Shown: positions 1-64,000 of the stretch, one piece after another
Layout of the letters: each line of letters starts with the position of its first letter
How positions within the stretch are numbered: the stretch's first letter is position 1
Made by a program: the position numbers and the translations under genes
Notes under the pieces: model-generated
What the model was told of the DNA's origin: nothing
Database searches by the model: none
What the model saw: only the letters and a program-made list of their open reading frames with translations
Source of the DNA: Dictyophora rubrovolvata
Taxonomy: Eukaryota; Basidiomycota; Agaricomycetes; Phallales; Phallaceae
NCBI GenBank assembly: GCA_029959195.1
Contig: CP114125.1
Span: forward strand, 558,001 to 622,000
Length of the DNA stretch: 64,000 bases
Direction: 5' to 3'

Positions 1-83
1 GAGAAAAAACATTGGCGAAGACAAGTGATGAGAATCGTATTTGGTTAAATTTAGACCCGTATGACGTTGTCCTATTGTAAGGT

Positions 84-1419
84 CTAGAATGATAATTCAC
101 TACGATTTCGTCCCCTTCTCACTGAGTAGTTCAGATTCAATATCAAACGTGTGCACTGCAATAGAGTTAGCGAGGATGTGGAGGTATAAATCCATCCAAT
201 GTAATACTCACGCAAACACTGGAAGCAACATATGACCATCTACATCCATTTCATCAACAAATAGCGTATCGTGAAGGTTTCGTTCAAACTTACAAGGCAA
301 AAGATAGGCCAAGGGCACTTGACGTATGCATGTAAATGCCAGAAAGCAGGAAAGTTACTGTGATAAATTAGGGGCATTTAGCTGCTTCAGCCACGAAGCG
401 AATCTAAGTTTGATATATGCTTACAAAACAATAGCGTGAAAACCCATATTCCATCCCTGAAGAAATCTATGTATAACGGAGAATACGGAACACTTGTTTT
501 CCATGCCCAGAACTGAAGTTTGGCAAACCGTGCGACAACGAAGACAAAAGCAATACTTTGGAATATAAGCTCAGAGAAACTATTGGACGCTTGTCGTCAG
601 TGAAACTTTTACCCTTGCCACTGGTCAGGGTTGCTCACAAGACAAAGGATAGCTTTCCAGGATACTGTTCAAGCACACAAGCTCCAAAAGGTGGTGGAAG
701 ATCCTGGCCCTTCGTTTCGATGACCCGATACCCGGGCGCACCCACAGCCAGAACAATGGTCGCCGCAGTTTCAGTCAATACGAAGAGCGAAAATAGGAAC
801 CAAAGTATGAGTTTCGACCGACCGTAGAATGCATAAACTGACAATTGGTTTGATTTTATGACTTTACAATGTGCAAGGAGCTAGGTGTACCTCGTTGTAT
901 GAGTAGTATGTTTGAGCATACTATTGTGAATGAGCCAGCGAAACTAACGATCCACATTATTTCCGGACACAGGTTGTTGAATTGTGTGGGGTTTCCAAAA
1001 AAAGCGAAGATCATCCCACTTAAAAAATATCAGAAGCTTCCAAGCAGGCCAAGAAAACCTTACCAATAGATTATAAGAGGAAGATATCGAACTGTTAAAA
1101 AAAGGATTTTCACGAAAGTAAAATTGAATCTGAGGTACATATTGGTTTTACGAGAAAGATTTTCAGGACAAGAGAGCGCTACGTACGACCAAATAAACGT
1201 TACCTGTCCTGGGCTTAGTACGTGATAAATCGCGTATTAAAAGAGCTTACTTACTTCTTCACCAAAAGTCAAGAGGGTATCCCAGATAACGAAAGTTGTG
1301 CTGGCAACTACAACACTTTGTCAGTCGTCATGCATAGAAATAAAAATTAGCTTTTTACCTAGATTGAATTGAGCTGAGTAGATGAGCGGGAGAACTTGTA
1401 TGAGCTGCGGGTTGAACAT
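84..1419 (-). CDS. DUF6533-type seven-helix membrane protein, copy A
   Basis: Ten exons give one open frame of 280 residues: 1359-1419, 1255-1307, 1187-1203, 1064-1129, 891-1018, 639-837, 425-579, 294-357, 212-239 and 84-155, with GT-AG junctions throughout. The N-terminal signature IWDTLLTFGEE followed by FIW is typical of the fungal DUF6533 family. Hydrophobic helices occur in exons 2, 4, 5, 6, 7, 8 and 9, so about seven membrane spans are expected. The segments YAFYGRSK and FFRDGIWVF are shared with the other copies in the window. The ATG at 1419 gives an N-terminus matching the paralogs. The C-terminal exon ends in a short basic tail. The function of the family is unknown; a receptor-like or transport role is only an inference from topology. 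Confidence 0.85.
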
Positions 1420-3285
1420 GGTGTTAAGAATTTCTTTTGTCTAGGCAGTGAGAGATTCGGCTTGCATCTGGATGTGCTATATACATATTACTGTAGGAGC
1501 GCTAAGCGAGTCTGTCAGCCTGAGCTGGACTTAATCTTAATTGAAAGCCGATCTCCCCTCAATTGCGTTTCTTTCCTGTTTAATAAGAAGAATTTTGTTG
1601 AGAATTCATGATGGGCCGCAGAAATGCCAGTATTCACAGATGGTGCAGCAATGTCATTAATAATGACCCCGCTGTTACTCCTTGGAAAGCCGAAGAAGTT
1701 TTTAACAGGGCAAGTGGCAACTCCAGCGACGTCGAGTCTTGTTAGTGCTTATTCGTATCTCTCCATAGCTTGCGAGTCAACTGAGTCCCCATCTTCAAGC
1801 GGGCTTCAAAAAGGTCTTCTCTGGCACGTCAAAGGAAGAGAGTCTTTTGATCCATCATCCGACTAAGTGCTGGGGAATAAAGGCTAAAGGTTAACATCGC
1901 TTTTTGGCTTTAAATTTGCAGAAAAGGTTTCTTACCAAAGAAAGAAAAGAAAATAGAACCACATTTTGTAACATTAATGTGGCTGTCTTGACGAAATGGA
2001 TTCCAGCCTGCCAAATTGGAAATGCAAGGCGAAGGCACCAACGAATTCGAATAGGGCTGCGGCAACATCTCAAACCCTAATACTTTGATAACCTTCGATT
2101 CAGAAGTCAGAAGACTGTTGTACTGTACGGAATGTATTGGTTTACAACATTGACATCCAACTTTTTAAGGGATCATTTTGTGGAGGAGATATGTTCTCAA
2201 CTGGGATGTTAATAATGATGTGATGCGCAAGCACGTGGCATGTCAATATGTCAATGATCGATCACGATCGTATTATTGGAAAGGATGCCGGTATTGTTTA
2301 CGAAAGGCGTCTTGATTTCAATTTGTTTTTGCACTTCGCGCCTTTTCTCTAAATTCATCGCCAAAACGAATCCCTACAGTTTCTAGTTTTCGAAGATTAT
2401 TTCTTGGGCAGTCAATTTTGATAGCCAGGCGATTTTTCCAAATCGTTACCTGTAGTAGATTCATCAACCATGATATGCTATAAAGCCTGTGATCCTAGGC
2501 TACATAAGCCATTGGTCACTTCTTTTCAAGTGAGGCTATTGCTCAACATTCCATCATCATTAATTAATAAGGTCGTATTTTTTCCATCCCTCAAAATTCT
2601 TCTGTACGTTCCTTGAGTAATTGTATGTATATGGCGAAGCGGAACAAGAGGAGTCGTGACTATAGGCCTGGTCATTCTGCCACTCGAGGAATTCGGACAC
2701 TGTAAGTAAGAAAAAAGTGCCAGTCTTCAAGAAAAAAATGTAATGGGCATAAAGTAAGAGCAAAAGAAACCAATCGTAGTTGAATGGACGAAGGATGTAC
2801 TACTCGTGTGTGGTGATGGTAAGAGCGAAGGGACACTGGCGCAGCGGCGCTTGTCCCTGTTTGAAAGTGTAGTACATGTATCTCAGAAGTCCGGAATGGG
2901 AGCGGTAATGGATATAAAAATGACGATAATGGAAATGGAAATGGAGAGAAGGGTATTAGGAGATCCCGTGTGGTTGTCAGGGAATGAGTTCTGCTTCAGA
3001 CGAGTCTAGTATGCCGTCGTGTACGGTGCGATTCTGCGCAATTAGTGCCGCCTTCATGATTCCTGGCTTTCTTTTACTTTTCGAGTTTAAAGTGATCCAG
3101 TTCAAATAGGCTCAACGAGAACGTACATTATGTTGATAAATATATAAACACTATACGATCTTGGAAAGCGAAAGCGGGGTGTTTTCAGGTCTTGCCAGCC
3201 TTACAACGTCTTATCCCTTCGCCCGCAAAATGGCTTGAAGACAACAACATGACACATCCTGTTCTGAACTATCTATACCACGTTA
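1420..3285. other. Gene-free stretch with family-associated repeats
   Basis: No convincing coding region. The part next to copy A is its presumed promoter. Positions about 2055-2600 are a diverged copy of a block also found at about 3630-4120 and, in part, at 58130-58340. Positions about 3000-3290 resemble the flanks of the DUF6533 genes at 53.3 and 55.8 kb. The short frames in this stretch have no recognisable domain. Confidence 0.5.
2055..2600. repeat. Dispersed non-coding repeat, copy 1
   Basis: It shares long runs with about 3630-4120, including the words GGCAACATCTCAAACCC, GTGATGCGCAAG and CGCGCCTTTTCTCTAAATTC. Both copies end near a run resembling TTTTTTCCATCC followed by TTCCTTGAGTA. 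A shorter, more diverged copy lies at 58130-58340. It is probably an old segmental duplication of DUF6533 flanking DNA, as copies lie near members or relics of that family. Confidence 0.6.
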
Positions 3286-3625
3286 AAACACTAGAATTCC
3301 GGTTCTTCTTCACTGAGCAGTTTAGATTTAATATCAAATGCGTGCACTACGATAGTGTTAGTGACTGGTGTAGGATGGAGTATGTATGTCGCAAAAATCG
3401 ATTTCGTTTTTTTTTGATTTATTAACCGATCAAGATGTTTTTAGGGTCTTTTTATGGTTTATAAACCTTTAATAAACTTTGAAAATGGTGTATAAATCAC
3501 TCCCATTGTAATACTCACACAAACACTGGAAGCAGCACATGACCATTTACATTCATTGTATCAACAACGAATAACGTATCTATGAGGTTTTATTTGAACT
3601 TACAAGGCAAAAGATAGACCATCAT
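3286..3625 (-). pseudogene. DUF6533 3'-end relic
   Basis: Only sequence matching the last three exons of the DUF6533 genes remains. The terminal exon reads CTHLILNLNCSVKK, as in copy A. The 28 nt penultimate exon reads WSCAASSVC before a GT donor. A short remnant of exon 8 ends in an intact donor. The acceptor before the penultimate exon has changed from AG to AA, and the rest of the gene is missing where unrelated repeat DNA starts near 3630. The relic is therefore not functional. Confidence 0.7.
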
Positions 3626-3629
3626 GGGA

Positions 3630-4120
3630 CCGTGGCAACATCTCAAACCCTACAGAAGACTGCTGTGTCGATGTAGTGCAAGTTTTACATAAATTTACGA
3701 CGTCCAACTTGAACGTTTCTAAGGAGATATGTCCTGACTGAGATGTTGACGACGTGATGCGCAAGTACTTAATAGTTGGTCGTATCAGAAAGGATGGTAT
3801 CGTTCACAAAGGTTCGTCTTGATCTTTATTTTTGAATTTCGCGCCTTTTCTCTAAATTCATCATCAAGATAATGAATACCATTCCCTACAGGTTACCGAT
3901 TTTCGAAGGTCATCGCTCCAACGACGTCCGTCAATTTTGAGAGGGAAATCTTCTGTTTTTAAATCGTTGCCTGAAATAGATTCATCAGCCGTATGATTTG
4001 TCTATAAAACTGTTTAAGCTACTATTTCTTCAAGCGCGTTACTCAACATATCATCATCAATTATTAAGATCGTAGTTTTTTCATCCTTCAAAATTTATCT
4101 GGATGTTCCTTGAGTATATA
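3630..4120. repeat. Dispersed non-coding repeat, copy 2
   Basis: Diverged second copy of the block at 2055-2600. It abuts the truncated DUF6533 relic and ends just before the terminal-inverted-repeat element. No coding potential was seen. Confidence 0.6.
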
Positions 4121-4165
4121 TACTCTTCACTACTTGTTCCACTTAGACAGTGAGCCGCTTCTCGA

Positions 4166-5307
4166 CATCAGTAATCTGGTTTCGCGGCGGGCGCTAATTT
4201 TTGGTCTCAGATTTCATGCGTCTTGCGCCTCGTTTCTCAGATGCTCTCAGAATGCCCGGGACAATCTGAGAAATCTGAGACCCAGTATACATCTTTTTCT
4301 TAAAAACAATTCATGTATTATCATTAATCAATTTTATCAGCTAATAAATGTCTGTCCTGATTATTTTCAGCCTTTTCTTGTCTCGAAGTTGTGCTGAAGT
4401 TGCGCAGTGTCCCCTCTCATATTCATGCCGCCGCATGCGGAAGCTAAACTTGACTTCAATAATCATTGTGTGCGGGCTAGACAGGCCATCAACAATTGTT
4501 GGAGTGATGACTAAGCAGGTTTGCGCTCAAAGGCTGAAAATTTTAGCGCTGTCACTTCGAAGTTTTTTCATTCTTCTCCCATCCCCTCGCAACCTCATTT
4601 TCGTCCTTTATTTCTGATAGTTGGATTACGCTACCAGCAGTGAGCTCCTTTACTCCATTAAAAAGGTTCTTATATTCATACTTTTATTTGAGAATTGTAA
4701 TGCAAAATCCAGGTCATTGCAATCGTTGTTTCACACACCTGGCATGAGAAGATGGTCAGCTATGGTATGTAGTCTATGTTTTTTTTTTCTGCATCCGTTC
4801 ATGGTTGTATTTAGACAATGTTCAGGAGCAGCTAGGTCTGGAGGTGAGTCTACTCTTAGTCAAATATCATCCTTATAAACTCACAATGCTTCTCCCAGAT
4901 ACTTTCAGTTCACAGGATGAATGACGGATTTGTGTAGCTACCATAGAATAAAGTTGACAAGCTTTTTGTTATCCTTACCACAGTTGTAAATAATCATTAG
5001 ATAGATATTTCAATACAAATCTTATTATTCTATTCAAAAATTGGAGTGGCTATAAACTAGTGAGAAGCGAAAGAGATGAAAAGAGGTCTCGAAGGTCTCA
5101 ATGGTCTGAGAAGTCTGAGACCAGCTAGACACACAATGAGTCTCACAACGTCCCACTGATTCAGGACTGATCTCACGGAGTCTGGGACCAAATGAGACTT
5201 GCTGATGTTAGAAAATGTTGTCCGAGCGGTCCTGATGTGACCAGGTGGGGCCAGACACTCTCAGACCGCCCCTGAGTATCCGGGACAACCTTCCCAGATT
5301 ACTGATG
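4166..5307. mobile_element. 1.14 kb DNA element with 14 bp terminal inverted repeats, probably non-autonomous
   Basis: The outer ends are an exact 14 bp inverted repeat, CATCAGTAATCTGG at 4166-4179 and its complement at 5294-5307. Inside each end lie several short words of the type GTCTGAGA/TCTCAGAC in both orientations (about 4200-4290 and 5085-5280), a subterminal-repeat layout common in hAT-like and KDZ-like DNA transposons. The interior has no recognisable transposase, so it is probably a deletion derivative or MITE. No clear target-site duplication was found at either possible boundary, so the superfamily is left open. Confidence 0.6.
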
Positions 5308-6065
5308 GACAAGCCCGCTTTCTTTAATTAGTATTGCATTTCTTGACGCACGGTGTGCGGCCGTCACTACCTTCCAATGTGAGTTGTCTGTCTTTTCCTT
5401 TGAGTGCATATTGCGTCAATGCTTAAGCCGTTTATCAGCACTGCTTGCTACTTTTCGACTAAGTCCATTTAATTCGCACGGAAGTAGAAAATATCATATA
5501 ATATTATAGGACGTCATTTGGGCCAATCGTTACTTTTGCATGCGGATGGAGCTATTTGTACTAGTTGGCCATTCCCTTACTAGCTTTGGTTCAGGATGAG
5601 GTAGGACTTGATGATCTGGACCCGGTGCCGGCGTGTGCCAAAGACCCAAAAACGATATCTATATCCGTAATTCTGGTTATTAATTGATTTTTTCCCGCAG
5701 TTTCATGAAGATTAAGGATAAAATGAGAGCCCTAGGTAGAAATTATTAGAATCGGTAAAGAATTGCCAGGGAAGAGTAATGAATCCAAGATTTACACAAA
5801 GCGAATCAACGAAATCGATGAGTCTATAAATGAGGCATGAGATGAAGCGTGAAAGCGGGGACGTTCAACGTACAATGAAGCAACCGCTGCATAAGGGCTA
5901 TGTTGCCGCAGAGATAATACAGCGTCTAATACGACCACAACTAAAAGATTTCAGAATTGTCGAATGGTTCATGACAGCAAGTCATTATTTCTTACATGTA
6001 TTTCTATTATTATTAATCACGATAAATGGATATATGGAAATGAGAAAGGTGCGCGTCAGACTTAC
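5308..6065. other. Unresolved 3' region of DUF6533 copy B
   Basis: No separate gene is recognised. The last exons of the divergent minus-strand DUF6533 gene ending at 6066 should lie here, but no combination of splice sites gave a family-like C-terminus. The gene may be degraded at this end. The short plus-strand frame at 5830-6081 has no recognisable domain. Confidence 0.35.
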
Positions 6066-7505
6066 GCAAAATAATAGATAACTCCGTCTCGAAAAATTGC
6101 TTTCATGAGCGCCGGAAAACCCGAACCAGTATGGAGCTTCCAAAACGGCCCATTACCCGCAATCCCACGAACCTCCCTCCGGACTTTATATAGTGACAAT
6201 CCAAAAAATATTGCTGTTCGAGGGTGTTTTGAATCTGCTTTTTGATCATTGAAACCAATACATACCTGTAAGAACGAGAGAGGGAGGCCTTTCGGAAAAC
6301 AATTGAGATATTATGCCACTGGCATGTAATCAAATGAAATGCTAACCAAGCAACAATCGTAACGTCAAATGAGATTGTCTCTTTCACATATAAGTAACAC
6401 CCAGGGAGAGAGATTCCGAGTGGTACAGCCATCAAATTCTGGGCTTCCGCTTTCCCAATTTTGATACCTGCGTAAAAGACACACTAAATGGCGATGTATA
6501 TATTTATAAAGTTTTTTTTTTTGAAAAGTAGGAGATATACCAATATTTCAGCTGGGTAAAGGGTTCAGTTTTTTATGCAAAGACGGTTGGAGAGCACTTG
6601 AATTTACTCAAATAAAGCGGTAAAATTAGACATAACACTAATATAATATCAATCAATCAATGACTTCACAATGAAAAGTCAACGACTTCGCTAACCTTTC
6701 TTGCTCCGACCGTATAATGCATAAATACGCAAAAAAAGAATGAGATTGACACATGCTTCTAACACGTTCGACCCTACACTATGTTCACGACAGAAATCGA
6801 TTGGTCAGTTATAAGTCACTAGAGACACGTCTACAAAATGCACCATTACCTACTGTCCCACGTAAAGAAGACACGACAGCTGCAGCATTAGGTTATATGA
6901 GGATTTGAGTGGTACGATAAGGTCATAAATCTACCTCTGAACAACAATATGATATAAGACTTGAAGATTATATGCAATCGACTTACGCTTATAGACCAAT
7001 TTGTACCCAAGGACACTGCTTCAAATGATGAATGATAAAAGTAGATCAGCAAGAAACAGTTACCAATTGACAAGTATCTGAAACGAATTGTCAACATGGC
7101 ATTAGCGTGATTTGCGTTTTTTCTCACCCTAGATCCACCAGTCCAAAATATCGCGTAAAGAGATACAAGCCTTTTGACAAAGTGAATGGTTTGCTAAAAA
7201 AAATTTGAGGAAGCGTTTTTAGACAAGAGATGGGTAGTACGACCTCCAAACAAACTTGACCTGAATAGAAAATGACATTTAATAAACATATGACGAAGAT
7301 GAAACTAAGTCCGAACCTCTCGGGGAAGAGTCAAAAGAGTATCATATACGAGTGCGGTAAATACTGCAACTGCGAGAAATTAGCATTCTATCACTGAGAT
7401 GAACCAAAGATCGCGATCACCTGTAACATAATTGACAACATAGATTTGGCTCAATGACTGTTGTAGTAATTCAAATTCTTGCATGGGAGGATCTAAAGAG
7501 ACCAT
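6066..7505 (-). CDS. Divergent DUF6533-type membrane protein, copy B (3' end unresolved)
   Basis: The first four exons (7421-7505, 7317-7369, 7244-7260, 7128-7193) are well supported, and exons 2-4 have exactly the lengths 53, 17 and 66 nt seen in the other copies. They encode LVYDTLLTLPREV followed by FVW and LYLFTRYFGLVD. Further on, an exon ending at 6696 encodes LRIYALYGRSKK and splices in frame to 6266-6467, which contains PLGISLPGCYLYVKE. A later exon ending at 6066 contains FRDGVIYYF, the family motif before the sixth helix. Joining exons in the middle (about 6750-7100) and after 6066 could not be fixed. The gene is either a divergent working member or decayed in its second half. Confidence 0.6.
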
Positions 7506-7557
7506 TTGAAGGGAAACTGAACCTTTTGGAGTGGCTTTACTTGATCAATCCTGGGGA

Positions 7558-7565
7558 TTTTTATA
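7558..7565 (-). promoter_or_regulatory. TATA box of DUF6533 copy B
   Basis: The minus strand reads TATAAAAA about 55 bp upstream of the ATG at 7505, a reasonable distance for a short 5' leader. It supports that start codon. Confidence 0.5.
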
Positions 7566-8239
7566 CAATAGGGAGATGAGTTGAGGCCTCTGAAGGGCTA
7601 CACTCTGCACACGATCCAATCAAAATTATTTGAGACAAAACATGCTCATTGGACTACGACAAAAATATAAATATATAGTATGTACTGACCCAAATGATGG
7701 CTTTAAAAAGCTGTTATTCCAACGTGATCCACTGATGGTCGGCGCGGTATAGGAAATGAGCGGCAAGTCTGGACGTGGACTGGAACCAAACTGCATGCCA
7801 TCCGATACATAATCACTGAGAATAAACAGATGCTCCACGATAACTTAAATTTCACAATGACACTCCGGAGGAGCTTTTGCATTTGATCTCGAGAAAGAGA
7901 GGGTTGAGGGGTTCGTCGACCCCACGTCAGAGTTCTCCGAGTTACCTCGGGTAACGAGGGACAAAAATATTGTTCGGGGATCTTTGCAACACCGAGCTAG
8001 GGAAGGTATATCATACAGCGCCGTCAGCTCAGAAGAGAATCATATGGAGTTATCTGAATAAATACAATAATACCTGAGTTTAAACTTTTTTAGCCTGTGC
8101 TGCACCAAGCCTTCTTGATATCGAACCGGAGAGAACTTCTGTAAAGCGCTTTGTTTTTTCACTTTTTCAAATGCACGCTACGGCAGTTGACTAATAAAAC
8201 GCGTTCCGTGGCAAAGTACAGCGACTACGCTGTGACGCG
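7566..8239. other. Intergenic, nothing recognised
   Basis: No coding region with family similarity. Near 8230 the motif GTGACGC is repeated in tandem just before the start of the duplicated F-box/DUF6533 unit. Confidence 0.4.
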
Positions 8240-8691
8240 TGACGCGTGACAGTGTCACACAACTAGCGTTGGTACGTCAACCGAGCCAGCACTCGCTTCC
8301 AACTCGCTCCGCACTTCGACCTCGCATTTGACAAAAAAATTCCTATAGACACGTACGGGATTTACAACCAATGCGTATCGTATTTGCTGTTCATATGTCC
8401 TCCGGATGCTTTCGCTCAGCCAGCTTGGCAACTTCGCTCCTGCTCTCGTGGACAGTGAACTGGTTGTTTCATTGTTATTCGGAATGACATGTCCCCCTAG
8501 AATAAGATTGTCAGTCTTGTTCCGTCCTATTTTTTTGTCCTGTGTCCTCCTTCACACTTATATGAAGTCTGACTCTAGTACTGTTCAATCAAGTCAATTA
8601 CTCCCAACCTCTCGTCACTTGCATTTTTCAATTTTCTACTCTACTCTACTCCGTGCATCAACATCGCGTTTAACAAATCGTTCAGCACACC

Positions 8692-10324
8692 ATGCTTGAC
8701 CGCTTCCCTTACGAAATCTTCAGACAAATCATAAGACAATCCTTAGATGTGTCTGACACGCGTTTTATGCTTTACGGCTCAGATGGATTAGGTCCACTAC
8801 CCCCAATCAAGATGTCCCATGTATGTCGTTCATGGAGGAGGACACTTTTGTCGGATCCGACAATGTGGAACCTGGATCAGTATTCCAGAAATGATACCGG
8901 ATCAGACAACAGAATTTCTACATCGGTCTGGTTCTGCTCCACTCAATGTGGTTATATACGTGTCCATTTACGCAATAGCGTTGGATATGAATGCCTGGTG
9001 CTTCCGAACCACGACCGTTGCTGCCGTTTCTCAAGAAATACACCGTATCCAGTCGCTCGAACTGGTCTTCTCTCAAGACCGTTCCCAACCTATGGAACCC
9101 TCGTTACGCCAGATCTTGCTACTTCTGAACCAATCTGCACCATATTAGAAAGCTCTATTCATTCCTAAAACCGGGCCCTGGGGATCGGAACATTCTGCAA
9201 ACCCTGTTTTCGGGGGATACACCTCGTCTCAGACACATGTATCACCGGATCGTCGCCGGTTTTTCAGAACTCCTACCTTCCCCATTATTCAGAAATTTGG
9301 CTAGTCTGCATCTTGATCTAATCGCTCATCGAATAACCATTGATTATGATTCTCTTCTCCACGTCCTCGAGCTGTCACCCGGTCTTCGCGCGTTTGAGCT
9401 TGTAACTGTGGGAGACCCAAACCCCGTTTTTCATATGCCTACACGTCCCACACGTCGAGTCCACTTGCCGTTTCTCCAATCACTGATACTTCTGGGTGAT
9501 CCTGCAACCGAAGTGACAGATTTTCTATTGGGACATCTCACATTTCCCTTCGAAACCGTTCACTATCGTATCGACGGAGGGGATCTTCAACGCAAAAGAT
9601 GCAATTTAACGTCGTTAATCCGGTTCCTCGTCCAACAAATCACCCGTCCTTATCAATGATCAACCGCTCAGGGCACTCTCATACCCGCATCGAGCTTGAA
9701 AGCTGTTCGGGTGGAAGGGAAAGCTCAGTTTTTACGACGCCATTCAACTGTACATATGAACCTCTGGACAAATTTCCAAGCTTTCTACAGATACTGAAAT
9801 TATCAGATATCGTCCACTTCCACTTCCACCTGAAAGGCCTCCCTCTGGAAACTCATATTCTTAGGAAGATTTACGTTGGCCTTGTAAACTTGGAACATTT
9901 GGTTATCGAGCATGATATCTTGACTGATCGGATGCATTTTGGCTCACCGACAGTCTTCCTCATGGCACTAATGCCTCTACCATCAGGACCACGGACGCAC
10001 AACGGATTTGATCCCAACCAGAATACCGCCTACGGTCCAGATGATCTGACATCCGACAATAGCTTCTTTCCTTGCCCGTCTCTGTCCACAATGAAGATCA
10101 TATTCGACCGTTGTGCTGAACTGAAATTAAACGAACACTATGCCAATGTGATTATAGCTTGTTGTTCGGTTAGAAGACATGCGAGACACCCGTTCAAGCA
10201 TGTATCTATCTGCTCTCATCCGGGGACCGTGACACAAGAGGCAGCAAAAGTGTTGCTGCGTAATGAGTACTGTCCCGTCGATATTTCTTCACTGGAAAGG
10301 ACTGGCATGGAAATGAATGATTGA
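8692..10324 (+). pseudogene. F-box/LRR-type protein pseudogene, family 1
   Basis: Paralog of the intact gene at 16992-18623 and alignable from start to stop. The N-terminus keeps the F-box (LPYEIFRQII-like motif, then MSHVCRSWR). An extra A near 8872, in the ATGTGG region after the F-box, shifts the frame; a second shift lies near 9145 and a third near 9640. The protein is therefore spread over at least four frames. The TATA box is also altered: where the intact copy has TATATAAAG, this one has TTATATGAAG near 8559. It is a young pseudogene, since similarity to the intact copy is still very high. Confidence 0.85.
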
Positions 10325-10326
10325 AG

Positions 10327-10815
10327 CATTGCGTCTTGTTGTAAGTACCCGTGAGATACCGAAGGTGTAAAACGCCTAAATAACAGAGAAACGGTGATAT
10401 TTTGAACGAAGTAAAATACGTATATATATATATGAAACAAATAAGCACAAAAGAGGGAATGTCCGAAGAACAAAGGAATGGATATCTAAGATACATAAAG
10501 GAAGTAAACTGCGCGCGGCAGACAAAGGGCGGCCCAAGGTAATAAATAATAGTCTGTTATGAGAAGGATAAAGGAAGGGTAAATATAGAGAGGGGTAATC
10601 ACATCACTACAAGCGTAAGGAGCGTAGCTCCCTTACATTGCATAACGTTGTTTCAATTGTTTGATGAATTCTCTTGTCCTTTCTTTAGTGTAGTTCAATG
10701 ACAGTCTCCGGGTCCATGCGTCATTCCGACGAACTCTTCAGCACAGCCGTTGAAAGTTCAATGTTCCACACCACAGAGAACTCTGTCGAAATTTTCAATT
10801 GTACCATCTACACTT
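10327..10815. other. Insertion of about 490 bp specific to duplication unit 1
   Basis: In unit 2 the sequence after the F-box stop runs directly into a region beginning TCTCGTTTTGCTTATTT. In unit 1 the matching continuation starts only near 10816. The intervening DNA has no recognisable gene, terminal inverted repeats or poly-A tail. It contains a short TA run near 10421. Confidence 0.5.
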
Positions 10816-10962
10816 CTCGCTTTGGTTATTTTCTTATGTTTATGCTTCTCAGCACGCTATCCATTTACTTCAATACACACATGTACACGTAATAATGTAG
10901 TACTACACGCTGCCGAATAAATATCAAATTGTAATTAAACCAAACCTTCCTTTGTGATAATT

Positions 10963-12391
10963 TTAGTACAAACCTCCGATTCTTCCGACAGCAAATCCTT
11001 CCACCTTGTGCAACTCCGAGTCGATCACGATTGCAAGCGTTATTTGTTGGTCCCGCGAAGGACCACAAGAATATTGGGCTTTCTTCGCTGCGTGATGTAG
11101 GTTCAATATCAAACGGGTAGACTATATGTAAGCGGCGTGAGTGAGCAGTGAAGCGCATTGGAATCCACATTTTCCTTTGTTATACAACTTACACAAATAC
11201 TGGAAAGAGCATACGACCATCTAGTTTTGTGACATGATCAATGAATAGCTAACCGACACAATTTTACTGAAGCTCACAAAGCAAAAGACAGGCCTGCTAC
11301 ATTTTGAGCATGCATCAGAATACCAGTAAACAAGAAGAGCACTTGTAATCCAAACTTCAAAGACGAAATAAGAGTAAATAGTCTTGACTATGCTTACAAA
11401 ACAGAATGAAAAATGCCCACGTTCCATCTCTCAAGAAAATGTTATATAGCCGTGGGTTCGGAAGCCCTGTTTTCCATGCCGCGAATTGTAGTTTGGCAAA
11501 CCTCACAGCGATGCAAACAAAGGCGACAGCTTCGAATGTAAGCTTGGAGAACCTTTCAGAGCACTTGATATGAGTACGAATTTACTTTTCGTTAATTCAC
11601 ACCCACCACGCATAGGAAAACGCCCGAGGGTACGTTTCAATAACGCAACGTCCAAAAAATTCTGGTATTGGTGAAGGAAGATTATCCTTTGCTGCCCGAA
11701 ATCTGGGTAGACCCAAAATCAGAATCGCTACTACCAAAGTTTCACTCAATACAAATCCTGAACGGAGAGTCCAGAATATGTGTTTTGAAAGTCCGTAAAA
11801 TGCGTACACTAAAAAATTATTGCCAGTTCAATCACTCGAAGCAAAAATGAGGTACCTCGTTGTATAAGCAATATGTTTGAGCATGCTGTGATGATAGAAC
11901 CACTAATAGTAATGAACCATATAACTTCCGGGCACCAGTTAGCTTTTATATACCCAAAGAAACCGAGGGTAGTTCCACTTGAAAATATAAGTCACGCTCA
12001 AACTAACCGAGCAAAACCTACCAAAAAAATAGAAGGGCAAGATATCGAACCACAAAATATAAGACTTTGACAAAGGTGAAGTTGGGTCTAATACATCTTA
12101 ACCACACGGTTTTTAGATCTAAAAGCACTACGCACGACCAGATAAACTTGACCTAGCGCAACGTTCAGTATATGATAACTTGCATAGGGGAGGAGACACT
12201 TACTTCCTCATCTAGGGTCAAGAAAGTATTCCAGATAATGAGTGTTGAAGTAGCAGCTAACAAGTGCTGTTGCCCATACACGAAAATAAATAAAAGAATA
12301 TTTCCTTACCAATGTTGAATAATACTTGTAAAAAGAGTGGAAGTCCTTGTACGCTCTGAGGTCCTATTTGTAGCGTCAAGGGGGCATCCAT
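10963..12391 (-). CDS. DUF6533-type seven-helix membrane protein, copy C
   Basis: Ten exons (12310-12391, 12204-12256, 12136-12152, 12022-12087, 11856-11977, 11607-11808, 11398-11552, 11278-11341, 11193-11220, 10963-11121) give an open frame of 315 residues with GT-AG junctions. Signatures are IIWNTFLTLDEE followed by FIW, VKVLYFVVRYLALLFFW and YAFYGLSK. The C-terminal exon (159 nt) is more than twice as long as in copies A, F and G and adds a soluble tail beginning STRLILNLHHAAKKAQYS. It is convergent with the dead F-box copy. The closest relative in the window is copy D. Function unknown. Confidence 0.85.
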
Positions 12392-13000
12392 ATTCCTTGT
12401 GAGAGACGGATGGACTGTAATTGATCTAGGAAAAGGAAGGGTTCAAGTAAAGCAACAGGCAGTCAGTGTGCAGAAGAAGCACGTAGTACCTTCATTGAGC
12501 TCAACTCAATTGAGAATAATATCTCAGCTGTTATTGAATATTATTCGCGTTCGCATTGGCACGCACGCAGTGAAATCAAACCTCTATCATGAAATAATGA
12601 GCCAGAGATGTAATCAATGGGGAAACCGGGGTTCCGGGCTTATATTCAATAGAACTGATACCTTGGCTTGTTTGTCGTCCGGTAATATCTGCGTACACGC
12701 CATAAGACGGGAATCGTGAATCAGCTACGCCAACATGAAAAGAATAATACCTGTCGAAGAGAAATGGGCAAGAATCAGTTTAGTTGAAGATGGCAGGGGC
12801 GGTGCCATAGACAATTAAGCGCATAGGACTTTTCTCACCTGGGAATCCAACTCAATTGCCAGCAAATTGCTAGAGCTGTACCTGAAAACTTCCTTTCCTT
12901 AGCTCCGTCAAAGAAACAATGCTTCCTCACTTCTCTTACTTATAAAATCATGTTCCCGTCGTGTTCAAAAACGTTGCAGTACACGAACTAAATATTGAAA

Positions 13001-14127
13001 TGATGACCTTATTTCGTTCGCGATAGGCAGGCGTTGGCACCAACGAGCGTCCTGTCGAGGCGCTCCGAGTCCCAGGCGCCCTCCTCGCCACCAAGGCTAT
13101 ACAGCCTACCCGTCTTGTTTCGCGCTCTCGTCTTCCAACCTATATACTACGGGCACCATCACAACTCTGATTCACGAGGAGACAGAAACTGTCTATCGAA
13201 GGTCCGCCAGTTGGATTATTTCATAGTTCCATCTTTCAAAGTCCTACCGTTCTGCCCAAGTCACGACCGGTCATTGGTCCGGAGTCGGCTGCTTTTACGT
13301 TGCGTCGCGAAACTCACACTTTCAGTACAACTGGGCAGAGTAGGCCTTTACTAAGGGATGGGGCTGTGCAAGTTGTAATGGCGAAACATGTAATGAGATG
13401 CAATAACAATAAGCCAATGCGAGATGAAGTCGCAACAAACGAAGTAAGGTCTTTATTTAATCGAGTCCGTGTACCGCAATAATTTGATCACGACAGTAAC
13501 ATACATATATTTGAGTATACAAAGGCAGTGAAGTGGGATCGTGTCATCTTTGATGGAGCTTAGGAAAATGGTGAGGTATAATTTTAAATACCTCACTTCT
13601 GTGTTTAAACTATTATTGCCCCTGAGATCTTCAATTAAATTCATTCCTTTTCACCATGTTGGCGTTGCTCATTCGCAATCCCCATCTTTTGCCATTGTAC
13701 ACCAGATATTACGGGACGATTTGGGGTACCGGTTCTATTTGGGACAAGCCTGAAGCCCTTGCTTCCTCATTAACATCATCAGCAAAACAAGTCAGGGTTC
13801 TCCAGGATCACACTGGAGTGTCCGGATTAATTTTCCATTTTACTGATGATCTCTGGCTTATTATTCCATGATGGAAGTTTGATTTCATCGCGTGCTCATG
13901 CAAACTGATTAGTTGATAACAGCTGAGATATCATCTTCAGTTTAACGGAGAATGCGTGCTTCTTCCATTACGCTATGACTGACTGCCACGAATCCCCCGA
14001 GCAAGAAGCCCACCCGGCGGTCTTTTATTTCGCGTTCTAAGCAGAGCTCGACCCCGAACCTACCATGGATACCATCATGAGGAGAGAGACGAGACAGGAA
14101 TGAAGTCCTATCTCACACCCGAGGCTC
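13001..14127. other. Intergenic, nothing recognised
   Basis: No gene recognised. Two stretches, about 13080-13195 and 13990-14095, look weakly alike (CCTACCCGTCTTGTTTCGCG against CCACCCGGCGGTC, then TTATTTCGCG). They may be an old duplication. No domain was identified. Confidence 0.35.
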
Positions 14128-15882
14128 TCAACTCACATTGGTTGACACAGTTTGTGTTAGGTGCCGTGGCATCGCAGTGGTGTACCTCAACTCTGAGAGA
14201 GCAAGCGATTTACAAATACAGTTTGCTGGGCCGTACGAGAATGGGATATAAGCCAGACGATTTAATACCATGTCGTCACTGAGTTTACCACCGCTCCGGC
14301 CCGAACCCCTCTGATAGAAGTAACGAGAGTTGCGATGTACCGCGTACGGGGGAACAAACACAGCTGTTCCTTGGGGGAGACACCTGTGTACAGACATGAG
14401 AGATAGATTATTATGGAAAGAAAATTTAATTGCTCCATACATGTCTCCAATCAATTTACCCCCCACTGTTCTTAGTCGGAGCTCTTTGCAAACCACTTGC
14501 GAGTGGAGGTTCCAAATGTAAAACTTCGTTGCTGATAAAATTATAAGTCAATGTCCGACACTTTCGTGGTTTAGTTTAATAATAATAACGAACATGATTG
14601 CATTCAATAGTTGTAGATCTGCTAGCAAATCCAGTCGTTTGGGAGCATGCTCTGATGGGGAGAAAGTCGCGTCGAAGGTAATCAGGGTATTGGAGTAAGT
14701 AATACAATCCCAAAAAGCACTGTCAAGCTCGTATGGGGCTCCGCGACGATAGCAATACCCATGTTTGAAATGACCACCCGTGTCCCGGGTGGTTGATCGT
14801 CCATCGGTGTTCATACTAGCAGCCTTGAATATGATTAACTTCAGAAGAGAAGAAAAAGAAATACAGGTATTCAAATACCGAGTGATAAAATAAGTCTCTC
14901 TTTCCAGTTGATTTTGACATCCAATTGTGAGCTTGTGTTTGGCGAACGCTCCCAATTGTTTGTTCATAAAGGACTGGAGCGGAAAAATGTTCAGGCTCAA
15001 GGAGTCACTTGCGTAATCGCTGGTATTCTGTTGTAAAATTCTTTTATAATTCGACTGAAACAGAAAATAGCAACGATACGGACTCGTTTGAGGCCTTCAA
15101 GCTTTGTATAACCCCGTCCGTATCACAACGATTGCGCATCAATCCAAAGCTCTCTCCCAAACTGAGGCGGTACTATAAGTAACTGATATACCCAGATCAA
15201 TGATGCACTAACGCTACATCGCATGTGAGTTAAACGTGAGCATGTGGCCAGACAATTAAAAGGGAACTCTAGCGACCGATGTAGTCCGCGATATCAGCAT
15301 GTCCATTATCTTCGGAATCATGACAAACACTTTTCAGATGCTCGATCAGCTCGATTCCACTGTTTACGAAGCCGTGCATGAATATTGGTGTCGCGAACAC
15401 GGATTAGACCGTGACTGTACTGATTTTGTTTATACGAGATGTATATTTTTCCAACCCAAACTAAAAACACAAAATAGCTTCAGTCACAAGATCGGGAAAG
15501 AACGTTATAAAAGAGCGCACCCGGTCCTCTAGGCATACCTTGTTGACCCAAGATGTCTGGCAGAAGTTTAGCTTCTATTACGGACAAATCGTCATGAAGT
15601 CCTACTTAAGATCAAAAACAAACGAGGCCTTGCCAACTACAATTGGGCCATATTTTTTGTGAAGCTTATCCCTTCCGTACGATACTACGAAACCCAGGCC
15701 AACCAGATATTCGATGTCTTGCAAATAATTGGTCCGGGGAACCTCGCCAGAAGATGAAGCGACGAGACACGATAGGACAGGATTGAGCATAACACGAAGC
15801 ACACGAAAAAGGTCAGATGCAACGGTATATTTGGCACCCAAGGTGACGAAAGAGTCTTAAGTGCCGCCGCGCAAGGTGCCAT
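14128..15882 (-). pseudogene. Cytochrome P450 pseudogene
   Basis: Pieces of one P450 appear in the right order on the minus strand but in different frames. Near 15882-15690 is an N-terminal membrane anchor followed by ARFPGPIICKTSNIWLAW and then HKKYGPIV. Near 14700-14600 is FSPSEHAPKRLDLLADLQLL. From about 14496 to 14128 come CKELRLRT (the ExxR helix region), VHRCLPQGTAVFVPPYAVHR and the haem-binding loop IPFSYGPANCICKSLA, whose Cys is kept but whose usual Gly after NCI is Cys. Large parts of the middle are missing or unrecognisable, so no monooxygenase can be made. Confidence 0.75.
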
Positions 15883-16519
15883 TGAAAAGACAGCAAGACG
15901 AACGAGATAACTTGTTATATCTCAAGGCTCATATTTTCGAAACGATGCACGTGCAACCTTCCAGTTGTTTTTCTTTTACAATTGCTTAACACTGAGACTT
16001 TGAGAAGTTTTGAGAAAGTCACTATGACACTTGTAAAATCCACAAGGAAGACCGCCCGCCGCAAAGGATTCGGGTCGTGCGCGCGAGCTGCAAGCGAAGA
16101 CAGTGATTACATTGTGACATGTGAAAGTGTCACACAACGGGGGCCTCTTGACTCCGACCATGTTCCGGCCACCCGCGAACATCGTCTGAGCACACACATC
16201 CCTGTATTTTCAGGAAGAGTGGGATACATGTGACATAAAGTACACAAATGCCACCCGCATGGCCTTTTATGTCTCACCCAGGTCTAAACAACTTTCTCCC
16301 CCTTACATACAAAAGTAATAGCCGCAACATGCGCACTATACAACACAACCAAAACTAACCAATGCAACCACAACGAACAACAAACCCTCCTACCCCACAT
16401 AACAAGAAAAACAACTCTATAATCCTTATATCACATAGCCTAATAACCTAATAGACAAAGCTACTGTTGAGGCCCAAATAATAATGCATTACGTAAACTA
16501 TACAGTTACTCAAAAGAGG
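15883..16519. other. Intergenic, nothing recognised
   Basis: No coding region recognised. Around 16330-16440 the DNA is A/C-rich and of low complexity. Confidence 0.4.
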
Positions 16520-16862
16520 GAGTGCTACACAACTTACCACGGAACTAGCGCTGGTGCCTCAGACGCTGAGTCAGGTTCCAACTCGCTTTGCAGAGCCTGC
16601 ACTTCGACCTCGCATGCACTCGACAAAAAATATTCCTAGACACGTACGGCACACAAATCAACCAATGTATAGGGATATGATTCCAACCAAGGCGATTTGT
16701 ACTTGCTGTTAATATGTCCTCCTGACGTTTTCGCTCAACTCTTGCCCTCGCGGACAGTGGACCGGTTGTTTCATTGTTATTCGGAATGGCACGTCCCCCT
16801 AGAATAAGATTGTCAGTCTTGTTCGTCCTATTTTTTTGTCCTGTGTCCTCGTTCACACTCAC

Positions 16863-16871
16863 ATATATAAA
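16863..16871 (+). promoter_or_regulatory. TATA box of the intact F-box gene
   Basis: TATATAAAG lies about 120 bp upstream of the ATG at 16992. The equivalent site of the dead paralog near 8559 is altered. Confidence 0.5.
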
Positions 16872-16991
16872 GTCTGACTCTAGTACTGTTCAATCAAGTT
16901 AATTAATCCCAGTCTCTCGTCACTTGCATTTTTCAACTCTCTACCCTGCTCCGTGCATCAACATCGCGTTTAACAAATTGTTCAGCACACC

Positions 16992-18623
16992 ATGCTTGAT
17001 CGCCTCCCTTACGAAATCTTCAGACAAATCATAAGACAGTCCTTAGATGTGTCTGGCACGCGTTTCATGCTTTATGACTCAGATGGGTTAGGCCCACTAC
17101 CCCCAATCAGAATGTCTCATGTATGTCGTTCATGGAGGACGGCACTTTTGTCGGATCCAACTATGTGGACCTGGATCAGTATTCCGGAAATGGTACCGGA
17201 TCAGATAACGGAATTCCTACATCGATCTGGTTCTGCTCCACTTAAAGTGGTTATATACGCGTCTATTGCCACAGTGGCATTGGATATGAATGCCTGGTGC
17301 TTCCGAACCACGACTGTTACTCCTGTTTTTAAAGAAATACACCGTATCCAATCACTCGAACTGGCCTTCTCTCAAGACCGCTCCCAGCCCATGGAAGCCT
17401 TGTTGCGTCAGATCTTGCTACTTCTGAACCAATCTGCGCCAACGTTGGAAAAGCTCTTTTTAGCCCTGAAACCGGGCCCTGGGGATCGTAATATTCTGCA
17501 AACCCTGTTTTCGGGGGATACACCCCGTCTCAAACATATGTACCACCGAATCATTACCGGCTTTTCAGAACTCCTGCCTTCCCCATTATTCAGAAATTTG
17601 GCTAGTCTGCATCTTGATCTAATCGCTCATCGAATAACCATCGATTATGATTCTCTTCTTCACGTCCTCGAGCTGTCACCCGGTCTTCGCGCGTTTGAGC
17701 TTGTCACTGTGGGAGACCCGAACCCCGTTTTTCATATGCCTACACGTCCCGCACGTCGAGTTCACTTGCCGTTTCTCCAATCACTGATGCTTCTTGGTAA
17801 CCCTGCAACCGAAGTGACGGATTTTCTATTGGGACATCTCACATTCCCCTTCGGAACCCTCCACTATCATATCGACGGGGGAAATCTTCAACGCAAAAGA
17901 TGCAATTTAACGTCATTAATTCGGTTACTCGCCCAACGTCGTCACTCATCATTATCAATGCTCACCCGCTCACCAGACTTTCATACCCGCATCGAGCTTG
18001 AATGCCGTTCGGGCGGAAGGGAAAGCTCAGTCTTTACGACGTCATTCAACTGTAGATATGAACCTCTGGACAAATTTCCAAGCTTTCTACAGATACTGAA
18101 ATTATCAGATATCGTCCACTTCCACCTGAAAGGCCTCCCTCTGGAAGCTCATATTCTTAGGAAGATTTTCGTTGGCCTTGTAAACTTGGAACATTTGGTA
18201 ATCGAGCACGATGTCTGGGCTAATGGTATCTTGGCTGATCGGACACATTCCGTCTCACCGATAGCCTTTTTCATGGCACTAATGCCTCTGCCATTAGTAC
18301 CACAGGGATTTGATCCCAACCTGAATACCGCACACGGGTCGGATGATCTGAATTCCGACAATAGCTTTCCTTGCCCATCTTTGTCTACAATAGAGATCAT
18401 ATTCGGGCACTGTGTTGAACTGAAGCTGAACGAACATTATGCTAATTTGATTGTGGTATGTTGTTCGGTTCGAAGAAATGCGAGCCACCCGTTTAAGCAT
18501 ATATGTATTCGCCCTTCTCCGGGGACCTTGACACAAGAGGCAGAGAATGTGTTGCTGCATAATAAGGATTGTCCCGTCGATATTTTGCCACCGGAGGAGA
18601 CTGGCATGGAAGTGGATGACTGA
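16992..18623 (+). CDS. F-box/LRR-type protein, family 1 (intact copy)
   Basis: Single exon, 543 residues. The N-terminus is an F-box of the kind expanded in Agaricomycetes: RLPYEIFRQII at about residues 4-14, then MSHVCRSWRTALLSDPTMW at about 42-60. The remainder is rich in leucine-repeat-like segments such as NLASLHLDLIAHRI and PSFLQILKLSDIVHFHLKGL. F-box proteins normally recruit targets to SCF ubiquitin ligases through Skp1; the target here is unknown. The gene is the plus-strand half of the tandem duplication and ends 221 bp from the convergent DUF6533 copy D. The start is fixed by the F-box position and by the TATA box at 16863. Confidence 0.85.
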   Translation: MLDRLPYEIFRQIIRQSLDVSGTRFMLYDSDGLGPLPPIRMSHVCRSWRTALLSDPTMWTWISIPEMVPDQITEFLHRSGSAPLKVVIYASIATVALDMNAWCFRTTTVTPVFKEIHRIQSLELAFSQDRSQPMEALLRQILLLLNQSAPTLEKLFLALKPGPGDRNILQTLFSGDTPRLKHMYHRIITGFSELLPSPLFRNLASLHLDLIAHRITIDYDSLLHVLELSPGLRAFELVTVGDPNPVFHMPTRPARRVHLPFLQSLMLLGNPATEVTDFLLGHLTFPFGTLHYHIDGGNLQRKRCNLTSLIRLLAQRRHSSLSMLTRSPDFHTRIELECRSGGRESSVFTTSFNCRYEPLDKFPSFLQILKLSDIVHFHLKGLPLEAHILRKIFVGLVNLEHLVIEHDVWANGILADRTHSVSPIAFFMALMPLPLVPQGFDPNLNTAHGSDDLNSDNSFPCPSLSTIEIIFGHCVELKLNEHYANLIVVCCSVRRNASHPFKHICIRPSPGTLTQEAENVLLHNKDCPVDILPPEETGMEVDD

Positions 18624-18844
18624 AGTCTCGTTTTGCTTATTTTTATTCATCGTGTTGTGTTTCTCAGCGCTTTACTCGTTATTTACTTCAATCCACACAT
18701 GTACATATTATCGTCCTTCATGCTGCTGACATAAACAAAATGTCAAATTATAACCACGATCGGTTTACGCAAAGCCTTGTTTTGATAATTTCAGTGAAGA
18801 CTCTGATTCCTCTGTTCGCAAATCCGTACTCATTGTGCACCTCG

Positions 18845-20218
18845 CTATTCCGAGCCAATCACGATTGCGAGCGTTATTTGTTGACTCTGCGAAAGAGGCC
18901 TAGAATATTGGGCTTTCTTCGCTGCTTGGTGTACGTTCAATATCAAACGGGTAGACTTTAAATAAGCGGCGCGAGTGAGCGGTGACTAGTGAAGGGCACA
19001 TTTACTTTTGTGATACGACTTACACAAATACTGGAAAGAGCGAACGACCATCTAATATCTGGCCAATTAATAGAACAAGTAAACACAATTTACCAAAACT
19101 TACAAAACAAGTGACAGGCCTGCTACAATTTGAGCATGCATTAGAATACCAGTAAACAAGAAAAGCACTGTAAGTCGAAACTTCAGAGACGAAATACATA
19201 AGAGTAAATAGTCGTGACTGTGCTTACAAAACAGAATGAAAAATGACCATGTTCCATCTCTCAAGAAAACGTTGTATAGCCGTGGGTTCGGAAGCCCAGT
19301 TTTCCATGCCGCGAATTGTAGTTTGGCAAACCTCACAGCGATGCAAACAAAGGCGACAGCTTCGAATGTAAGCTTGGAGAACCTTTCAGAGCACTTGATA
19401 TGAGTACGAATTTACTTTTCGTTAATTCACACCCACCACGCATAGGAAAACGCCCGAGGGTACGTTTCAATAATGCAACGTCCAAAAAATTCTGGTATTG
19501 GTGAAGGAAGGTTGTCCTTTGCTGCCCGAAATCTGGGTAGACCCAAAATCAGAATCGCCACGACCAAAGTTTCACTCAATACGAATCCTAAACAGAGAGT
19601 CCACAGTATGTGTTTGGAACGTCCGTAGAATGCGTAGACTGAAAATTATTATCTGTTCGATCACTCGAGTTAGAATGGAAGTAGGGTACCTCGTCGTATG
19701 AGCAACATGTTTGAGCACGCTGTGATGATAGAACCACCTATAGGAATGAACCATATAACTTCCCGGCACAAGTCAGCATTTACATTCCCGAAGAAACCAA
19801 GGATAATTCCACTTGAAAATGTCATCCACGCTCAAACCAACCAACCGAAACCTACCAAAAAAATACAAGGGTAAAGTACCGGACCACAAAAAATAAGACT
19901 TTGACAAGGGTGAAGTTGAATCTGATACGTCTTAGCCTAGCGATATGGCTTTCAGGGTTGAAAAAAAAACTACGCACGACCAGATAAATTCTACCTGGCA
20001 CAATGTTCAGAGTTAGATTACTGCTACTGTAGGAGTCAAACACTTACTTCCTCGTCGAGGGTCAAAAAAGTATTCCAGATAATGAGGGTTGTAGTAGCGG
20101 CTAACACAATTTGTTGCCCATATACGAAATGGAAGAATATTTCTTTACCAATATTGAACAAGACTTCTAGAAATCGCGGAAGTTCTAGCACGAAATGTAG
20201 CAGTTGTAGCAGTGTCAT
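18845..20218 (-). CDS. DUF6533-type seven-helix membrane protein, copy D
   Basis: Ten exons (20149-20218, 20048-20100, 19978-19994, 19856-19921, 19690-19811, 19437-19638, 19228-19382, 19104-19167, 19024-19051, 18845-18955) give 295 residues without interruption. Signatures are IIWNTFLTLDEE followed by FIW, FNFTLVKVLFFVVRYF, CSNMLLI and YAFYGRSK. The sixth exon carries an insertion shared with copy C (LPSPIPEFFGRC) and absent from A, F and G. The terminal exon is 111 nt and encodes a soluble tail starting STRLILNVHQAAKKAQYS. It is convergent with the intact F-box gene. Function unknown. Confidence 0.85.
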
Positions 20219-20849
20219 GAGAGGTGTATGGACAGAATTTAGCTGAGGATGGGTTTAAGTAAAGCAACCAGATGGTCGTAGCGTAATAGAAGAAGCACAC
20301 GTTCAACTGAAGATAATATCTCAACTATTCACATTTGCACAAAAGATGAGGATTGCAAATCAGCAACGCCAACATGGTACCACCTGTTGAAGAGAGATGA
20401 GTAAGAGCTTTGATTGAAGATCTCAGAGGTAACCACAGTTAAACGCAACCTGACCTCAATTGAGAATTATACATACCTCACTTCATCACAGAATTGTTCC
20501 TAAGCCCCGCCAAAAGAAACGCCGCCACCTCACTAATTAAGTTCCCAATTGTTGATGTTGCCGTACACGAACTCAAATCTGAAATGAAGGCCCTTCGTTT
20601 GTTGCGACGAGTCCTCGTTGGCTTATTGCACAGCATCCTCGTTATAACTTGCATAGCCCCAATCTTTAAGGGTTGACAACGTTGAACACCTACTCTGCTC
20701 AAATGTGAGAGTTTGATTTTTCGTAACGCAAAGTAAAAGTGCTTTACGAACGGCTAACTCCGGAGTAACGAGACGACCGAATCGTGACTAATTATCACGT
20801 GATACTTACATTTCTTTGTTTTTCAAACGCTCGGCACCGAATTTGGCCT
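20219..20849. other. Upstream flank of copy D and intergenic DNA
   Basis: The first about 340 bp match the upstream flank of copy C (12392-13000). Near 20794-20805 is the perfect palindrome TATCACGTGATA, containing a CACGTG E-box core. No gene recognised. Confidence 0.4.
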
Positions 20850-22130
20850 CGGCCGATGCGCGGCGTGCGTGTGGCCACGAACGCAGCATCGCTTCCCAGT
20901 CTTTTCCAGTTCACAGACTGTTCAATCTCCGAGAAAGAGAGCAGGCAGAATCGGACTGAAGCCAAGGAAAGGTGCCTACGCACGTGATACCGATGCAGAA
21001 CGAGATGATGATGGTGGCGATGGCAGTGGCGAGTTCTTCTCGAAGAAGATGAGAATGAGAGAGACAATAATGAGTCTGGAGTTCTTGGGCGGATGATACT
21101 GTTTCCCACCCACCGCGTCACGATCTTCGTTGAAGCTTCCTAACGAGCCATAAGGGTTTGTGGGGGCCGGTGGTGGTGATGATGGACGGGGACGATCCTT
21201 TTGTGATTCGAGGTTCTACGACGACAAAGTTGTCTTTGGTTTGCATTCAGGATCCCCTATTTGACGCTCTCTTTCACCCGTTAGTCATTCTCTCCGTCTT
21301 CAAGCCGTCGCCAATATTGCTCCGGTGCATTCAACACCTGTAAAAGCCAAATCTCAACGTTCGTTGTTGCATTCTCCTAGTCGCCAGTCCACTCTTGCCA
21401 ACGCCAAAAAACAAGGACGAGGGAAAAGGCATATGCAAGCCACATGAGCTCCCTGTCATTGACGATGCGGATGATAACCCGTTCTTTGTGAAGACGCCTT
21501 AGAAGAGTAAGGAGTCCGTGTCGAAAGGCAGGGGAAGAGTTTCTAAGGATGTTACAGCCGATGACAAGGAGCAAGTCGACAAGCCGGAGAAGGACGAAAA
21601 GCCGACTGGGGCATATTTCTTGTGAGTTTCCATTATCTCTTTATTGGGTTAGCTGTTGACCGACGAGTGTGTTTTCGTATCTTTTAGTAAGGGCGTCAAG
21701 ACCCATCTTCCCAATCCTTATTACATCCCTTCCTCAGCGTATAAAAAGGCGAAACTACCACTCGATCATCCAGATTACGAACCGCTCTCTGCAGGACCTT
21801 CTAAGTCGGATTTTAAGCCGAAAAAAAGGTTCATGATGATGCGACGACGAAAGGTGAGGGTGTCCCGGTGATGACTCTGACTCTGACGAAGAAGGGGACG
21901 ATGGCGAGGAAAAAGGCAAATCTGATGCAGACGATCATCCCTCTAGTGACGATGATTCATCTCCCCGACCGCCTGAGCATAAACCTCGCGCCAAGTACTC
22001 TGGTTTTAAATCTGAGAGCGGGAAACCGGTTTTGGATAGCGGACCTAAAGGTGTGCGAGGTTCTGTTATGGACCTTGATGGGATTGGGAGAATGGCGGTT
22101 GGTCCGGCTAGAGATGGGTGGTCTTAGTTT
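20850..22130 (+). pseudogene. Broken gene for an acidic, securin-like protein
   Basis: Coding-like pieces follow one another on the plus strand but in several frames. One is a basic part, PRKRAGRIGLKPRKGAYA near 20930. Another, near 21320-21430, includes QSTLANAKKQGRGK. A third is an acidic stretch starting ELPVIDDADDNPFFVKTP near 21450, interrupted by an in-frame TAG. Next is an exon junction (donor near 21622, acceptor near 21688) leading to LPNPYYIPSSAYKKAKLPLD and HPDYEP. The last is a Ser/Asp/Glu-rich tail ending near 22127 (LDGIGRMAVGPARDGWS). The DDNPF and NPYY...DHPDYEP parts recall acidic securin-like proteins I know from basidiomycetes, but that naming is uncertain. At least one stop and two or three frame changes make it a pseudogene or a region with sequence errors. 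Confidence 0.5.
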
Positions 22131-23239
22131 TGTGGCTGGTAGAGGGAGAAGGGTGGAGGAAGCGATATTTAAAGACGAGTTTTTTCGTCTCTTTGGGTTG
22201 TCTTTTCGTTGTTTCGTTTCTCCCGTTTTTCTCTTCTTCTCGTTTATATTCCTCTCATCTCCTTTATCGGCGCGGGCGAGACAAGACAAGGGACGATCAT
22301 AGTTACCGCGACAACATGGCAACATGGCAACACATGCTACACCGCGCGCTCAACACACTGGTACACAATTACTCGACATATTCCTATAATACGTTCCTCG
22401 GACACCTCATAGGATACACCGACCTTTGTAGGTGTCCAGTCGTGTTTTCATGGTGCTTTCATAAACCACCGAAACACTCCTTTACCACCTATTTCTTTTT
22501 CGTCTTATTTCATTTCATATACACCCTTCATCTTTCTCGTCACGTATATTCTCTCTTTCCTTGCTTTTTTTTATCGTCGTTCTATTGCATTAGACGTGCA
22601 AGATCAATCGGTCGCGTATGTAGGGATATTGCTTCAATTTAGGAAGTTGAGGTATTCGTTACTTATATGCTTTTTATATATACGTATGTTGTTAGTATGT
22701 TTTTTTAATGTAAATAACATAAATATAAATCTTTTTTTCCTTGTCAAGTTATACGGTTTGCAAATGGAATAATATACGGAAATTTTTGTTTTCGAGGACA
22801 ATACGATCTGATGTTTGAGGAGACGGGGGCGGGGTGTTTGGTTGACTTGTTCCTTTTCCAAACTATAATTCGACTGCCATCCTTCAATACTTCTCCATTG
22901 TGAACTCTCACGTTTATTTAGTGAAAACGCTTTTCCCGAGCTCCGAATAAACGCCTTGGTGTAGTGGGACAATGATGACAATCGGTTTGCTTCTTGTGGA
23001 GAAACCGATACCGTGGACTAAGCAGGGTCGCTTTTGATACTTGCGTAGTACCATGGCTACGACGACGGTATCAATCAGTCAATCAGTCCGGTAGACGTCT
23101 CAGAATGTCAAAGATGACGGCGAGCTGGATTTCAAAGGTTAGCGTGCATACATGAAAACAAAGAGCTCAGCGAAAATCTTCTCACCGAGACATATCTGTT
23201 ATGAGCGTATGTAAATGGTGATTCATCTTCGTGAATACT
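22131..23239. other. Intergenic, nothing recognised
   Basis: Pyrimidine-rich from about 22190 to 22280 and AT-rich around 22650-22760. The long plus-strand frame 22118-22642 is a consequence of this T/C-rich composition and has no domain. Confidence 0.4.
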
Positions 23240-23835
23240 CGCTCATATATCATGTAGGACGTCCATATATGTACCTCCTTTCTTCATCACACCAAATACC
23301 CAATTTATCCCTGTGGATAAACAGAACCGAGCTTCACTCCGGCTTCCATTGACTCAAATATCAATCGACTAAAGACACAAGGCCTATTTAACAAACTCAC
23401 CCCTCATGGGCTGCCAATGCGTCGATTGCTTGATAGGCAGCTTCCGGAATGAGCGTATCCATGAAAGCGTGGATACATTTGGCCTCTATAAGAAAAAGAT
23501 GGTATGTTGAGAGAACCTTTGTTGCCATCTTTCTCTGCACACTGGTGGACAGCGTAGCCCACGCTTCCTGTCAACCACACCTCATAGTGTGTCTCCGGGC
23601 TGACAACCTTCACACCGTCTGTCCTGCCGACCTTCATCCCGGGCAAAATGGCGATGGAACGCTGTTTCGAGTCTGGATACTAGGCGATCTTGGATATCAG
23701 ATGTCACATCCGACTTCATTCTGAGAACATTATGAGAGAGTCTCTAGAGTCGTAATATGCTCCAATATTCTCGCCAGCTCCCTCGTGTCCTCGATAAAGT
23801 CTGCCATATAGCCTTGGGGCTCGATATAGAATGAT
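23240..23835 (-). pseudogene. Unrecognised coding remnant
   Basis: The minus strand holds several exon-like pieces. FYIEPQGYMADFIEDTRE and LARILEHITTLETL lie near 23825-23730 and end at a stop. KCIHAFMDTLIPEAAYQAI with DALAAHEG lies near 23490-23405 before a GTGAGT donor. NWVFGVMKKGGTYMDVLHDI lies near 23310-23255 after a CAG acceptor. The composition is protein-like, but I recognise no family and the pieces do not join into one frame. It may be a decayed gene or a gene whose introns I misplaced. Confidence 0.3.
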
Positions 23836-24724
23836 CCTATATAATTGGACTAATGGAAATTAAGCAATGCAGTATTCCAAAAAAATTGATTTGGCACGAA
23901 CATCGTTGTGGAAAACACACACTTCAATTCTGTGTTTTTCACAAACTGTAACTGAGAACGAGAGTTTATGTGCCCATTGGTAGTGGTTGAGGAAAAAGGT
24001 TGGGAAGACCTCACGTCAAAAACGAATCCGCTTAAATACATACATGGGCATAAGGGGGTGAAGAAGTTGGCAAACAATGTCGGTGCGGTGCGTACAGTGT
24101 CATAAACCTGAACCTCCTAATGCCCGAAATCGAATTAAATTCAATCTTCTGTCCGTAGATATATATCAAAGTCTGTCTCATATTGAATCGTCTGATCAGA
24201 AATCATATTACACAACGTATAGAATAGGTGATTCTAAGCGCATATAGAAGGTCTTTAACTTGAAAATAGCCATAGTATCAAGCATCTTTAGTTCTTTGGG
24301 CGAACGTGTGACTTGGCGGCCTAGGCTCTTGCTTTTCGATAACTTAATAGCTTTAGGACCGCTCAATTGCCGTCAACGTCTGTCGTTCCCCTGCATACTC
24401 GGACAGGCTTGATTCAAAGTCAATTACATTGTTGACTTGAATGGGTTCTGAAGTCTGAATGTCTAATAGACTCAAACTGTCGCTACCATAAAACCAACAC
24501 ATTCGGTTTCTCTTGATATAAATCATAAACGCGTCTTACTAAACACGCGACGCGACACGTTGGGTCACGTGTAGGCGTCTCCCGGTCATCGCTCGGCGTT
24601 CGTCGGAATCATCTCGAGTCACAACCATGTGCTGTAGCCTCTCAATTCAGTCGGACTAGCACTATAGGAAGGCTCTTCGGCACTTTTTGTCATCGATTAT
24701 CTCGATATTCGCTCTTACCTTGTC
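23836..24724. other. Intergenic with upstream region of the phosphatase gene
   Basis: No gene recognised. A CACGTG hexamer at 24566-24571 lies 154 bp upstream of the phosphatase start. In yeasts this core is bound by Pho4/Cbf1-type factors; here it is only a suggestive site. Confidence 0.35.
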
Positions 24725-26163
24725 ATGAAGTTTTCCTATAAGGTGTGGATTGTGCCATCAGACCATAGTACCCTTTCTAGTAAACTCCAACCCTTACATG
24801 TTATAATTCTGTTTAGGTCATTTCTGATATTTTCGACGATATACAAGATAATGAAGGAAGGGATGCTGAACAAGTCAGCGCGTTAAAAGTTTTCTCTTTG
24901 AGCATTTGGTTTACAAAAATATCTTGTGTAGGTTCTGCCCCGATTTGGGCTTATTGATTCTAGTCCTACACGTTGGGAGAATTTGAGAAGACGCATTGCA
25001 GAGTTGAACGATACAGGGGCTGCGTCGTCGACAACTTATAAAGTATTGTTTGTTGGGAGACATGGAGAGGGATATCGTGAGTTTTGGTTGTTGTTCATGT
25101 GCAGTGCATTAACGTGTTTAAAACACAACTCTTTGCCGGTAGATAATTTCGCGATGGATTTGTATGGGCATGAGGTTCGAATCGATCCTTTATATTTTCT
25201 TCCAAGATCTTGATTTTTATCCCTGATATAGAAATGGGCTGAGAAAGTCACATTTTTCTTTTGGAAAATTGGCGAAGAATCTAACGAATGGTTGATTAGG
25301 TACTGGGCGAAACGTACAACTGATGGAAACATAACATGGGGCCGTAAGCCTGAGCATCTTCTAATCACAAGCACCCTTAGTCAAACTCTGTTTTCTCCTT
25401 GTTCAGCCGACCCTCTGTTAACCGAGACAGGAATCAACCAAGCGAACAATATTAATCGTTTGTGGAAGGAGGAGAAATCCTTCAATATCCCGATTCCTGA
25501 AAGCTTTTATTGTAGTCCACTGAGTCGAGCAATTACCACCGCGTTGATTTCCTTTGAGGGCATCGCGCTCGACCCGACAAACAATGAAGTCGGGAAAAAA
25601 CCGAAAGCCATTATCAAAGAGGTACTAGTGCATTCTTGCTGAGTTTACGATATTTATTGTCTGCTGAAATAAATGTGACAGGATCTCAGAGAAAGAAATT
25701 TCCGTCTTCATTCATGTAACAACCGACGATCGCGTTCATTTATCAAGGAAACATACCCACAGTTCGAGATTGAAGAAGGGTTTACAGAGGAAGACATGGT
25801 GTTCGTTAATGGTACTACGGAGACGGATGAACAGCTGAAAATCCGGGTGCGGAAAGCATTAGATGAAATTTTCGAGAGCGATGAATCAACTTGTGAGATA
25901 CATATATCTATATTTTTTTGCCTTTTAACCCAGTGAGGTTTAATGATTTTCTCAGATATTTCGATTTCCGCGCATGCAATTACTAATAGAGCGATTCGAG
26001 ATGCATTGGGAGCTACTTGGAAAAGAATGCCTACAGGAGGTGCGAAACAGAAATATTTTTTCTCGTTAAAGATCCGCACCCATATATCCTTTCCCCCCTC
26101 TCATTCATAGGTGTTTTTGCTATGGTTATATCAGTCACGCCAAATACTCAGAGTAAACAGTAA
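24725..26163 (+). CDS. Histidine phosphatase superfamily protein (phosphoglycerate mutase-like, Pmu1-type)
   Basis: Ten exons (24725-24742, 24817-24873, 24932-25076, 25143-25174, 25232-25242, 25300-25343, 25407-25621, 25682-25892, 25956-26039, 26111-26163) give 289 residues. The catalytic signature FVGRHGEGYHN (R68, H69, G70) is followed by YWAKRTTDGNITWG, YCSPLSRA and a C-terminal ISAHAITNRAI with the second active-site His at about 251. This family transfers phosphate through a phospho-histidine; the substrate cannot be told. The layout matches small soluble fungal Pmu1-like proteins. Oddity: the fifth exon (11 nt) must end before GA rather than GT to keep the frame and the conserved spacing. 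The nearest GT, four bases on, breaks the frame. It lies 206 bp upstream of the inositol-monophosphatase gene on the same strand. Confidence 0.75.
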
Positions 26164-26369
26164 TAAACCAGGCATAGAATAGAATAATAGTATATATACA
26201 CCGGTTGTATAATTTGAATGGGTGAACTGATTAAGCGGATTACTGAGTTTGAATTTGATCGTAATCTCATAGAGATTAGATAGATGACAGTCTAATTATC
26301 TACATCGATCGCGACCTTCTCCAATCTAATCTACGACTTCTTCCCTCTCCAGTTTTATTTACTATTGGA

Positions 26370-27853
26370 ATGGCTACACGCGAATTAACACCACAAGATT
26401 TCAAATCTCTTCTCGAATTTTCAAAAAATCTCGCCCGGTCGGCTGGCGCACTCATTAGAGAGGGAGCAAAAGCTATTCAGCACAACAAAGACCAGAGCGC
26501 CAATGTCGACGAGAAGAAAAATTCGGTAGACCTTGTTACACAATGGGATGTTAGAGTTGAGGAACATGTTAAAAGTGAGATTCAGAAGGCGTGGCCGGAG
26601 TTTGGGTTGTGAGCAGATTTTTGTTGGCTTGGTATTAGTGCATTGATGTTTTCTGATATCATTTTCAAGTATCGGTGAAGAATCATTCTCAAGTTCTTCT
26701 AGCGAACAACCCTCACCGGTTCTCAACGATGCACCTACGTTTTGCGTTGATCCTATAGGTACCATATTAATGTTTCACTTGACCCCGATGCATGTATCTT
26801 GACTGAAGCAACACCCTTTCAGATGGGACAACCAATTTCGTTCATGGTTTCCCGTACGCTTGCATCTCCATCGGACTGTTCTACAAGAAACAACCAGTCT
26901 TAGGTGTAATATACAACCCCTTTTATTCGCAACTAGTACAGTATTCCATTCTTTCTTCCCATCAATGCAAAACCTGACTCTTGATCTCGCTGATGGTGGT
27001 TTTTCAGTATTACGGCTTAAAAGGCTCCGGCTCCTACGTCATCCTTCCTTCCTCCGATGAACCTATCCGTCTACCAATAGCTTCAGCACGCCCCCTCGCC
27101 TCCTTATCACAAGCGTTAATCGGGGTGGAATGGGGCTCCGATCGTCAGCTTTCGGTGATGGAGCGTAAAGCTTTGTCTTTTGTCAGACTTGCCGGCGACC
27201 CTGCTAAAAACGGAGTTGGAGTACCTCATGGAAAAATGGCGCATAGCCTAAGGAGTTTAGGTAGCGCGGCGTTGAACTATAGTCATGTAGCCCAAGGCGC
27301 GTTGGATATTTATTGGTGCGTTGTTTTTAGTTCGTTGATTGTTATGAAGATGGTACACGGGTTTCTTGACGTCCCTTTTTATTTCATTTTTATTTCAGGG
27401 AGATTGGATGCTGGCCTTGGGATGTTTGCGTAAGTGAGATCTGAATCTATCGACCCGTGTCCTGTGTATTCAGGTTACTATTTCTTTCCATTCAGGCCGG
27501 AATTGTAATTGCCCTCGAAGCGGGATGTTACGTTACAGGATCCAAAGCCTTTTTTGAAGCACATCGTAACGAGGAGCCGCAATCAATCACGGACTGGTCG
27601 GAATTGATTTGGGGAAGGAAGTACATTGTCATAAGGCAAGTCCCGGAAATGTTGCGTCATGTAGGGTGCACAATGCGCTGACCATAGGTTTTGTTCAGGG
27701 GAATTCCGGATACACCTGTACGTTTCTTGTTTCGTTTTTATTGTCGAATCAGTAACACATTTGCTGTCAATGTAGGCTGAAAAAGGAAGGGACGCGCAGA
27801 GAAGAATAGTGGAGGAGTTTTATGGCACCGTAGAAGAATGGGATGCTAATTGA
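26370..27853 (+). CDS. Inositol monophosphatase family protein
   Basis: Eight exons (26370-26608, 26670-26758, 26823-26935, 27008-27315, 27399-27429, 27496-27635, 27699-27717, 27776-27853) give 338 residues. All metal-binding motifs of the family are present: FIGEES at about 80-85, [16 protein letters not shown] from about 107, and [14 protein letters not shown] with the catalytic Asp at about 258. This family hydrolyses inositol-1-phosphate and related sugar phosphates using magnesium and is inhibited by lithium; it supplies inositol for phospholipid synthesis. Length fits fungal members with an extra loop. The sixth intron uses a GC donor (AG|GCAAGT, the usual GC-AG consensus). The gene appears intact. 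Confidence 0.9.
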
Positions 27854-28963
27854 GTAGAAATAAAGCCTACACGGCACCGGTGTTATCGAAAGGTTATTTC
27901 ACAAAAGTGCTGTGAGCTCAGGATGGAGATTCGGAAACTCGCTTTAGAAGTTACAGAGCCTATTTGCCTAGAAAGTGACATGGACCTTTTGGGTAGAAAT
28001 TATTGTTGAATCGAAAACAAAAAGGATACTGACCATTATTTCGATAAATTTTGAGAGACATCGTCAGATACAGATACTTGAACTTTCATTGTCTTCTCAA
28101 AGTGACGAATAAGTCTCCCATAGAGTAAGTAGTACAGCCTCAAAAGATCTGGAGCGGCGCTGTACAGCGATAAATTTGAGGTCAAATTGACTACCGTAGT
28201 AGGACATTGCCGGAAAAAAATATGTTCCTTTGTGTTTGCCAGTCCACCCGGAAGAAAGGGAAATCTTCGTCAGTGGCATTGGAGGAGGATTCTGTATGCC
28301 ACAAATCTGAAAGAAAATGTTAGAATACAATGTTAAGAAGAACAGTCCTCCATTCTGACTTCAATACAAGGGGATACATACAAGTTGGATGTCGTGCACT
28401 GAAGATTTACAACGTCTTTACGAAACCTTCCCACCGAGCACGCGTCTGGGTGTGACAAGAACGTGATTTTCACGTGACCTATCCCTTTGTTCCCTTGTTC
28501 GCTGAGCACCCGCAAAACGACTATTTTTCTTTTTTTTTCCTCCCCGACTGCCAACTCCCAGCGAGATTCGTTGAATTTGCACATATTATTTTGACATCGT
28601 TTTTCGGCTATCTCCCCTTGTCCTTTGTTCTCCTCAGCTGGCGTCACTTCTCGCAGGCTTCCGATAGCTGACTCTCCCTCTGATCCCCTTGCTATGACAC
28701 CTACGACTCTTGGCCGACATCGATAGGCTGGCTTTTTTGAACCTGATTGACCTCTCCTAATTGCGGTGTTCAATAGTGCTTCGTTTTTGAACTTTGGGAT
28801 GATTATGGTATTGGCACAGGACAGCGCGGATGGGTCTTCTTCCCTGCAGAAACTACAAGGCAACTTTTTTCCTTCGATAGACTTTCTTAAAATGGTAAGT
28901 ACATGATTAAATAATTGGCGCTTGGAAGTTTTTTCCTCGAGATTCGCAGAATTCCTCGAGGTG
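27854..28963. other. Intergenic, nothing firmly recognised
   Basis: The long minus-strand frame 28333-28863 and the smaller one at 28097-28330 lack recognisable domains. A plus-strand GTAAGT follows an ATG near 28895, but no continuation was found. Confidence 0.35.
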
Positions 28964-28970
28964 TATAAAT
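28964..28970 (+). promoter_or_regulatory. TATA-like box upstream of small Ser/Ala-rich ORF
   Basis: TATAAAT lies 165 bp upstream of the ATG at 29135 on the same strand. Confidence 0.35.
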
Positions 28971-29134
28971 TCGTAGGTCTGGCTGGTTCTTCCTCTCCTC
29001 ATCTTGGTTGCTAAACTCGACCTCAGTACGACGGCTCTCCCTTCATTATCGCAACCTTCTTCATTACTCTTAACAACCTCTATTCGGCAATAGCTCGTTT
29101 CTGCATACACACTCCAATAGTTACCGTTATCACC

Positions 29135-29413
29135 ATGTCTTCTTCTTCCTCCCCAATTTCATACTTCATTGCATCCAGCGCCCCATCAGCATTTTCACTT
29201 TTCGCGCAACCACAAGACCGCCATGATGCCTGGGGTCCAAAACTGGAAGGTTGGGCTCGTAAAAACGAGATGAAGGCAGCAGCTGCTGCTGCTGCTTCAG
29301 GATCTTCGCATGGCTCCAAGAAGGCTTACGCTTCTCACAGTCGGAAACCTAGTAACGGTGGAGAGGGAAACCGAGTTCTGGGGAGTATCAAGAAGATTGT
29401 ATGCTCTAAATAG
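29135..29413 (+). CDS. Small Ser/Ala-rich protein of unknown function
   Basis: Single-exon frame of 92 residues. It begins MSSSSSPISYFIASSAPSAF, has a hydrophilic middle (DAWGPKLEGWARKNEMKA), a run of seven alanines encoded by mixed GCA/GCT codons, and a basic C-terminus ending SIKKIVCSK. Codon usage and the mixed alanine codons look more like a selected protein than a chance frame. No signal peptide or membrane segment is evident. I do not recognise a family. The start is the first ATG after the TATA-like box at 28964. It could also be the last exon of a longer gene. Confidence 0.45.
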   Translation: MSSSSSPISYFIASSAPSAFSLFAQPQDRHDAWGPKLEGWARKNEMKAAAAAAASGSSHGSKKAYASHSRKPSNGGEGNRVLGSIKKIVCSK

Positions 29414-31626
29414 ACATATCGTCGAGCTCATGGAATTCGCCACCCATATCATGGTCATACGACATACCACGCAGAATTCTCTCCATTCGAGACGCTGTTT
29501 TATTCACCTCCAGCTCTCCTAACCATCTGTACGTTCTAATAATCGGCCGATGAATAATTGTATCCGCTTTCCCTATTCGACATTCGACTTTCTATATCTA
29601 TCACGCGTCGAATATCTCCTATAATCTCAGAATCGTTCATAACTCTTATGGCTCTGCTCATTGTAGCGCTCTCATCTTTCTCCGTCTCGTATTCGTCTTC
29701 TCGTTGCCTATCTTCCCATACACATGTTTCACTAGATAAATTTCAGCTATTGACTTTAATCGTTTCGTGACGTCATTGATCATCGTTGGGCAGATCTATT
29801 TATAGACATACTACTGTATCGTTCTCAGAATCCTCCAGTTTTGATTATAGATGCAATGCCTTTAATTTTGGACGTTTTAAGTGGGATACCCTTAGTAACT
29901 ATATTGAAGTCAGCCTGTGTTCGGAAAGTATACCTAGCTAGCACTCTGAGTCAGGTTGCTCCTCCCTTCGAATCCTCATGTTGCGAAGTTGAAGTTGAGC
30001 AAATCTGCTTGAAGCGCCCATTCCCAGTTACGCGTTACAGTTATTGCCACAGCTGCACCAACTCTGCACCGGATGTGGAACAGCATAGTCCTCTATGACT
30101 TAAAGTATTAAGTGCTAGAGTGTAAGTCCGTGGCCGGTATTTTCAGACCTCTTCAGCCGGCAGCGGTCCTCTAGGTTAAATGACGACCTTGGAGAATGGA
30201 GTGAGAGATATCTATTGAAGGAGACGATGAATGGTGACAAAAAAATCACGCTTAAAAGTGCAACACATCGTCATTCGAGCAGGTTTTTCTTCTTCTGAAT
30301 ACCCACCTCGATTTTCCATGTACGTTCGAATAAGCTTTTCAACATTTACACAGAAGTGAAATACCGTATAGGTTTTGCAACAGGGCAATTATGTAAAGGC
30401 ACTTGGATCCCCTTGATAATCATGTTGAGATAGAATCGCATGCAATGGAAACACAAGCCTTCGGGAGAATACTCGAAGAAAGTCCGGGTGAGACCATCAC
30501 GGTCCCGTCCCAATAATTGATGTGGTGGGACGTTGGATCAACTCAGACATCGTAGACATGAAACACGAAAGTCAGAGATGGGACACTACGGAGGGTAGCT
30601 GTTAAACCAGTAACAGCGACTGAACGGGGACAACATACCATTTGGCACATGATAAGCTTTTGGATACAAATGATCCAGAGTCTCAATAACCCACACTGTA
30701 ACCCGTCTCGGCTCGCGGATTTAGGCTTCTGGTTTGGAAGTTGAACTCTTAACACGATGGTACATTGGTTCTCCAAGGTCCATGAATGGGCACCGTCTTA
30801 CTGTACGTGTGAATAGAAGCCCTTACGGGGATCTATCCTAGGAATGAACAGCCTTGGGAGGAAGCGAGGCAAGACTAAATCAAAATCCAGGACGAACTTT
30901 TTGTCGGTGAAGACGGCTTCCTTCCTGGTCTGAATGTTCATGTGCCATTTCGTCACAAGGATCATAAACATTCGAACGTGATAGATAGGATATATATATC
31001 TTCCATTGTATCGGGCTTGAGATATTGTCTCGATCTCTCGGCTTCGAACCTTGTTGACTAGGGTTCGTCAATGATTAATGCTCTTCCTATCCTGGCTTGT
31101 TCATCTTTGAATGGAAGCTTTAACCTATACGGGAAAGAAAAATGTCTTATGCAAAGATGGGATCATGTTAGGTATTTGTAATACTACCGAGCCTTCCGGT
31201 CATGAACTGCCAATATTGTTGAGGCATCGGGCACGTACCTTTGGTTCTCCGGTAATCGTGTGGATGGCGAACTGATTCTTCTCATAATGTTCGTTCTAGT
31301 ACATATAAGACCACGTCAGCTCGCAGAACCCATTTAGGCGACATCGAAAACACACGAGCAGAAGACGACCTCTCGTGGCATTGGGGCATTGGCGCTGTAC
31401 TAGATATAGTACATCTTGATCGCAGCTCCCATCTTTCGGCAACCAAAAGATCGTCAAATTTCCGAAATAACTATATGCTTCTCTCTTAATGAAAATCGCT
31501 TCTCTTGATGGTAGATCTCGCCTAACAGTTCATCTCAACTAGGTGTCTAATTCGAAGTAACAGAGAAAAGGCAAACAGAGGAGCGATCGCTCGCTGGTGA
31601 TCACAACACAGCTATTACTCTACTAT
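29414..31626. other. Gene-poor stretch with a short DUF6533 exon relic
   Basis: At about 29865-29935 the plus strand resembles the start of the fifth DUF6533 exon of copy E (GTTTTAAG acceptor, GGGATACCC, then CAGCCTGTGTTCGG), but nothing else of the gene is nearby. At 30840-30960 the minus strand has a protein-like run (TRKEAVFTDKKFVLDFDLVL) with no family match. The rest holds nothing recognised. Confidence 0.35.
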
Positions 31627-33020
31627 ATGGACCCCCTCAGTCAAACTGATCACTCTGTCTGTATCGAAGTATATTCTTCATATTCCGATCCCATGTCGCT
31701 GCAACAAATCATACAAAAGCTTCCGCTCACTTACCCAGTTCTCTGTGATATCGGTAAAGAATAACTTTCATATCCCATTTATGCATGATTGAGGAAATGG
31801 CGTAGCGGGCAGTACAACTCTCCTTGTCTGGGATACATTTTTGACCTTCGATGAAGAGGTACGTCACCGTTATCACTATGCGAGTCATCATGTACCAACC
31901 TTCGAGATAGATAGAGTTTATCTGGTCACGGTATGTATTTATTTCACCCCGGCCCTGATAATATTCATAATATAACCAATACCTTAGATTCAGATTTAAT
32001 TCAGTTAAGGTTTTATATTGTACGGTTCGATATCTTGCCTTTATAATTTATTGGTAAGATTTTCTTGGTTTACCTGCCCAAAATTTTCTGACGGTTTTAA
32101 GCGGGATACCCTTCGCTTTCTTTGGGAACTACAGAAAATTCAGCTTGTGTTCGGAAATCATGTGGCTTATTACTTTTTCTGGAGCAGTTATAATAGCATG
32201 TTCAAACATGCTGCTTATACAACGAGGTACATATGCCTTTTTAGTTTTTCTCAAAATAACAGAAAAAAGAATTATTATCTAGTATATGCATTTTACGAAC
32301 GCTCGAAACCCTTACTTTGGCTCCTATCTATAATTTTCGTATTGATTGAATCTTCGGTGGTAGTTATCATGACTTTGGGTGTGCCCAAGTATCAGGTTGT
32401 CCAGCTGGAGGTCTTCCCCCCACCTTTCGGACATTGCCTTGTTACAAAAGTTCCTGGAATATTGTCTTTTGTTTTGTGAGCGACGACTTTAAAGCAGTAA
32501 ACCAGGTAGAATTCTACTGACAGCACGCGCCCTCAAAGGTTCCTCGAGCTTGGATTCCAAAGTATTGCTTTTGCTTGCATTGTTGCACGGTTTGTTCTGT
32601 TGCAGCTCTCGGCATGGAGAACGGGTATTCCAAATTCTCCGCTTTACGTAGTTTTCTTGAGGGATGGAATATGGGTGTTTGTGTTTATGTTTGGTAATGG
32701 CAGCTCAGATTCAATCTTGCTTGCAACTGAAGAGTCGGAATCGCAGTGATATTTTTATTGACTGGTATTTTTATGCATACTCAATCTGCAACCGGCCTGT
32801 CATTTGCTTTGTGAGTTTGAATAATATTTAAATTTGTTATTTGCTGACTGAATGAATCAAGATGGACGTATACTGCTTCTAGTATTTGCGTAAGTACTAC
32901 AGCGAAGGGATGTAAATTCACCCTCACTCACCAATGCTATTACAGTCTACACGTTTGATATTGAACCTGAATCGCTCGGCAAATCGAGATTATATTACCT
33001 CGAATCCTTGGTATGCCTAG
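31627..33020 (+). CDS. DUF6533-type seven-helix membrane protein, copy E
   Basis: The only plus-strand member. Ten exons (31627-31753, 31806-31858, 31911-31930, 31988-32053, 32102-32226, 32283-32475, 32539-32693, 32735-32810, 32862-32889, 32946-33020) give 305 residues with GT-AG junctions. Signatures are LLVWDTFLTFDEE followed by FIW, VKVLYCTVRYLAFIIYW, CSNMLLIQR, YAFYERSK and VFLRDGIWVF. Exons 2, 4, 7 and 9 have the family lengths 53, 66, 155 and 28 nt. The N-terminus is about 20 residues longer than in A, F and G; a second ATG within exon 1 (MSLQQIIQKLP) aligns with their starts and is an alternative. The tail is short. Function unknown; about seven helices predicted by eye. Confidence 0.85.
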
Positions 33021-33471
33021 TAACAATCATTCCCAAGCTTTAGGCTGTTTTTTCTTCTCCTTGTATTGTAGCGAAGTTACATAGTTGAACAGGTACGTGC
33101 GTAAGACATGACATGTGCATATGAAAAGGTATACTGTACCGTTCGGACGATTGAACTTGGAGTCTACGGTCCCACGGAGAGGGCTAGCAACGCTCCACTC
33201 AAGGGAAGTAATATTCATAGTGAAGAGTGTAACGTGCAGTACACAGTGTGCAATTGCCAGAACAGGTAAATGCAAACTATTAGTAACATACACTGCGCAT
33301 TATTGGCGGTGTAACATATTGAGAAAGATGATCCCTGCTGAGCGCGTGTTTCGTTAGTGATTATCTCCGGGAGGTCCCCACAGTCATCAAAATATCGATG
33401 GGACAATCTGTTGAAAGAGCACTGAGGTGCTACGGTCAAAAGACGTCATATTAAGAGAGGTTGTTTACATA
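33021..33471. other. Intergenic between copy E and hairpin
   Basis: No gene recognised. Near 33420-33447 a partial copy of one arm of the hairpin at 33472 appears (CACTGAGGTGCTACGGTC). Confidence 0.35.
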
Positions 33472-33521
33472 CCTGAGGTGCTACAGTCAAAAGACTGACG
33501 TCTTTTGACCGGCGCCTCAGG
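33472..33521. repeat. 50 bp near-perfect hairpin
   Basis: The left arm begins CCTGAGGTGCTACAGTC and the right arm ends CGGCGCCTCAGG; the arms pair over about 23 bases with few mismatches around a very short loop. A direct partial copy of one arm lies about 50 bp to the left. It may be the remnant of a small foldback element. Confidence 0.6.
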
Positions 33522-33577
33522 CTATTAGACGCAACGCGTGATGTGTATGTAATATACTCTAATCTACTATCTATCGT

Positions 33578-34572
33578 CTAGTGTGATCGTGTCGTACCTC
33601 CAACACAATCTTCATTATGTAGCAGCATATTTTCTGCCTCTTGCGTCGAAGAGTCTGGCAAACGATAGATGGACATGCTTGTGAACGGACATCCCGCACG
33701 TCGTCGAACTGAACAACATTTCGCAATCGCTTGGGCATAGGGCTTGTCCAATTTCGGCGTACTATCACGAAAGAACTTCATCTTGAGTGTGAACAGAGAA
33801 GAACAAGGAAAGATGGAGCTCCCGGTGTTATCCAGCTTGAATATATTCTGGTTATAACCCAATTCGTTTTTCGGATTCTGTTCCAGACCTGCAGCTCGTG
33901 CTTGAAAGTTTGACCGCTGAGGCATTAATGCCGATCCAACTCTGTGGGCATGTCTCAACGTTCCAAGAATGAAAGTGTCCGTTATTCTATAGACTGGTGT
34001 CAAGACTTTCAATGTAAAAAGTCTGTCTCGGCGCCGTTAATACAGTTCCTCGGCCAACGACGTCACACATCCTTATCTCTTTCAGTGCTCCGAGTCACCT
34101 ATTCAAAACGCTTCAATATGTACTTGAAACTTTCCGAGACCTATCCGTACGAGACGGAATGTTCAGTATTTATGACAACATACGACTCTCTTTACGAACC
34201 TGTAGACAAATTCCCAATATTTCTCTAGACATTCAAAATATCAGATATCGTTAACTTACATTTGACAGGTGCCCCGCTAAAGACCAATATTCTTAGAAAT
34301 GTTCTCATTCTTCTCGTAAATTTGGAACATTTGGTTGTCGAGCGCAATCGTTCGGTTCATCTTCCACCAACTTCTTCTCCGCCGACATCCTTCTTACTAC
34401 TAGGTAAAAGTGTGGTCCTCCATGAACGACAAACATGAGACATCTTGATTGGCGGTCGTAGTCCTATTCCATCTGAAGCAGAATTCACAGAATCTGTGCC
34501 GTGCGTAGCTGAAGGCACCAAGGGTAATTTGATTATTTTTTGAAAGATCTCGAAAGGGACGTGATCAAGCAT
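33578..34572 (-). pseudogene. F-box family 1 pseudogene with an internal inversion
   Basis: The F-box start (LDHVPFEIFQKIIKLPL, then MSHVCRSWRTTLL) reads on the minus strand from 34572 to about 34395. The part matching the middle of the intact F-box protein (DSLYEPVDKFPIFL, then ISDIVNLHLTGAPLKTNIL and LVNLEHLVVERN) reads on the plus strand at about 34030-34355. The C-terminal part (PYAQAIAKCCSVRRRAGCPF, then EAENMLLHNEDC) is again on the minus strand at 34012-33578. Much of the first half of the repeat region is missing. The gene was therefore deleted and partly inverted after duplication. It is more diverged from the intact gene than the copy at 8692. Confidence 0.75.
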
Positions 34573-36224
34573 AGCGGCGAGTGCCCATTGGCGTCACACC
34601 GTCACGCGTCGCACCCAAAGTTGATACGCCAGATTCAGAGGCATGAGTACAGGGGGGTCCCTTGCCCTTTTACCACGACCATCTCGGTCACTCCAATGGT
34701 TAAGCGCGCACCGTTCCAGCAGGGTAAGACAAAAATCGGACGGTCTCTGCTTAGTATACTTATAGCAAACCCTAAAAATCCGAAGTCTTAAGTTCAGCTA
34801 CCCCCCAAACCATAAAAAGCGTAAATCACGCGTATTCAATCTTCAAGAAGACCAGAACTTCAGTGGAAAAGCACGCACATCCATACGGGCAAAACAAAAA
34901 TGAACAGCCTCTGCTTAGAAACCTAAAGCAAGCTCTAAATAATCCGATGTTTTTAAGTTTAGCCCAATACTCCCTCAACATACAATCGAATATTAATTAC
35001 AATAGTTCATACCAAAGAAGCTCAGAAGCTCTCAGAAGTACAGGCACTCGCTTAGACCCCTCAAGGCCTCAAACATATCACATGACATACCTGGCTGACG
35101 TGGCCCTATACGGACGCCCCAAGAAACAGAATACTTCTTACCCCTCTTTTAGAAGTATGAATACAGTTTTCCATATCGCCAGGGCTGTCAAATCCGCATT
35201 TCTTCAAATCAAACCGAAGTTTTGGAATTGAGACATACGTCGGAATGGCGGACTATGTGAATGTTGAAACCTTAACCCTAAACCCAGGTTATGTACCACT
35301 TGCATCCAACACCACTATTACAGGAACAGCCACTGCTCCATCATAAATCGTCAATACGTTTGAAATAGCCAAGAATGTATCGTGTGTACACTGCATATAG
35401 ATATAGTACATGGTCCTGATAAACACGGCCGGTCCAAAGTTTGAGTTTTAACCATGACATGCGTCTGGCGAATTATAAGTCGAATATCGGATCCTGAAAG
35501 AGAACATGATGCCGACGAAAGAAGAAACCGAGGAGAGAATTACTTTCAAACTGCAACACATTGCCATTGAAAACTCAAACGAATATGATTGAAGCAAATT
35601 CAGTGGGAGTACCTGTGGCTATTAACTGAGACACGTCCTCTCCCATGTACAATATTCCGCGACGTGCTGGGGGACGATTCTGCTTTCGGAGCTTGTGTTT
35701 CGCCCGAGGTTACTAGGGCCATATATCGTGAGCTTATTCAGTTGCTGCAGGTTGATTCAGAGGCCCTGCGAAGGCCAGACAGTTATACGTCGCTCCGTTT
35801 CCTAGTAATCCCACAATAGTAACCGGTCTACTAATGTGTGGAAAAGAACTTAGAATTAATTGTGCTTCGTTCCAAGTATCCAAATGTTTCTCTCCCACTG
35901 ATATTGGTTGAATTAAGGAGACAATTATTTCTAACATTTTTTATGTAGCGGTTTCTAGTCTAGTATTCACCTGGGGTGCATCTCATAAATCGCATGTAAA
36001 ACAGCTTGTGGAAGCACCCTGGGATGCGGTATAATAGTATTAGAAGAACAATATGTCTCAAAGTCGGATCTGCACCATTGCTGGCGAAAATGCAATAAGA
36101 TTGCGCATTTTGGAAACAAGCAGCCATATATACACGGAAGATGTATTGTATGTATTATGCAATGCATGATGTATGTACGACGTGTTATCAAAAAAATTGT
36201 ATTGATTATTCAGTCAGAGCTCCT
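34573..36224. other. Gene-poor stretch with a short direct repeat
   Basis: Two diverged copies of a block of about 75 bp (containing CTCTGCTTAG and, further on, AATCCGA) lie near 34728 and 34900. The plus-strand frame at 35589-35819, with EVTRAIYRELIQLLQVDSEA, looks protein-like but lacks a recognisable domain. Nothing else recognised. Confidence 0.35.
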
Positions 36225-37644
36225 TCAAGGACCAGTAATTCCTCCAGTTGCTCCGGTATTAGCGATCCGAGAGGCAGCATCACTTTCGGTGGTACAGGTT
36301 ATGCTAGTTCCAGGCTTGTTAACAAGTGGAAGAGCAAGACATTGAGTTCCACCGGCGCAAGTAGTTATAGAGAACTTGCCACCGACGCACTATAAATAAA
36401 AAAGAAAACCTGATTAGACCAACGTGGCAGAAAGAGAATACATGTGTGGCACATACTTGAGCAAATCCGCCCTTAACGCACGCTTGCTGACCTTCGGTGC
36501 AAGTAGAATCGGCAGTGAGACTAGCGAACTGGGCACTTTGATTGACAAAGAAAATATGAACATTTATTTGATTTACTATTGACAGAGGACATACTTTTGA
36601 TGTTGGGCATTTTTACCGTTTGACAATTGGAAACCACCGCTGTTGGAGGCACTAGAAGATGCGGCGGGCGCGGTGGAGACAAGACCAGGAGCAGTTTCAT
36701 TGTTTGCAAAGGCAGTCGTAGGGGAAGGCAGTACAGCAGTGCTGTTAGAAACTGGATATGAGGAAGATGCGACGGGTGCAGTGGAGACGGGACCAGGAGC
36801 AGTTGCATTGTTTGCAAAGGCAGGCGTAGAGGAAGCTGGTATACTGCTGTTTGAAGCTGGATATGAGCTGTTGGCAGAACCGAAACCCTTTTGTGGAGGT
36901 GAAGGGAACTTGGTGTCGCTGGAACCAGTAGAAGAACTGGAATGAGAGGTTGAAGAATTAGATGTGGAGTTGGACCCGATGGATGAGCTATAAGGATGAA
37001 ATATAAGAGAGGATTGAGAATACGGAGAAAAATTCTTGGTCTGACCTGGAAGATGGACTAGAACCTGAGGAGGCTGCTGGAGTTCCCGGGCTGGACACCA
37101 ACGAGGAAAGCTGCACGCCGTTCGGAACTGGGCCTTCAGCATGGGCGGGGCAGGAACCAGGTGGATTCACAGGTGTGGAAAAACCGAAAGGCATAGTGCC
37201 CGGTCCACCAAGAGCTTGACCATTCGCGAATTCCTGTTCATTAACACCTTGAAACTGGCATTGGAACAGCCCATTCAACTCTGAATTCTGCGGAGCGTGC
37301 TGGCAATAATTGACAGCAACACCGTTAGGCGAGTTACGAGGTTGTTGAACAAAGATCTGGGAGGCTGTAATCATGGCTTGATTGTTGTTGAGACTCTTGG
37401 CTACGTTGACCATGATGTCACCTGCGTCTTGTTGTGCACAGGGGTCGGCAGCTGCGCGAAGTGCACTAGAGGCATTGACCGCGATGGCGTTGCATTGTGC
37501 TCCTCCATTAGCGGCATCGCAAGCGTTTTCCCAGCCCTGGACACTGTCGATGATGGTTTGCGCAATTCGTTTGTCCAGCAAAGGCACTGCCGAAGCTGAA
37601 GTAGCGATTAAAACGAGAGAAATGAAGACTTTGGAAAGTTGCAT
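36225..37644 (-). CDS. Secreted Ser/Thr-rich protein with Cys-rich C-terminal module
   Basis: Four exons (37046-37644, 36595-36987, 36457-36535, 36225-36389) give 411 residues. A signal peptide (MQLSKVFISLVLIATSASA) is followed by a Lys-Arg site at about residues 26-27. The N-terminal domain includes WENACDAANGGAQCNAIAV, IFVQQPRNSPNG and GLFQCQFQG, a pattern found in conserved secreted proteins of Agaricomycetes. A long Ser/Thr/Pro/Ala linker contains two copies of an AFANN.TAPG.VSTAP unit, so heavy O-glycosylation is likely. The C-terminus (NAQFASLTADSTCTEGQQAC, GGFAQCVGGKF, GTQCLALPLVNKPGTS) resembles the Cys-rich modules attached to basidiomycete wall and carbohydrate-active proteins. A cell-wall or extracellular role is inferred; the exact function is unknown. 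Confidence 0.85.
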
Positions 37645-37780
37645 TGTTGTGAAAAAAAAAAAAATAAGGTGTTGAAAAGTGTATGGTTAAAAGCAATTGG
37701 CTTTAATCAGGTGTAAGAGACGAGACAAAGTAGTGAGAGGATGTTTGTTATTTGGAGAAAAACTGACAACAAGTTTGATG

Positions 37781-37788
37781 GTTTTATA
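37781..37788 (-). promoter_or_regulatory. TATA box of the secreted-protein gene
   Basis: The minus strand reads TATAAAAC about 140 bp upstream of the ATG at 37644. Confidence 0.4.
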
Positions 37789-38960
37789 TTAATTTTTTCA
37801 TACAAAGTGTCCATACAGCAAGACGGAGATTGTGGACGGGAACTGCTGGGCAAACGAAAAATTGAGCAAGACGGTGGGTGGCCTAGTATCCAGCTGGTCC
37901 AGTGGCAAGTTGTCCTCCGGGAGCGTTAAACTGGGACGACGATGAGAACGAGCACAAGAGGGCGTTGTTGGGCAGAACAATTTCAACTTTCAGTCTACAT
38001 GCCACCAACTATTCCATCCATCCTAATACGCATTCGCTGCACCGTTTTGCATGATCATCTTATGGCACCCAAACCAAGCTGGTTAAATTTGACAAATTTG
38101 AGAATTCATTTGTCAGGGTCATCTCTAGAACGACAAGATTGCGAACCTCTTTATTTTTGTGACGTGGCCTTCAACTCCAGACTGCAATTTCGAGACCATG
38201 AAGAGTTAATTTTACCAATCCGCGAGGAAACTTAACAGGACATAATGACGTTTCCTCTCTCTCTCTCCAGTTTCCACATGAAGTGTGCTCTTCAGGCCGC
38301 ATTTCAAAGGTGTCATTAATCGACATGTGAATGGATGCGAAGAAAGGTTCTTCATGGATGACATGGATGACATACACCACAAGACGCCATGAGCGGAGGA
38401 AGTGGGATTTCATCCTCATCCAGAGGGATGGCAAATGCCGAAACTGAATTAAAAAGCCTGAAGTGTATTTTGAAGAAGCGAAAGCAATTGTAGCTGGTCC
38501 AGATGCGTGCTGTGTTTCTGTTTCTGCTTAGGCTGTGTCAACCGACATCTGGCAGGACCAAGGGTGAAACGGACACCACTCTATACTCAAATTTAAATCG
38601 ATTTTTCATAGTATGGATATGAGCTTCTCATTATGTGAATGGAAATTAGCGATTTTTTGATATACACGACGAGCTTGTCTGGTCTGCGACGAGGTACCAC
38701 TGCTTAAGCGGGGATGTGCTGCTTGACAAGAATGAACAAGTGTACTTTAGGTTACAACTATAGAATATACCTCTTGTCTGACTGCTTAATGTGTGTAATT
38801 CATATTATCAGAGAAAGAATAAGAGGCCATATCGTGCCAACTCCTCGTTTAGTTAACAGAAAAAAAAGGCCCTCGAACGTTAGACGCTGGCAACGTGTCG
38901 GCGATGCATATCCGACCAATTTATGGCCGACACAGGTGTCGAGCAAATAATATTATAGTT
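37789..38960. other. Intergenic, nothing recognised
   Basis: Short frames on both strands (for example 37942-38235) have no recognisable domain. Confidence 0.4.
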
Positions 38961-39036
38961 GTTTGCAAAATAGTTTCCCTCGGCTGGGCCTCCAAATGGT
39001 ACCAGACTAGCCGAGGGAGACCCCTATTTTGCAAAC
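38961..39036. repeat. 76 bp foldback (palindromic) element
   Basis: The outer arms GTTTGCAAAATAG and CTATTTTGCAAAC are exact complements. Inside them TCCCTCGGCT pairs with AGCCGAGGGA. The loop is about 20 bp and GC-rich. Both flanks contain AATAAT, a possible target-site duplication. It may be a tiny MITE or a structured transcript. Confidence 0.65.
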
Positions 39037-39296
39037 GGGAATAATACAAATAATCAAAAGACCCAGGTAAATAAATATGCATAACTCGGATTTAGACCAT
39101 TTGGGGGTTGAGACCAAAAACCAATCGACTCGGAAAGAAAGGACGTATTTTTACTAGCATGTGAACATGGTGGAGTTATATAATCCCAGCATACATTTTC
39201 TATTTCTGTTCGACATTGAAGTGATTACTGAGATAGAGGAGGCAAACGAGCTGCACACACTGTGCATACGACATAGTAGTAGCCAAAGAACATTGT
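39037..39296. other. Downstream region of the MYND gene
   Basis: 3' flank of the minus-strand MYND gene; nothing else recognised. Confidence 0.3.
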
Positions 39297-40944
39297 TTAA
39301 GGATCCTGTCCACGCGGATTCAACCCTAGCTCCCATTTACAATTTTCAATCCAAGGATCAGGTAGGCTTTTCCACTTTTCATCATCAAACATATTCTGAA
39401 GAATACGCGTACCATTGTAAATAGTATCCATTAGAAACACCATCTCCATATTCGTATTTCCAAGAGTCTTCGAATCTAGATCAACTTTTTTCATATATTT
39501 GTATAATACATCGACAGCGCCTTCTTCAAATCTCCAAGGATATCTGCCAATTAAACTGGTCCGAGTTCTGCGCGCACCGGATTTCAACGCATCGATCAAT
39601 TCCTCGTCTCGTAGAATACTGAACCGTTGAGTCACATCGTGAAGCTGGAAGTCTTGACGTCTCATTTCATCCCGTAATCTCTTGTCGCTGAAATGCGCAG
39701 GCGCGTACGGGTCTAGGAAATCAACCGAACTAGACGGAACTCCGAGTAAGAATTGCAATATTCTACAGGCTTCTTTGTGGTCTCGGGGAGGTAGATACTG
39801 CTCTGCATTGATAACGTGGTATCTGTAGCCGTATACAAACAAACCGACATCCAAATAAAGTCGGTCTTCTTCGCCTTCGGTGATAAAATATAACCAAAAG
39901 TGTTCCGTTGGGTTCTGGAGTTGTTTTGGCGGTTCATTGCTCCCTTCTTTAATGTACGACACAACGCGATGAGGGTCCACACGTACTTTACCACGACAGA
40001 TCCCAAAATCATAAATAGGTTTCCCAAGAAAATGAAGGCACGGTGGGATAGGAGCTTCCTTAGTCAGCGAGAAAAGTTCCAGTAGGACCGCAATGCCCAT
40101 TCCCATAACTAAAGGAAGAAGATACCCGTCTCGTGAAATCCTTCTGAACAAATACGCCCGTTGTGTCAAATCAGGACAAGTTGGGAACCAATCTAATAAA
40201 GGGGAAGGATAATGCGGCGACTCGGGACGTTTGCGAGGACGACCTTGGCAGTTGGGATCCTGATGTGGTCCAGGAAGTGGAGGGACATCGTTCGAAGGAC
40301 GCCTGTTGCGCAACTTGCGAATGACATAGGTTGGAATACCACTTGTAGCCCATGAATGTCCTCTAATATCTTGGTCTTGTAAATCTGCAGGGTCGTACGG
40401 TAGATTCCAAAGTGGAAGTGGAGGGACGTCGTTCAAAGGACGCCCGTAGTGAATGACACAGGTTGGAGTACCGCTTGTAGCGCACGTTGAATGTCTTATA
40501 ATCTCGAGATCTGGTACATCTATAATTTCGTGCCACAGAGCTGGATGGACGGCCGGCGTTAGGTGATGCAGTCTCGTAAGTTCCGCAGCCCAGGCCATAA
40601 ACGGGTAAACTCTTCCCAGTTCCAGGTGAGGACGCATGATGCAGACTATGATAATGAAGCTTTTTTTCGATGAAGAAAAATGTTGTTACATCTACTTACA
40701 CTTGGGACCATGACGAACATCCTCTTTTCGGCATCGTTCTGAACAGTGGGACGTCTTTCAAATATGTGTGAACGAGTGTGCACATATCTCGGTATGGAAA
40801 GAGACTACTTACCATTGAACAACCTGGACATATGATAAGAGGAGAGAGCTCTGTACCAAGTATGCCGCACTGTGTACAACCAGAAGTAAAAATCTTCTGG
40901 GGGAAAAGAAATGACGTTGGCGTTGACAGCGTTGACGACAGCAT
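39297..40944 (-). CDS. MYND-type zinc-finger protein
   Basis: Three exons (40813-40944, 40700-40754, 39297-40645) give 511 residues in frame. Splicing the first two exons assembles a MYND finger: CTQC near residue 20, then CPGC, HCSERCRKEDV and HGPKFC. All metal ligands are present, with one extra residue between the last His and Cys. The large C-terminal region is hydrophilic, contains two partial copies of a segment resembling GHSWATSGIPTYVI/STCATSGTPTCVI, and matches no domain I recognise. MYND fingers bind proline-rich peptides in partner proteins, so a protein-interaction role is likely. The ATG at 40944 is chosen because an ATG at 41031 lies directly beside the TATA box and would probably precede transcription start. 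Confidence 0.75.
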
Positions 40945-41038
40945 CGTCTTGGGAGTGAAAATCAGGGATTGTTGAAAGGAAACACAAAAGAGAGAGGCTG
41001 TTGTTGTGTAAAACGTAGTGTTCAAGACCATGGGACTC

Positions 41039-41046
41039 TATTTATA
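41039..41046 (-). promoter_or_regulatory. TATA box of the MYND gene
   Basis: The minus strand reads TATAAATA 95 bp upstream of the chosen ATG at 40944, which leaves a leader of about 65 nt. Confidence 0.55.
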
Positions 41047-41049
41047 AAG

Positions 41050-44000
41050 TTACGCCCGTCCACAGTTCGTCGATCATCAATGTCAAGGATCTGGACATAA
41101 GAGGTTTCCGGTCTATGAGCGCGGATATAGAGATGGAATCCCCACGTTCAATGGACAGTACCGTTTTAGTCTCTTAGTCTGTACAAGAAACGCTTTGTGG
41201 GGTTAGTCAATAAGCAGAAAGAAAGAAAGAGGAGGACGCCGTCAGACGAGTCCTACGCTACCCAATGGATGTCCGTAACGCATTTCCTCTCGATGAATTA
41301 GTCGCACGACGTTATCTTGTACCTCTGCCACACGTAAGGCCATCAGCCTTGTATATAGTTCGATTACCAGGAGGTGGATAATTTCCGCCAAATCTACTAA
41401 TCTTAAGCTCTACCAAAAAAAAGGAGGACACACTGTAAGGGAGCGTACGCATGGCTTGCTAGCGCCCGTCGGAGTATATTTTCGTATCTTTGTCCACGTC
41501 CATCGTTCGTTTGTCCTTACGGAGACTCCTTTATGTCCCCATTTCCTTTATGTCCATCTTTCTTTCTTTCTTTTCGTTCTTTTATGTCCCCAGCTCATTA
41601 TTTGTCCTCAAGTCCATCTTGTATTTAATCCCTCGTTGCTTAGATTATAGATGATCGTTTTATCCTCTTAGATTAGTCTGGAGACTTTCGGTCACCTTCA
41701 CTCGCCAGATTTTATTTCGACTACGATGACGTCTATCTACAGAAGAGATAGCAGTCTCACAACACGTACATATATCTCAACTCTTATAGCATGTGATATT
41801 ATCGTCCAACCGGACGGCGAACACTTACCATTAATTACAGCTGCAGCTACTTAAAAATAATGAGAGTGCATCGTAACAATTGAACCAATCCAAAACACAG
41901 CTCGTAACAATCCACTTACTGTGCTTTTGGGACAATGCTACCCACGTACCGCCACGACCTTGCTTCCATTAAAAAAATGTAAAAGGGTTTCTTGAAGGCG
42001 TTCTCTCTCGCTACTTCACGCCCTGGATTCCACTGGCTTACAACAACTTGTTTAGTAAGCTTGCAATTCGCGCTACCCGCATGACTTTCATTCGGAGACT
42101 CAAAGTAGCCGGGGCGCGGCGGTTGGAATGCGACTCGACTATTTCGATTCTCGGGCCTCAAAAGGATCATGAACGACGTTTAAAATCAATTTTTGAGGGA
42201 TACTGTACTCTATGCTCATCAACACTCATTCGATAACGTGACATGCTCGAAGGGCTCGCACGACGCAGAAATGCTACGCGAGGGATTGATTATTGTTCAG
42301 CTCTCACTAATAAATGTACCTCTCATTCTTTACGGACTGGCAAAAGTTGAATAATCCGGCCAATCAATTAGTCAGGATTGTGATGGTACATATACCCCGA
42401 CGATAACACAAGTAGCGTTTAATCCCCCATCCTAGTAAAATCGTTCTTTTATCAATGAACATTTTGTGCTACTTTCAAAGGGTAGTGTCTCTAAGAAGCC
42501 AACAGAAAGATGAATAGAACGTTGTTGTCTGGGGATGATTCAGACTTCTCATTGTCGTTTACTCTGTTTGCAGCTTCAACTCTGGTTCTGTTGGCCTTTC
42601 GTAGCGCACAGAAAATGTCTCTCGAGTACATGTCGATTTCATGCCTTCGAATCAGAGGCACAACCGGGAAAAAGCCTCTATGTCCAAGATTGACTTTACG
42701 CTGAAAAGATATAGATGATGGTGGCCATGGACTGGACGGCCCATTGGCAGGTGACCATACTACCAGACATATTACTTCTTAATGGTTACATAGCCCAGAA
42801 AACCACAAGGATGCGTTCGCCCACGACCCAGAATGCTCAGAAAATGTCAAAATCCGATGTTTGCAGGCACCTTAATATCATAATGGAGGACAATTAACAA
42901 GAGGTCGTGAAAGTACTTTACTGCTTGATTTTACTTTTTGTGGCTTATCCTATAAGACCACATACGCTGCTTATTTCTCTGTGGTTCTCCCATTGATAGG
43001 CACTTCACGAGTATGCTTTTGTTGATATTCAAAATACACACTAACAAACCTCGGTCATCCTATAACAACCCTCAAAGCGAGCCGAATATTGTCGGTTGTC
43101 GGGCACCTCCTAACTGAAATAGTGCGCACCTGGCGTCCTTTGTACCTAAGTTTACAAATGTGCACAGCACAATTTGTTTCCCATCTCCATGAAAGGATAC
43201 CTTGACTGGCCCAATTTCATGAAACAAAGCCCCTTCGATATTCAATGTTACCAGCGGCGCCATCACCAGTGCCGTGTATTCAAGAATACCTTACATGGAA
43301 GCGATCAGGTTCAACATGATAAGGTCTAAGTACGGTAGTTTGATGAAAAAGGAGTGATGATGTGTAATATGAGCATTTGAAAGCTGTGAGTTGTTTGGCT
43401 GTTTAATCCAGGAAATTGAAGCAACGGAGAGTGACGATACATAGGACAATAATCACAATTATCGAAGGGATTCAATTCCTTACAACTTTCTCAGAGTCGC
43501 CGCAGTCACGGTTTAGTCATTATCTATATGTAAACACAGTGGGCGAATTTTTGAAGAGTCACTCATTCAACCATGATATATTGATAGGCGATACTATACT
43601 TCAAGTGGTTCGGCAAAGTTTTTGTAACCTTGCCCGAACCGTCTCCGCGGCAGTAGTTTTCTCAATATGGAGCACTTGCTTGAAAATTCAATATGGCAGG
43701 TGAGGACTCTTTCGGGCTTCGAAGAACGAGAACCTACATACATTGAAAGTGGGGCTTGGATCTTACTAGTACCTAGGCCTTCCGTTCCGAGCCCTCGTGC
43801 ACCATCTCAGATTCGGAGTAATTTTGAACCGCAAGAAGAATAGGAATTCTGGTTTTGCACTTTCTTTTTGCAGGCAGATACTCAATATGCGCCTTTGCTC
43901 AAAGGTTTTTACATGTTTGCTGCTTTGAATAACCGGCAGACAATAAAATTAATTTACACAGGCACCGCCTCGCTTCAGAACCGGATGTTGGCCGACATGA

Positions 44001-46139
44001 CTAAGCTGCATATTATCTTTCTCTGACCCTGCTGTCTTAGCCCGAGCCGGTTGATTATCCGATTCATCGACGATTGCTCGGTCAGTGAATATGAAGGGCA
44101 ACGGCTGCGCACCGCATCCGAGCCCAGGTACGACAGTCTCCAATACGCATGAGGCGGTGAAGTGTATATTTTAATTAAAAACGGATGGCTTACGGGGGCT
44201 TACGGCCTCAATGACAACAATGGCGAAACTTCACACCGGCAGTTCGGTCCTGACTGTGTTGTAAAAGTTATCCTGGGGCTCTCTTACACGTATGAAAATT
44301 GACCCACAACTAGTGGCCTCATACGAATGTCAGGTTGAAGTAGAGCAAGGTGTAAAGTCCTCAAGTTCCGTGTGTTTATATAAACGCGCGGGGTCGGTAG
44401 AGTGAGAACTCTTGAACAACGAACGCTCTCGCTTATGAATTGACTATCGTTTCGAGAATTCTTTACGTTTGTCGGTGCCAGGCTTTCCGAGATGGGATTC
44501 CTTAACCACTCACGTCATATGTCTATCTAGATACCGGTAAGAGACGGGGACAAGTTGTCCGTGTCCTCATGTCCAAAAAAAGACAGACCTTGGCGAATCA
44601 CATGAGCGTCTCAGAAATCCATAGACTTGAAAACCAAGACTCGGATTAGTAGCTGTCTGAATAACTTGGGTACGGAACTTGTCGATGCCCGATGTCGGAA
44701 ACTCACCGTTCAAGCCTCACTTTCAGACTTTGACGGGATACAGCCTGAAATCACCAATTTTTTTAAAAAGGCGATTATCTGATTCGACTATGACGAAATT
44801 ATGTGGTACATATATGCGGCACTGAAATAAATAATTTTTGATGGGCATCTGCGGGGATAGGAATACCTTTTCAGTCAACCCTGCAGGCATGAGGAGAACA
44901 GAGAGGAGACGGAGAGCCCGCGGATCGTTTATCTCGGATAAGCATCAACGTGATATCACTGAACGATTGTGGTATTCGGTTTGGAGTGCCCTCACAAAGT
45001 ATGTATTCAAACAGCTTCGGTTTACGCACGCGCAAGGTGTGACTTTTGTTTCCGGCTTGCAATTCAAGCACGATAATAAGGTAACCTTTTCTTCGTCACA
45101 GAAAATTTTATCCCTCTTTATTCTCTGATTCCAATTGTGCAAAGAAATTACCACCATTGTTGCTGTTCTCTTCACTGGCAAAGTTTTGATTGCCGTAGTC
45201 CGTAAGCGTGCAGGCTCATCTGGGTGTGATTCAGGGTATGCCTCTGTACGTATAAACTTTATTCACAGGATTCGATTGTCTTACACTTTTTGGGAAAAAT
45301 TGCTCAGGTAAATATGTGGTTTTAATTTGGATGAGATTGTCATAATTTTTGAAGCTCGTCTTTTCAGTTTACGCTAAAGCCCAGACGGAAATTCCTTCAA
45401 TGAGTTCTAACCAGTGAGAAAGGCTACAAATCTATACATGCGGTGACTCGAGCTTCTACATAAGTCGAGCAGCACAGGTTATGCTACGAAGTCATTATGA
45501 AGCATCAAGCAATTGCGCAATCCAATTGCAACCGTCATCCTTCCCATGCTAGTAGATACGTAGCCATACATCACGCGTTCGTACGAAGTCCTCAAAACTC
45601 ATTTCCGTGTTAATCTTAGATCCCTGAGCACACACCGTCTAGGTTTGATGTCCATTGCGATCGGAGTGAACCGGTAAAAAAAGGGTCAGAATTCAGAGCA
45701 GATCTTCGACTCATGGGTCATGGCCCCTCTGGAGCTCATTACTTTTGAATGATGTAGCCTGGATGAGAGATGGAGGAAAATAAGCTATACATGTACACAC
45801 AATCCCTTGAACTTTAACGTCCCTGCGAGGCCGGAGGCCACATCCACAGGCCAGCCTGGGCACGAGTTTCCTCGCTAGCCCAGCCCTGCCGTGACGATCG
45901 GCCGCGGGTGTTCAACGTTGATTATCAACGGTCATCTGCTCAAAAAAGCGACAGAATTCTTAATTGAGAAGTTCGCACATTTAATTTTACACTCACGCAC
46001 GCGTATCGGCATTCGAATCCGTACCGGCTTGACGGATCTGGTCCGGCGCGTCGAGACGAGTATCTGCCTCCGAGCCTTTTGTACTCTTTATGACTATTAT
46101 CTCTTGGTCATCTCCGGCATGAGGGTACTTTTTTGTGCG
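41050..46139. other. 5 kb gene-poor stretch
   Basis: No gene recognised on either strand. Near 41216-41235 lies a GAAA run; 41525-41600 is a T/C-rich tract with the word TTTATGTCC repeated three times. TTTATATAAAC near 44373 is TATA-like, but no coding exon follows. At 44840-45240 exon-like pieces occur (ITTIVAVLFTGKVLIAVV) that faintly recall a membrane helix of the DUF6533 family without being convincing. Around 43560-43700 a further protein-like run (VRQSFCNLARTVSAAVVF) is unassigned. Confidence 0.4.
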
Positions 46140-46565
46140 TGTATGTAGCATAGCCAAGGTACTCATTGGCCGTAACCAGGATAAATGATTTACGATGGAC
46201 CAGCCGCCATGCTCGGAGACCACTTCAAATTCGGAGCCGCTGACTCTTCAGGAAAGAGCATATGTAAATACCACCTCCGGATCGGGTAAGGCTCAAGCTG
46301 CAGCTGTACACGAGGCGGAAAATTTTGCAGATGTTAGAAAAAAAATTGGAGCAGACATCGACTGGCTGTACATGTCGCACTTGCTTCGTTAAATTGTCCA
46401 AGTTCCAATTGAGGAAAAAGCTCTCGCCTAATCGCTAAGCGTTATTTTGAACTCCTTTTGGATTTGTATTTATCTACATATTTAATCAACCACATAATAT
46501 CTCAGAAGTCAGAATCTCTTGAGCCGTAATTGGCATCCATAATGATCTCGATATCCAATAGGACA
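46140..46565. repeat. Segmental duplication A, copy 1
   Basis: Matches 47300-47690 along most of its length, including CTGCAGCTGTACACGAGGCG and AGAATCTCTTGAGCCGTAAT. This copy carries an uninterrupted 65-codon frame at 46195-46392 containing ENFADVRKKIGADIDWLYM. Confidence 0.65.
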
Positions 46566-47039
46566 CGGGGATTTGTCGATGCCTTCCTGTCGGCCACAAG
46601 GGCCCCTGTCTAGTTGATAACATAAATCAGACAAAGAAGTGTGGTCTGTTTGTTTTTGCCACTCTATGTTTGTTAGCTTGTTTTTTTGTCTCTGATGTAT
46701 GCATAATCATTGAGCCTTGTTTGTTGTCTGCTTTGTTTCTTTAATTTTCTGTCAATGGTCTCACCAACGCCGATTACTGGCAATTGGGCTGTAAAAATGA
46801 GTATATGAAAGGTAATTAATAGGTTCTGTAGTCAAATGAGGTATAATTCTCAGTTGAGCTAAACTCCAAGGTCAGAAAAGCTCTCTGCACTTCATTGTCT
46901 ATTATTACCACTGTTACCCTCAGTTAAACTGATTACGCCACTATTTTCGGGTATAGTTTTGACATACATAAGTTCAAGTCTAAAAAATTTGCATAAAATA
47001 AATGAGTCAGTAGCCTGAGAGCTCGGACCAAACCGGTAC
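46566..47039. other. Intergenic, nothing recognised
   Basis: AT-rich with T/G-rich runs near 46640-46740. No coding region. Confidence 0.35.
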
Positions 47040-47290
47040 TATAACGCACGTAGCATAGCATACTAAGACGCCAACGCATTATTCGTATTAATGCCATGTG
47101 TACCTATAATCGAAGCCTAATCTCACAAACTTCGCTCCCCAACTGACGGTGGTTCGGAAATCGACAACCAGGCTGAAGTGACGTGCGGATGCAAGCTCCG
47201 AGGGTTCGGAGATAATAGATTATACTATGTTGCCATTGCACTAGGAAAGTTTTCCAACGAACGTCAGTGCGATGCTGTGATCGTTAAGGT
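47040..47290. repeat. Segmental duplication B, copy 1
   Basis: Matches 49245-49490, which contains the last exon of the DUF1770-like gene. Shared features include GCCAACGCA, GCCATGTGTNC, TGCGGATGC and ATGTTGCCATTGC. Here no coding exon is kept. Confidence 0.6.
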
Positions 47291-47299
47291 ACATATTTT

Positions 47300-47690
47300 G
47301 TATATATATGTGGTATAACCAAGGCACTCATTGGCCAATGACCACTCCTCGGAGTTGCTGACTCTTCGGGAGGGAGCATGCGTACCACCGCTAGATCGGG
47401 CAAGACTCGACTGCAGCTGTACACGAGGCGGAAATTTTACGAATGTTAGAAAAAAGATTGGAGAGGACGTCGACTGGCTGTATTAGTACTTGCTTCAAAT
47501 TAATTGTCCAACTGAGGAAAAAGACTCTCGCTAATTGGGGTAATTAACTCAGTCGCTAAACGTTATTCTGAACTCTTTTTGGATTTCCATTTACGTACGT
47601 ATTTAAATTAAGCACACGAATCTCAGAAGTCAGAATCTCTTGAGCCGTAATTGGCATCCATAGATCTCGATATCCGATAGGACGCAGTAA
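47300..47690. repeat. Segmental duplication A, copy 2
   Basis: Diverged second copy of 46140-46565. The 65-codon frame of copy 1 is not open here. Confidence 0.65.
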
Positions 47691-48327
47691 TTTGTCAACA
47701 GGCTTGATGATCGACAAGAAAAAACAAACATGTGGTAAATCCGGAAGCAAGATCTGGAAACGAAGGACCGTCTACAGTGTCCGGAGGAAAAAATAAAAAA
47801 AAGGAAGCCCGGAGATCATCACATCCTCAGCTTCCAATGGAACTGCGATCTGTCTTTTTGGTTTATTAATCCGACCGTTCAGTGCTAGTACGTCTGATAC
47901 ATACATACATAGGTGATACAAAAGCCGACTTGGTTTAGTTAGGAACGTGGCGGACATAGATATATGCGGGGGGCGAGAACAAGGGCCAAGGAACACGCCT
48001 TTCAATGACCCTGCGTGAGAGAGAACTTGAGCCATAACGAGAGATAAATCGCTAATCTCGGGTAACCGATAAGGCATTAGTGTGAAACGTGGCGAGATTA
48101 TGAATGCGTGACATTTCACACTTACTTCATATCCTGAGCTGAGGTATGGCCCTCTCCACTCGTGCTGACTACTGGGGAAAAATGTATTTAAGGAGTGGAA
48201 AACGCAGCTAGTTCCCCTCACTTTGGATAATTCCTCGAGTAATCAAATCACTCTAACAAGGTAATAGGTCTTGCCTTTTGTTTCTTCATCCCATTCGCCT
48301 CTGACTCTAAATCCGCCTAGTATCATC
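47691..48327. other. Intergenic, nothing recognised
   Basis: The minus-strand frame 47772-48221 has no recognisable domain. Confidence 0.35.
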
Positions 48328-48502
48328 ATGAACGTTAAAGCCATCATCGCTGTTCTCTCTACTTTATTCGCAGCTTCCCTCGCCGCACCTGCTGACTCCC
48401 CTGACTCGGGGTATGTTTTTCTCAATCTCCAATAGCAATGCGTTGACAATTCTCTTGTGAAGTATCTGCAAAGACAACAATGTCTGCACTGGCCAAAGCT
48501 AA
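48328..48502 (+). CDS. Candidate small secreted peptide
   Basis: Exon 1 (48328-48410) encodes a textbook signal peptide, MNVKAIIAVLSTLFAASLAA, with cleavage expected after the Ala run, then PADSPDSG. A GTATGT donor and an AAG acceptor 50 nt on join to exon 2 (48463-48502), giving ICKDNNVCTGQS and a stop: 40 residues in total with two Cys. Small secreted proteins of this size are common fungal effector or surface candidates, but I recognise no family. A different acceptor would change the mature part. The overlapping minus-strand frame 48243-48587 is probably a shadow. Confidence 0.5.
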
Positions 48503-49244
48503 ACGTCTGAATTGGCCTTCCCGCCATAACTGTCTGGTCAATAACGAAAATCAGACTGTGTATATGTAATTCCTTTTCTTTACGCATCAGTGCTTTGTTT
48601 GTCTTGTCAGTTTTGTTGTGTTACGATGTCTCATGATCGCTTGTATGATCACGTTTGTCTTAACAATTTATGTTGTCCTTTTGTCTTTTATGAGTTGCTA
48701 TAAAGCATTCAAGCTGCTTTCAACACTCACGTCATTTACGCTTCTCTTGGACGGTAAGCTGACAGCAACTTCTCCGGAAACGATAGTATAGAAGCAATTG
48801 AATGGCCGAGTCCCTTCTTAGATTATTATCCAAGCCTCGCATCCATATCGAATGAGAGTTACTCCGTATCATTAGGACAAGGGGTACAGTGTGACAAGGG
48901 TCAAAATTGGAGCGTGTAGACGGATAATGGCACTTCTTGAGCACAGGTGCGGCGCCATAATCTAAACGTAGACGCACGACGCAGAACACGTCTTGATAAC
49001 TTCAGAATTGAGCACTTGTTTATATAGGACAGTAGAGTTGCTGCTGGTATCTGGTTCATCCCGCGGCCACTTTGGCGCCTAGGTTACACCGTGCCGTGAC
49101 ATTATTCCGATGAAACCGCCCAAAAGAATTACGTCTTTATTTGCAGGTATTAATCCGATATACATAAATACAAATCTAAAAACACCTGCCCCAAAAAATA
49201 ACTGAGCGTACAGATCTCGAGTGAAATTGGTATAAACGCACATA
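48503..49244. other. Intergenic, nothing recognised
   Basis: No gene recognised; T-rich near 48580-48700. Confidence 0.35.
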
Positions 49245-49490
49245 CCATACTAACGTGCCAACGCAATATTCGTACTCACGCCATGTGTGCTTATATCCGC
49301 AACTTGATCTCTCATCCAACTTCGTTCTTCAAGTGAGCGTGGTTTTAAAATCGATAACCAAGTTGAAGAGATGTGTGTGCGGATGCGAGCGCCGACGGTT
49401 CGGAGGAATGGTCGGAGGTACCATGTTGCCATTGCGCTAGGAAGGAAAGGAAAGTTATTCTAAAGAGTGTCAATGCGATGTTATTATGAA
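49245..49490. repeat. Segmental duplication B, copy 2
   Basis: Partner of 47040-47290. It overlaps the stop codon and 3' flank of the DUF1770-like gene, which suggests that the other copy arose from this gene's 3' end. Confidence 0.6.
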
Positions 49491-49870
49491 AACGAACAGA
49501 GCAGCGCCTTGTAAGAACGGAGAGAACAACTACGCCGAAAAAAAAAGGTGAAGTCCCAAGTCATCAACTTGATTTGAAAAAAACAAACCTGATCTCTAAA
49601 AGTAACATATAAAATATGCTTCCAATTCATACTTAACGGCACGCCGTACAACTCCGAGTTAGCAGTTCGTCCTTCGTCATCGCCGTCTTCCTTGACAAAC
49701 AAGCTTGAAGCGCGAGGATCTTCGAAATGGACACCACGTTGCAAAGAGCTTAAATAGCTTTGTTCAAAACGCAAGTCAGGAATCCGCAATGATCCTCTTT
49801 TCACAATTGCATGACCGCGCGATGAATCATGTTTACTTGTAGGGATGTGTGAAGGATCCACCGAAGTCAT
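49470..49870 (-). CDS. DUF1770-like small conserved fungal protein
   Basis: Two exons (49589-49870 and 49470-49529) give 113 residues. The family core IPDLRFEQSYLSSL lies in the middle. The conserved end is split by the intron: ILYVTFRDQ is joined to LFSPFLQGAALFVFIITSH. Ending the first exon at GTTTGT and using the TAG acceptor restores the RDQ...SP.LQG pattern that I associate with DUF1770 proteins. The C-terminal hydrophobic stretch may be a membrane anchor. Function unknown. It is divergent from the Rrg7 gene with almost no space between them. The family name is from memory. Confidence 0.7.
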
Positions 49871-49917
49871 GGCAGCGGGGAGCGTCGGAGTTCGAAAAAC
49901 AAAACCTATTCCGGCAC

Positions 49918-50664
49918 ATGTTGTTCAGCAGACGACTAGTGACGCGGACGACGAGCACGCTATCAACAGTATTCCGAGGCAATGTATTCGAAGAAAAATC
50001 AGTCAGCGTTCTCGAAAAACTTTCAATGTCTTTAATGAAAGTAGGCGGAAAGTCTGACGGAGGCGTTGATTTACAAGGATGGTGGTATGTCCCTGTCTCG
50101 CAGGGTTCGGCTGCGAGTCGTTTAAAGCAAGGGCAAGACAAAACTACCACCACTTCAACATCGAGGATAACATGGAAAGCACCGGATGGAACAATCAGAC
50201 ATCGATACCGCGTTTTGGGACAATGCAAAGCCGAACAAAAAAAAGTCGGACCGCGATATGTTCGCGAACTTGAAGGTGTCCTCGGCCGATTTGAAAAATC
50301 CAGCGTAGTCGGTATACTCGTCTCCGAATCAGAATTCACCCGTTCGGCATTGTTGACAGCCTATTCTTCGAAATACCCGTTGTTCTTGCTCCGATTACCT
50401 CCTCCCGATGAACTTCAAATTGAAGAACCTCATTCTCTCGAGGGGAATAGTATGGTAGAACCTATTGAAATCGGTTCGGCAGTTTGGAATCCCGCTCTCG
50501 GTGCGAATTATGGTCTTTTTAAAGGAGAGCTCGAAATTCTTTGGGAGCGGTCCGTTCATTCTGTGCAAGGACGTCCGGTTCTGTGGCGGAAGGGAAAAAA
50601 AGTTGAAGGATGGATACCACCAGAAGATGATACATCTTTTCGTCAAGTTGATGCTGTCTCGTAA
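49918..50664 (+). CDS. RRG7: Required for respiratory growth protein 7, mitochondrial
   Basis: Single exon, 248 residues from the ATG at 49918. The region VGGKSDGGVDLQGWW, with Asp at about 51, followed by VLGQCKAEQKKVGPRYVREL, with Lys at about 104, matches the Rrg7 family (DUF2034), whose fold is of the PD-(D/E)XK nuclease type. In yeast the protein is mitochondrial and needed for respiratory growth. MLFSRRLVTRTTSTLS at the chosen start looks like a mitochondrial targeting sequence. An in-frame ATG at 49849 would add 23 residues but would overlap the start of the divergent DUF1770-like gene, so the inner ATG is preferred. Confidence 0.8.
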   Translation: MLFSRRLVTRTTSTLSTVFRGNVFEEKSVSVLEKLSMSLMKVGGKSDGGVDLQGWWYVPVSQGSAASRLKQGQDKTTTTSTSRITWKAPDGTIRHRYRVLGQCKAEQKKVGPRYVRELEGVLGRFEKSSVVGILVSESEFTRSALLTAYSSKYPLFLLRLPPPDELQIEEPHSLEGNSMVEPIEIGSAVWNPALGANYGLFKGELEILWERSVHSVQGRPVLWRKGKKVEGWIPPEDDTSFRQVDAVS

Positions 50665-50902
50665 ATTGATGATACCTCGAGCCAATTCCAACTCATCCTC
50701 ATACTTTCATCCAACCCCCAGGTCCTGAAAACGAGCCGCGCATTTTCAACGTATGACTTATAAATCCTTGCCTGTTTCGAAATGCAGTGTTAACTCCCAA
50801 TAGACGATTTCTTTCTTTCGCCGGAGTTATGCTAAAACTACAAATTAATACAAGTGTACAACAACACCATATCAAGACAATACGAAATTTACACTTTTTT
50901 TT

Positions 50903-52643
50903 TCAAAAATCGGTATCAAATACATCATACCTATCAGTTTTATGCCGAACCATACTGTAACCCGTTTGCAACTTAACACCACGCTTTTTACAAACAGAAC
51001 TCAGAACTGGATTAGGGCTTTTGGAATTTATGATCAAGTGCGAAAGAGCTTTCAAACTGGGATGACTGAGACCGCAATTCCATTTCTCCTCTGTCATTTT
51101 CGTATTAGGTTCGACGGTGAGCCTACCAACTTCAATGATTTGCAATTTATCAGCTTTGAAAGAACCAAAAAAGGAAGTATCATAAATAGCGTTTGGAAGA
51201 TGAAGACGTTCTAGGTTTTCGAAGTGAAAGGGCTGGGTTCTGTGAAACATATAATAGAATATGTCGTTCCTATTACTGGTGTGGGATTCGGTGAATATTG
51301 ACCTATACAGTAAAGCACGCAAGATTAGTGTTCGGAGAGTGTGTTGACAGGCTCTACAAAGAGAGGCGATGGCATTTATTGTGGCAGCGCTATTATGGCT
51401 GACACCTAGATCGAGCACCTGTAGATTGGTGCATTTACCCATGTCAGATGAAAGAGGCCAGGAGAAATTTCCAAAAATGGATAGGTCGTAAATGCGAAGA
51501 AAGTGCAGAGGCCTAGGTGGAATGAAGGCTGTATATGGCAAATATTGAAAATTTAACGTCAAAGTGATATCGAGAGATTTGAGTCTTTCCCATTCGTTAA
51601 ATGCGGAACCAAAGACTTGGAGAGGCGCGGGATCTACGAGAGTTAACGATTTGAGATTGGTGGATTTTAATAAGCTTTCCGCGATAAGGCTGTGAGACAG
51701 GTCAAGCAGGGGGGACGGTACTATGGGGACACGAGAGCTGGTGAACCTGATATTGACGTGTGATGCCGAAGAGCACATTACTAGCAACTTTGCCACGTCC
51801 TCTTGCCATAGCGACCAATGACAAGCCTGGTCAGTAGAGGGAGGCCTATATTTCCGAGCACTCGTCCCGTAATTGATTTTCCAACCAGAAAAATTTGTAG
51901 GAAATGAGGAGGCAGAATCAGAAGCAGAAGAAGCAGCAACGACATGACAGCCACGACGACGTAGACGAGCTGAAGCGGGTATTATCCCGATGGGCGCTGG
52001 TTTTGGAACTAGAGGACGAGGTCTTAAAGAATATTGCTCACTACGTGTACTCAACACGAGTGATAGAATATTAGCGTACCTAAAGAATATTGCTAGGTAC
52101 AGTAATTAATGATAGAAAGAAAAGCTAAACTATAAAAGGAACGTACCTCACTACGTGTACTCAACACGAGTGAGGAAATAGGCGCGGTGCGCGTATGTAA
52201 CTATATACACTGTGACGCAGTCACAGTGTGACTGTAACTCAACAGGTCTTCGAGGAATACTAGCGCTGCATCTAAACTCTGGAAACGAGAAATCCAAGTG
52301 CGATACTGCTAAAGCGAGTTGACGACGGTCACTGTCTCCGAAAAGCTTGATCAGGCCCCGGAGTGCCTCGATAGTGTGTACTTGGAGATCTTCAAAGAAG
52401 ACATCCCTGGCGTTTAGACGCCATGATCTGGAGACGGATGCTAGACAGCGGTAGATATTGAGTCTGCTTTGCATTTTCGAAATGACGAAGTGGGATAGAG
52501 GATGTGAGATTTCAGATTTTGTTGCGTAGACGTCTTGGAAGATTGGCCGCCTGAATTGAATTGAATTGAATGACATTAGTAGAGTTGATTGTAGAACTGC
52601 AAAGTACGCACCATAGCTCAAACGGTAAGTCTGCCTTTGCCAT
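50903..52643 (-). CDS. F-box/LRR-type protein, family 2, copy 1 (split by an insertion)
   Basis: Exon 1 is 52612-52643 and the main exon runs from 52550 to 50903. Splicing (GTGCGT donor, CAG acceptor) joins DLPFELW to RPIFQDVYATKSE and then IYRCLASVSRSWRLNARDVF, an F-box-like module at about residues 5-60. The rest contains leucine-rich segments such as STNLKSLTLVDPAPLQVFG and CTNLQVLDLG. It is paralogous to 58586-60152 over its whole length. Unlike that copy, the coding sequence is interrupted after IPRRP by a 218 bp insertion (52026-52243) containing an in-frame stop. Either this is removed as an intron (possible phase-2 donor near 52235 with the TTTAAG acceptor at 52024) or the gene is dead. 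Confidence 0.65.
52026..52243. mobile_element. 218 bp insertion with 7 bp target-site duplication
   Basis: The duplicated target AGGTCTT sits at 52019-52025 and 52244-52250; paralog copy 2 has the uninterrupted site. Inside, a 27 bp word beginning CTCACTACGTGTACTC occurs twice, at 52037-52063 and 52147-52173. AAAGAATATTGCT occurs twice (52026 and 52083). CACTGTGAC-GCA-GTCACAGTG at 52208-52228 is a perfect inverted repeat. Insert plus duplication is 225 bp, a multiple of three. It is a MITE-like or introner-like insertion. Confidence 0.65.
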
Positions 52644-53436
52644 CGTACGTGGGTGTGAGCGAGAGTTCTCATGTTCAGATGCGCCCAGGGATCCAAGGGG
52701 TGCATGGTCAGCCCAATCGAAGCTTGGATTTAATCGCAGAGGCGCGCAGCTGTCTATTAAATAACGACCACGACCACGACCCCCCCCCTCGAGCATTTTT
52801 CTGCGAATTAAGATTTCTCGCGAAATAACATAATGCGGGCAGCGAACGGAAAATAATTCAGGACGCAATTTGGACGTAATCAAAAGGATTAAAAGGAATC
52901 AAAAAGAGAGCCTGATACGGGGCGTGGACGTATATTAGGAAACGACATTAAAGTACAAAAAACGTATATGGTGTTGCATACACAGCAAAAGGAACAGCCT
53001 GTTGCTTCGATGCGGACTGATGGCCTTGTGTGTCTCGGGAGTACTACAAGCTGTCCTTGTCAAATGTGGTGTTGCAAATACACCCCAAGCCTCAGAGCCA
53101 GCGCCGCTTTACTGTGCGATGTACTCGAATATGAGATGAAGTGTGGGAGCCAACTTTTGTAAGTACCTCAACCATTACTCGCTTTATATGTATGCACCTT
53201 CTGGACGGATTGAAATTAGAATGTAAGCAAGTTCATGGATCAGATGTTACAAATTCAAAGCTTCATTGAACTCCTCAAGATGATGGTAAATATCATAATA
53301 AATACTATATGATTTATGAAGTGCGAAAGCAAAAGCCGGGTGTTTTTAGGTCTGCCAGCCTGTGCCACCATCAGACATCTTATCCAATTCACCTGCAAAA
53401 CGGCTTGAAGACGCATCTTGCGTTTAACTAGGTCTA
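52644..53436. other. Intergenic, family-associated flank
   Basis: No gene recognised. From about 53317 the sequence (GCGAAAGCAAAAGCCGGGTG) repeats at about 55798 and resembles 3168, marking the 3' flank common to DUF6533 copies F, G and the relic at 3286. Confidence 0.45.
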
Positions 53437-54799
53437 CTACGATAAAAGGCTGGAATTCCTGTCCCTATTAACTGAGTAATTCAAGTTCAATATCAAACGC
53501 GTACACTGCAATCGCGTTAGTAGCAGTCTAATGTGAAGAATGTACGAATCTCTTTATTGTGATGCTCACACAAATGCTTGAAAAAGCGTATGACCACCTA
53601 TATCCGTCAACAAAAAGACGTACCTAGAAAATTTTATTTGAACTTACAGGGAAAAAGACAGACCAAGGACACTTGAAGTACGCATATAATAAATGCCAGA
53701 AAGCAAGAAGGTTACTGCGGTTTAGTTAGCCTCTTTCAAACACGGCGAGGCAAATCTAAAATCGATATGTTTAAGCTTACAAGACAAGATTATAAACACC
53801 CATATTCCATCCCTAAAGAAACATATGTACAGCCGAGGATACGGAATATTTGTTTTCCATGCCCAAAACTGAAGTGTGGCAAACCGTGCAATAATGTAGA
53901 TGAAGGCGATACTTTGGAATATGAGCTCGGAGAAACTTTTGGACGCTTGCTGTCAGGGGAACGTTTTACCCATATTATTGGTTCATGGTTACTCACAAGA
54001 CAAAGGATAATTTTCCAGGACGTTGTTCAACAACGCAAGCTCCAAAAGGTGGAGGAAGATGATCCCCTTTCAAGTTGGCAGTCCGATACTCCTGAACACC
54101 CACAACCAGGATAACTATCGCTGCGGTTTCAGCCAATACGAAGAATAAAGACAAGGACCAAAGTATAAGTTTCGACCGTTCGTAGAATGCATAAACTAAA
54201 ATTTGGTTTGATTTTATAGTGTGATTTTAAAGGAACTAGGTGTACCTCGTTGTATGAGCAGTATGTTCGAGCATGCTGCTGTGAATGTGTTACTAAAACT
54301 AATGATCCACACTATTGCCTGACAAAATTTGAGCCCTTCGGGGTCTCCGAAGAAAGCAAAGTTTATTGCACTTGGAAATGTCAGAAGCTTCTTAAGCAGA
54401 CCAAGAACAACTTACCAAAAAATTATAAGAGTAGGATATCGAACTGTTAAGTATAAGACTCTCACGGGAGTAAAGCTGAATTTCCTAAGGTAGTGACTAT
54501 CAATATGGGGAACATTTTCGGGACAGGGGAACACTGGTATTACGCACGACCAGATAAACGTTACCTGTCATCCTGAAGCTTAGTGCATAATAAATCGCGT
54601 ATTAAAAACCTTAGTACTAACTTCTTCGTCAAAGGTCAAGAAGATATCCCAGATAACGATAGTTGTGCTGGCAACTACATATAATATTTCGTCAGTTGCC
54701 ACTGCCAGTGACATTGAATAAAAACTCAGTCCCTTCACCTAAATTGCATAGAGGTGTGTAACCAAGCCGGAGTTCTTGTATGAACTGCAGCTCTGACAT
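53437..54799 (-). CDS. DUF6533-type seven-helix membrane protein, copy F
   Basis: Ten exons (54739-54799, 54622-54674, 54548-54564, 54416-54484, 54246-54370, 53997-54195, 53781-53935, 53648-53714, 53570-53597, 53437-53505) give 280 residues. Signatures are VIWDIFLTFDEE followed by FIW, VRVLYLTVRYPTLIIFW, CSNILLIQR, YAFYERSK and CFFRDGIWVF. Nearly identical to copy G, with the same exon lengths except in the last exon, so the two arose by a recent tandem duplication. A TATA-like TATTTATA on the minus strand near 54850-54860 lies about 55 bp upstream of the ATG at 54799. The second exon uses a GTTAGT donor. Function unknown. Confidence 0.85.
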
Positions 54800-55906
54800 G
54801 GTCTATCACGAAACGTGAGCGGCGAGAGGTTACTCTAGAGTGTTTTTTGATCATATAAATAGGCAGCGCAAACAGTGCTAGTGACTCACGAGCCCGAGTT
54901 GAGACCGCTGTCCGCTGCTAGCGGCACGATCCCTCCTCAGTTACCTTCCCTTGCTGTATGATTTCAAATCAAGAAGAATCTTGTTGGACATTCATGAATT
55001 CGGGCTATCGATGGTGACCCCGCTTATTATATCTTCAGAAGCCGAGGAGTAGTTTATCGGCCTGTTTCTTTTTTTTTTGTGGAGCCATGTAAATAGATTC
55101 TATGGTGTAACTCGAACCATCTACTCTGTTTAAGCTAGTTTGATGGGAAAATATTCCCTTCCGTGTGGGATTGCATTTATCGGCCTGTCCCACTTCCAGC
55201 GCAACTCCAGCATCGTGTCCTGTTCGTCGTGTCTCGGATGTGAATTGTCGCAAAAAATCCTAACTTTTTCGTTAAGCGAAATGAATCAACGCGGTCAAGC
55301 GTAGTTTGGACCAATTGTTTGGTTATTATCACCGATTTCAGCGGCACAATGCTGCCGCAACAACCGTTGGCGCAACTATGGAGCTGTGCCGCCTCATGAT
55401 TCCTGCTTTTACTTTTTTTCGAATTTTAGTACGAAACCCGGTAAGAGATTTACAAGTGATGGATTCATTTGTGGCTGGGAACGCTGAGTGAGAGCGGGTG
55501 CAAATCGTATGAATTCCTCTTGTGGTCTGCCCGCGTCCTCAACACAACATAGCTGGGCACTCGAATTTCATATGCATATGTAATATCCTTCATTCCCAAG
55601 ATAAATTCCCACTTGAAGGTCCAGAGGTGCTGATCCTTAACACGTACCAGTCATCGATGTGGCGAAATTGTCGGGAACGAATATATGCACCTTCGGGACG
55701 GCGACGAGTTGAAATTAGAGCAAGTTCCTGGACCAGACATTACAAATATAAAAGCTTCACTACGATAATATTATAAATACTATACGATTTTGAAGTGCGA
55801 AAGCAAAAGCCGGGTGTATTTAGGTCTGCCACTGGCCCGCCAATGTGCCACCTGCAAAATGGCTTAAACTTGACAACAACTTGACACATTCTGCTTTTGA
55901 ATAGGT
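54800..55906. other. Intergenic between tandem copies F and G
   Basis: Holds the promoter of copy F and the 3' flank of copy G. A stretch near 55320-55440 (GTGCCGCCTCATGATTCCTG) resembles 3040-3090. No gene recognised. Confidence 0.45.
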
Positions 55907-57277
55907 CTACAACGATAAAATGCTGAAACTCCTGTTCCTATTAACTGAGTCACTCAAGTTCAATATCAAACGCGTACACTGCAATTACGTTAGTGGCAGG
56001 TAAATAATGTACAAATTCATTCATCGTGATACTCACACAAATGCTAGCAAAAGCGTATGACCATCTACATCCATGTAGTCAGCGAAAAGACGTATTTGAA
56101 AGGTTTCATTTGAACTTACAGTGGAAGAGACAGGTTAAAGGTACTTATAGGACGCATATAAAATATCCCAGTAAGCAAGAAGGTTACTGCGATTTCGTTG
56201 GCCTCTTTCATACACGAAGCAAATCTAAAATCGATATGTTGCTTACAAGACAAGATTATAAACACCCATATTCCATCCCTAAAGAAACAGATGTATAGCC
56301 GGGAATACGGAATATTTGTTTTCCATGCCCAAAACTGAAGTGTGGCAAACCGTGCAACAATGTAGATGAAGGCAATACTTTGGAATATGAGCTCGGAGAA
56401 ACTTTTGGACACTTGCTATCAATGAAAAATTCACCCATATCATTGGTTCAGGGTTGCTCACAAGACAAAGGATAATTTTCCAGGATGTTGTTCAACCGCG
56501 CAAGCTCCCAGAAGTGGAGAGAGATGATCCTCTTTTAAGTTAGCGGTCCGATACCCGGGCACACCCATAACCAGGATAACTATCGCTGCGGTTTCAGCCA
56601 ATACGAAGAATAAAGACAAGGACCAAAGTATAAGTTTCGACCGTTCGTAGAATGCATAAACTAAAAATTGGTTTAATTTTATAATGTGACTTTAACGGAA
56701 CTAGGTGTACCTCGTTGTATGAGCAGTATGTTCGAGCATGCTGCTGTGAATGAGCCACTGAAACTGATGATCCACATTATTGGCTGACAGAATTTGAACC
56801 GTTCAGGGTCTCCGAAGAAAGCAAAGTTTATTGCACTTGGAAATGTCAGAAGCTTCTTAAGCAGACCAAGAACAACTTACCAAAAAATTATAAGAGTAGG
56901 ATATCGAACTGTTAAGTATAAGACTCTCACGAGAGTAAAGCTGAATCCTCTAAGGATATTGACTATCAATATGAGGAACATTTTCGGGACAAGAGAACAC
57001 TAATATTATTACGCACGACCAGATAAACATTACCTGTCATCCTGAAGCTTAGTGCATAATAAATCGCGTATTAAACACCTTAGTACTAACTTCTTCATCA
57101 AAGGACAAGAAGATATCCCAGATAACGATAGTTGTGGTGGCAACTGCGTATAACATTTCATCAGTCGCCGCGGCAGTGGTCGCCAACACTGAATAATAAA
57201 ACAAGAGTCCCTTCACCTAAATTGCATAAAGTTGGGTAATCAAATGGAAGTTCTTGTGTCAGCTGCAGCTTCGACAT
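55907..57277 (-). CDS. DUF6533-type seven-helix membrane protein, copy G
   Basis: Ten exons (57217-57277, 57091-57143, 57017-57033, 56881-56949, 56711-56835, 56462-56660, 56247-56401, 56120-56186, 56037-56064, 55907-55978) give 281 residues, all with GT-AG junctions. Signatures are VIWDIFLSFDEE followed by FIW, VRVLYLTVRYPTLIIFW, CSNILLIQR, YAFYERSK and CFFRDGIWVF. It is the tandem partner of copy F with a repeat period of about 2.48 kb. Its terminal exon is one codon longer and differs in the last residues. A TATTTATA element lies upstream near 57330. Function unknown. Confidence 0.85.
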
Positions 57278-58585
57278 GGTATCACGAAATATGAGCGGTG
57301 AGAGGTTACTCCACCCGAGTGTGTTTTGATCATATAAATACATTATGTGCAGCGCAAAACAGTGAACACTCAGGCTAAACCCGGCCCTAGCCCAGTTGAG
57401 ACCGGAGCAGTGCGAGTGCCGATCCCTCCTCAAGCTCAAGGCTCAGTTACCTTGCCTTGCTGAGTGATTCAAACCAAGAAGAACCTTGTTTGACGTTATA
57501 ACGAGGGAAAATACCAGCATTCACAATAATACCTCTGCTTCTTGGGATTGGCAGATAATAGATTGTATCTTAGGTCGTCAAACGAGTTGAAGCTTTTGTG
57601 GAGAACAGACAGTGGCGTACTTTCCCGATATATCCGAGTTATTAATGACCCGCTGATGATCTTGAGAAGCCGAGTGTTGCGCACGAAAACAGCATACAAG
57701 GAGAAACAAAACAGCAGGATTGACACCTCGGGCTTAGTACCACCCGAGCCGGAATAACCAATACTCGCACAGCCCATCCCTCGTATATGTGCCGACTTCC
57801 ATATGACGATTATAAAGGCCGTGTCGCCTTTAAGCTTAGGTTTTCTCTGTTTTCACATTTTGTTTATATATTTTCCCCTTATCTTACATTTTAATCGCAA
57901 TTTTAATTTCATTCGGTGAAATCTTTCTCTGAGTCTGTCCCTTAAAATTCCAATCCCCAGACCATGTATTTATTTTTCCATATGGTTTTACCTTGTCTCG
58001 TTCACATTTAGATTACCAGTATTCCGTTTTCCCTCGGACGCTGAATTAAACATGTATATAAAAACCTGATTTCTCGAGATCTTGCATAATACAGATGCGA
58101 ACATACCAGAGCAAAATTTTAAGTCAGGGTCTATTTAATTGGTATTAGCAAGTATTACTTAGTAGCTGGTCCTATCGGAAAGGATACCGGTATCATTTAC
58201 GAATCCTCGTCTTGATTTCATTTTTGGAATCTCGCGCTTTCTCTCTGTATTTACTGTCAAAATGGAACCCTACAGTTTCCCAATTTTCGAAGGTTATGTT
58301 AGTTTTCTAAAACGTTATCTGATCAGCCGTGCTGTTTGAACTAGCAGTGCATGAGGTGAATAATACCGACGGGCTCTTTTCTCTCAATTTTGCATCTTGC
58401 CAGACAGATCGTGGTCGGTTAAATTCGTAGCTAGATATGAGTGAGGTGCGTCAAAGAATCTGAGATAGGAGCATACATTTGAAGCGTTAGAATCTCGGAC
58501 TTAAACTCCCCCACTGGATTTCTCTCGTCAAATTTATTTATTATTACAACCCAGAGCACATCAAGATAATACGTACATATATAAT
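57278..58585. other. Intergenic with third repeat copy
   Basis: The first part is the promoter region of copy G. From 58130 to 58340 lies a partial copy of the repeat at 2055 and 3630, containing GGAAAGGATACCGG, then CTCGTCTTGATTTCATTTTT. Nothing else recognised. Confidence 0.45.
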
Positions 58586-60152
58586 CTACACCACACTCTC
58601 TTCAAAATCAATATCAAAGACATTATAAACATCATCACTCGTCCTCCCAACCATACTATAACCCATGCGCAAGCTGACTCCAAGTCGTTCACAAACAGCC
58701 GTCAACGCATTATTGCGAAGCGTATCGGGATCTTCAGAATTAATAATCAAATGCGAAAGAAGCTGTAAGCTGGAATGACTAAGGCCACGACTCCATTTTT
58801 CTTCTCGCGTTCCCGTTCCCGGTTCGATGGTGAGCCAGCCTACTTCGACGATTTTCAGTTTATCAGCTTTGAAAGAACTAAAAAGGGAGGTGTCGTAAGG
58901 GGCGTTTGGGAGATGAAGACGTTCTAGGTTCGTAAAGTGGAAAGAGTGAGAGTCGGATTGAAATATGTTGGAAAATCTGACGTTCTCGTCTCCCTGAAAA
59001 TCGCGCAAAATCAGTGCCCGAAGAGAGTGTTGATATGTACTACAGAGAAAAGCGATAATCTCGATTGTAACGGCGTTACCATAAGAAAGACCTAAATCGA
59101 GGGCTTGGAGGTTCGTGCATTTACACATGTCAGATGAAAGAGGCCAAGAGTATTTTGCAAAAGATACGTCGTGAAAGCGGAGAAAATGCAAAGATTTAGG
59201 CGGGATGAAAGTCGTAGTTGGTAATTCTTTGAAAGTGCGGGTTAGAGTTATATTAAGAGATTTGAGTCTTTCCCATTGGTCAAATGCGGGACCGAAAACT
59301 TGAAGAGGCGCGGGATCTATGAGAGTTAACGATTTGAGATTGGTGGATTTTAATAAGCCTTCTGCGATGCGGCCGTTAGTGAGATCGGGTGGAGGAAACC
59401 AGTACTCAATTGCGTTGTATGACATGCGTGGACGGGAGTTGAAGTCACGAGAGCTGGTGAAACTGATGCTGACGTGCGATGTAGAAGAGCACATTGATAA
59501 CAAGTCTGCTACGCCTGCTTGCCACATTGACCAGTGATTAGCCTGTCTGGTGGAGGATGGCATGTAAAACTGAGCATCTCTCCTGTGGATCGTTTTCCAA
59601 TCAAGAACGGAAGCGGAGGTGGATGAAGAGGTGGAGGAAAAGGAGGTAGGGGCAAAGGAGGTAGGGGCAAAGACGAGGGGAAGAGTAGTACGAAATGCAG
59701 GATGGTTGTGACGTCGACTCAGGTTACTACTAGCTGATTCTGGATCTGGGACGAGAGGACGTGGTCTCCGAGGAGTACTGACACTGCATCTAAACTCTGA
59801 GAAAGAGAAATCCAAGCGCGATACGGCTAAAGCGAGTTGACGGTTGTCTTTGAAAAGCGCGAGCAGACCGCGGAATGCTTCGGTGGTGTGTACTTGGAGA
59901 TCTTCAAAGAAGACGTCTCTGGCGTTCAGACGCCATGATTTGGAGACGGATGCTAGACAGCGGTAGATGTTCAGTCTGCTGTGTAGTTTTGAGAAGACGA
60001 AATCGGATGGAGGATGTGAGATTTGGGTATTCGTTGCGTAGACGTCTTGGAAGATTGGCCGCCTTGTTGTTATGTAATGTCATTAGTAAAGTTGAGGGAA
60101 TGGAACTTGCAAGTACGCACCACAACTCAAATGGCAAGTCTACGCTTGCCAT
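58586..60152 (-). CDS. F-box/LRR-type protein, family 2, copy 2 (intact)
   Basis: Two exons (60121-60152 and 58586-60062) give 502 residues. The 32 nt first exon encodes MASVDLPFELW and splices through a 58 nt intron (GTGCGT donor, CTAAT branch site, AAG acceptor) to RPIFQDVYATNTQISHPPSD and IYRCLASVSKSWRLNARDVF, an F-box-like module at the N-terminus. A Ser/Thr-rich linker (SFSSTSSSTSAS) precedes leucine-rich segments such as STNLKSLTLIDPAPLQVFG and CTNLQALDLGLSYGN. It is expected to act as a substrate receptor of an SCF ubiquitin ligase; the target is unknown. It is divergent from the AidB-like gene, with 106 bp between the start codons. Confidence 0.85.
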
Positions 60153-60159
60153 ATAGTTT

Positions 60160-60185
60160 GAGAGAGAGAGAGAGAGAGAGAGAGA
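60160..60185. repeat. GA microsatellite in a bidirectional promoter
   Basis: About thirteen GA units lie between the start codons of the F-box gene (60152) and the AidB-like gene (60259). The tract is 8 bp from the F-box ATG. Confidence 0.85.
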
Positions 60186-60258
60186 CTGTCTCTCATTGAG
60201 TCACATGAAGACGCGCATGACGACGGACTTTGATCGGTATTTGCCACCGTCGTCTGCA

Positions 60259-62815
60259 ATGAGAGTAGAAGAGGGTTTCCAAATTGTATGCACCAATTCA
60301 TTTAGTGGTTGTAGTCTTTTTTGCTAGCTTATTGCTTTGACAGACACCGTACGAAGAGTCTCATCCTTACTTGGACGACCCCGTACTGCCATCACTTTTA
60401 CGACGCTTGTTACCTCGCAAGTAAGTGTGGTGGAAGTCTTTGTGCTCGACCTGTGAACAATTTATCTTCTTTTTCAAATTCATAGGTACATTCGTGAGAT
60501 TGAGGCCGATCTGACAAGATTCGGCGATTCTATCACACATGGCTAGTATTAATATATATTGTCATAATTCTGAATCATCATGATACTAATGCTCTTAATC
60601 TCGTTAGAGTATCGAAGTCTCAGCTCAACAGTTTCTCCACCCCAAATTACCCAGTATGATCAGCTAGGCCACCGCATCGACCGTCTAGATACCTCAGAAG
60701 GGTGGAGAACACTCAAAGACATTGCCATCAAAGAAGGAATCGTGGCCATCCCACATGAGCGCAAACAACAAGAATTCAGCAGAATTTACGGGTTTGCTAA
60801 AGTATTCATTTTTTCTGGAGATTCTCACGTAGTCAGCAGTATTTTTCTAGTACTCAAAGAAATGAAAATAAAAATGATCCCCCCTGTTCTAGGTCCTCTG
60901 TCCGATGGCAATGACAGACGGTGCTGCACGAGGTTGAAAACAAAACAGGTCATGCTTCTATTTTATATTCTAATTCATAATCTCTTGTAGTCCTTGAATT
61001 ATTCGGAACAGAAGAAATGCAGCGAGACATAATACACAGTCGACTAATAAGGTCAGCAGTGCAAAATACAAATACAACGAAACACTAAAGTCCTCACATT
61101 GTAATCTCACTGTAGTCGCGATCCTTCGATAGCTTTCACATCAGGTCAATGGATGACAGAACGTCCAGGAGGTTCGGATATCTCCCAAACAGAAACAACA
61201 GCTACACCAGTACATCATAACTCGGGCCCCACGGTCGCCAAGCGCGGTTCGCTATACTCCCTCAATGGTTTCAAATGGTTTTCATCCGCGACTGATTCAA
61301 ATATCAGCATCGCTCTCGCCAGAACAGGTTCCATCGCGTCCGGATCGAAAGGTTTATCTCTCTTTGTCGTTCCACTTCGTTTACCTCTTCTTCCACACCC
61401 TTCTCCATCTCCCACGTCTAATGGTATCTTTATACACCGTCTCAAGAACAAAATCGGAACCGTATGTCATTAAAATAATCGCTCAATCGGTGATACGCTT
61501 ACTTCTTCTTTTTTTCAGCATGCGCTTCCCACCGCAGAATTATCGCTCAACGACACCCAAGCCTACCTCCTCAGTCCCCTCAACGAGGGCGTCAAATCAA
61601 TAACACCACTCCTAAATATCACGCGCGTATACTCAGCAATCACCGTAATCGGATATCTCCGTCGAGCACTAGACATCGCCCGTTCATACGCTCTCGTTCG
61701 CAAGGTTGGCACGACAGCAAACCCAAGACATCACAACCCTCCCCCATTATCGAAACCGAAACCGGAACCTGAGCCTGATTTCCACTTCCTTTTCTTGAAA
61801 GATATCCCCCTCCATATGGCCGTTCTCGCAGACATCACGATAACATACCAAGCTTTAACCCATTTCGCGTTCAACGTCGTCGCGTTGTTAGGTAAATCAG
61901 AGTGTCGCAAGGCCAGTGAGAGCGAGGAAGCTAGATTGAGATTTATGACTCCCGTGTTGAAGGCTTTTGCGAGTGAAAGAGCTGTTGCGGCTATGAAAGA
62001 ATGTATGACGTGTCTTGGTGGGCTGGGGTATATGGAAGAAGTTGGCATTGGACGGTATGTGGGTTATTCAACATATAATATAAAAAGATCTGTGTTCGAG
62101 CTTTGGTTTTTTTGGTTAGACTTGTTCGGGATGGTTTGGTTGAACAGATTTGGGAAGGAACTGCTAATGGTACGACAATCTCAGTTATTATGTCAACAAT
62201 CTCATCATGCTCTTCTTCTTCCAGTCCTAGCTTTGGACATGATACGCGCCTCACAAAAAACATTCCCCGCATATCTGGAGGTAAAACTTCGAATAATCCA
62301 CTCATTAAACTCAACCAAATCTCATTATTTCTCACTAGTGGGCAACGCACACGATAGCATCACTCTCACAACACCAAATCTTAATCTCAACCATCCAAAA
62401 CCCAATCAACGCACTCACCCTCTCTTTGAAAACCCTCTCAAAAGCATTCAACCAACCACACATAATTTCAGCATCCGACTCATCTTCGAGTCTGAATCAT
62501 CTCGTTCAACGTCCTTTATTATACCTCGTCGGGCATACAACGGCGTCACTATACCTGCTCGAACACATCGCATGGGAGAATAAATATTCCTCTGGACTTG
62601 ATGAGTCATTGGACCGTAACATCACGGTTTTCAAGCGATACGTAGGGAATACCCTTGGGAGTCTCAGGATTGAGGTGGAAACGATGATGATGGTGGGTTT
62701 GAATGATAGCCTTGATACAAATTTGAATGCAATGACTCGGAGAACGAAGGATGATTTGGAGATTGTGTATAAAGCTAACGTCGACATTTCGGATTCTGTT
62801 TCTTCTAAATTGTGA
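60259..62815 (+). CDS. AidB-like acyl-CoA dehydrogenase family protein
   Basis: Eleven exons (60259-60285, 60344-60420, 60486-60541, 60608-60828, 60893-60932, 60991-61051, 61116-61461, 61519-62054, 62120-62169, 62225-62280, 62339-62815) give 648 residues. Landmarks are YDQLGHRIDRLDTSEGWRTL, GDSHVLCPMAMTDGAAR, SGQWMTERPGGSD at about 170-182 (flavin-binding loop), CLGGLGYMEE at about 440 and EQIWEGTAN at about 465. These are hallmarks of AidB-type proteins related to the bacterial alkylation-response flavoprotein, and longer than ordinary acyl-CoA dehydrogenases. The C-terminal helical part ends with YLVGHTTASLYLLEHIAW. It probably binds FAD; the true substrate is not known. The third intron needs either a GC donor at 60542 or a GT donor at 60546 with a later acceptor. 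Confidence 0.85.
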
Positions 62816-63441
62816 TTTTGCGCAGTGACTTGGGTTCAGGATTTAAATATGGCTATTTATTTTCAAAGTTGTTGTACTTTTTTTTATGTTACTCAAGTGT
62901 CATGATATCGGCTCACGGATATTTCTCCGTCGCGTTTTGGATATCGCGTTAGAAACAAAAAAGAGAAACAAAATCAAATTCCGAGAAAACACTCTGTTTG
63001 GCGCAAAATAAATTTGTGTCAGTGCATGCTCATCGACACACTTTTCATGTCGAAGCGTGATTCGTTCACCGAAGATTTCAGTCACTCAGTCCAATTATTT
63101 TTATTTAAAGTAAAGAATGCATCAGTGTCATATAGGAAATTGCACCGCATATAAATACATACTTGTAAAGTGTACGGAACTGTTCAATGCCGCCAAGTTG
63201 AAAATGCACTTTAATGGTAAATGAGAGAGTAGAAATATCTAATGAACGCTTGAAGAGCTTCATAGCATAACACTGCGACGTCGACGTTGTATCCAGGAAG
63301 TCGGCGGTCGCAACAGTGCATTCATACCACATTGGCGATGGCCAGGGAAAGCCGAGCTAAATATATATAAACCCCGGCTAAAAAAATTTAGAAATCGAAC
63401 CTCATCGACATCGATCATCGATTTCAAGTTTCAGATTAATA
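62816..63441. other. Intergenic, nothing recognised
   Basis: 3' flank of the AidB-like gene. The minus-strand frame 63105-63332 has no recognisable domain. TATATATAAACC near 63362 is a second TATA-like site. Confidence 0.35.
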
Positions 63442-63448
63442 TATAAAA
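63442..63448 (+). promoter_or_regulatory. TATA box near the right edge
   Basis: TATAAAA lies about 50 bp upstream of an ATG at 63495 on the plus strand. Confidence 0.45.
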
Positions 63449-63494
63449 GAGTTTCTGCTGTCTCACAAGTTCCTCGTCACCTCATCACCCGACT

Positions 63495-64000
63495 ATGACA
63501 GATGAATTCGAACGTCGACGGCAATGCCAGGGCCGGGGAAGCAGCATTTCATTGAACATCGTCTCGTGTGGCTAAGTCAACTATATTTTATGACGATAAA
63601 CGCAACTATAATCTTTACAACAGACTGTTTTTCTTTCTTTCCGACTATACGGCGTATTCTCAATCTTCAGCACTTTTATCCTTATCCTCATCCATCTTTT
63701 GATCCTTATCCGTCTTTTTTAATATGAAACATTCCGGAGGAAGACCGTACGTATCATAGGGCTCCAAATTCCGGAAGATCGACGGTTCAGGCTGCAGATG
63801 ATGATGATGATGTCAGTCACTTCGGGGACTTATGGAGTTCAAAAGACAGGACATACTTGTGGCCCCGGGCGTGACAACCACGCCACCTCCAGCATTTTGT
63901 TCATCTGGTGAGTTTTGTCCGGAAGCTGGGGGGGGGCGGGGGTAAGCGAAATGGAAGGGATGATTGAGCAATGGAACCACGCAAAAAACAAAACATACAG
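63495..64000 (+). CDS. Possible 5' end of a gene running off the window
   Basis: After a good TATA box, an ATG at 63495 opens MTDEFERRRQCQGRGSSISL, but this frame stops about 27 codons on. Downstream, about 63730-63890, an acidic run containing QAADDDDDVSHFGDLW and a GTGAGT donor near 63910 look coding. The exons could not be joined with confidence and no family is recognised. Confidence 0.25.

Follow-up and report, generated by a model that had tools for sequence, protein, structure and literature searches.

A tandem array of DUF6533 membrane protein genes in Dictyophora rubrovolvata, with a possible chemosensory role

One described member of the Pfam family considered here is SNB1 of Coprinopsis cinerea, a DUF6533 protein that the available text of PMC10949477 presents as having seven predicted transmembrane segments (TM) with the N-terminus outside, and which, according to its authors there, does not conform to the G-protein-coupled receptor (GPCR) classes. 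The same text describes the SNB1 family as developmental and low-copy, with one to three copies in most Agaricomycetes. A second family, DUF6534, is proposed in the available portions of PMC12842992 as a new class of fungal GPCR, and is described there as an orphan seven-helix family of the Agaricomycotina that is numerous across species. No paper on an array of DUF6533 genes came up in a literature search.

We have analysed an array of DUF6533 genes in the window, by which we mean the whole 64,000-nucleotide stretch at positions 558,001 to 622,000 of contig CP114125.1 (C9 below). The family is already catalogued, and the window genes are a multicopy tandem clade within it. The features, in window coordinates, are as follows.

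84..1419, minus strand: gene A, DUF6533, ten exons (61, 53, 17, 66, 128, 199, 155, 64, 28 and 72 nt), 280 aa; spliced model, PF20151 at 55.9 bits.
3130..3621, minus strand: relic of an A/F-like copy, with exons 8-10 kept in part; profile and blastn.
About 5580..7505, minus strand: gene B, divergent DUF6533 gene; 27.3 bits, ends placed by eye.
8362..10326, plus strand: F-box-like gene, tail-to-tail with C, copy 1 of a duplicated block; match spread across several frames.
10963..12391, minus strand: gene C, DUF6533, ten exons, 315 aa; spliced model, Pfam.
16681..18625, plus strand: F-box-like gene, tail-to-tail with D, copy 2 of the duplicated block; 549-codon open frame at 16974-18620.
18845..20218, minus strand: gene D, DUF6533, ten exons, 295 aa; spliced model.
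31693..33020, plus strand: gene E, DUF6533, ten exons, exon 3 of 20 nt, 279 aa; spliced model, Pfam.
33605..34590, pieces on both strands: relic of the F-box-like family, rearranged and adjacent to the tail of E.
53437..54799, minus strand: gene F, DUF6533, ten exons, 280 aa; spliced model, Pfam.
55907..57277, minus strand: gene G, DUF6533, ten exons, 281 aa, closest relative F; spliced model, Pfam.

Genes A, C, D, E, F and G, modelled with a purpose-written spliced protein-to-DNA aligner, are real genes. Each has ten exons with a start ATG and a stop codon and no internal stop, all 54 introns are GT...AG and 44-73 nt long, and the intron phases (1,0,2,2,1,2,1,2,0) are common to all six. The six complete ten-exon genes announced in a preliminary description of this DNA are thus borne out, as is its span of 84-57277, which runs from the stop of A to the start of G. 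The exon lengths that it listed were recovered as well, with exon 2 at 53 nt in the six genes and in B, exons 7 and 9 at 155 and 28 nt in all six, exon 3 at 17 nt except in E, and exon 4 at 66 or 69 nt. Against the family profile the six genes score 13,518-14,497 and the best of 20 reversed-window stretches 198, although the genes' own scores are inflated because the profile was built from those six; when gene A was the sole query, the other five reached 6,622-9,178, compared with 1,027 for the highest noise score. One part of this account does not stand, namely the treatment of the six assemblies as independent evidence. Intron positions and phases are common, with few exceptions, to 20 modelled paralogues, some of them only about 33% identical to A, and the shared architecture is therefore explained by descent.

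This 20-gene set leaves out B, L024a, which has an internal stop and in which exon 6 is broken, and L027b, whose exons are broken, together with L029-L031 and L001-L008, which belong to other DUF6533 subfamilies and have low profile scores; 18 of the 20, omitting C9_464k and C7_303k, form the A2 set. Models outside the window are raw aligner output in which a false intron may bridge a break, and exon 1 lengths there are soft because not all start codons are fixed. Three genes with a fused first exon (C7_300k, C7_303k and C3_2222k) were set aside for exons 1-2, and exons 3 and 4 of C9_684k (21 and 68 nt, with a GC donor) could be an alignment artefact.

Pfam confirms the proposed DUF6533 identity, with matches in all 18 proteins of the A2 set (E up to 10) and PF20151 scores of 44.6-55.9 bits in A, C, E and G, each over the curated cut-off of 24.1; a scan of 20 long window frames gave matches at E <= 0.01 in four. 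Across the genome there are at least 144 DUF6533 matches, with the longest runs on C7. Together with clustered STE3 matches and homeodomain genes in pairs, they are consistent with a basidiomycete. The window genes do form a local array, as had been claimed, but it extends beyond the window, with seven related copies at C9:407-693 kb; the interval C9:470-558 kb was covered by search alone, and further copies there may be missed.

Both the divergent gene and the relic reported earlier are present. Gene B keeps exons 2-4 at 53, 17 and 66 nt, its downstream exons were not recovered as a full model and looser settings split it differently; it is possibly decaying. The relic retains exons 9-10 at 3275-3545 (profile score 920), and blastn aligns 3130-3362 and 3505-3621 to F and 3490-3621 to A. 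Two further observations are new. The F-box-like genes have been duplicated together with C and D, the block at 8362-10326 matching that at 16681-18625 at 86.0%; the frame at 16974-18620 reaches E values of 0.05 for F-box and 0.096 for F-box-like, both below the cut-off. In addition, C and D are identical over a run of 175 nt that takes in the end of exon 6, the whole of intron 6 and part of exon 7. No such run arose in 10,000 permutations, which points to gene conversion between the two genes.

The selection claimed earlier, for which pairwise dN/dS values had been sought, is seen in every window pair: dN/dS is 0.34-0.54 in all 15, and the copies are therefore constrained. It is improbable that they are mostly drifting duplicates of little function, retained only through recent birth. 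The relic, the divergent B and a shortened copy at C9:464 kb would fit such a history, as would the elevated dN/dS (0.54 for F/G, and a codon-model omega of 0.53 for the six genes) and the inner codons of F/G, where by itself the ratio is not significantly under 1 (p 0.10). However, all six reading frames are open with nine intact introns each, and whole-gene dN/dS is below 1 both in F/G (Fisher p 0.005) and in C/D (p 1.5e-5).

Hydropathy gives seven peaks, those of TM1 and TM7 being weaker, in agreement with the earlier count of about seven helices. With the N-terminus taken as outside, an orientation adopted from the available text of the SNB1 paper (PMC10949477) and which, if reversed, would make the conserved face the outer one, the inner halves of the helices are less variable than the outer halves in all seven, in both the 20-gene and 13-gene sets (0 and 2 of 10,000 shuffles, respectively, with hand-set helix bounds). 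In modest agreement with the positive-inside rule, the count of lysine plus arginine is about 6.7 for the loops and C-tail on the inner side and 3.9 for the outer side, the second extracellular loop (ECL2) alone having 2.6. Fifteen residues are invariant in all 20 paralogues, and 14 of these, all but C83, lie on the presumed inner side. Outer codons exceed inner codons in dN/dS in each of nine pairs examined, by a small margin in F/G and A/E, and the pairs share branches. The N-terminus and the extracellular loops make up 60 of the 280 residues of A and account for 16 of the 29 distinct internal indels.

In many GPCRs, a cysteine at the top of TM3 is joined to one in ECL2 by a TM3-ECL2 disulfide. 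Here C83, at the top of TM3, is present in all 20 paralogues and C162, in ECL2, in 19, the exception having a gap at that position; we infer from these placements a putative C83-C162 disulfide. The preliminary description had suggested a receptor-like role, and this is favoured by the seven-helix pattern, by the paired cysteines and by conservation of the face presumed to be cytoplasmic, although it stays a proposal. A possible but rather doubtful alternative is that the seven helices belong to a channel, a transporter or a membrane protein that handles lipids. None of the GPCR families in Pfam matches the 18 array-type proteins at E up to 10, searches with the profiles of 6 and of 18 sequences found no solved PDB chain at the same limit, the arginine R58, within predicted TM2, is invariant, and a varied outside with a conserved inside would suit transporters or channels too; what is available of PMC10949477 likewise allows a transporter, a channel or a receptor. 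Set against this are the cysteine pair and the conserved end of TM3 on the presumed cytoplasmic side, which reads R-V-Y-A-F-Y in gene A; by comparison with GPCRs, both suit a receptor better. Opsins need a lysine in TM7, and an opsin-like protein was rejected as a candidate, since the alignment and gene models have no conserved lysine there.

A cluster for self/non-self recognition, as had been raised earlier, is quite unlikely. A local multi-copy array with apparent gene conversion and co-duplicated F-box-like genes is compatible with a mating or vegetative incompatibility locus, and on C3 two homeodomain pairs flank three DUF6533 matches. However, C11 carries the STE3 matches, C3 and C7 carry those to Homeobox_KN, and C9 has neither; the mating-locus interpretation is unsupported for the window array because the mating-type genes map elsewhere; other recognition roles may apply. 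Furthermore, dN/dS is below 1 in all 67 computed pairs, although a few sites could escape whole-gene ratios; for the other 11 of 78 pairs, all with C9_692k, saturation of synonymous sites prevented an estimate.

The best explanation, to which we give an even chance, is that the window holds part of a lineage-specific tandem array of orphan, GPCR-like DUF6533 surface receptors with a chemosensory function. The array would have grown by local duplication and gene conversion of intact DUF6533 genes, each protein following a receptor plan with the N-terminus outside and a TM3-ECL2 disulfide. The conserved cytoplasmic face would contact a partner common to all copies, and the outward face, differing among copies, would let each sense a different small external cue. 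More tentatively, DUF6533 may be an undescribed class of basidiomycete chemosensory GPCR, with well over 140 genes in this genome, many in tandem arrays, in which, within this clade, the exons for termini and extracellular loops take up the change in length and most of those for helices and the cytoplasmic side do not vary; we regard this broader proposal as possible rather than probable. To our knowledge, the receptors of mushroom-forming fungi for most external cues are unknown, though many cues elicit responses. If DUF6533, a large, variable and membrane-bound family, is a receptor repertoire, it would provide a concrete list of candidates for cue receptors, together with naturally occurring paralogues for ligand testing that vary most in the part facing outward.

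The array can be compared with several known systems. The STE3 pheromone receptors are also seven-helix fungal membrane proteins in small clusters, but no STE3 match is found in the 18 array-type proteins (Pfam, E up to 10) and the STE3 matches of the genome are on C11. As is generally known, the arrays of animal odorant and taste receptors likewise combine tandem birth-and-death, seven helices and a varied outward face, although searches of Pfam GPCR families and PDB chains found no sequence relation to the DUF6533 array. DUF6534, as far as its published account is available, resembles DUF6533 in being an orphan seven-helix Agaricomycotina family of numerous members, but is a separate Pfam family (PF20152), matched nine times in the genome where DUF6533 has at least 144 matches, with none among the 18 array-type proteins (E up to 10). 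SNB1 has the DUF6533 domain and seven helices, predicted in both cases, and differs in that the available account describes a low-copy developmental family, whereas the genes described here form a multicopy tandem clade.

The DUF6533 genes of the window are a genuine multigene array, ordinary in appearance, of a family already catalogued under a name that carries no function. We wrote a spliced protein-to-DNA aligner for the analysis, and gene A, built by hand, served as the query for the others. Within the window (C9:558001-622000, in a genome of 28.24 Mb and 11 contigs) six ten-exon genes (A, C, D, E, F and G) were recovered, each with an ATG, a stop codon and no internal stops, with GT-AG at 54/54 introns and nine intron phases identical in all six, and they cover precisely the positions 84-57277 of the preliminary description. 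Query A alone scores 6,622-9,178 against the other five, 1,551 against the divergent gene B and 1,027 against the top noise, and a profile of the six gives them scores of 13,518-14,497, whereas none of 20 reversed-window stretches exceeds 198. Gene B and the relic described with it are likewise real by aligner, profile and sequence matches, the models of B covering its first half. In Pfam, A, C, E and G match DUF6533 at 44.6-55.9 bits and no other family at E up to 10; 18/18 proteins of a wider set match DUF6533, the other matches among them being three weak singles (DUF4112, DUF3938 and Kinocilin). Direct repeats 69-78% alike also occur in the window (46231-46577 and 47349-47696; 46932-47247 and 49128-49443; 2279-2619 and 3788-4116), as do three other coding matches:

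49843-50661, + strand: open frame with an RRG7 domain at 96.3 bits and, less strongly, a Mrr_cat (restriction-endonuclease) match that scores 30.5 bits, above its cut-off
61474-62580, + strand: matches of 41.3 and 30.5 bits to the C-terminal domain of Acyl-CoA dehydrogenase/oxidase
26978-27430, + strand: match to inositol monophosphatase at 22 bits, under the cut-off of 27

Related copies found outside the window with A as query lie at C9:407, 419, 464, 467, 684, 689 and 692 kb, and gene models give 13 copies over about 286 kb, six of them inside the window, with C9:470-558 kb covered by the query search only. In a midpoint-rooted FastTree tree one clade holds 12/13 copies (support 0.92) and the 692-kb copy joins one on contig C3 (0.80), several inner branches having support of 0.03-0.04. 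The copy at C9:464 kb (tile L015, 4504-5838) has exon 6 shortened to 148 nt, a GC donor and a model lacking the ECL2 cysteine, and is probably decaying. Genome-wide there are at least 144 DUF6533 matches, a lower bound from scoring 150 of 217 candidates, including 49 on C7, 21 on C9 and 20 on C3. We also note three matches (C3:2072338, 2077542 and 2081112) between two pairs of homeodomain genes, probably mating-type genes, at C3:2063941-2114350, and one at C11:896698, near a STE3 pheromone receptor cluster (C11:864346-874372) and a separate STE3 gene (1012125-1013087).

The exon architecture is ancestral to the clade, because intron position in the alignment and intron phase are shared by the 20 genes modelled, among them distant copies (32-35% identity to A) on C3, on C7 and at C9:1.79 Mb. 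The exceptions are intron 3 of E and of the 684-kb copy, intron 6 of the 464-kb copy, a first intron absent in three models and extra last introns in two. Other DUF6533 subfamilies in the genome differ in exon structure, and the fixed architecture therefore characterises this clade rather than the family at large. A length of 53 nt for exon 2 is seen in 17/17 modelled genes and one of 28 nt for exon 9 in 20/20; exon 7 (155 nt) and exon 3 (17 nt) are each fixed in 18/20, exon 4 (66 nt) in 16/20 and exon 8 (64 nt) in 15/20. Exon 1 has five lengths, and exons 5 and 6 have six each, the most frequent occurring in 6/20 and 9/20 genes respectively. The contrast between the steady exon 7 and the varied exons 5 and 6 is clear, although exon 8 varies hardly more than exon 4 and less variation is expected of short exons anyway. 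Exons 2, 3, 4, 7 and 9 are predicted to encode helices and cytoplasmic loops, exons 5, 6 and 8 extracellular loops, and exon 1 the N-terminus. The N-terminus and extracellular loops, together 60 of 280 residues, hold 16 of the 29 distinct internal indels (nine of them in ECL2); the remaining 13 are in cytoplasmic loops (five), helices (seven) and the C-tail (one).

Selection on the array copies is purifying, but weak. The pairwise dN/dS proposed earlier as a check on the copies is below 1 in 15/15 window pairs (0.341-0.539) and spans 0.176-0.539 in the 67 pairs, of 78 among the 13 copies, that could be computed, with codon-model omega values in the run logs of 0.53 for the six window genes and 0.41 for the 13. 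C and D, 85% alike overall, are identical over 175 nt that take in the end of exon 6, the whole of intron 6 (54/54 positions) and the adjoining part of exon 7, a run length reached in 0/10000 permutations, and F and G share an identical run of 126 nt (2/10000). We read these runs as gene conversion, and the identical C/D intron is the firmer part of that case because the shuffles take constraint as even along the gene. There is no clear conversion in A/F or A/G (0.31 and 0.04 for the longest run, 14/2000 each for the best 300-nt stretch).

A larger block has also been duplicated. Positions 8362-10326 and 10815-12353 match 16681-18625 and 18626-20192, the unit combining a DUF6533 gene (C or D) and an F-box-like gene in tail-to-tail orientation, with the F-box assignment itself below threshold (E 0.05 and 0.096). 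Beside the tail of E (33605-34590) is a broken relative of the F-box-like gene, and two more are within 10 kb beside the 419-kb copy (L010, C9:410-419 kb). The other tiles searched (L009, L011-L031, L001-L008) contain none at E up to 1e-4, and the pairing thus holds for some copies only. A second paralogous ORF pair brackets F and G (50906-52729 and 58586-60152, both on the minus strand); its DNA aligns in two segments, 69% and 82% identical, and it has no Pfam match over cut-off and no match to the F-box-like family.

The proteins were initially described as having about seven helices, and seven segments stand out in hydropathy, TM1 and TM7 least strongly. If the N-terminus is taken to be extracellular, in line with the prediction for the Coprinopsis DUF6533 protein SNB1 (PMC10949477), the inner half is less variable than the outer in 7/7 helices in both gene sets, and 14/15 invariant residues among the 20 genes are on the inner side. 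Outer codons have the higher dN/dS in 9/9 pairs examined of the 78, by a small gap in F/G (0.50 vs 0.47) and A/E (0.43 vs 0.40). All 20 genes have cysteine C83 at the top of TM3 and 19/20 have C162 in ECL2, and the TM3-position cysteine is seen by eye in most rough models of other subfamilies. A common partner would act on the inside and varied ligands outside; the conservation is of the pattern such a receptor would have, without proving it. An invariant arginine within the predicted TM2 counts against a receptor, and no GPCR profile (Pfam, 18 proteins) and no solved chain matched at E up to 10. A receptor is nonetheless the best available reading of these sequences, with about an even chance of being right.

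In the literature searched we found no DUF6533 array or expansion nearer than the papers on SNB1, Ganoderma and DUF6534. DUF6533 is named there by two papers, a Ganoderma comparison and the account of SNB1, which leaves transporter, channel or receptor open (PMC10949477). DUF6534 was proposed in 2025 as a new GPCR class (PMC12842992), where the five DUF6-prefixed words of the main text are all DUF6534; this genome has nine matches to that family, versus the far larger number for DUF6533.
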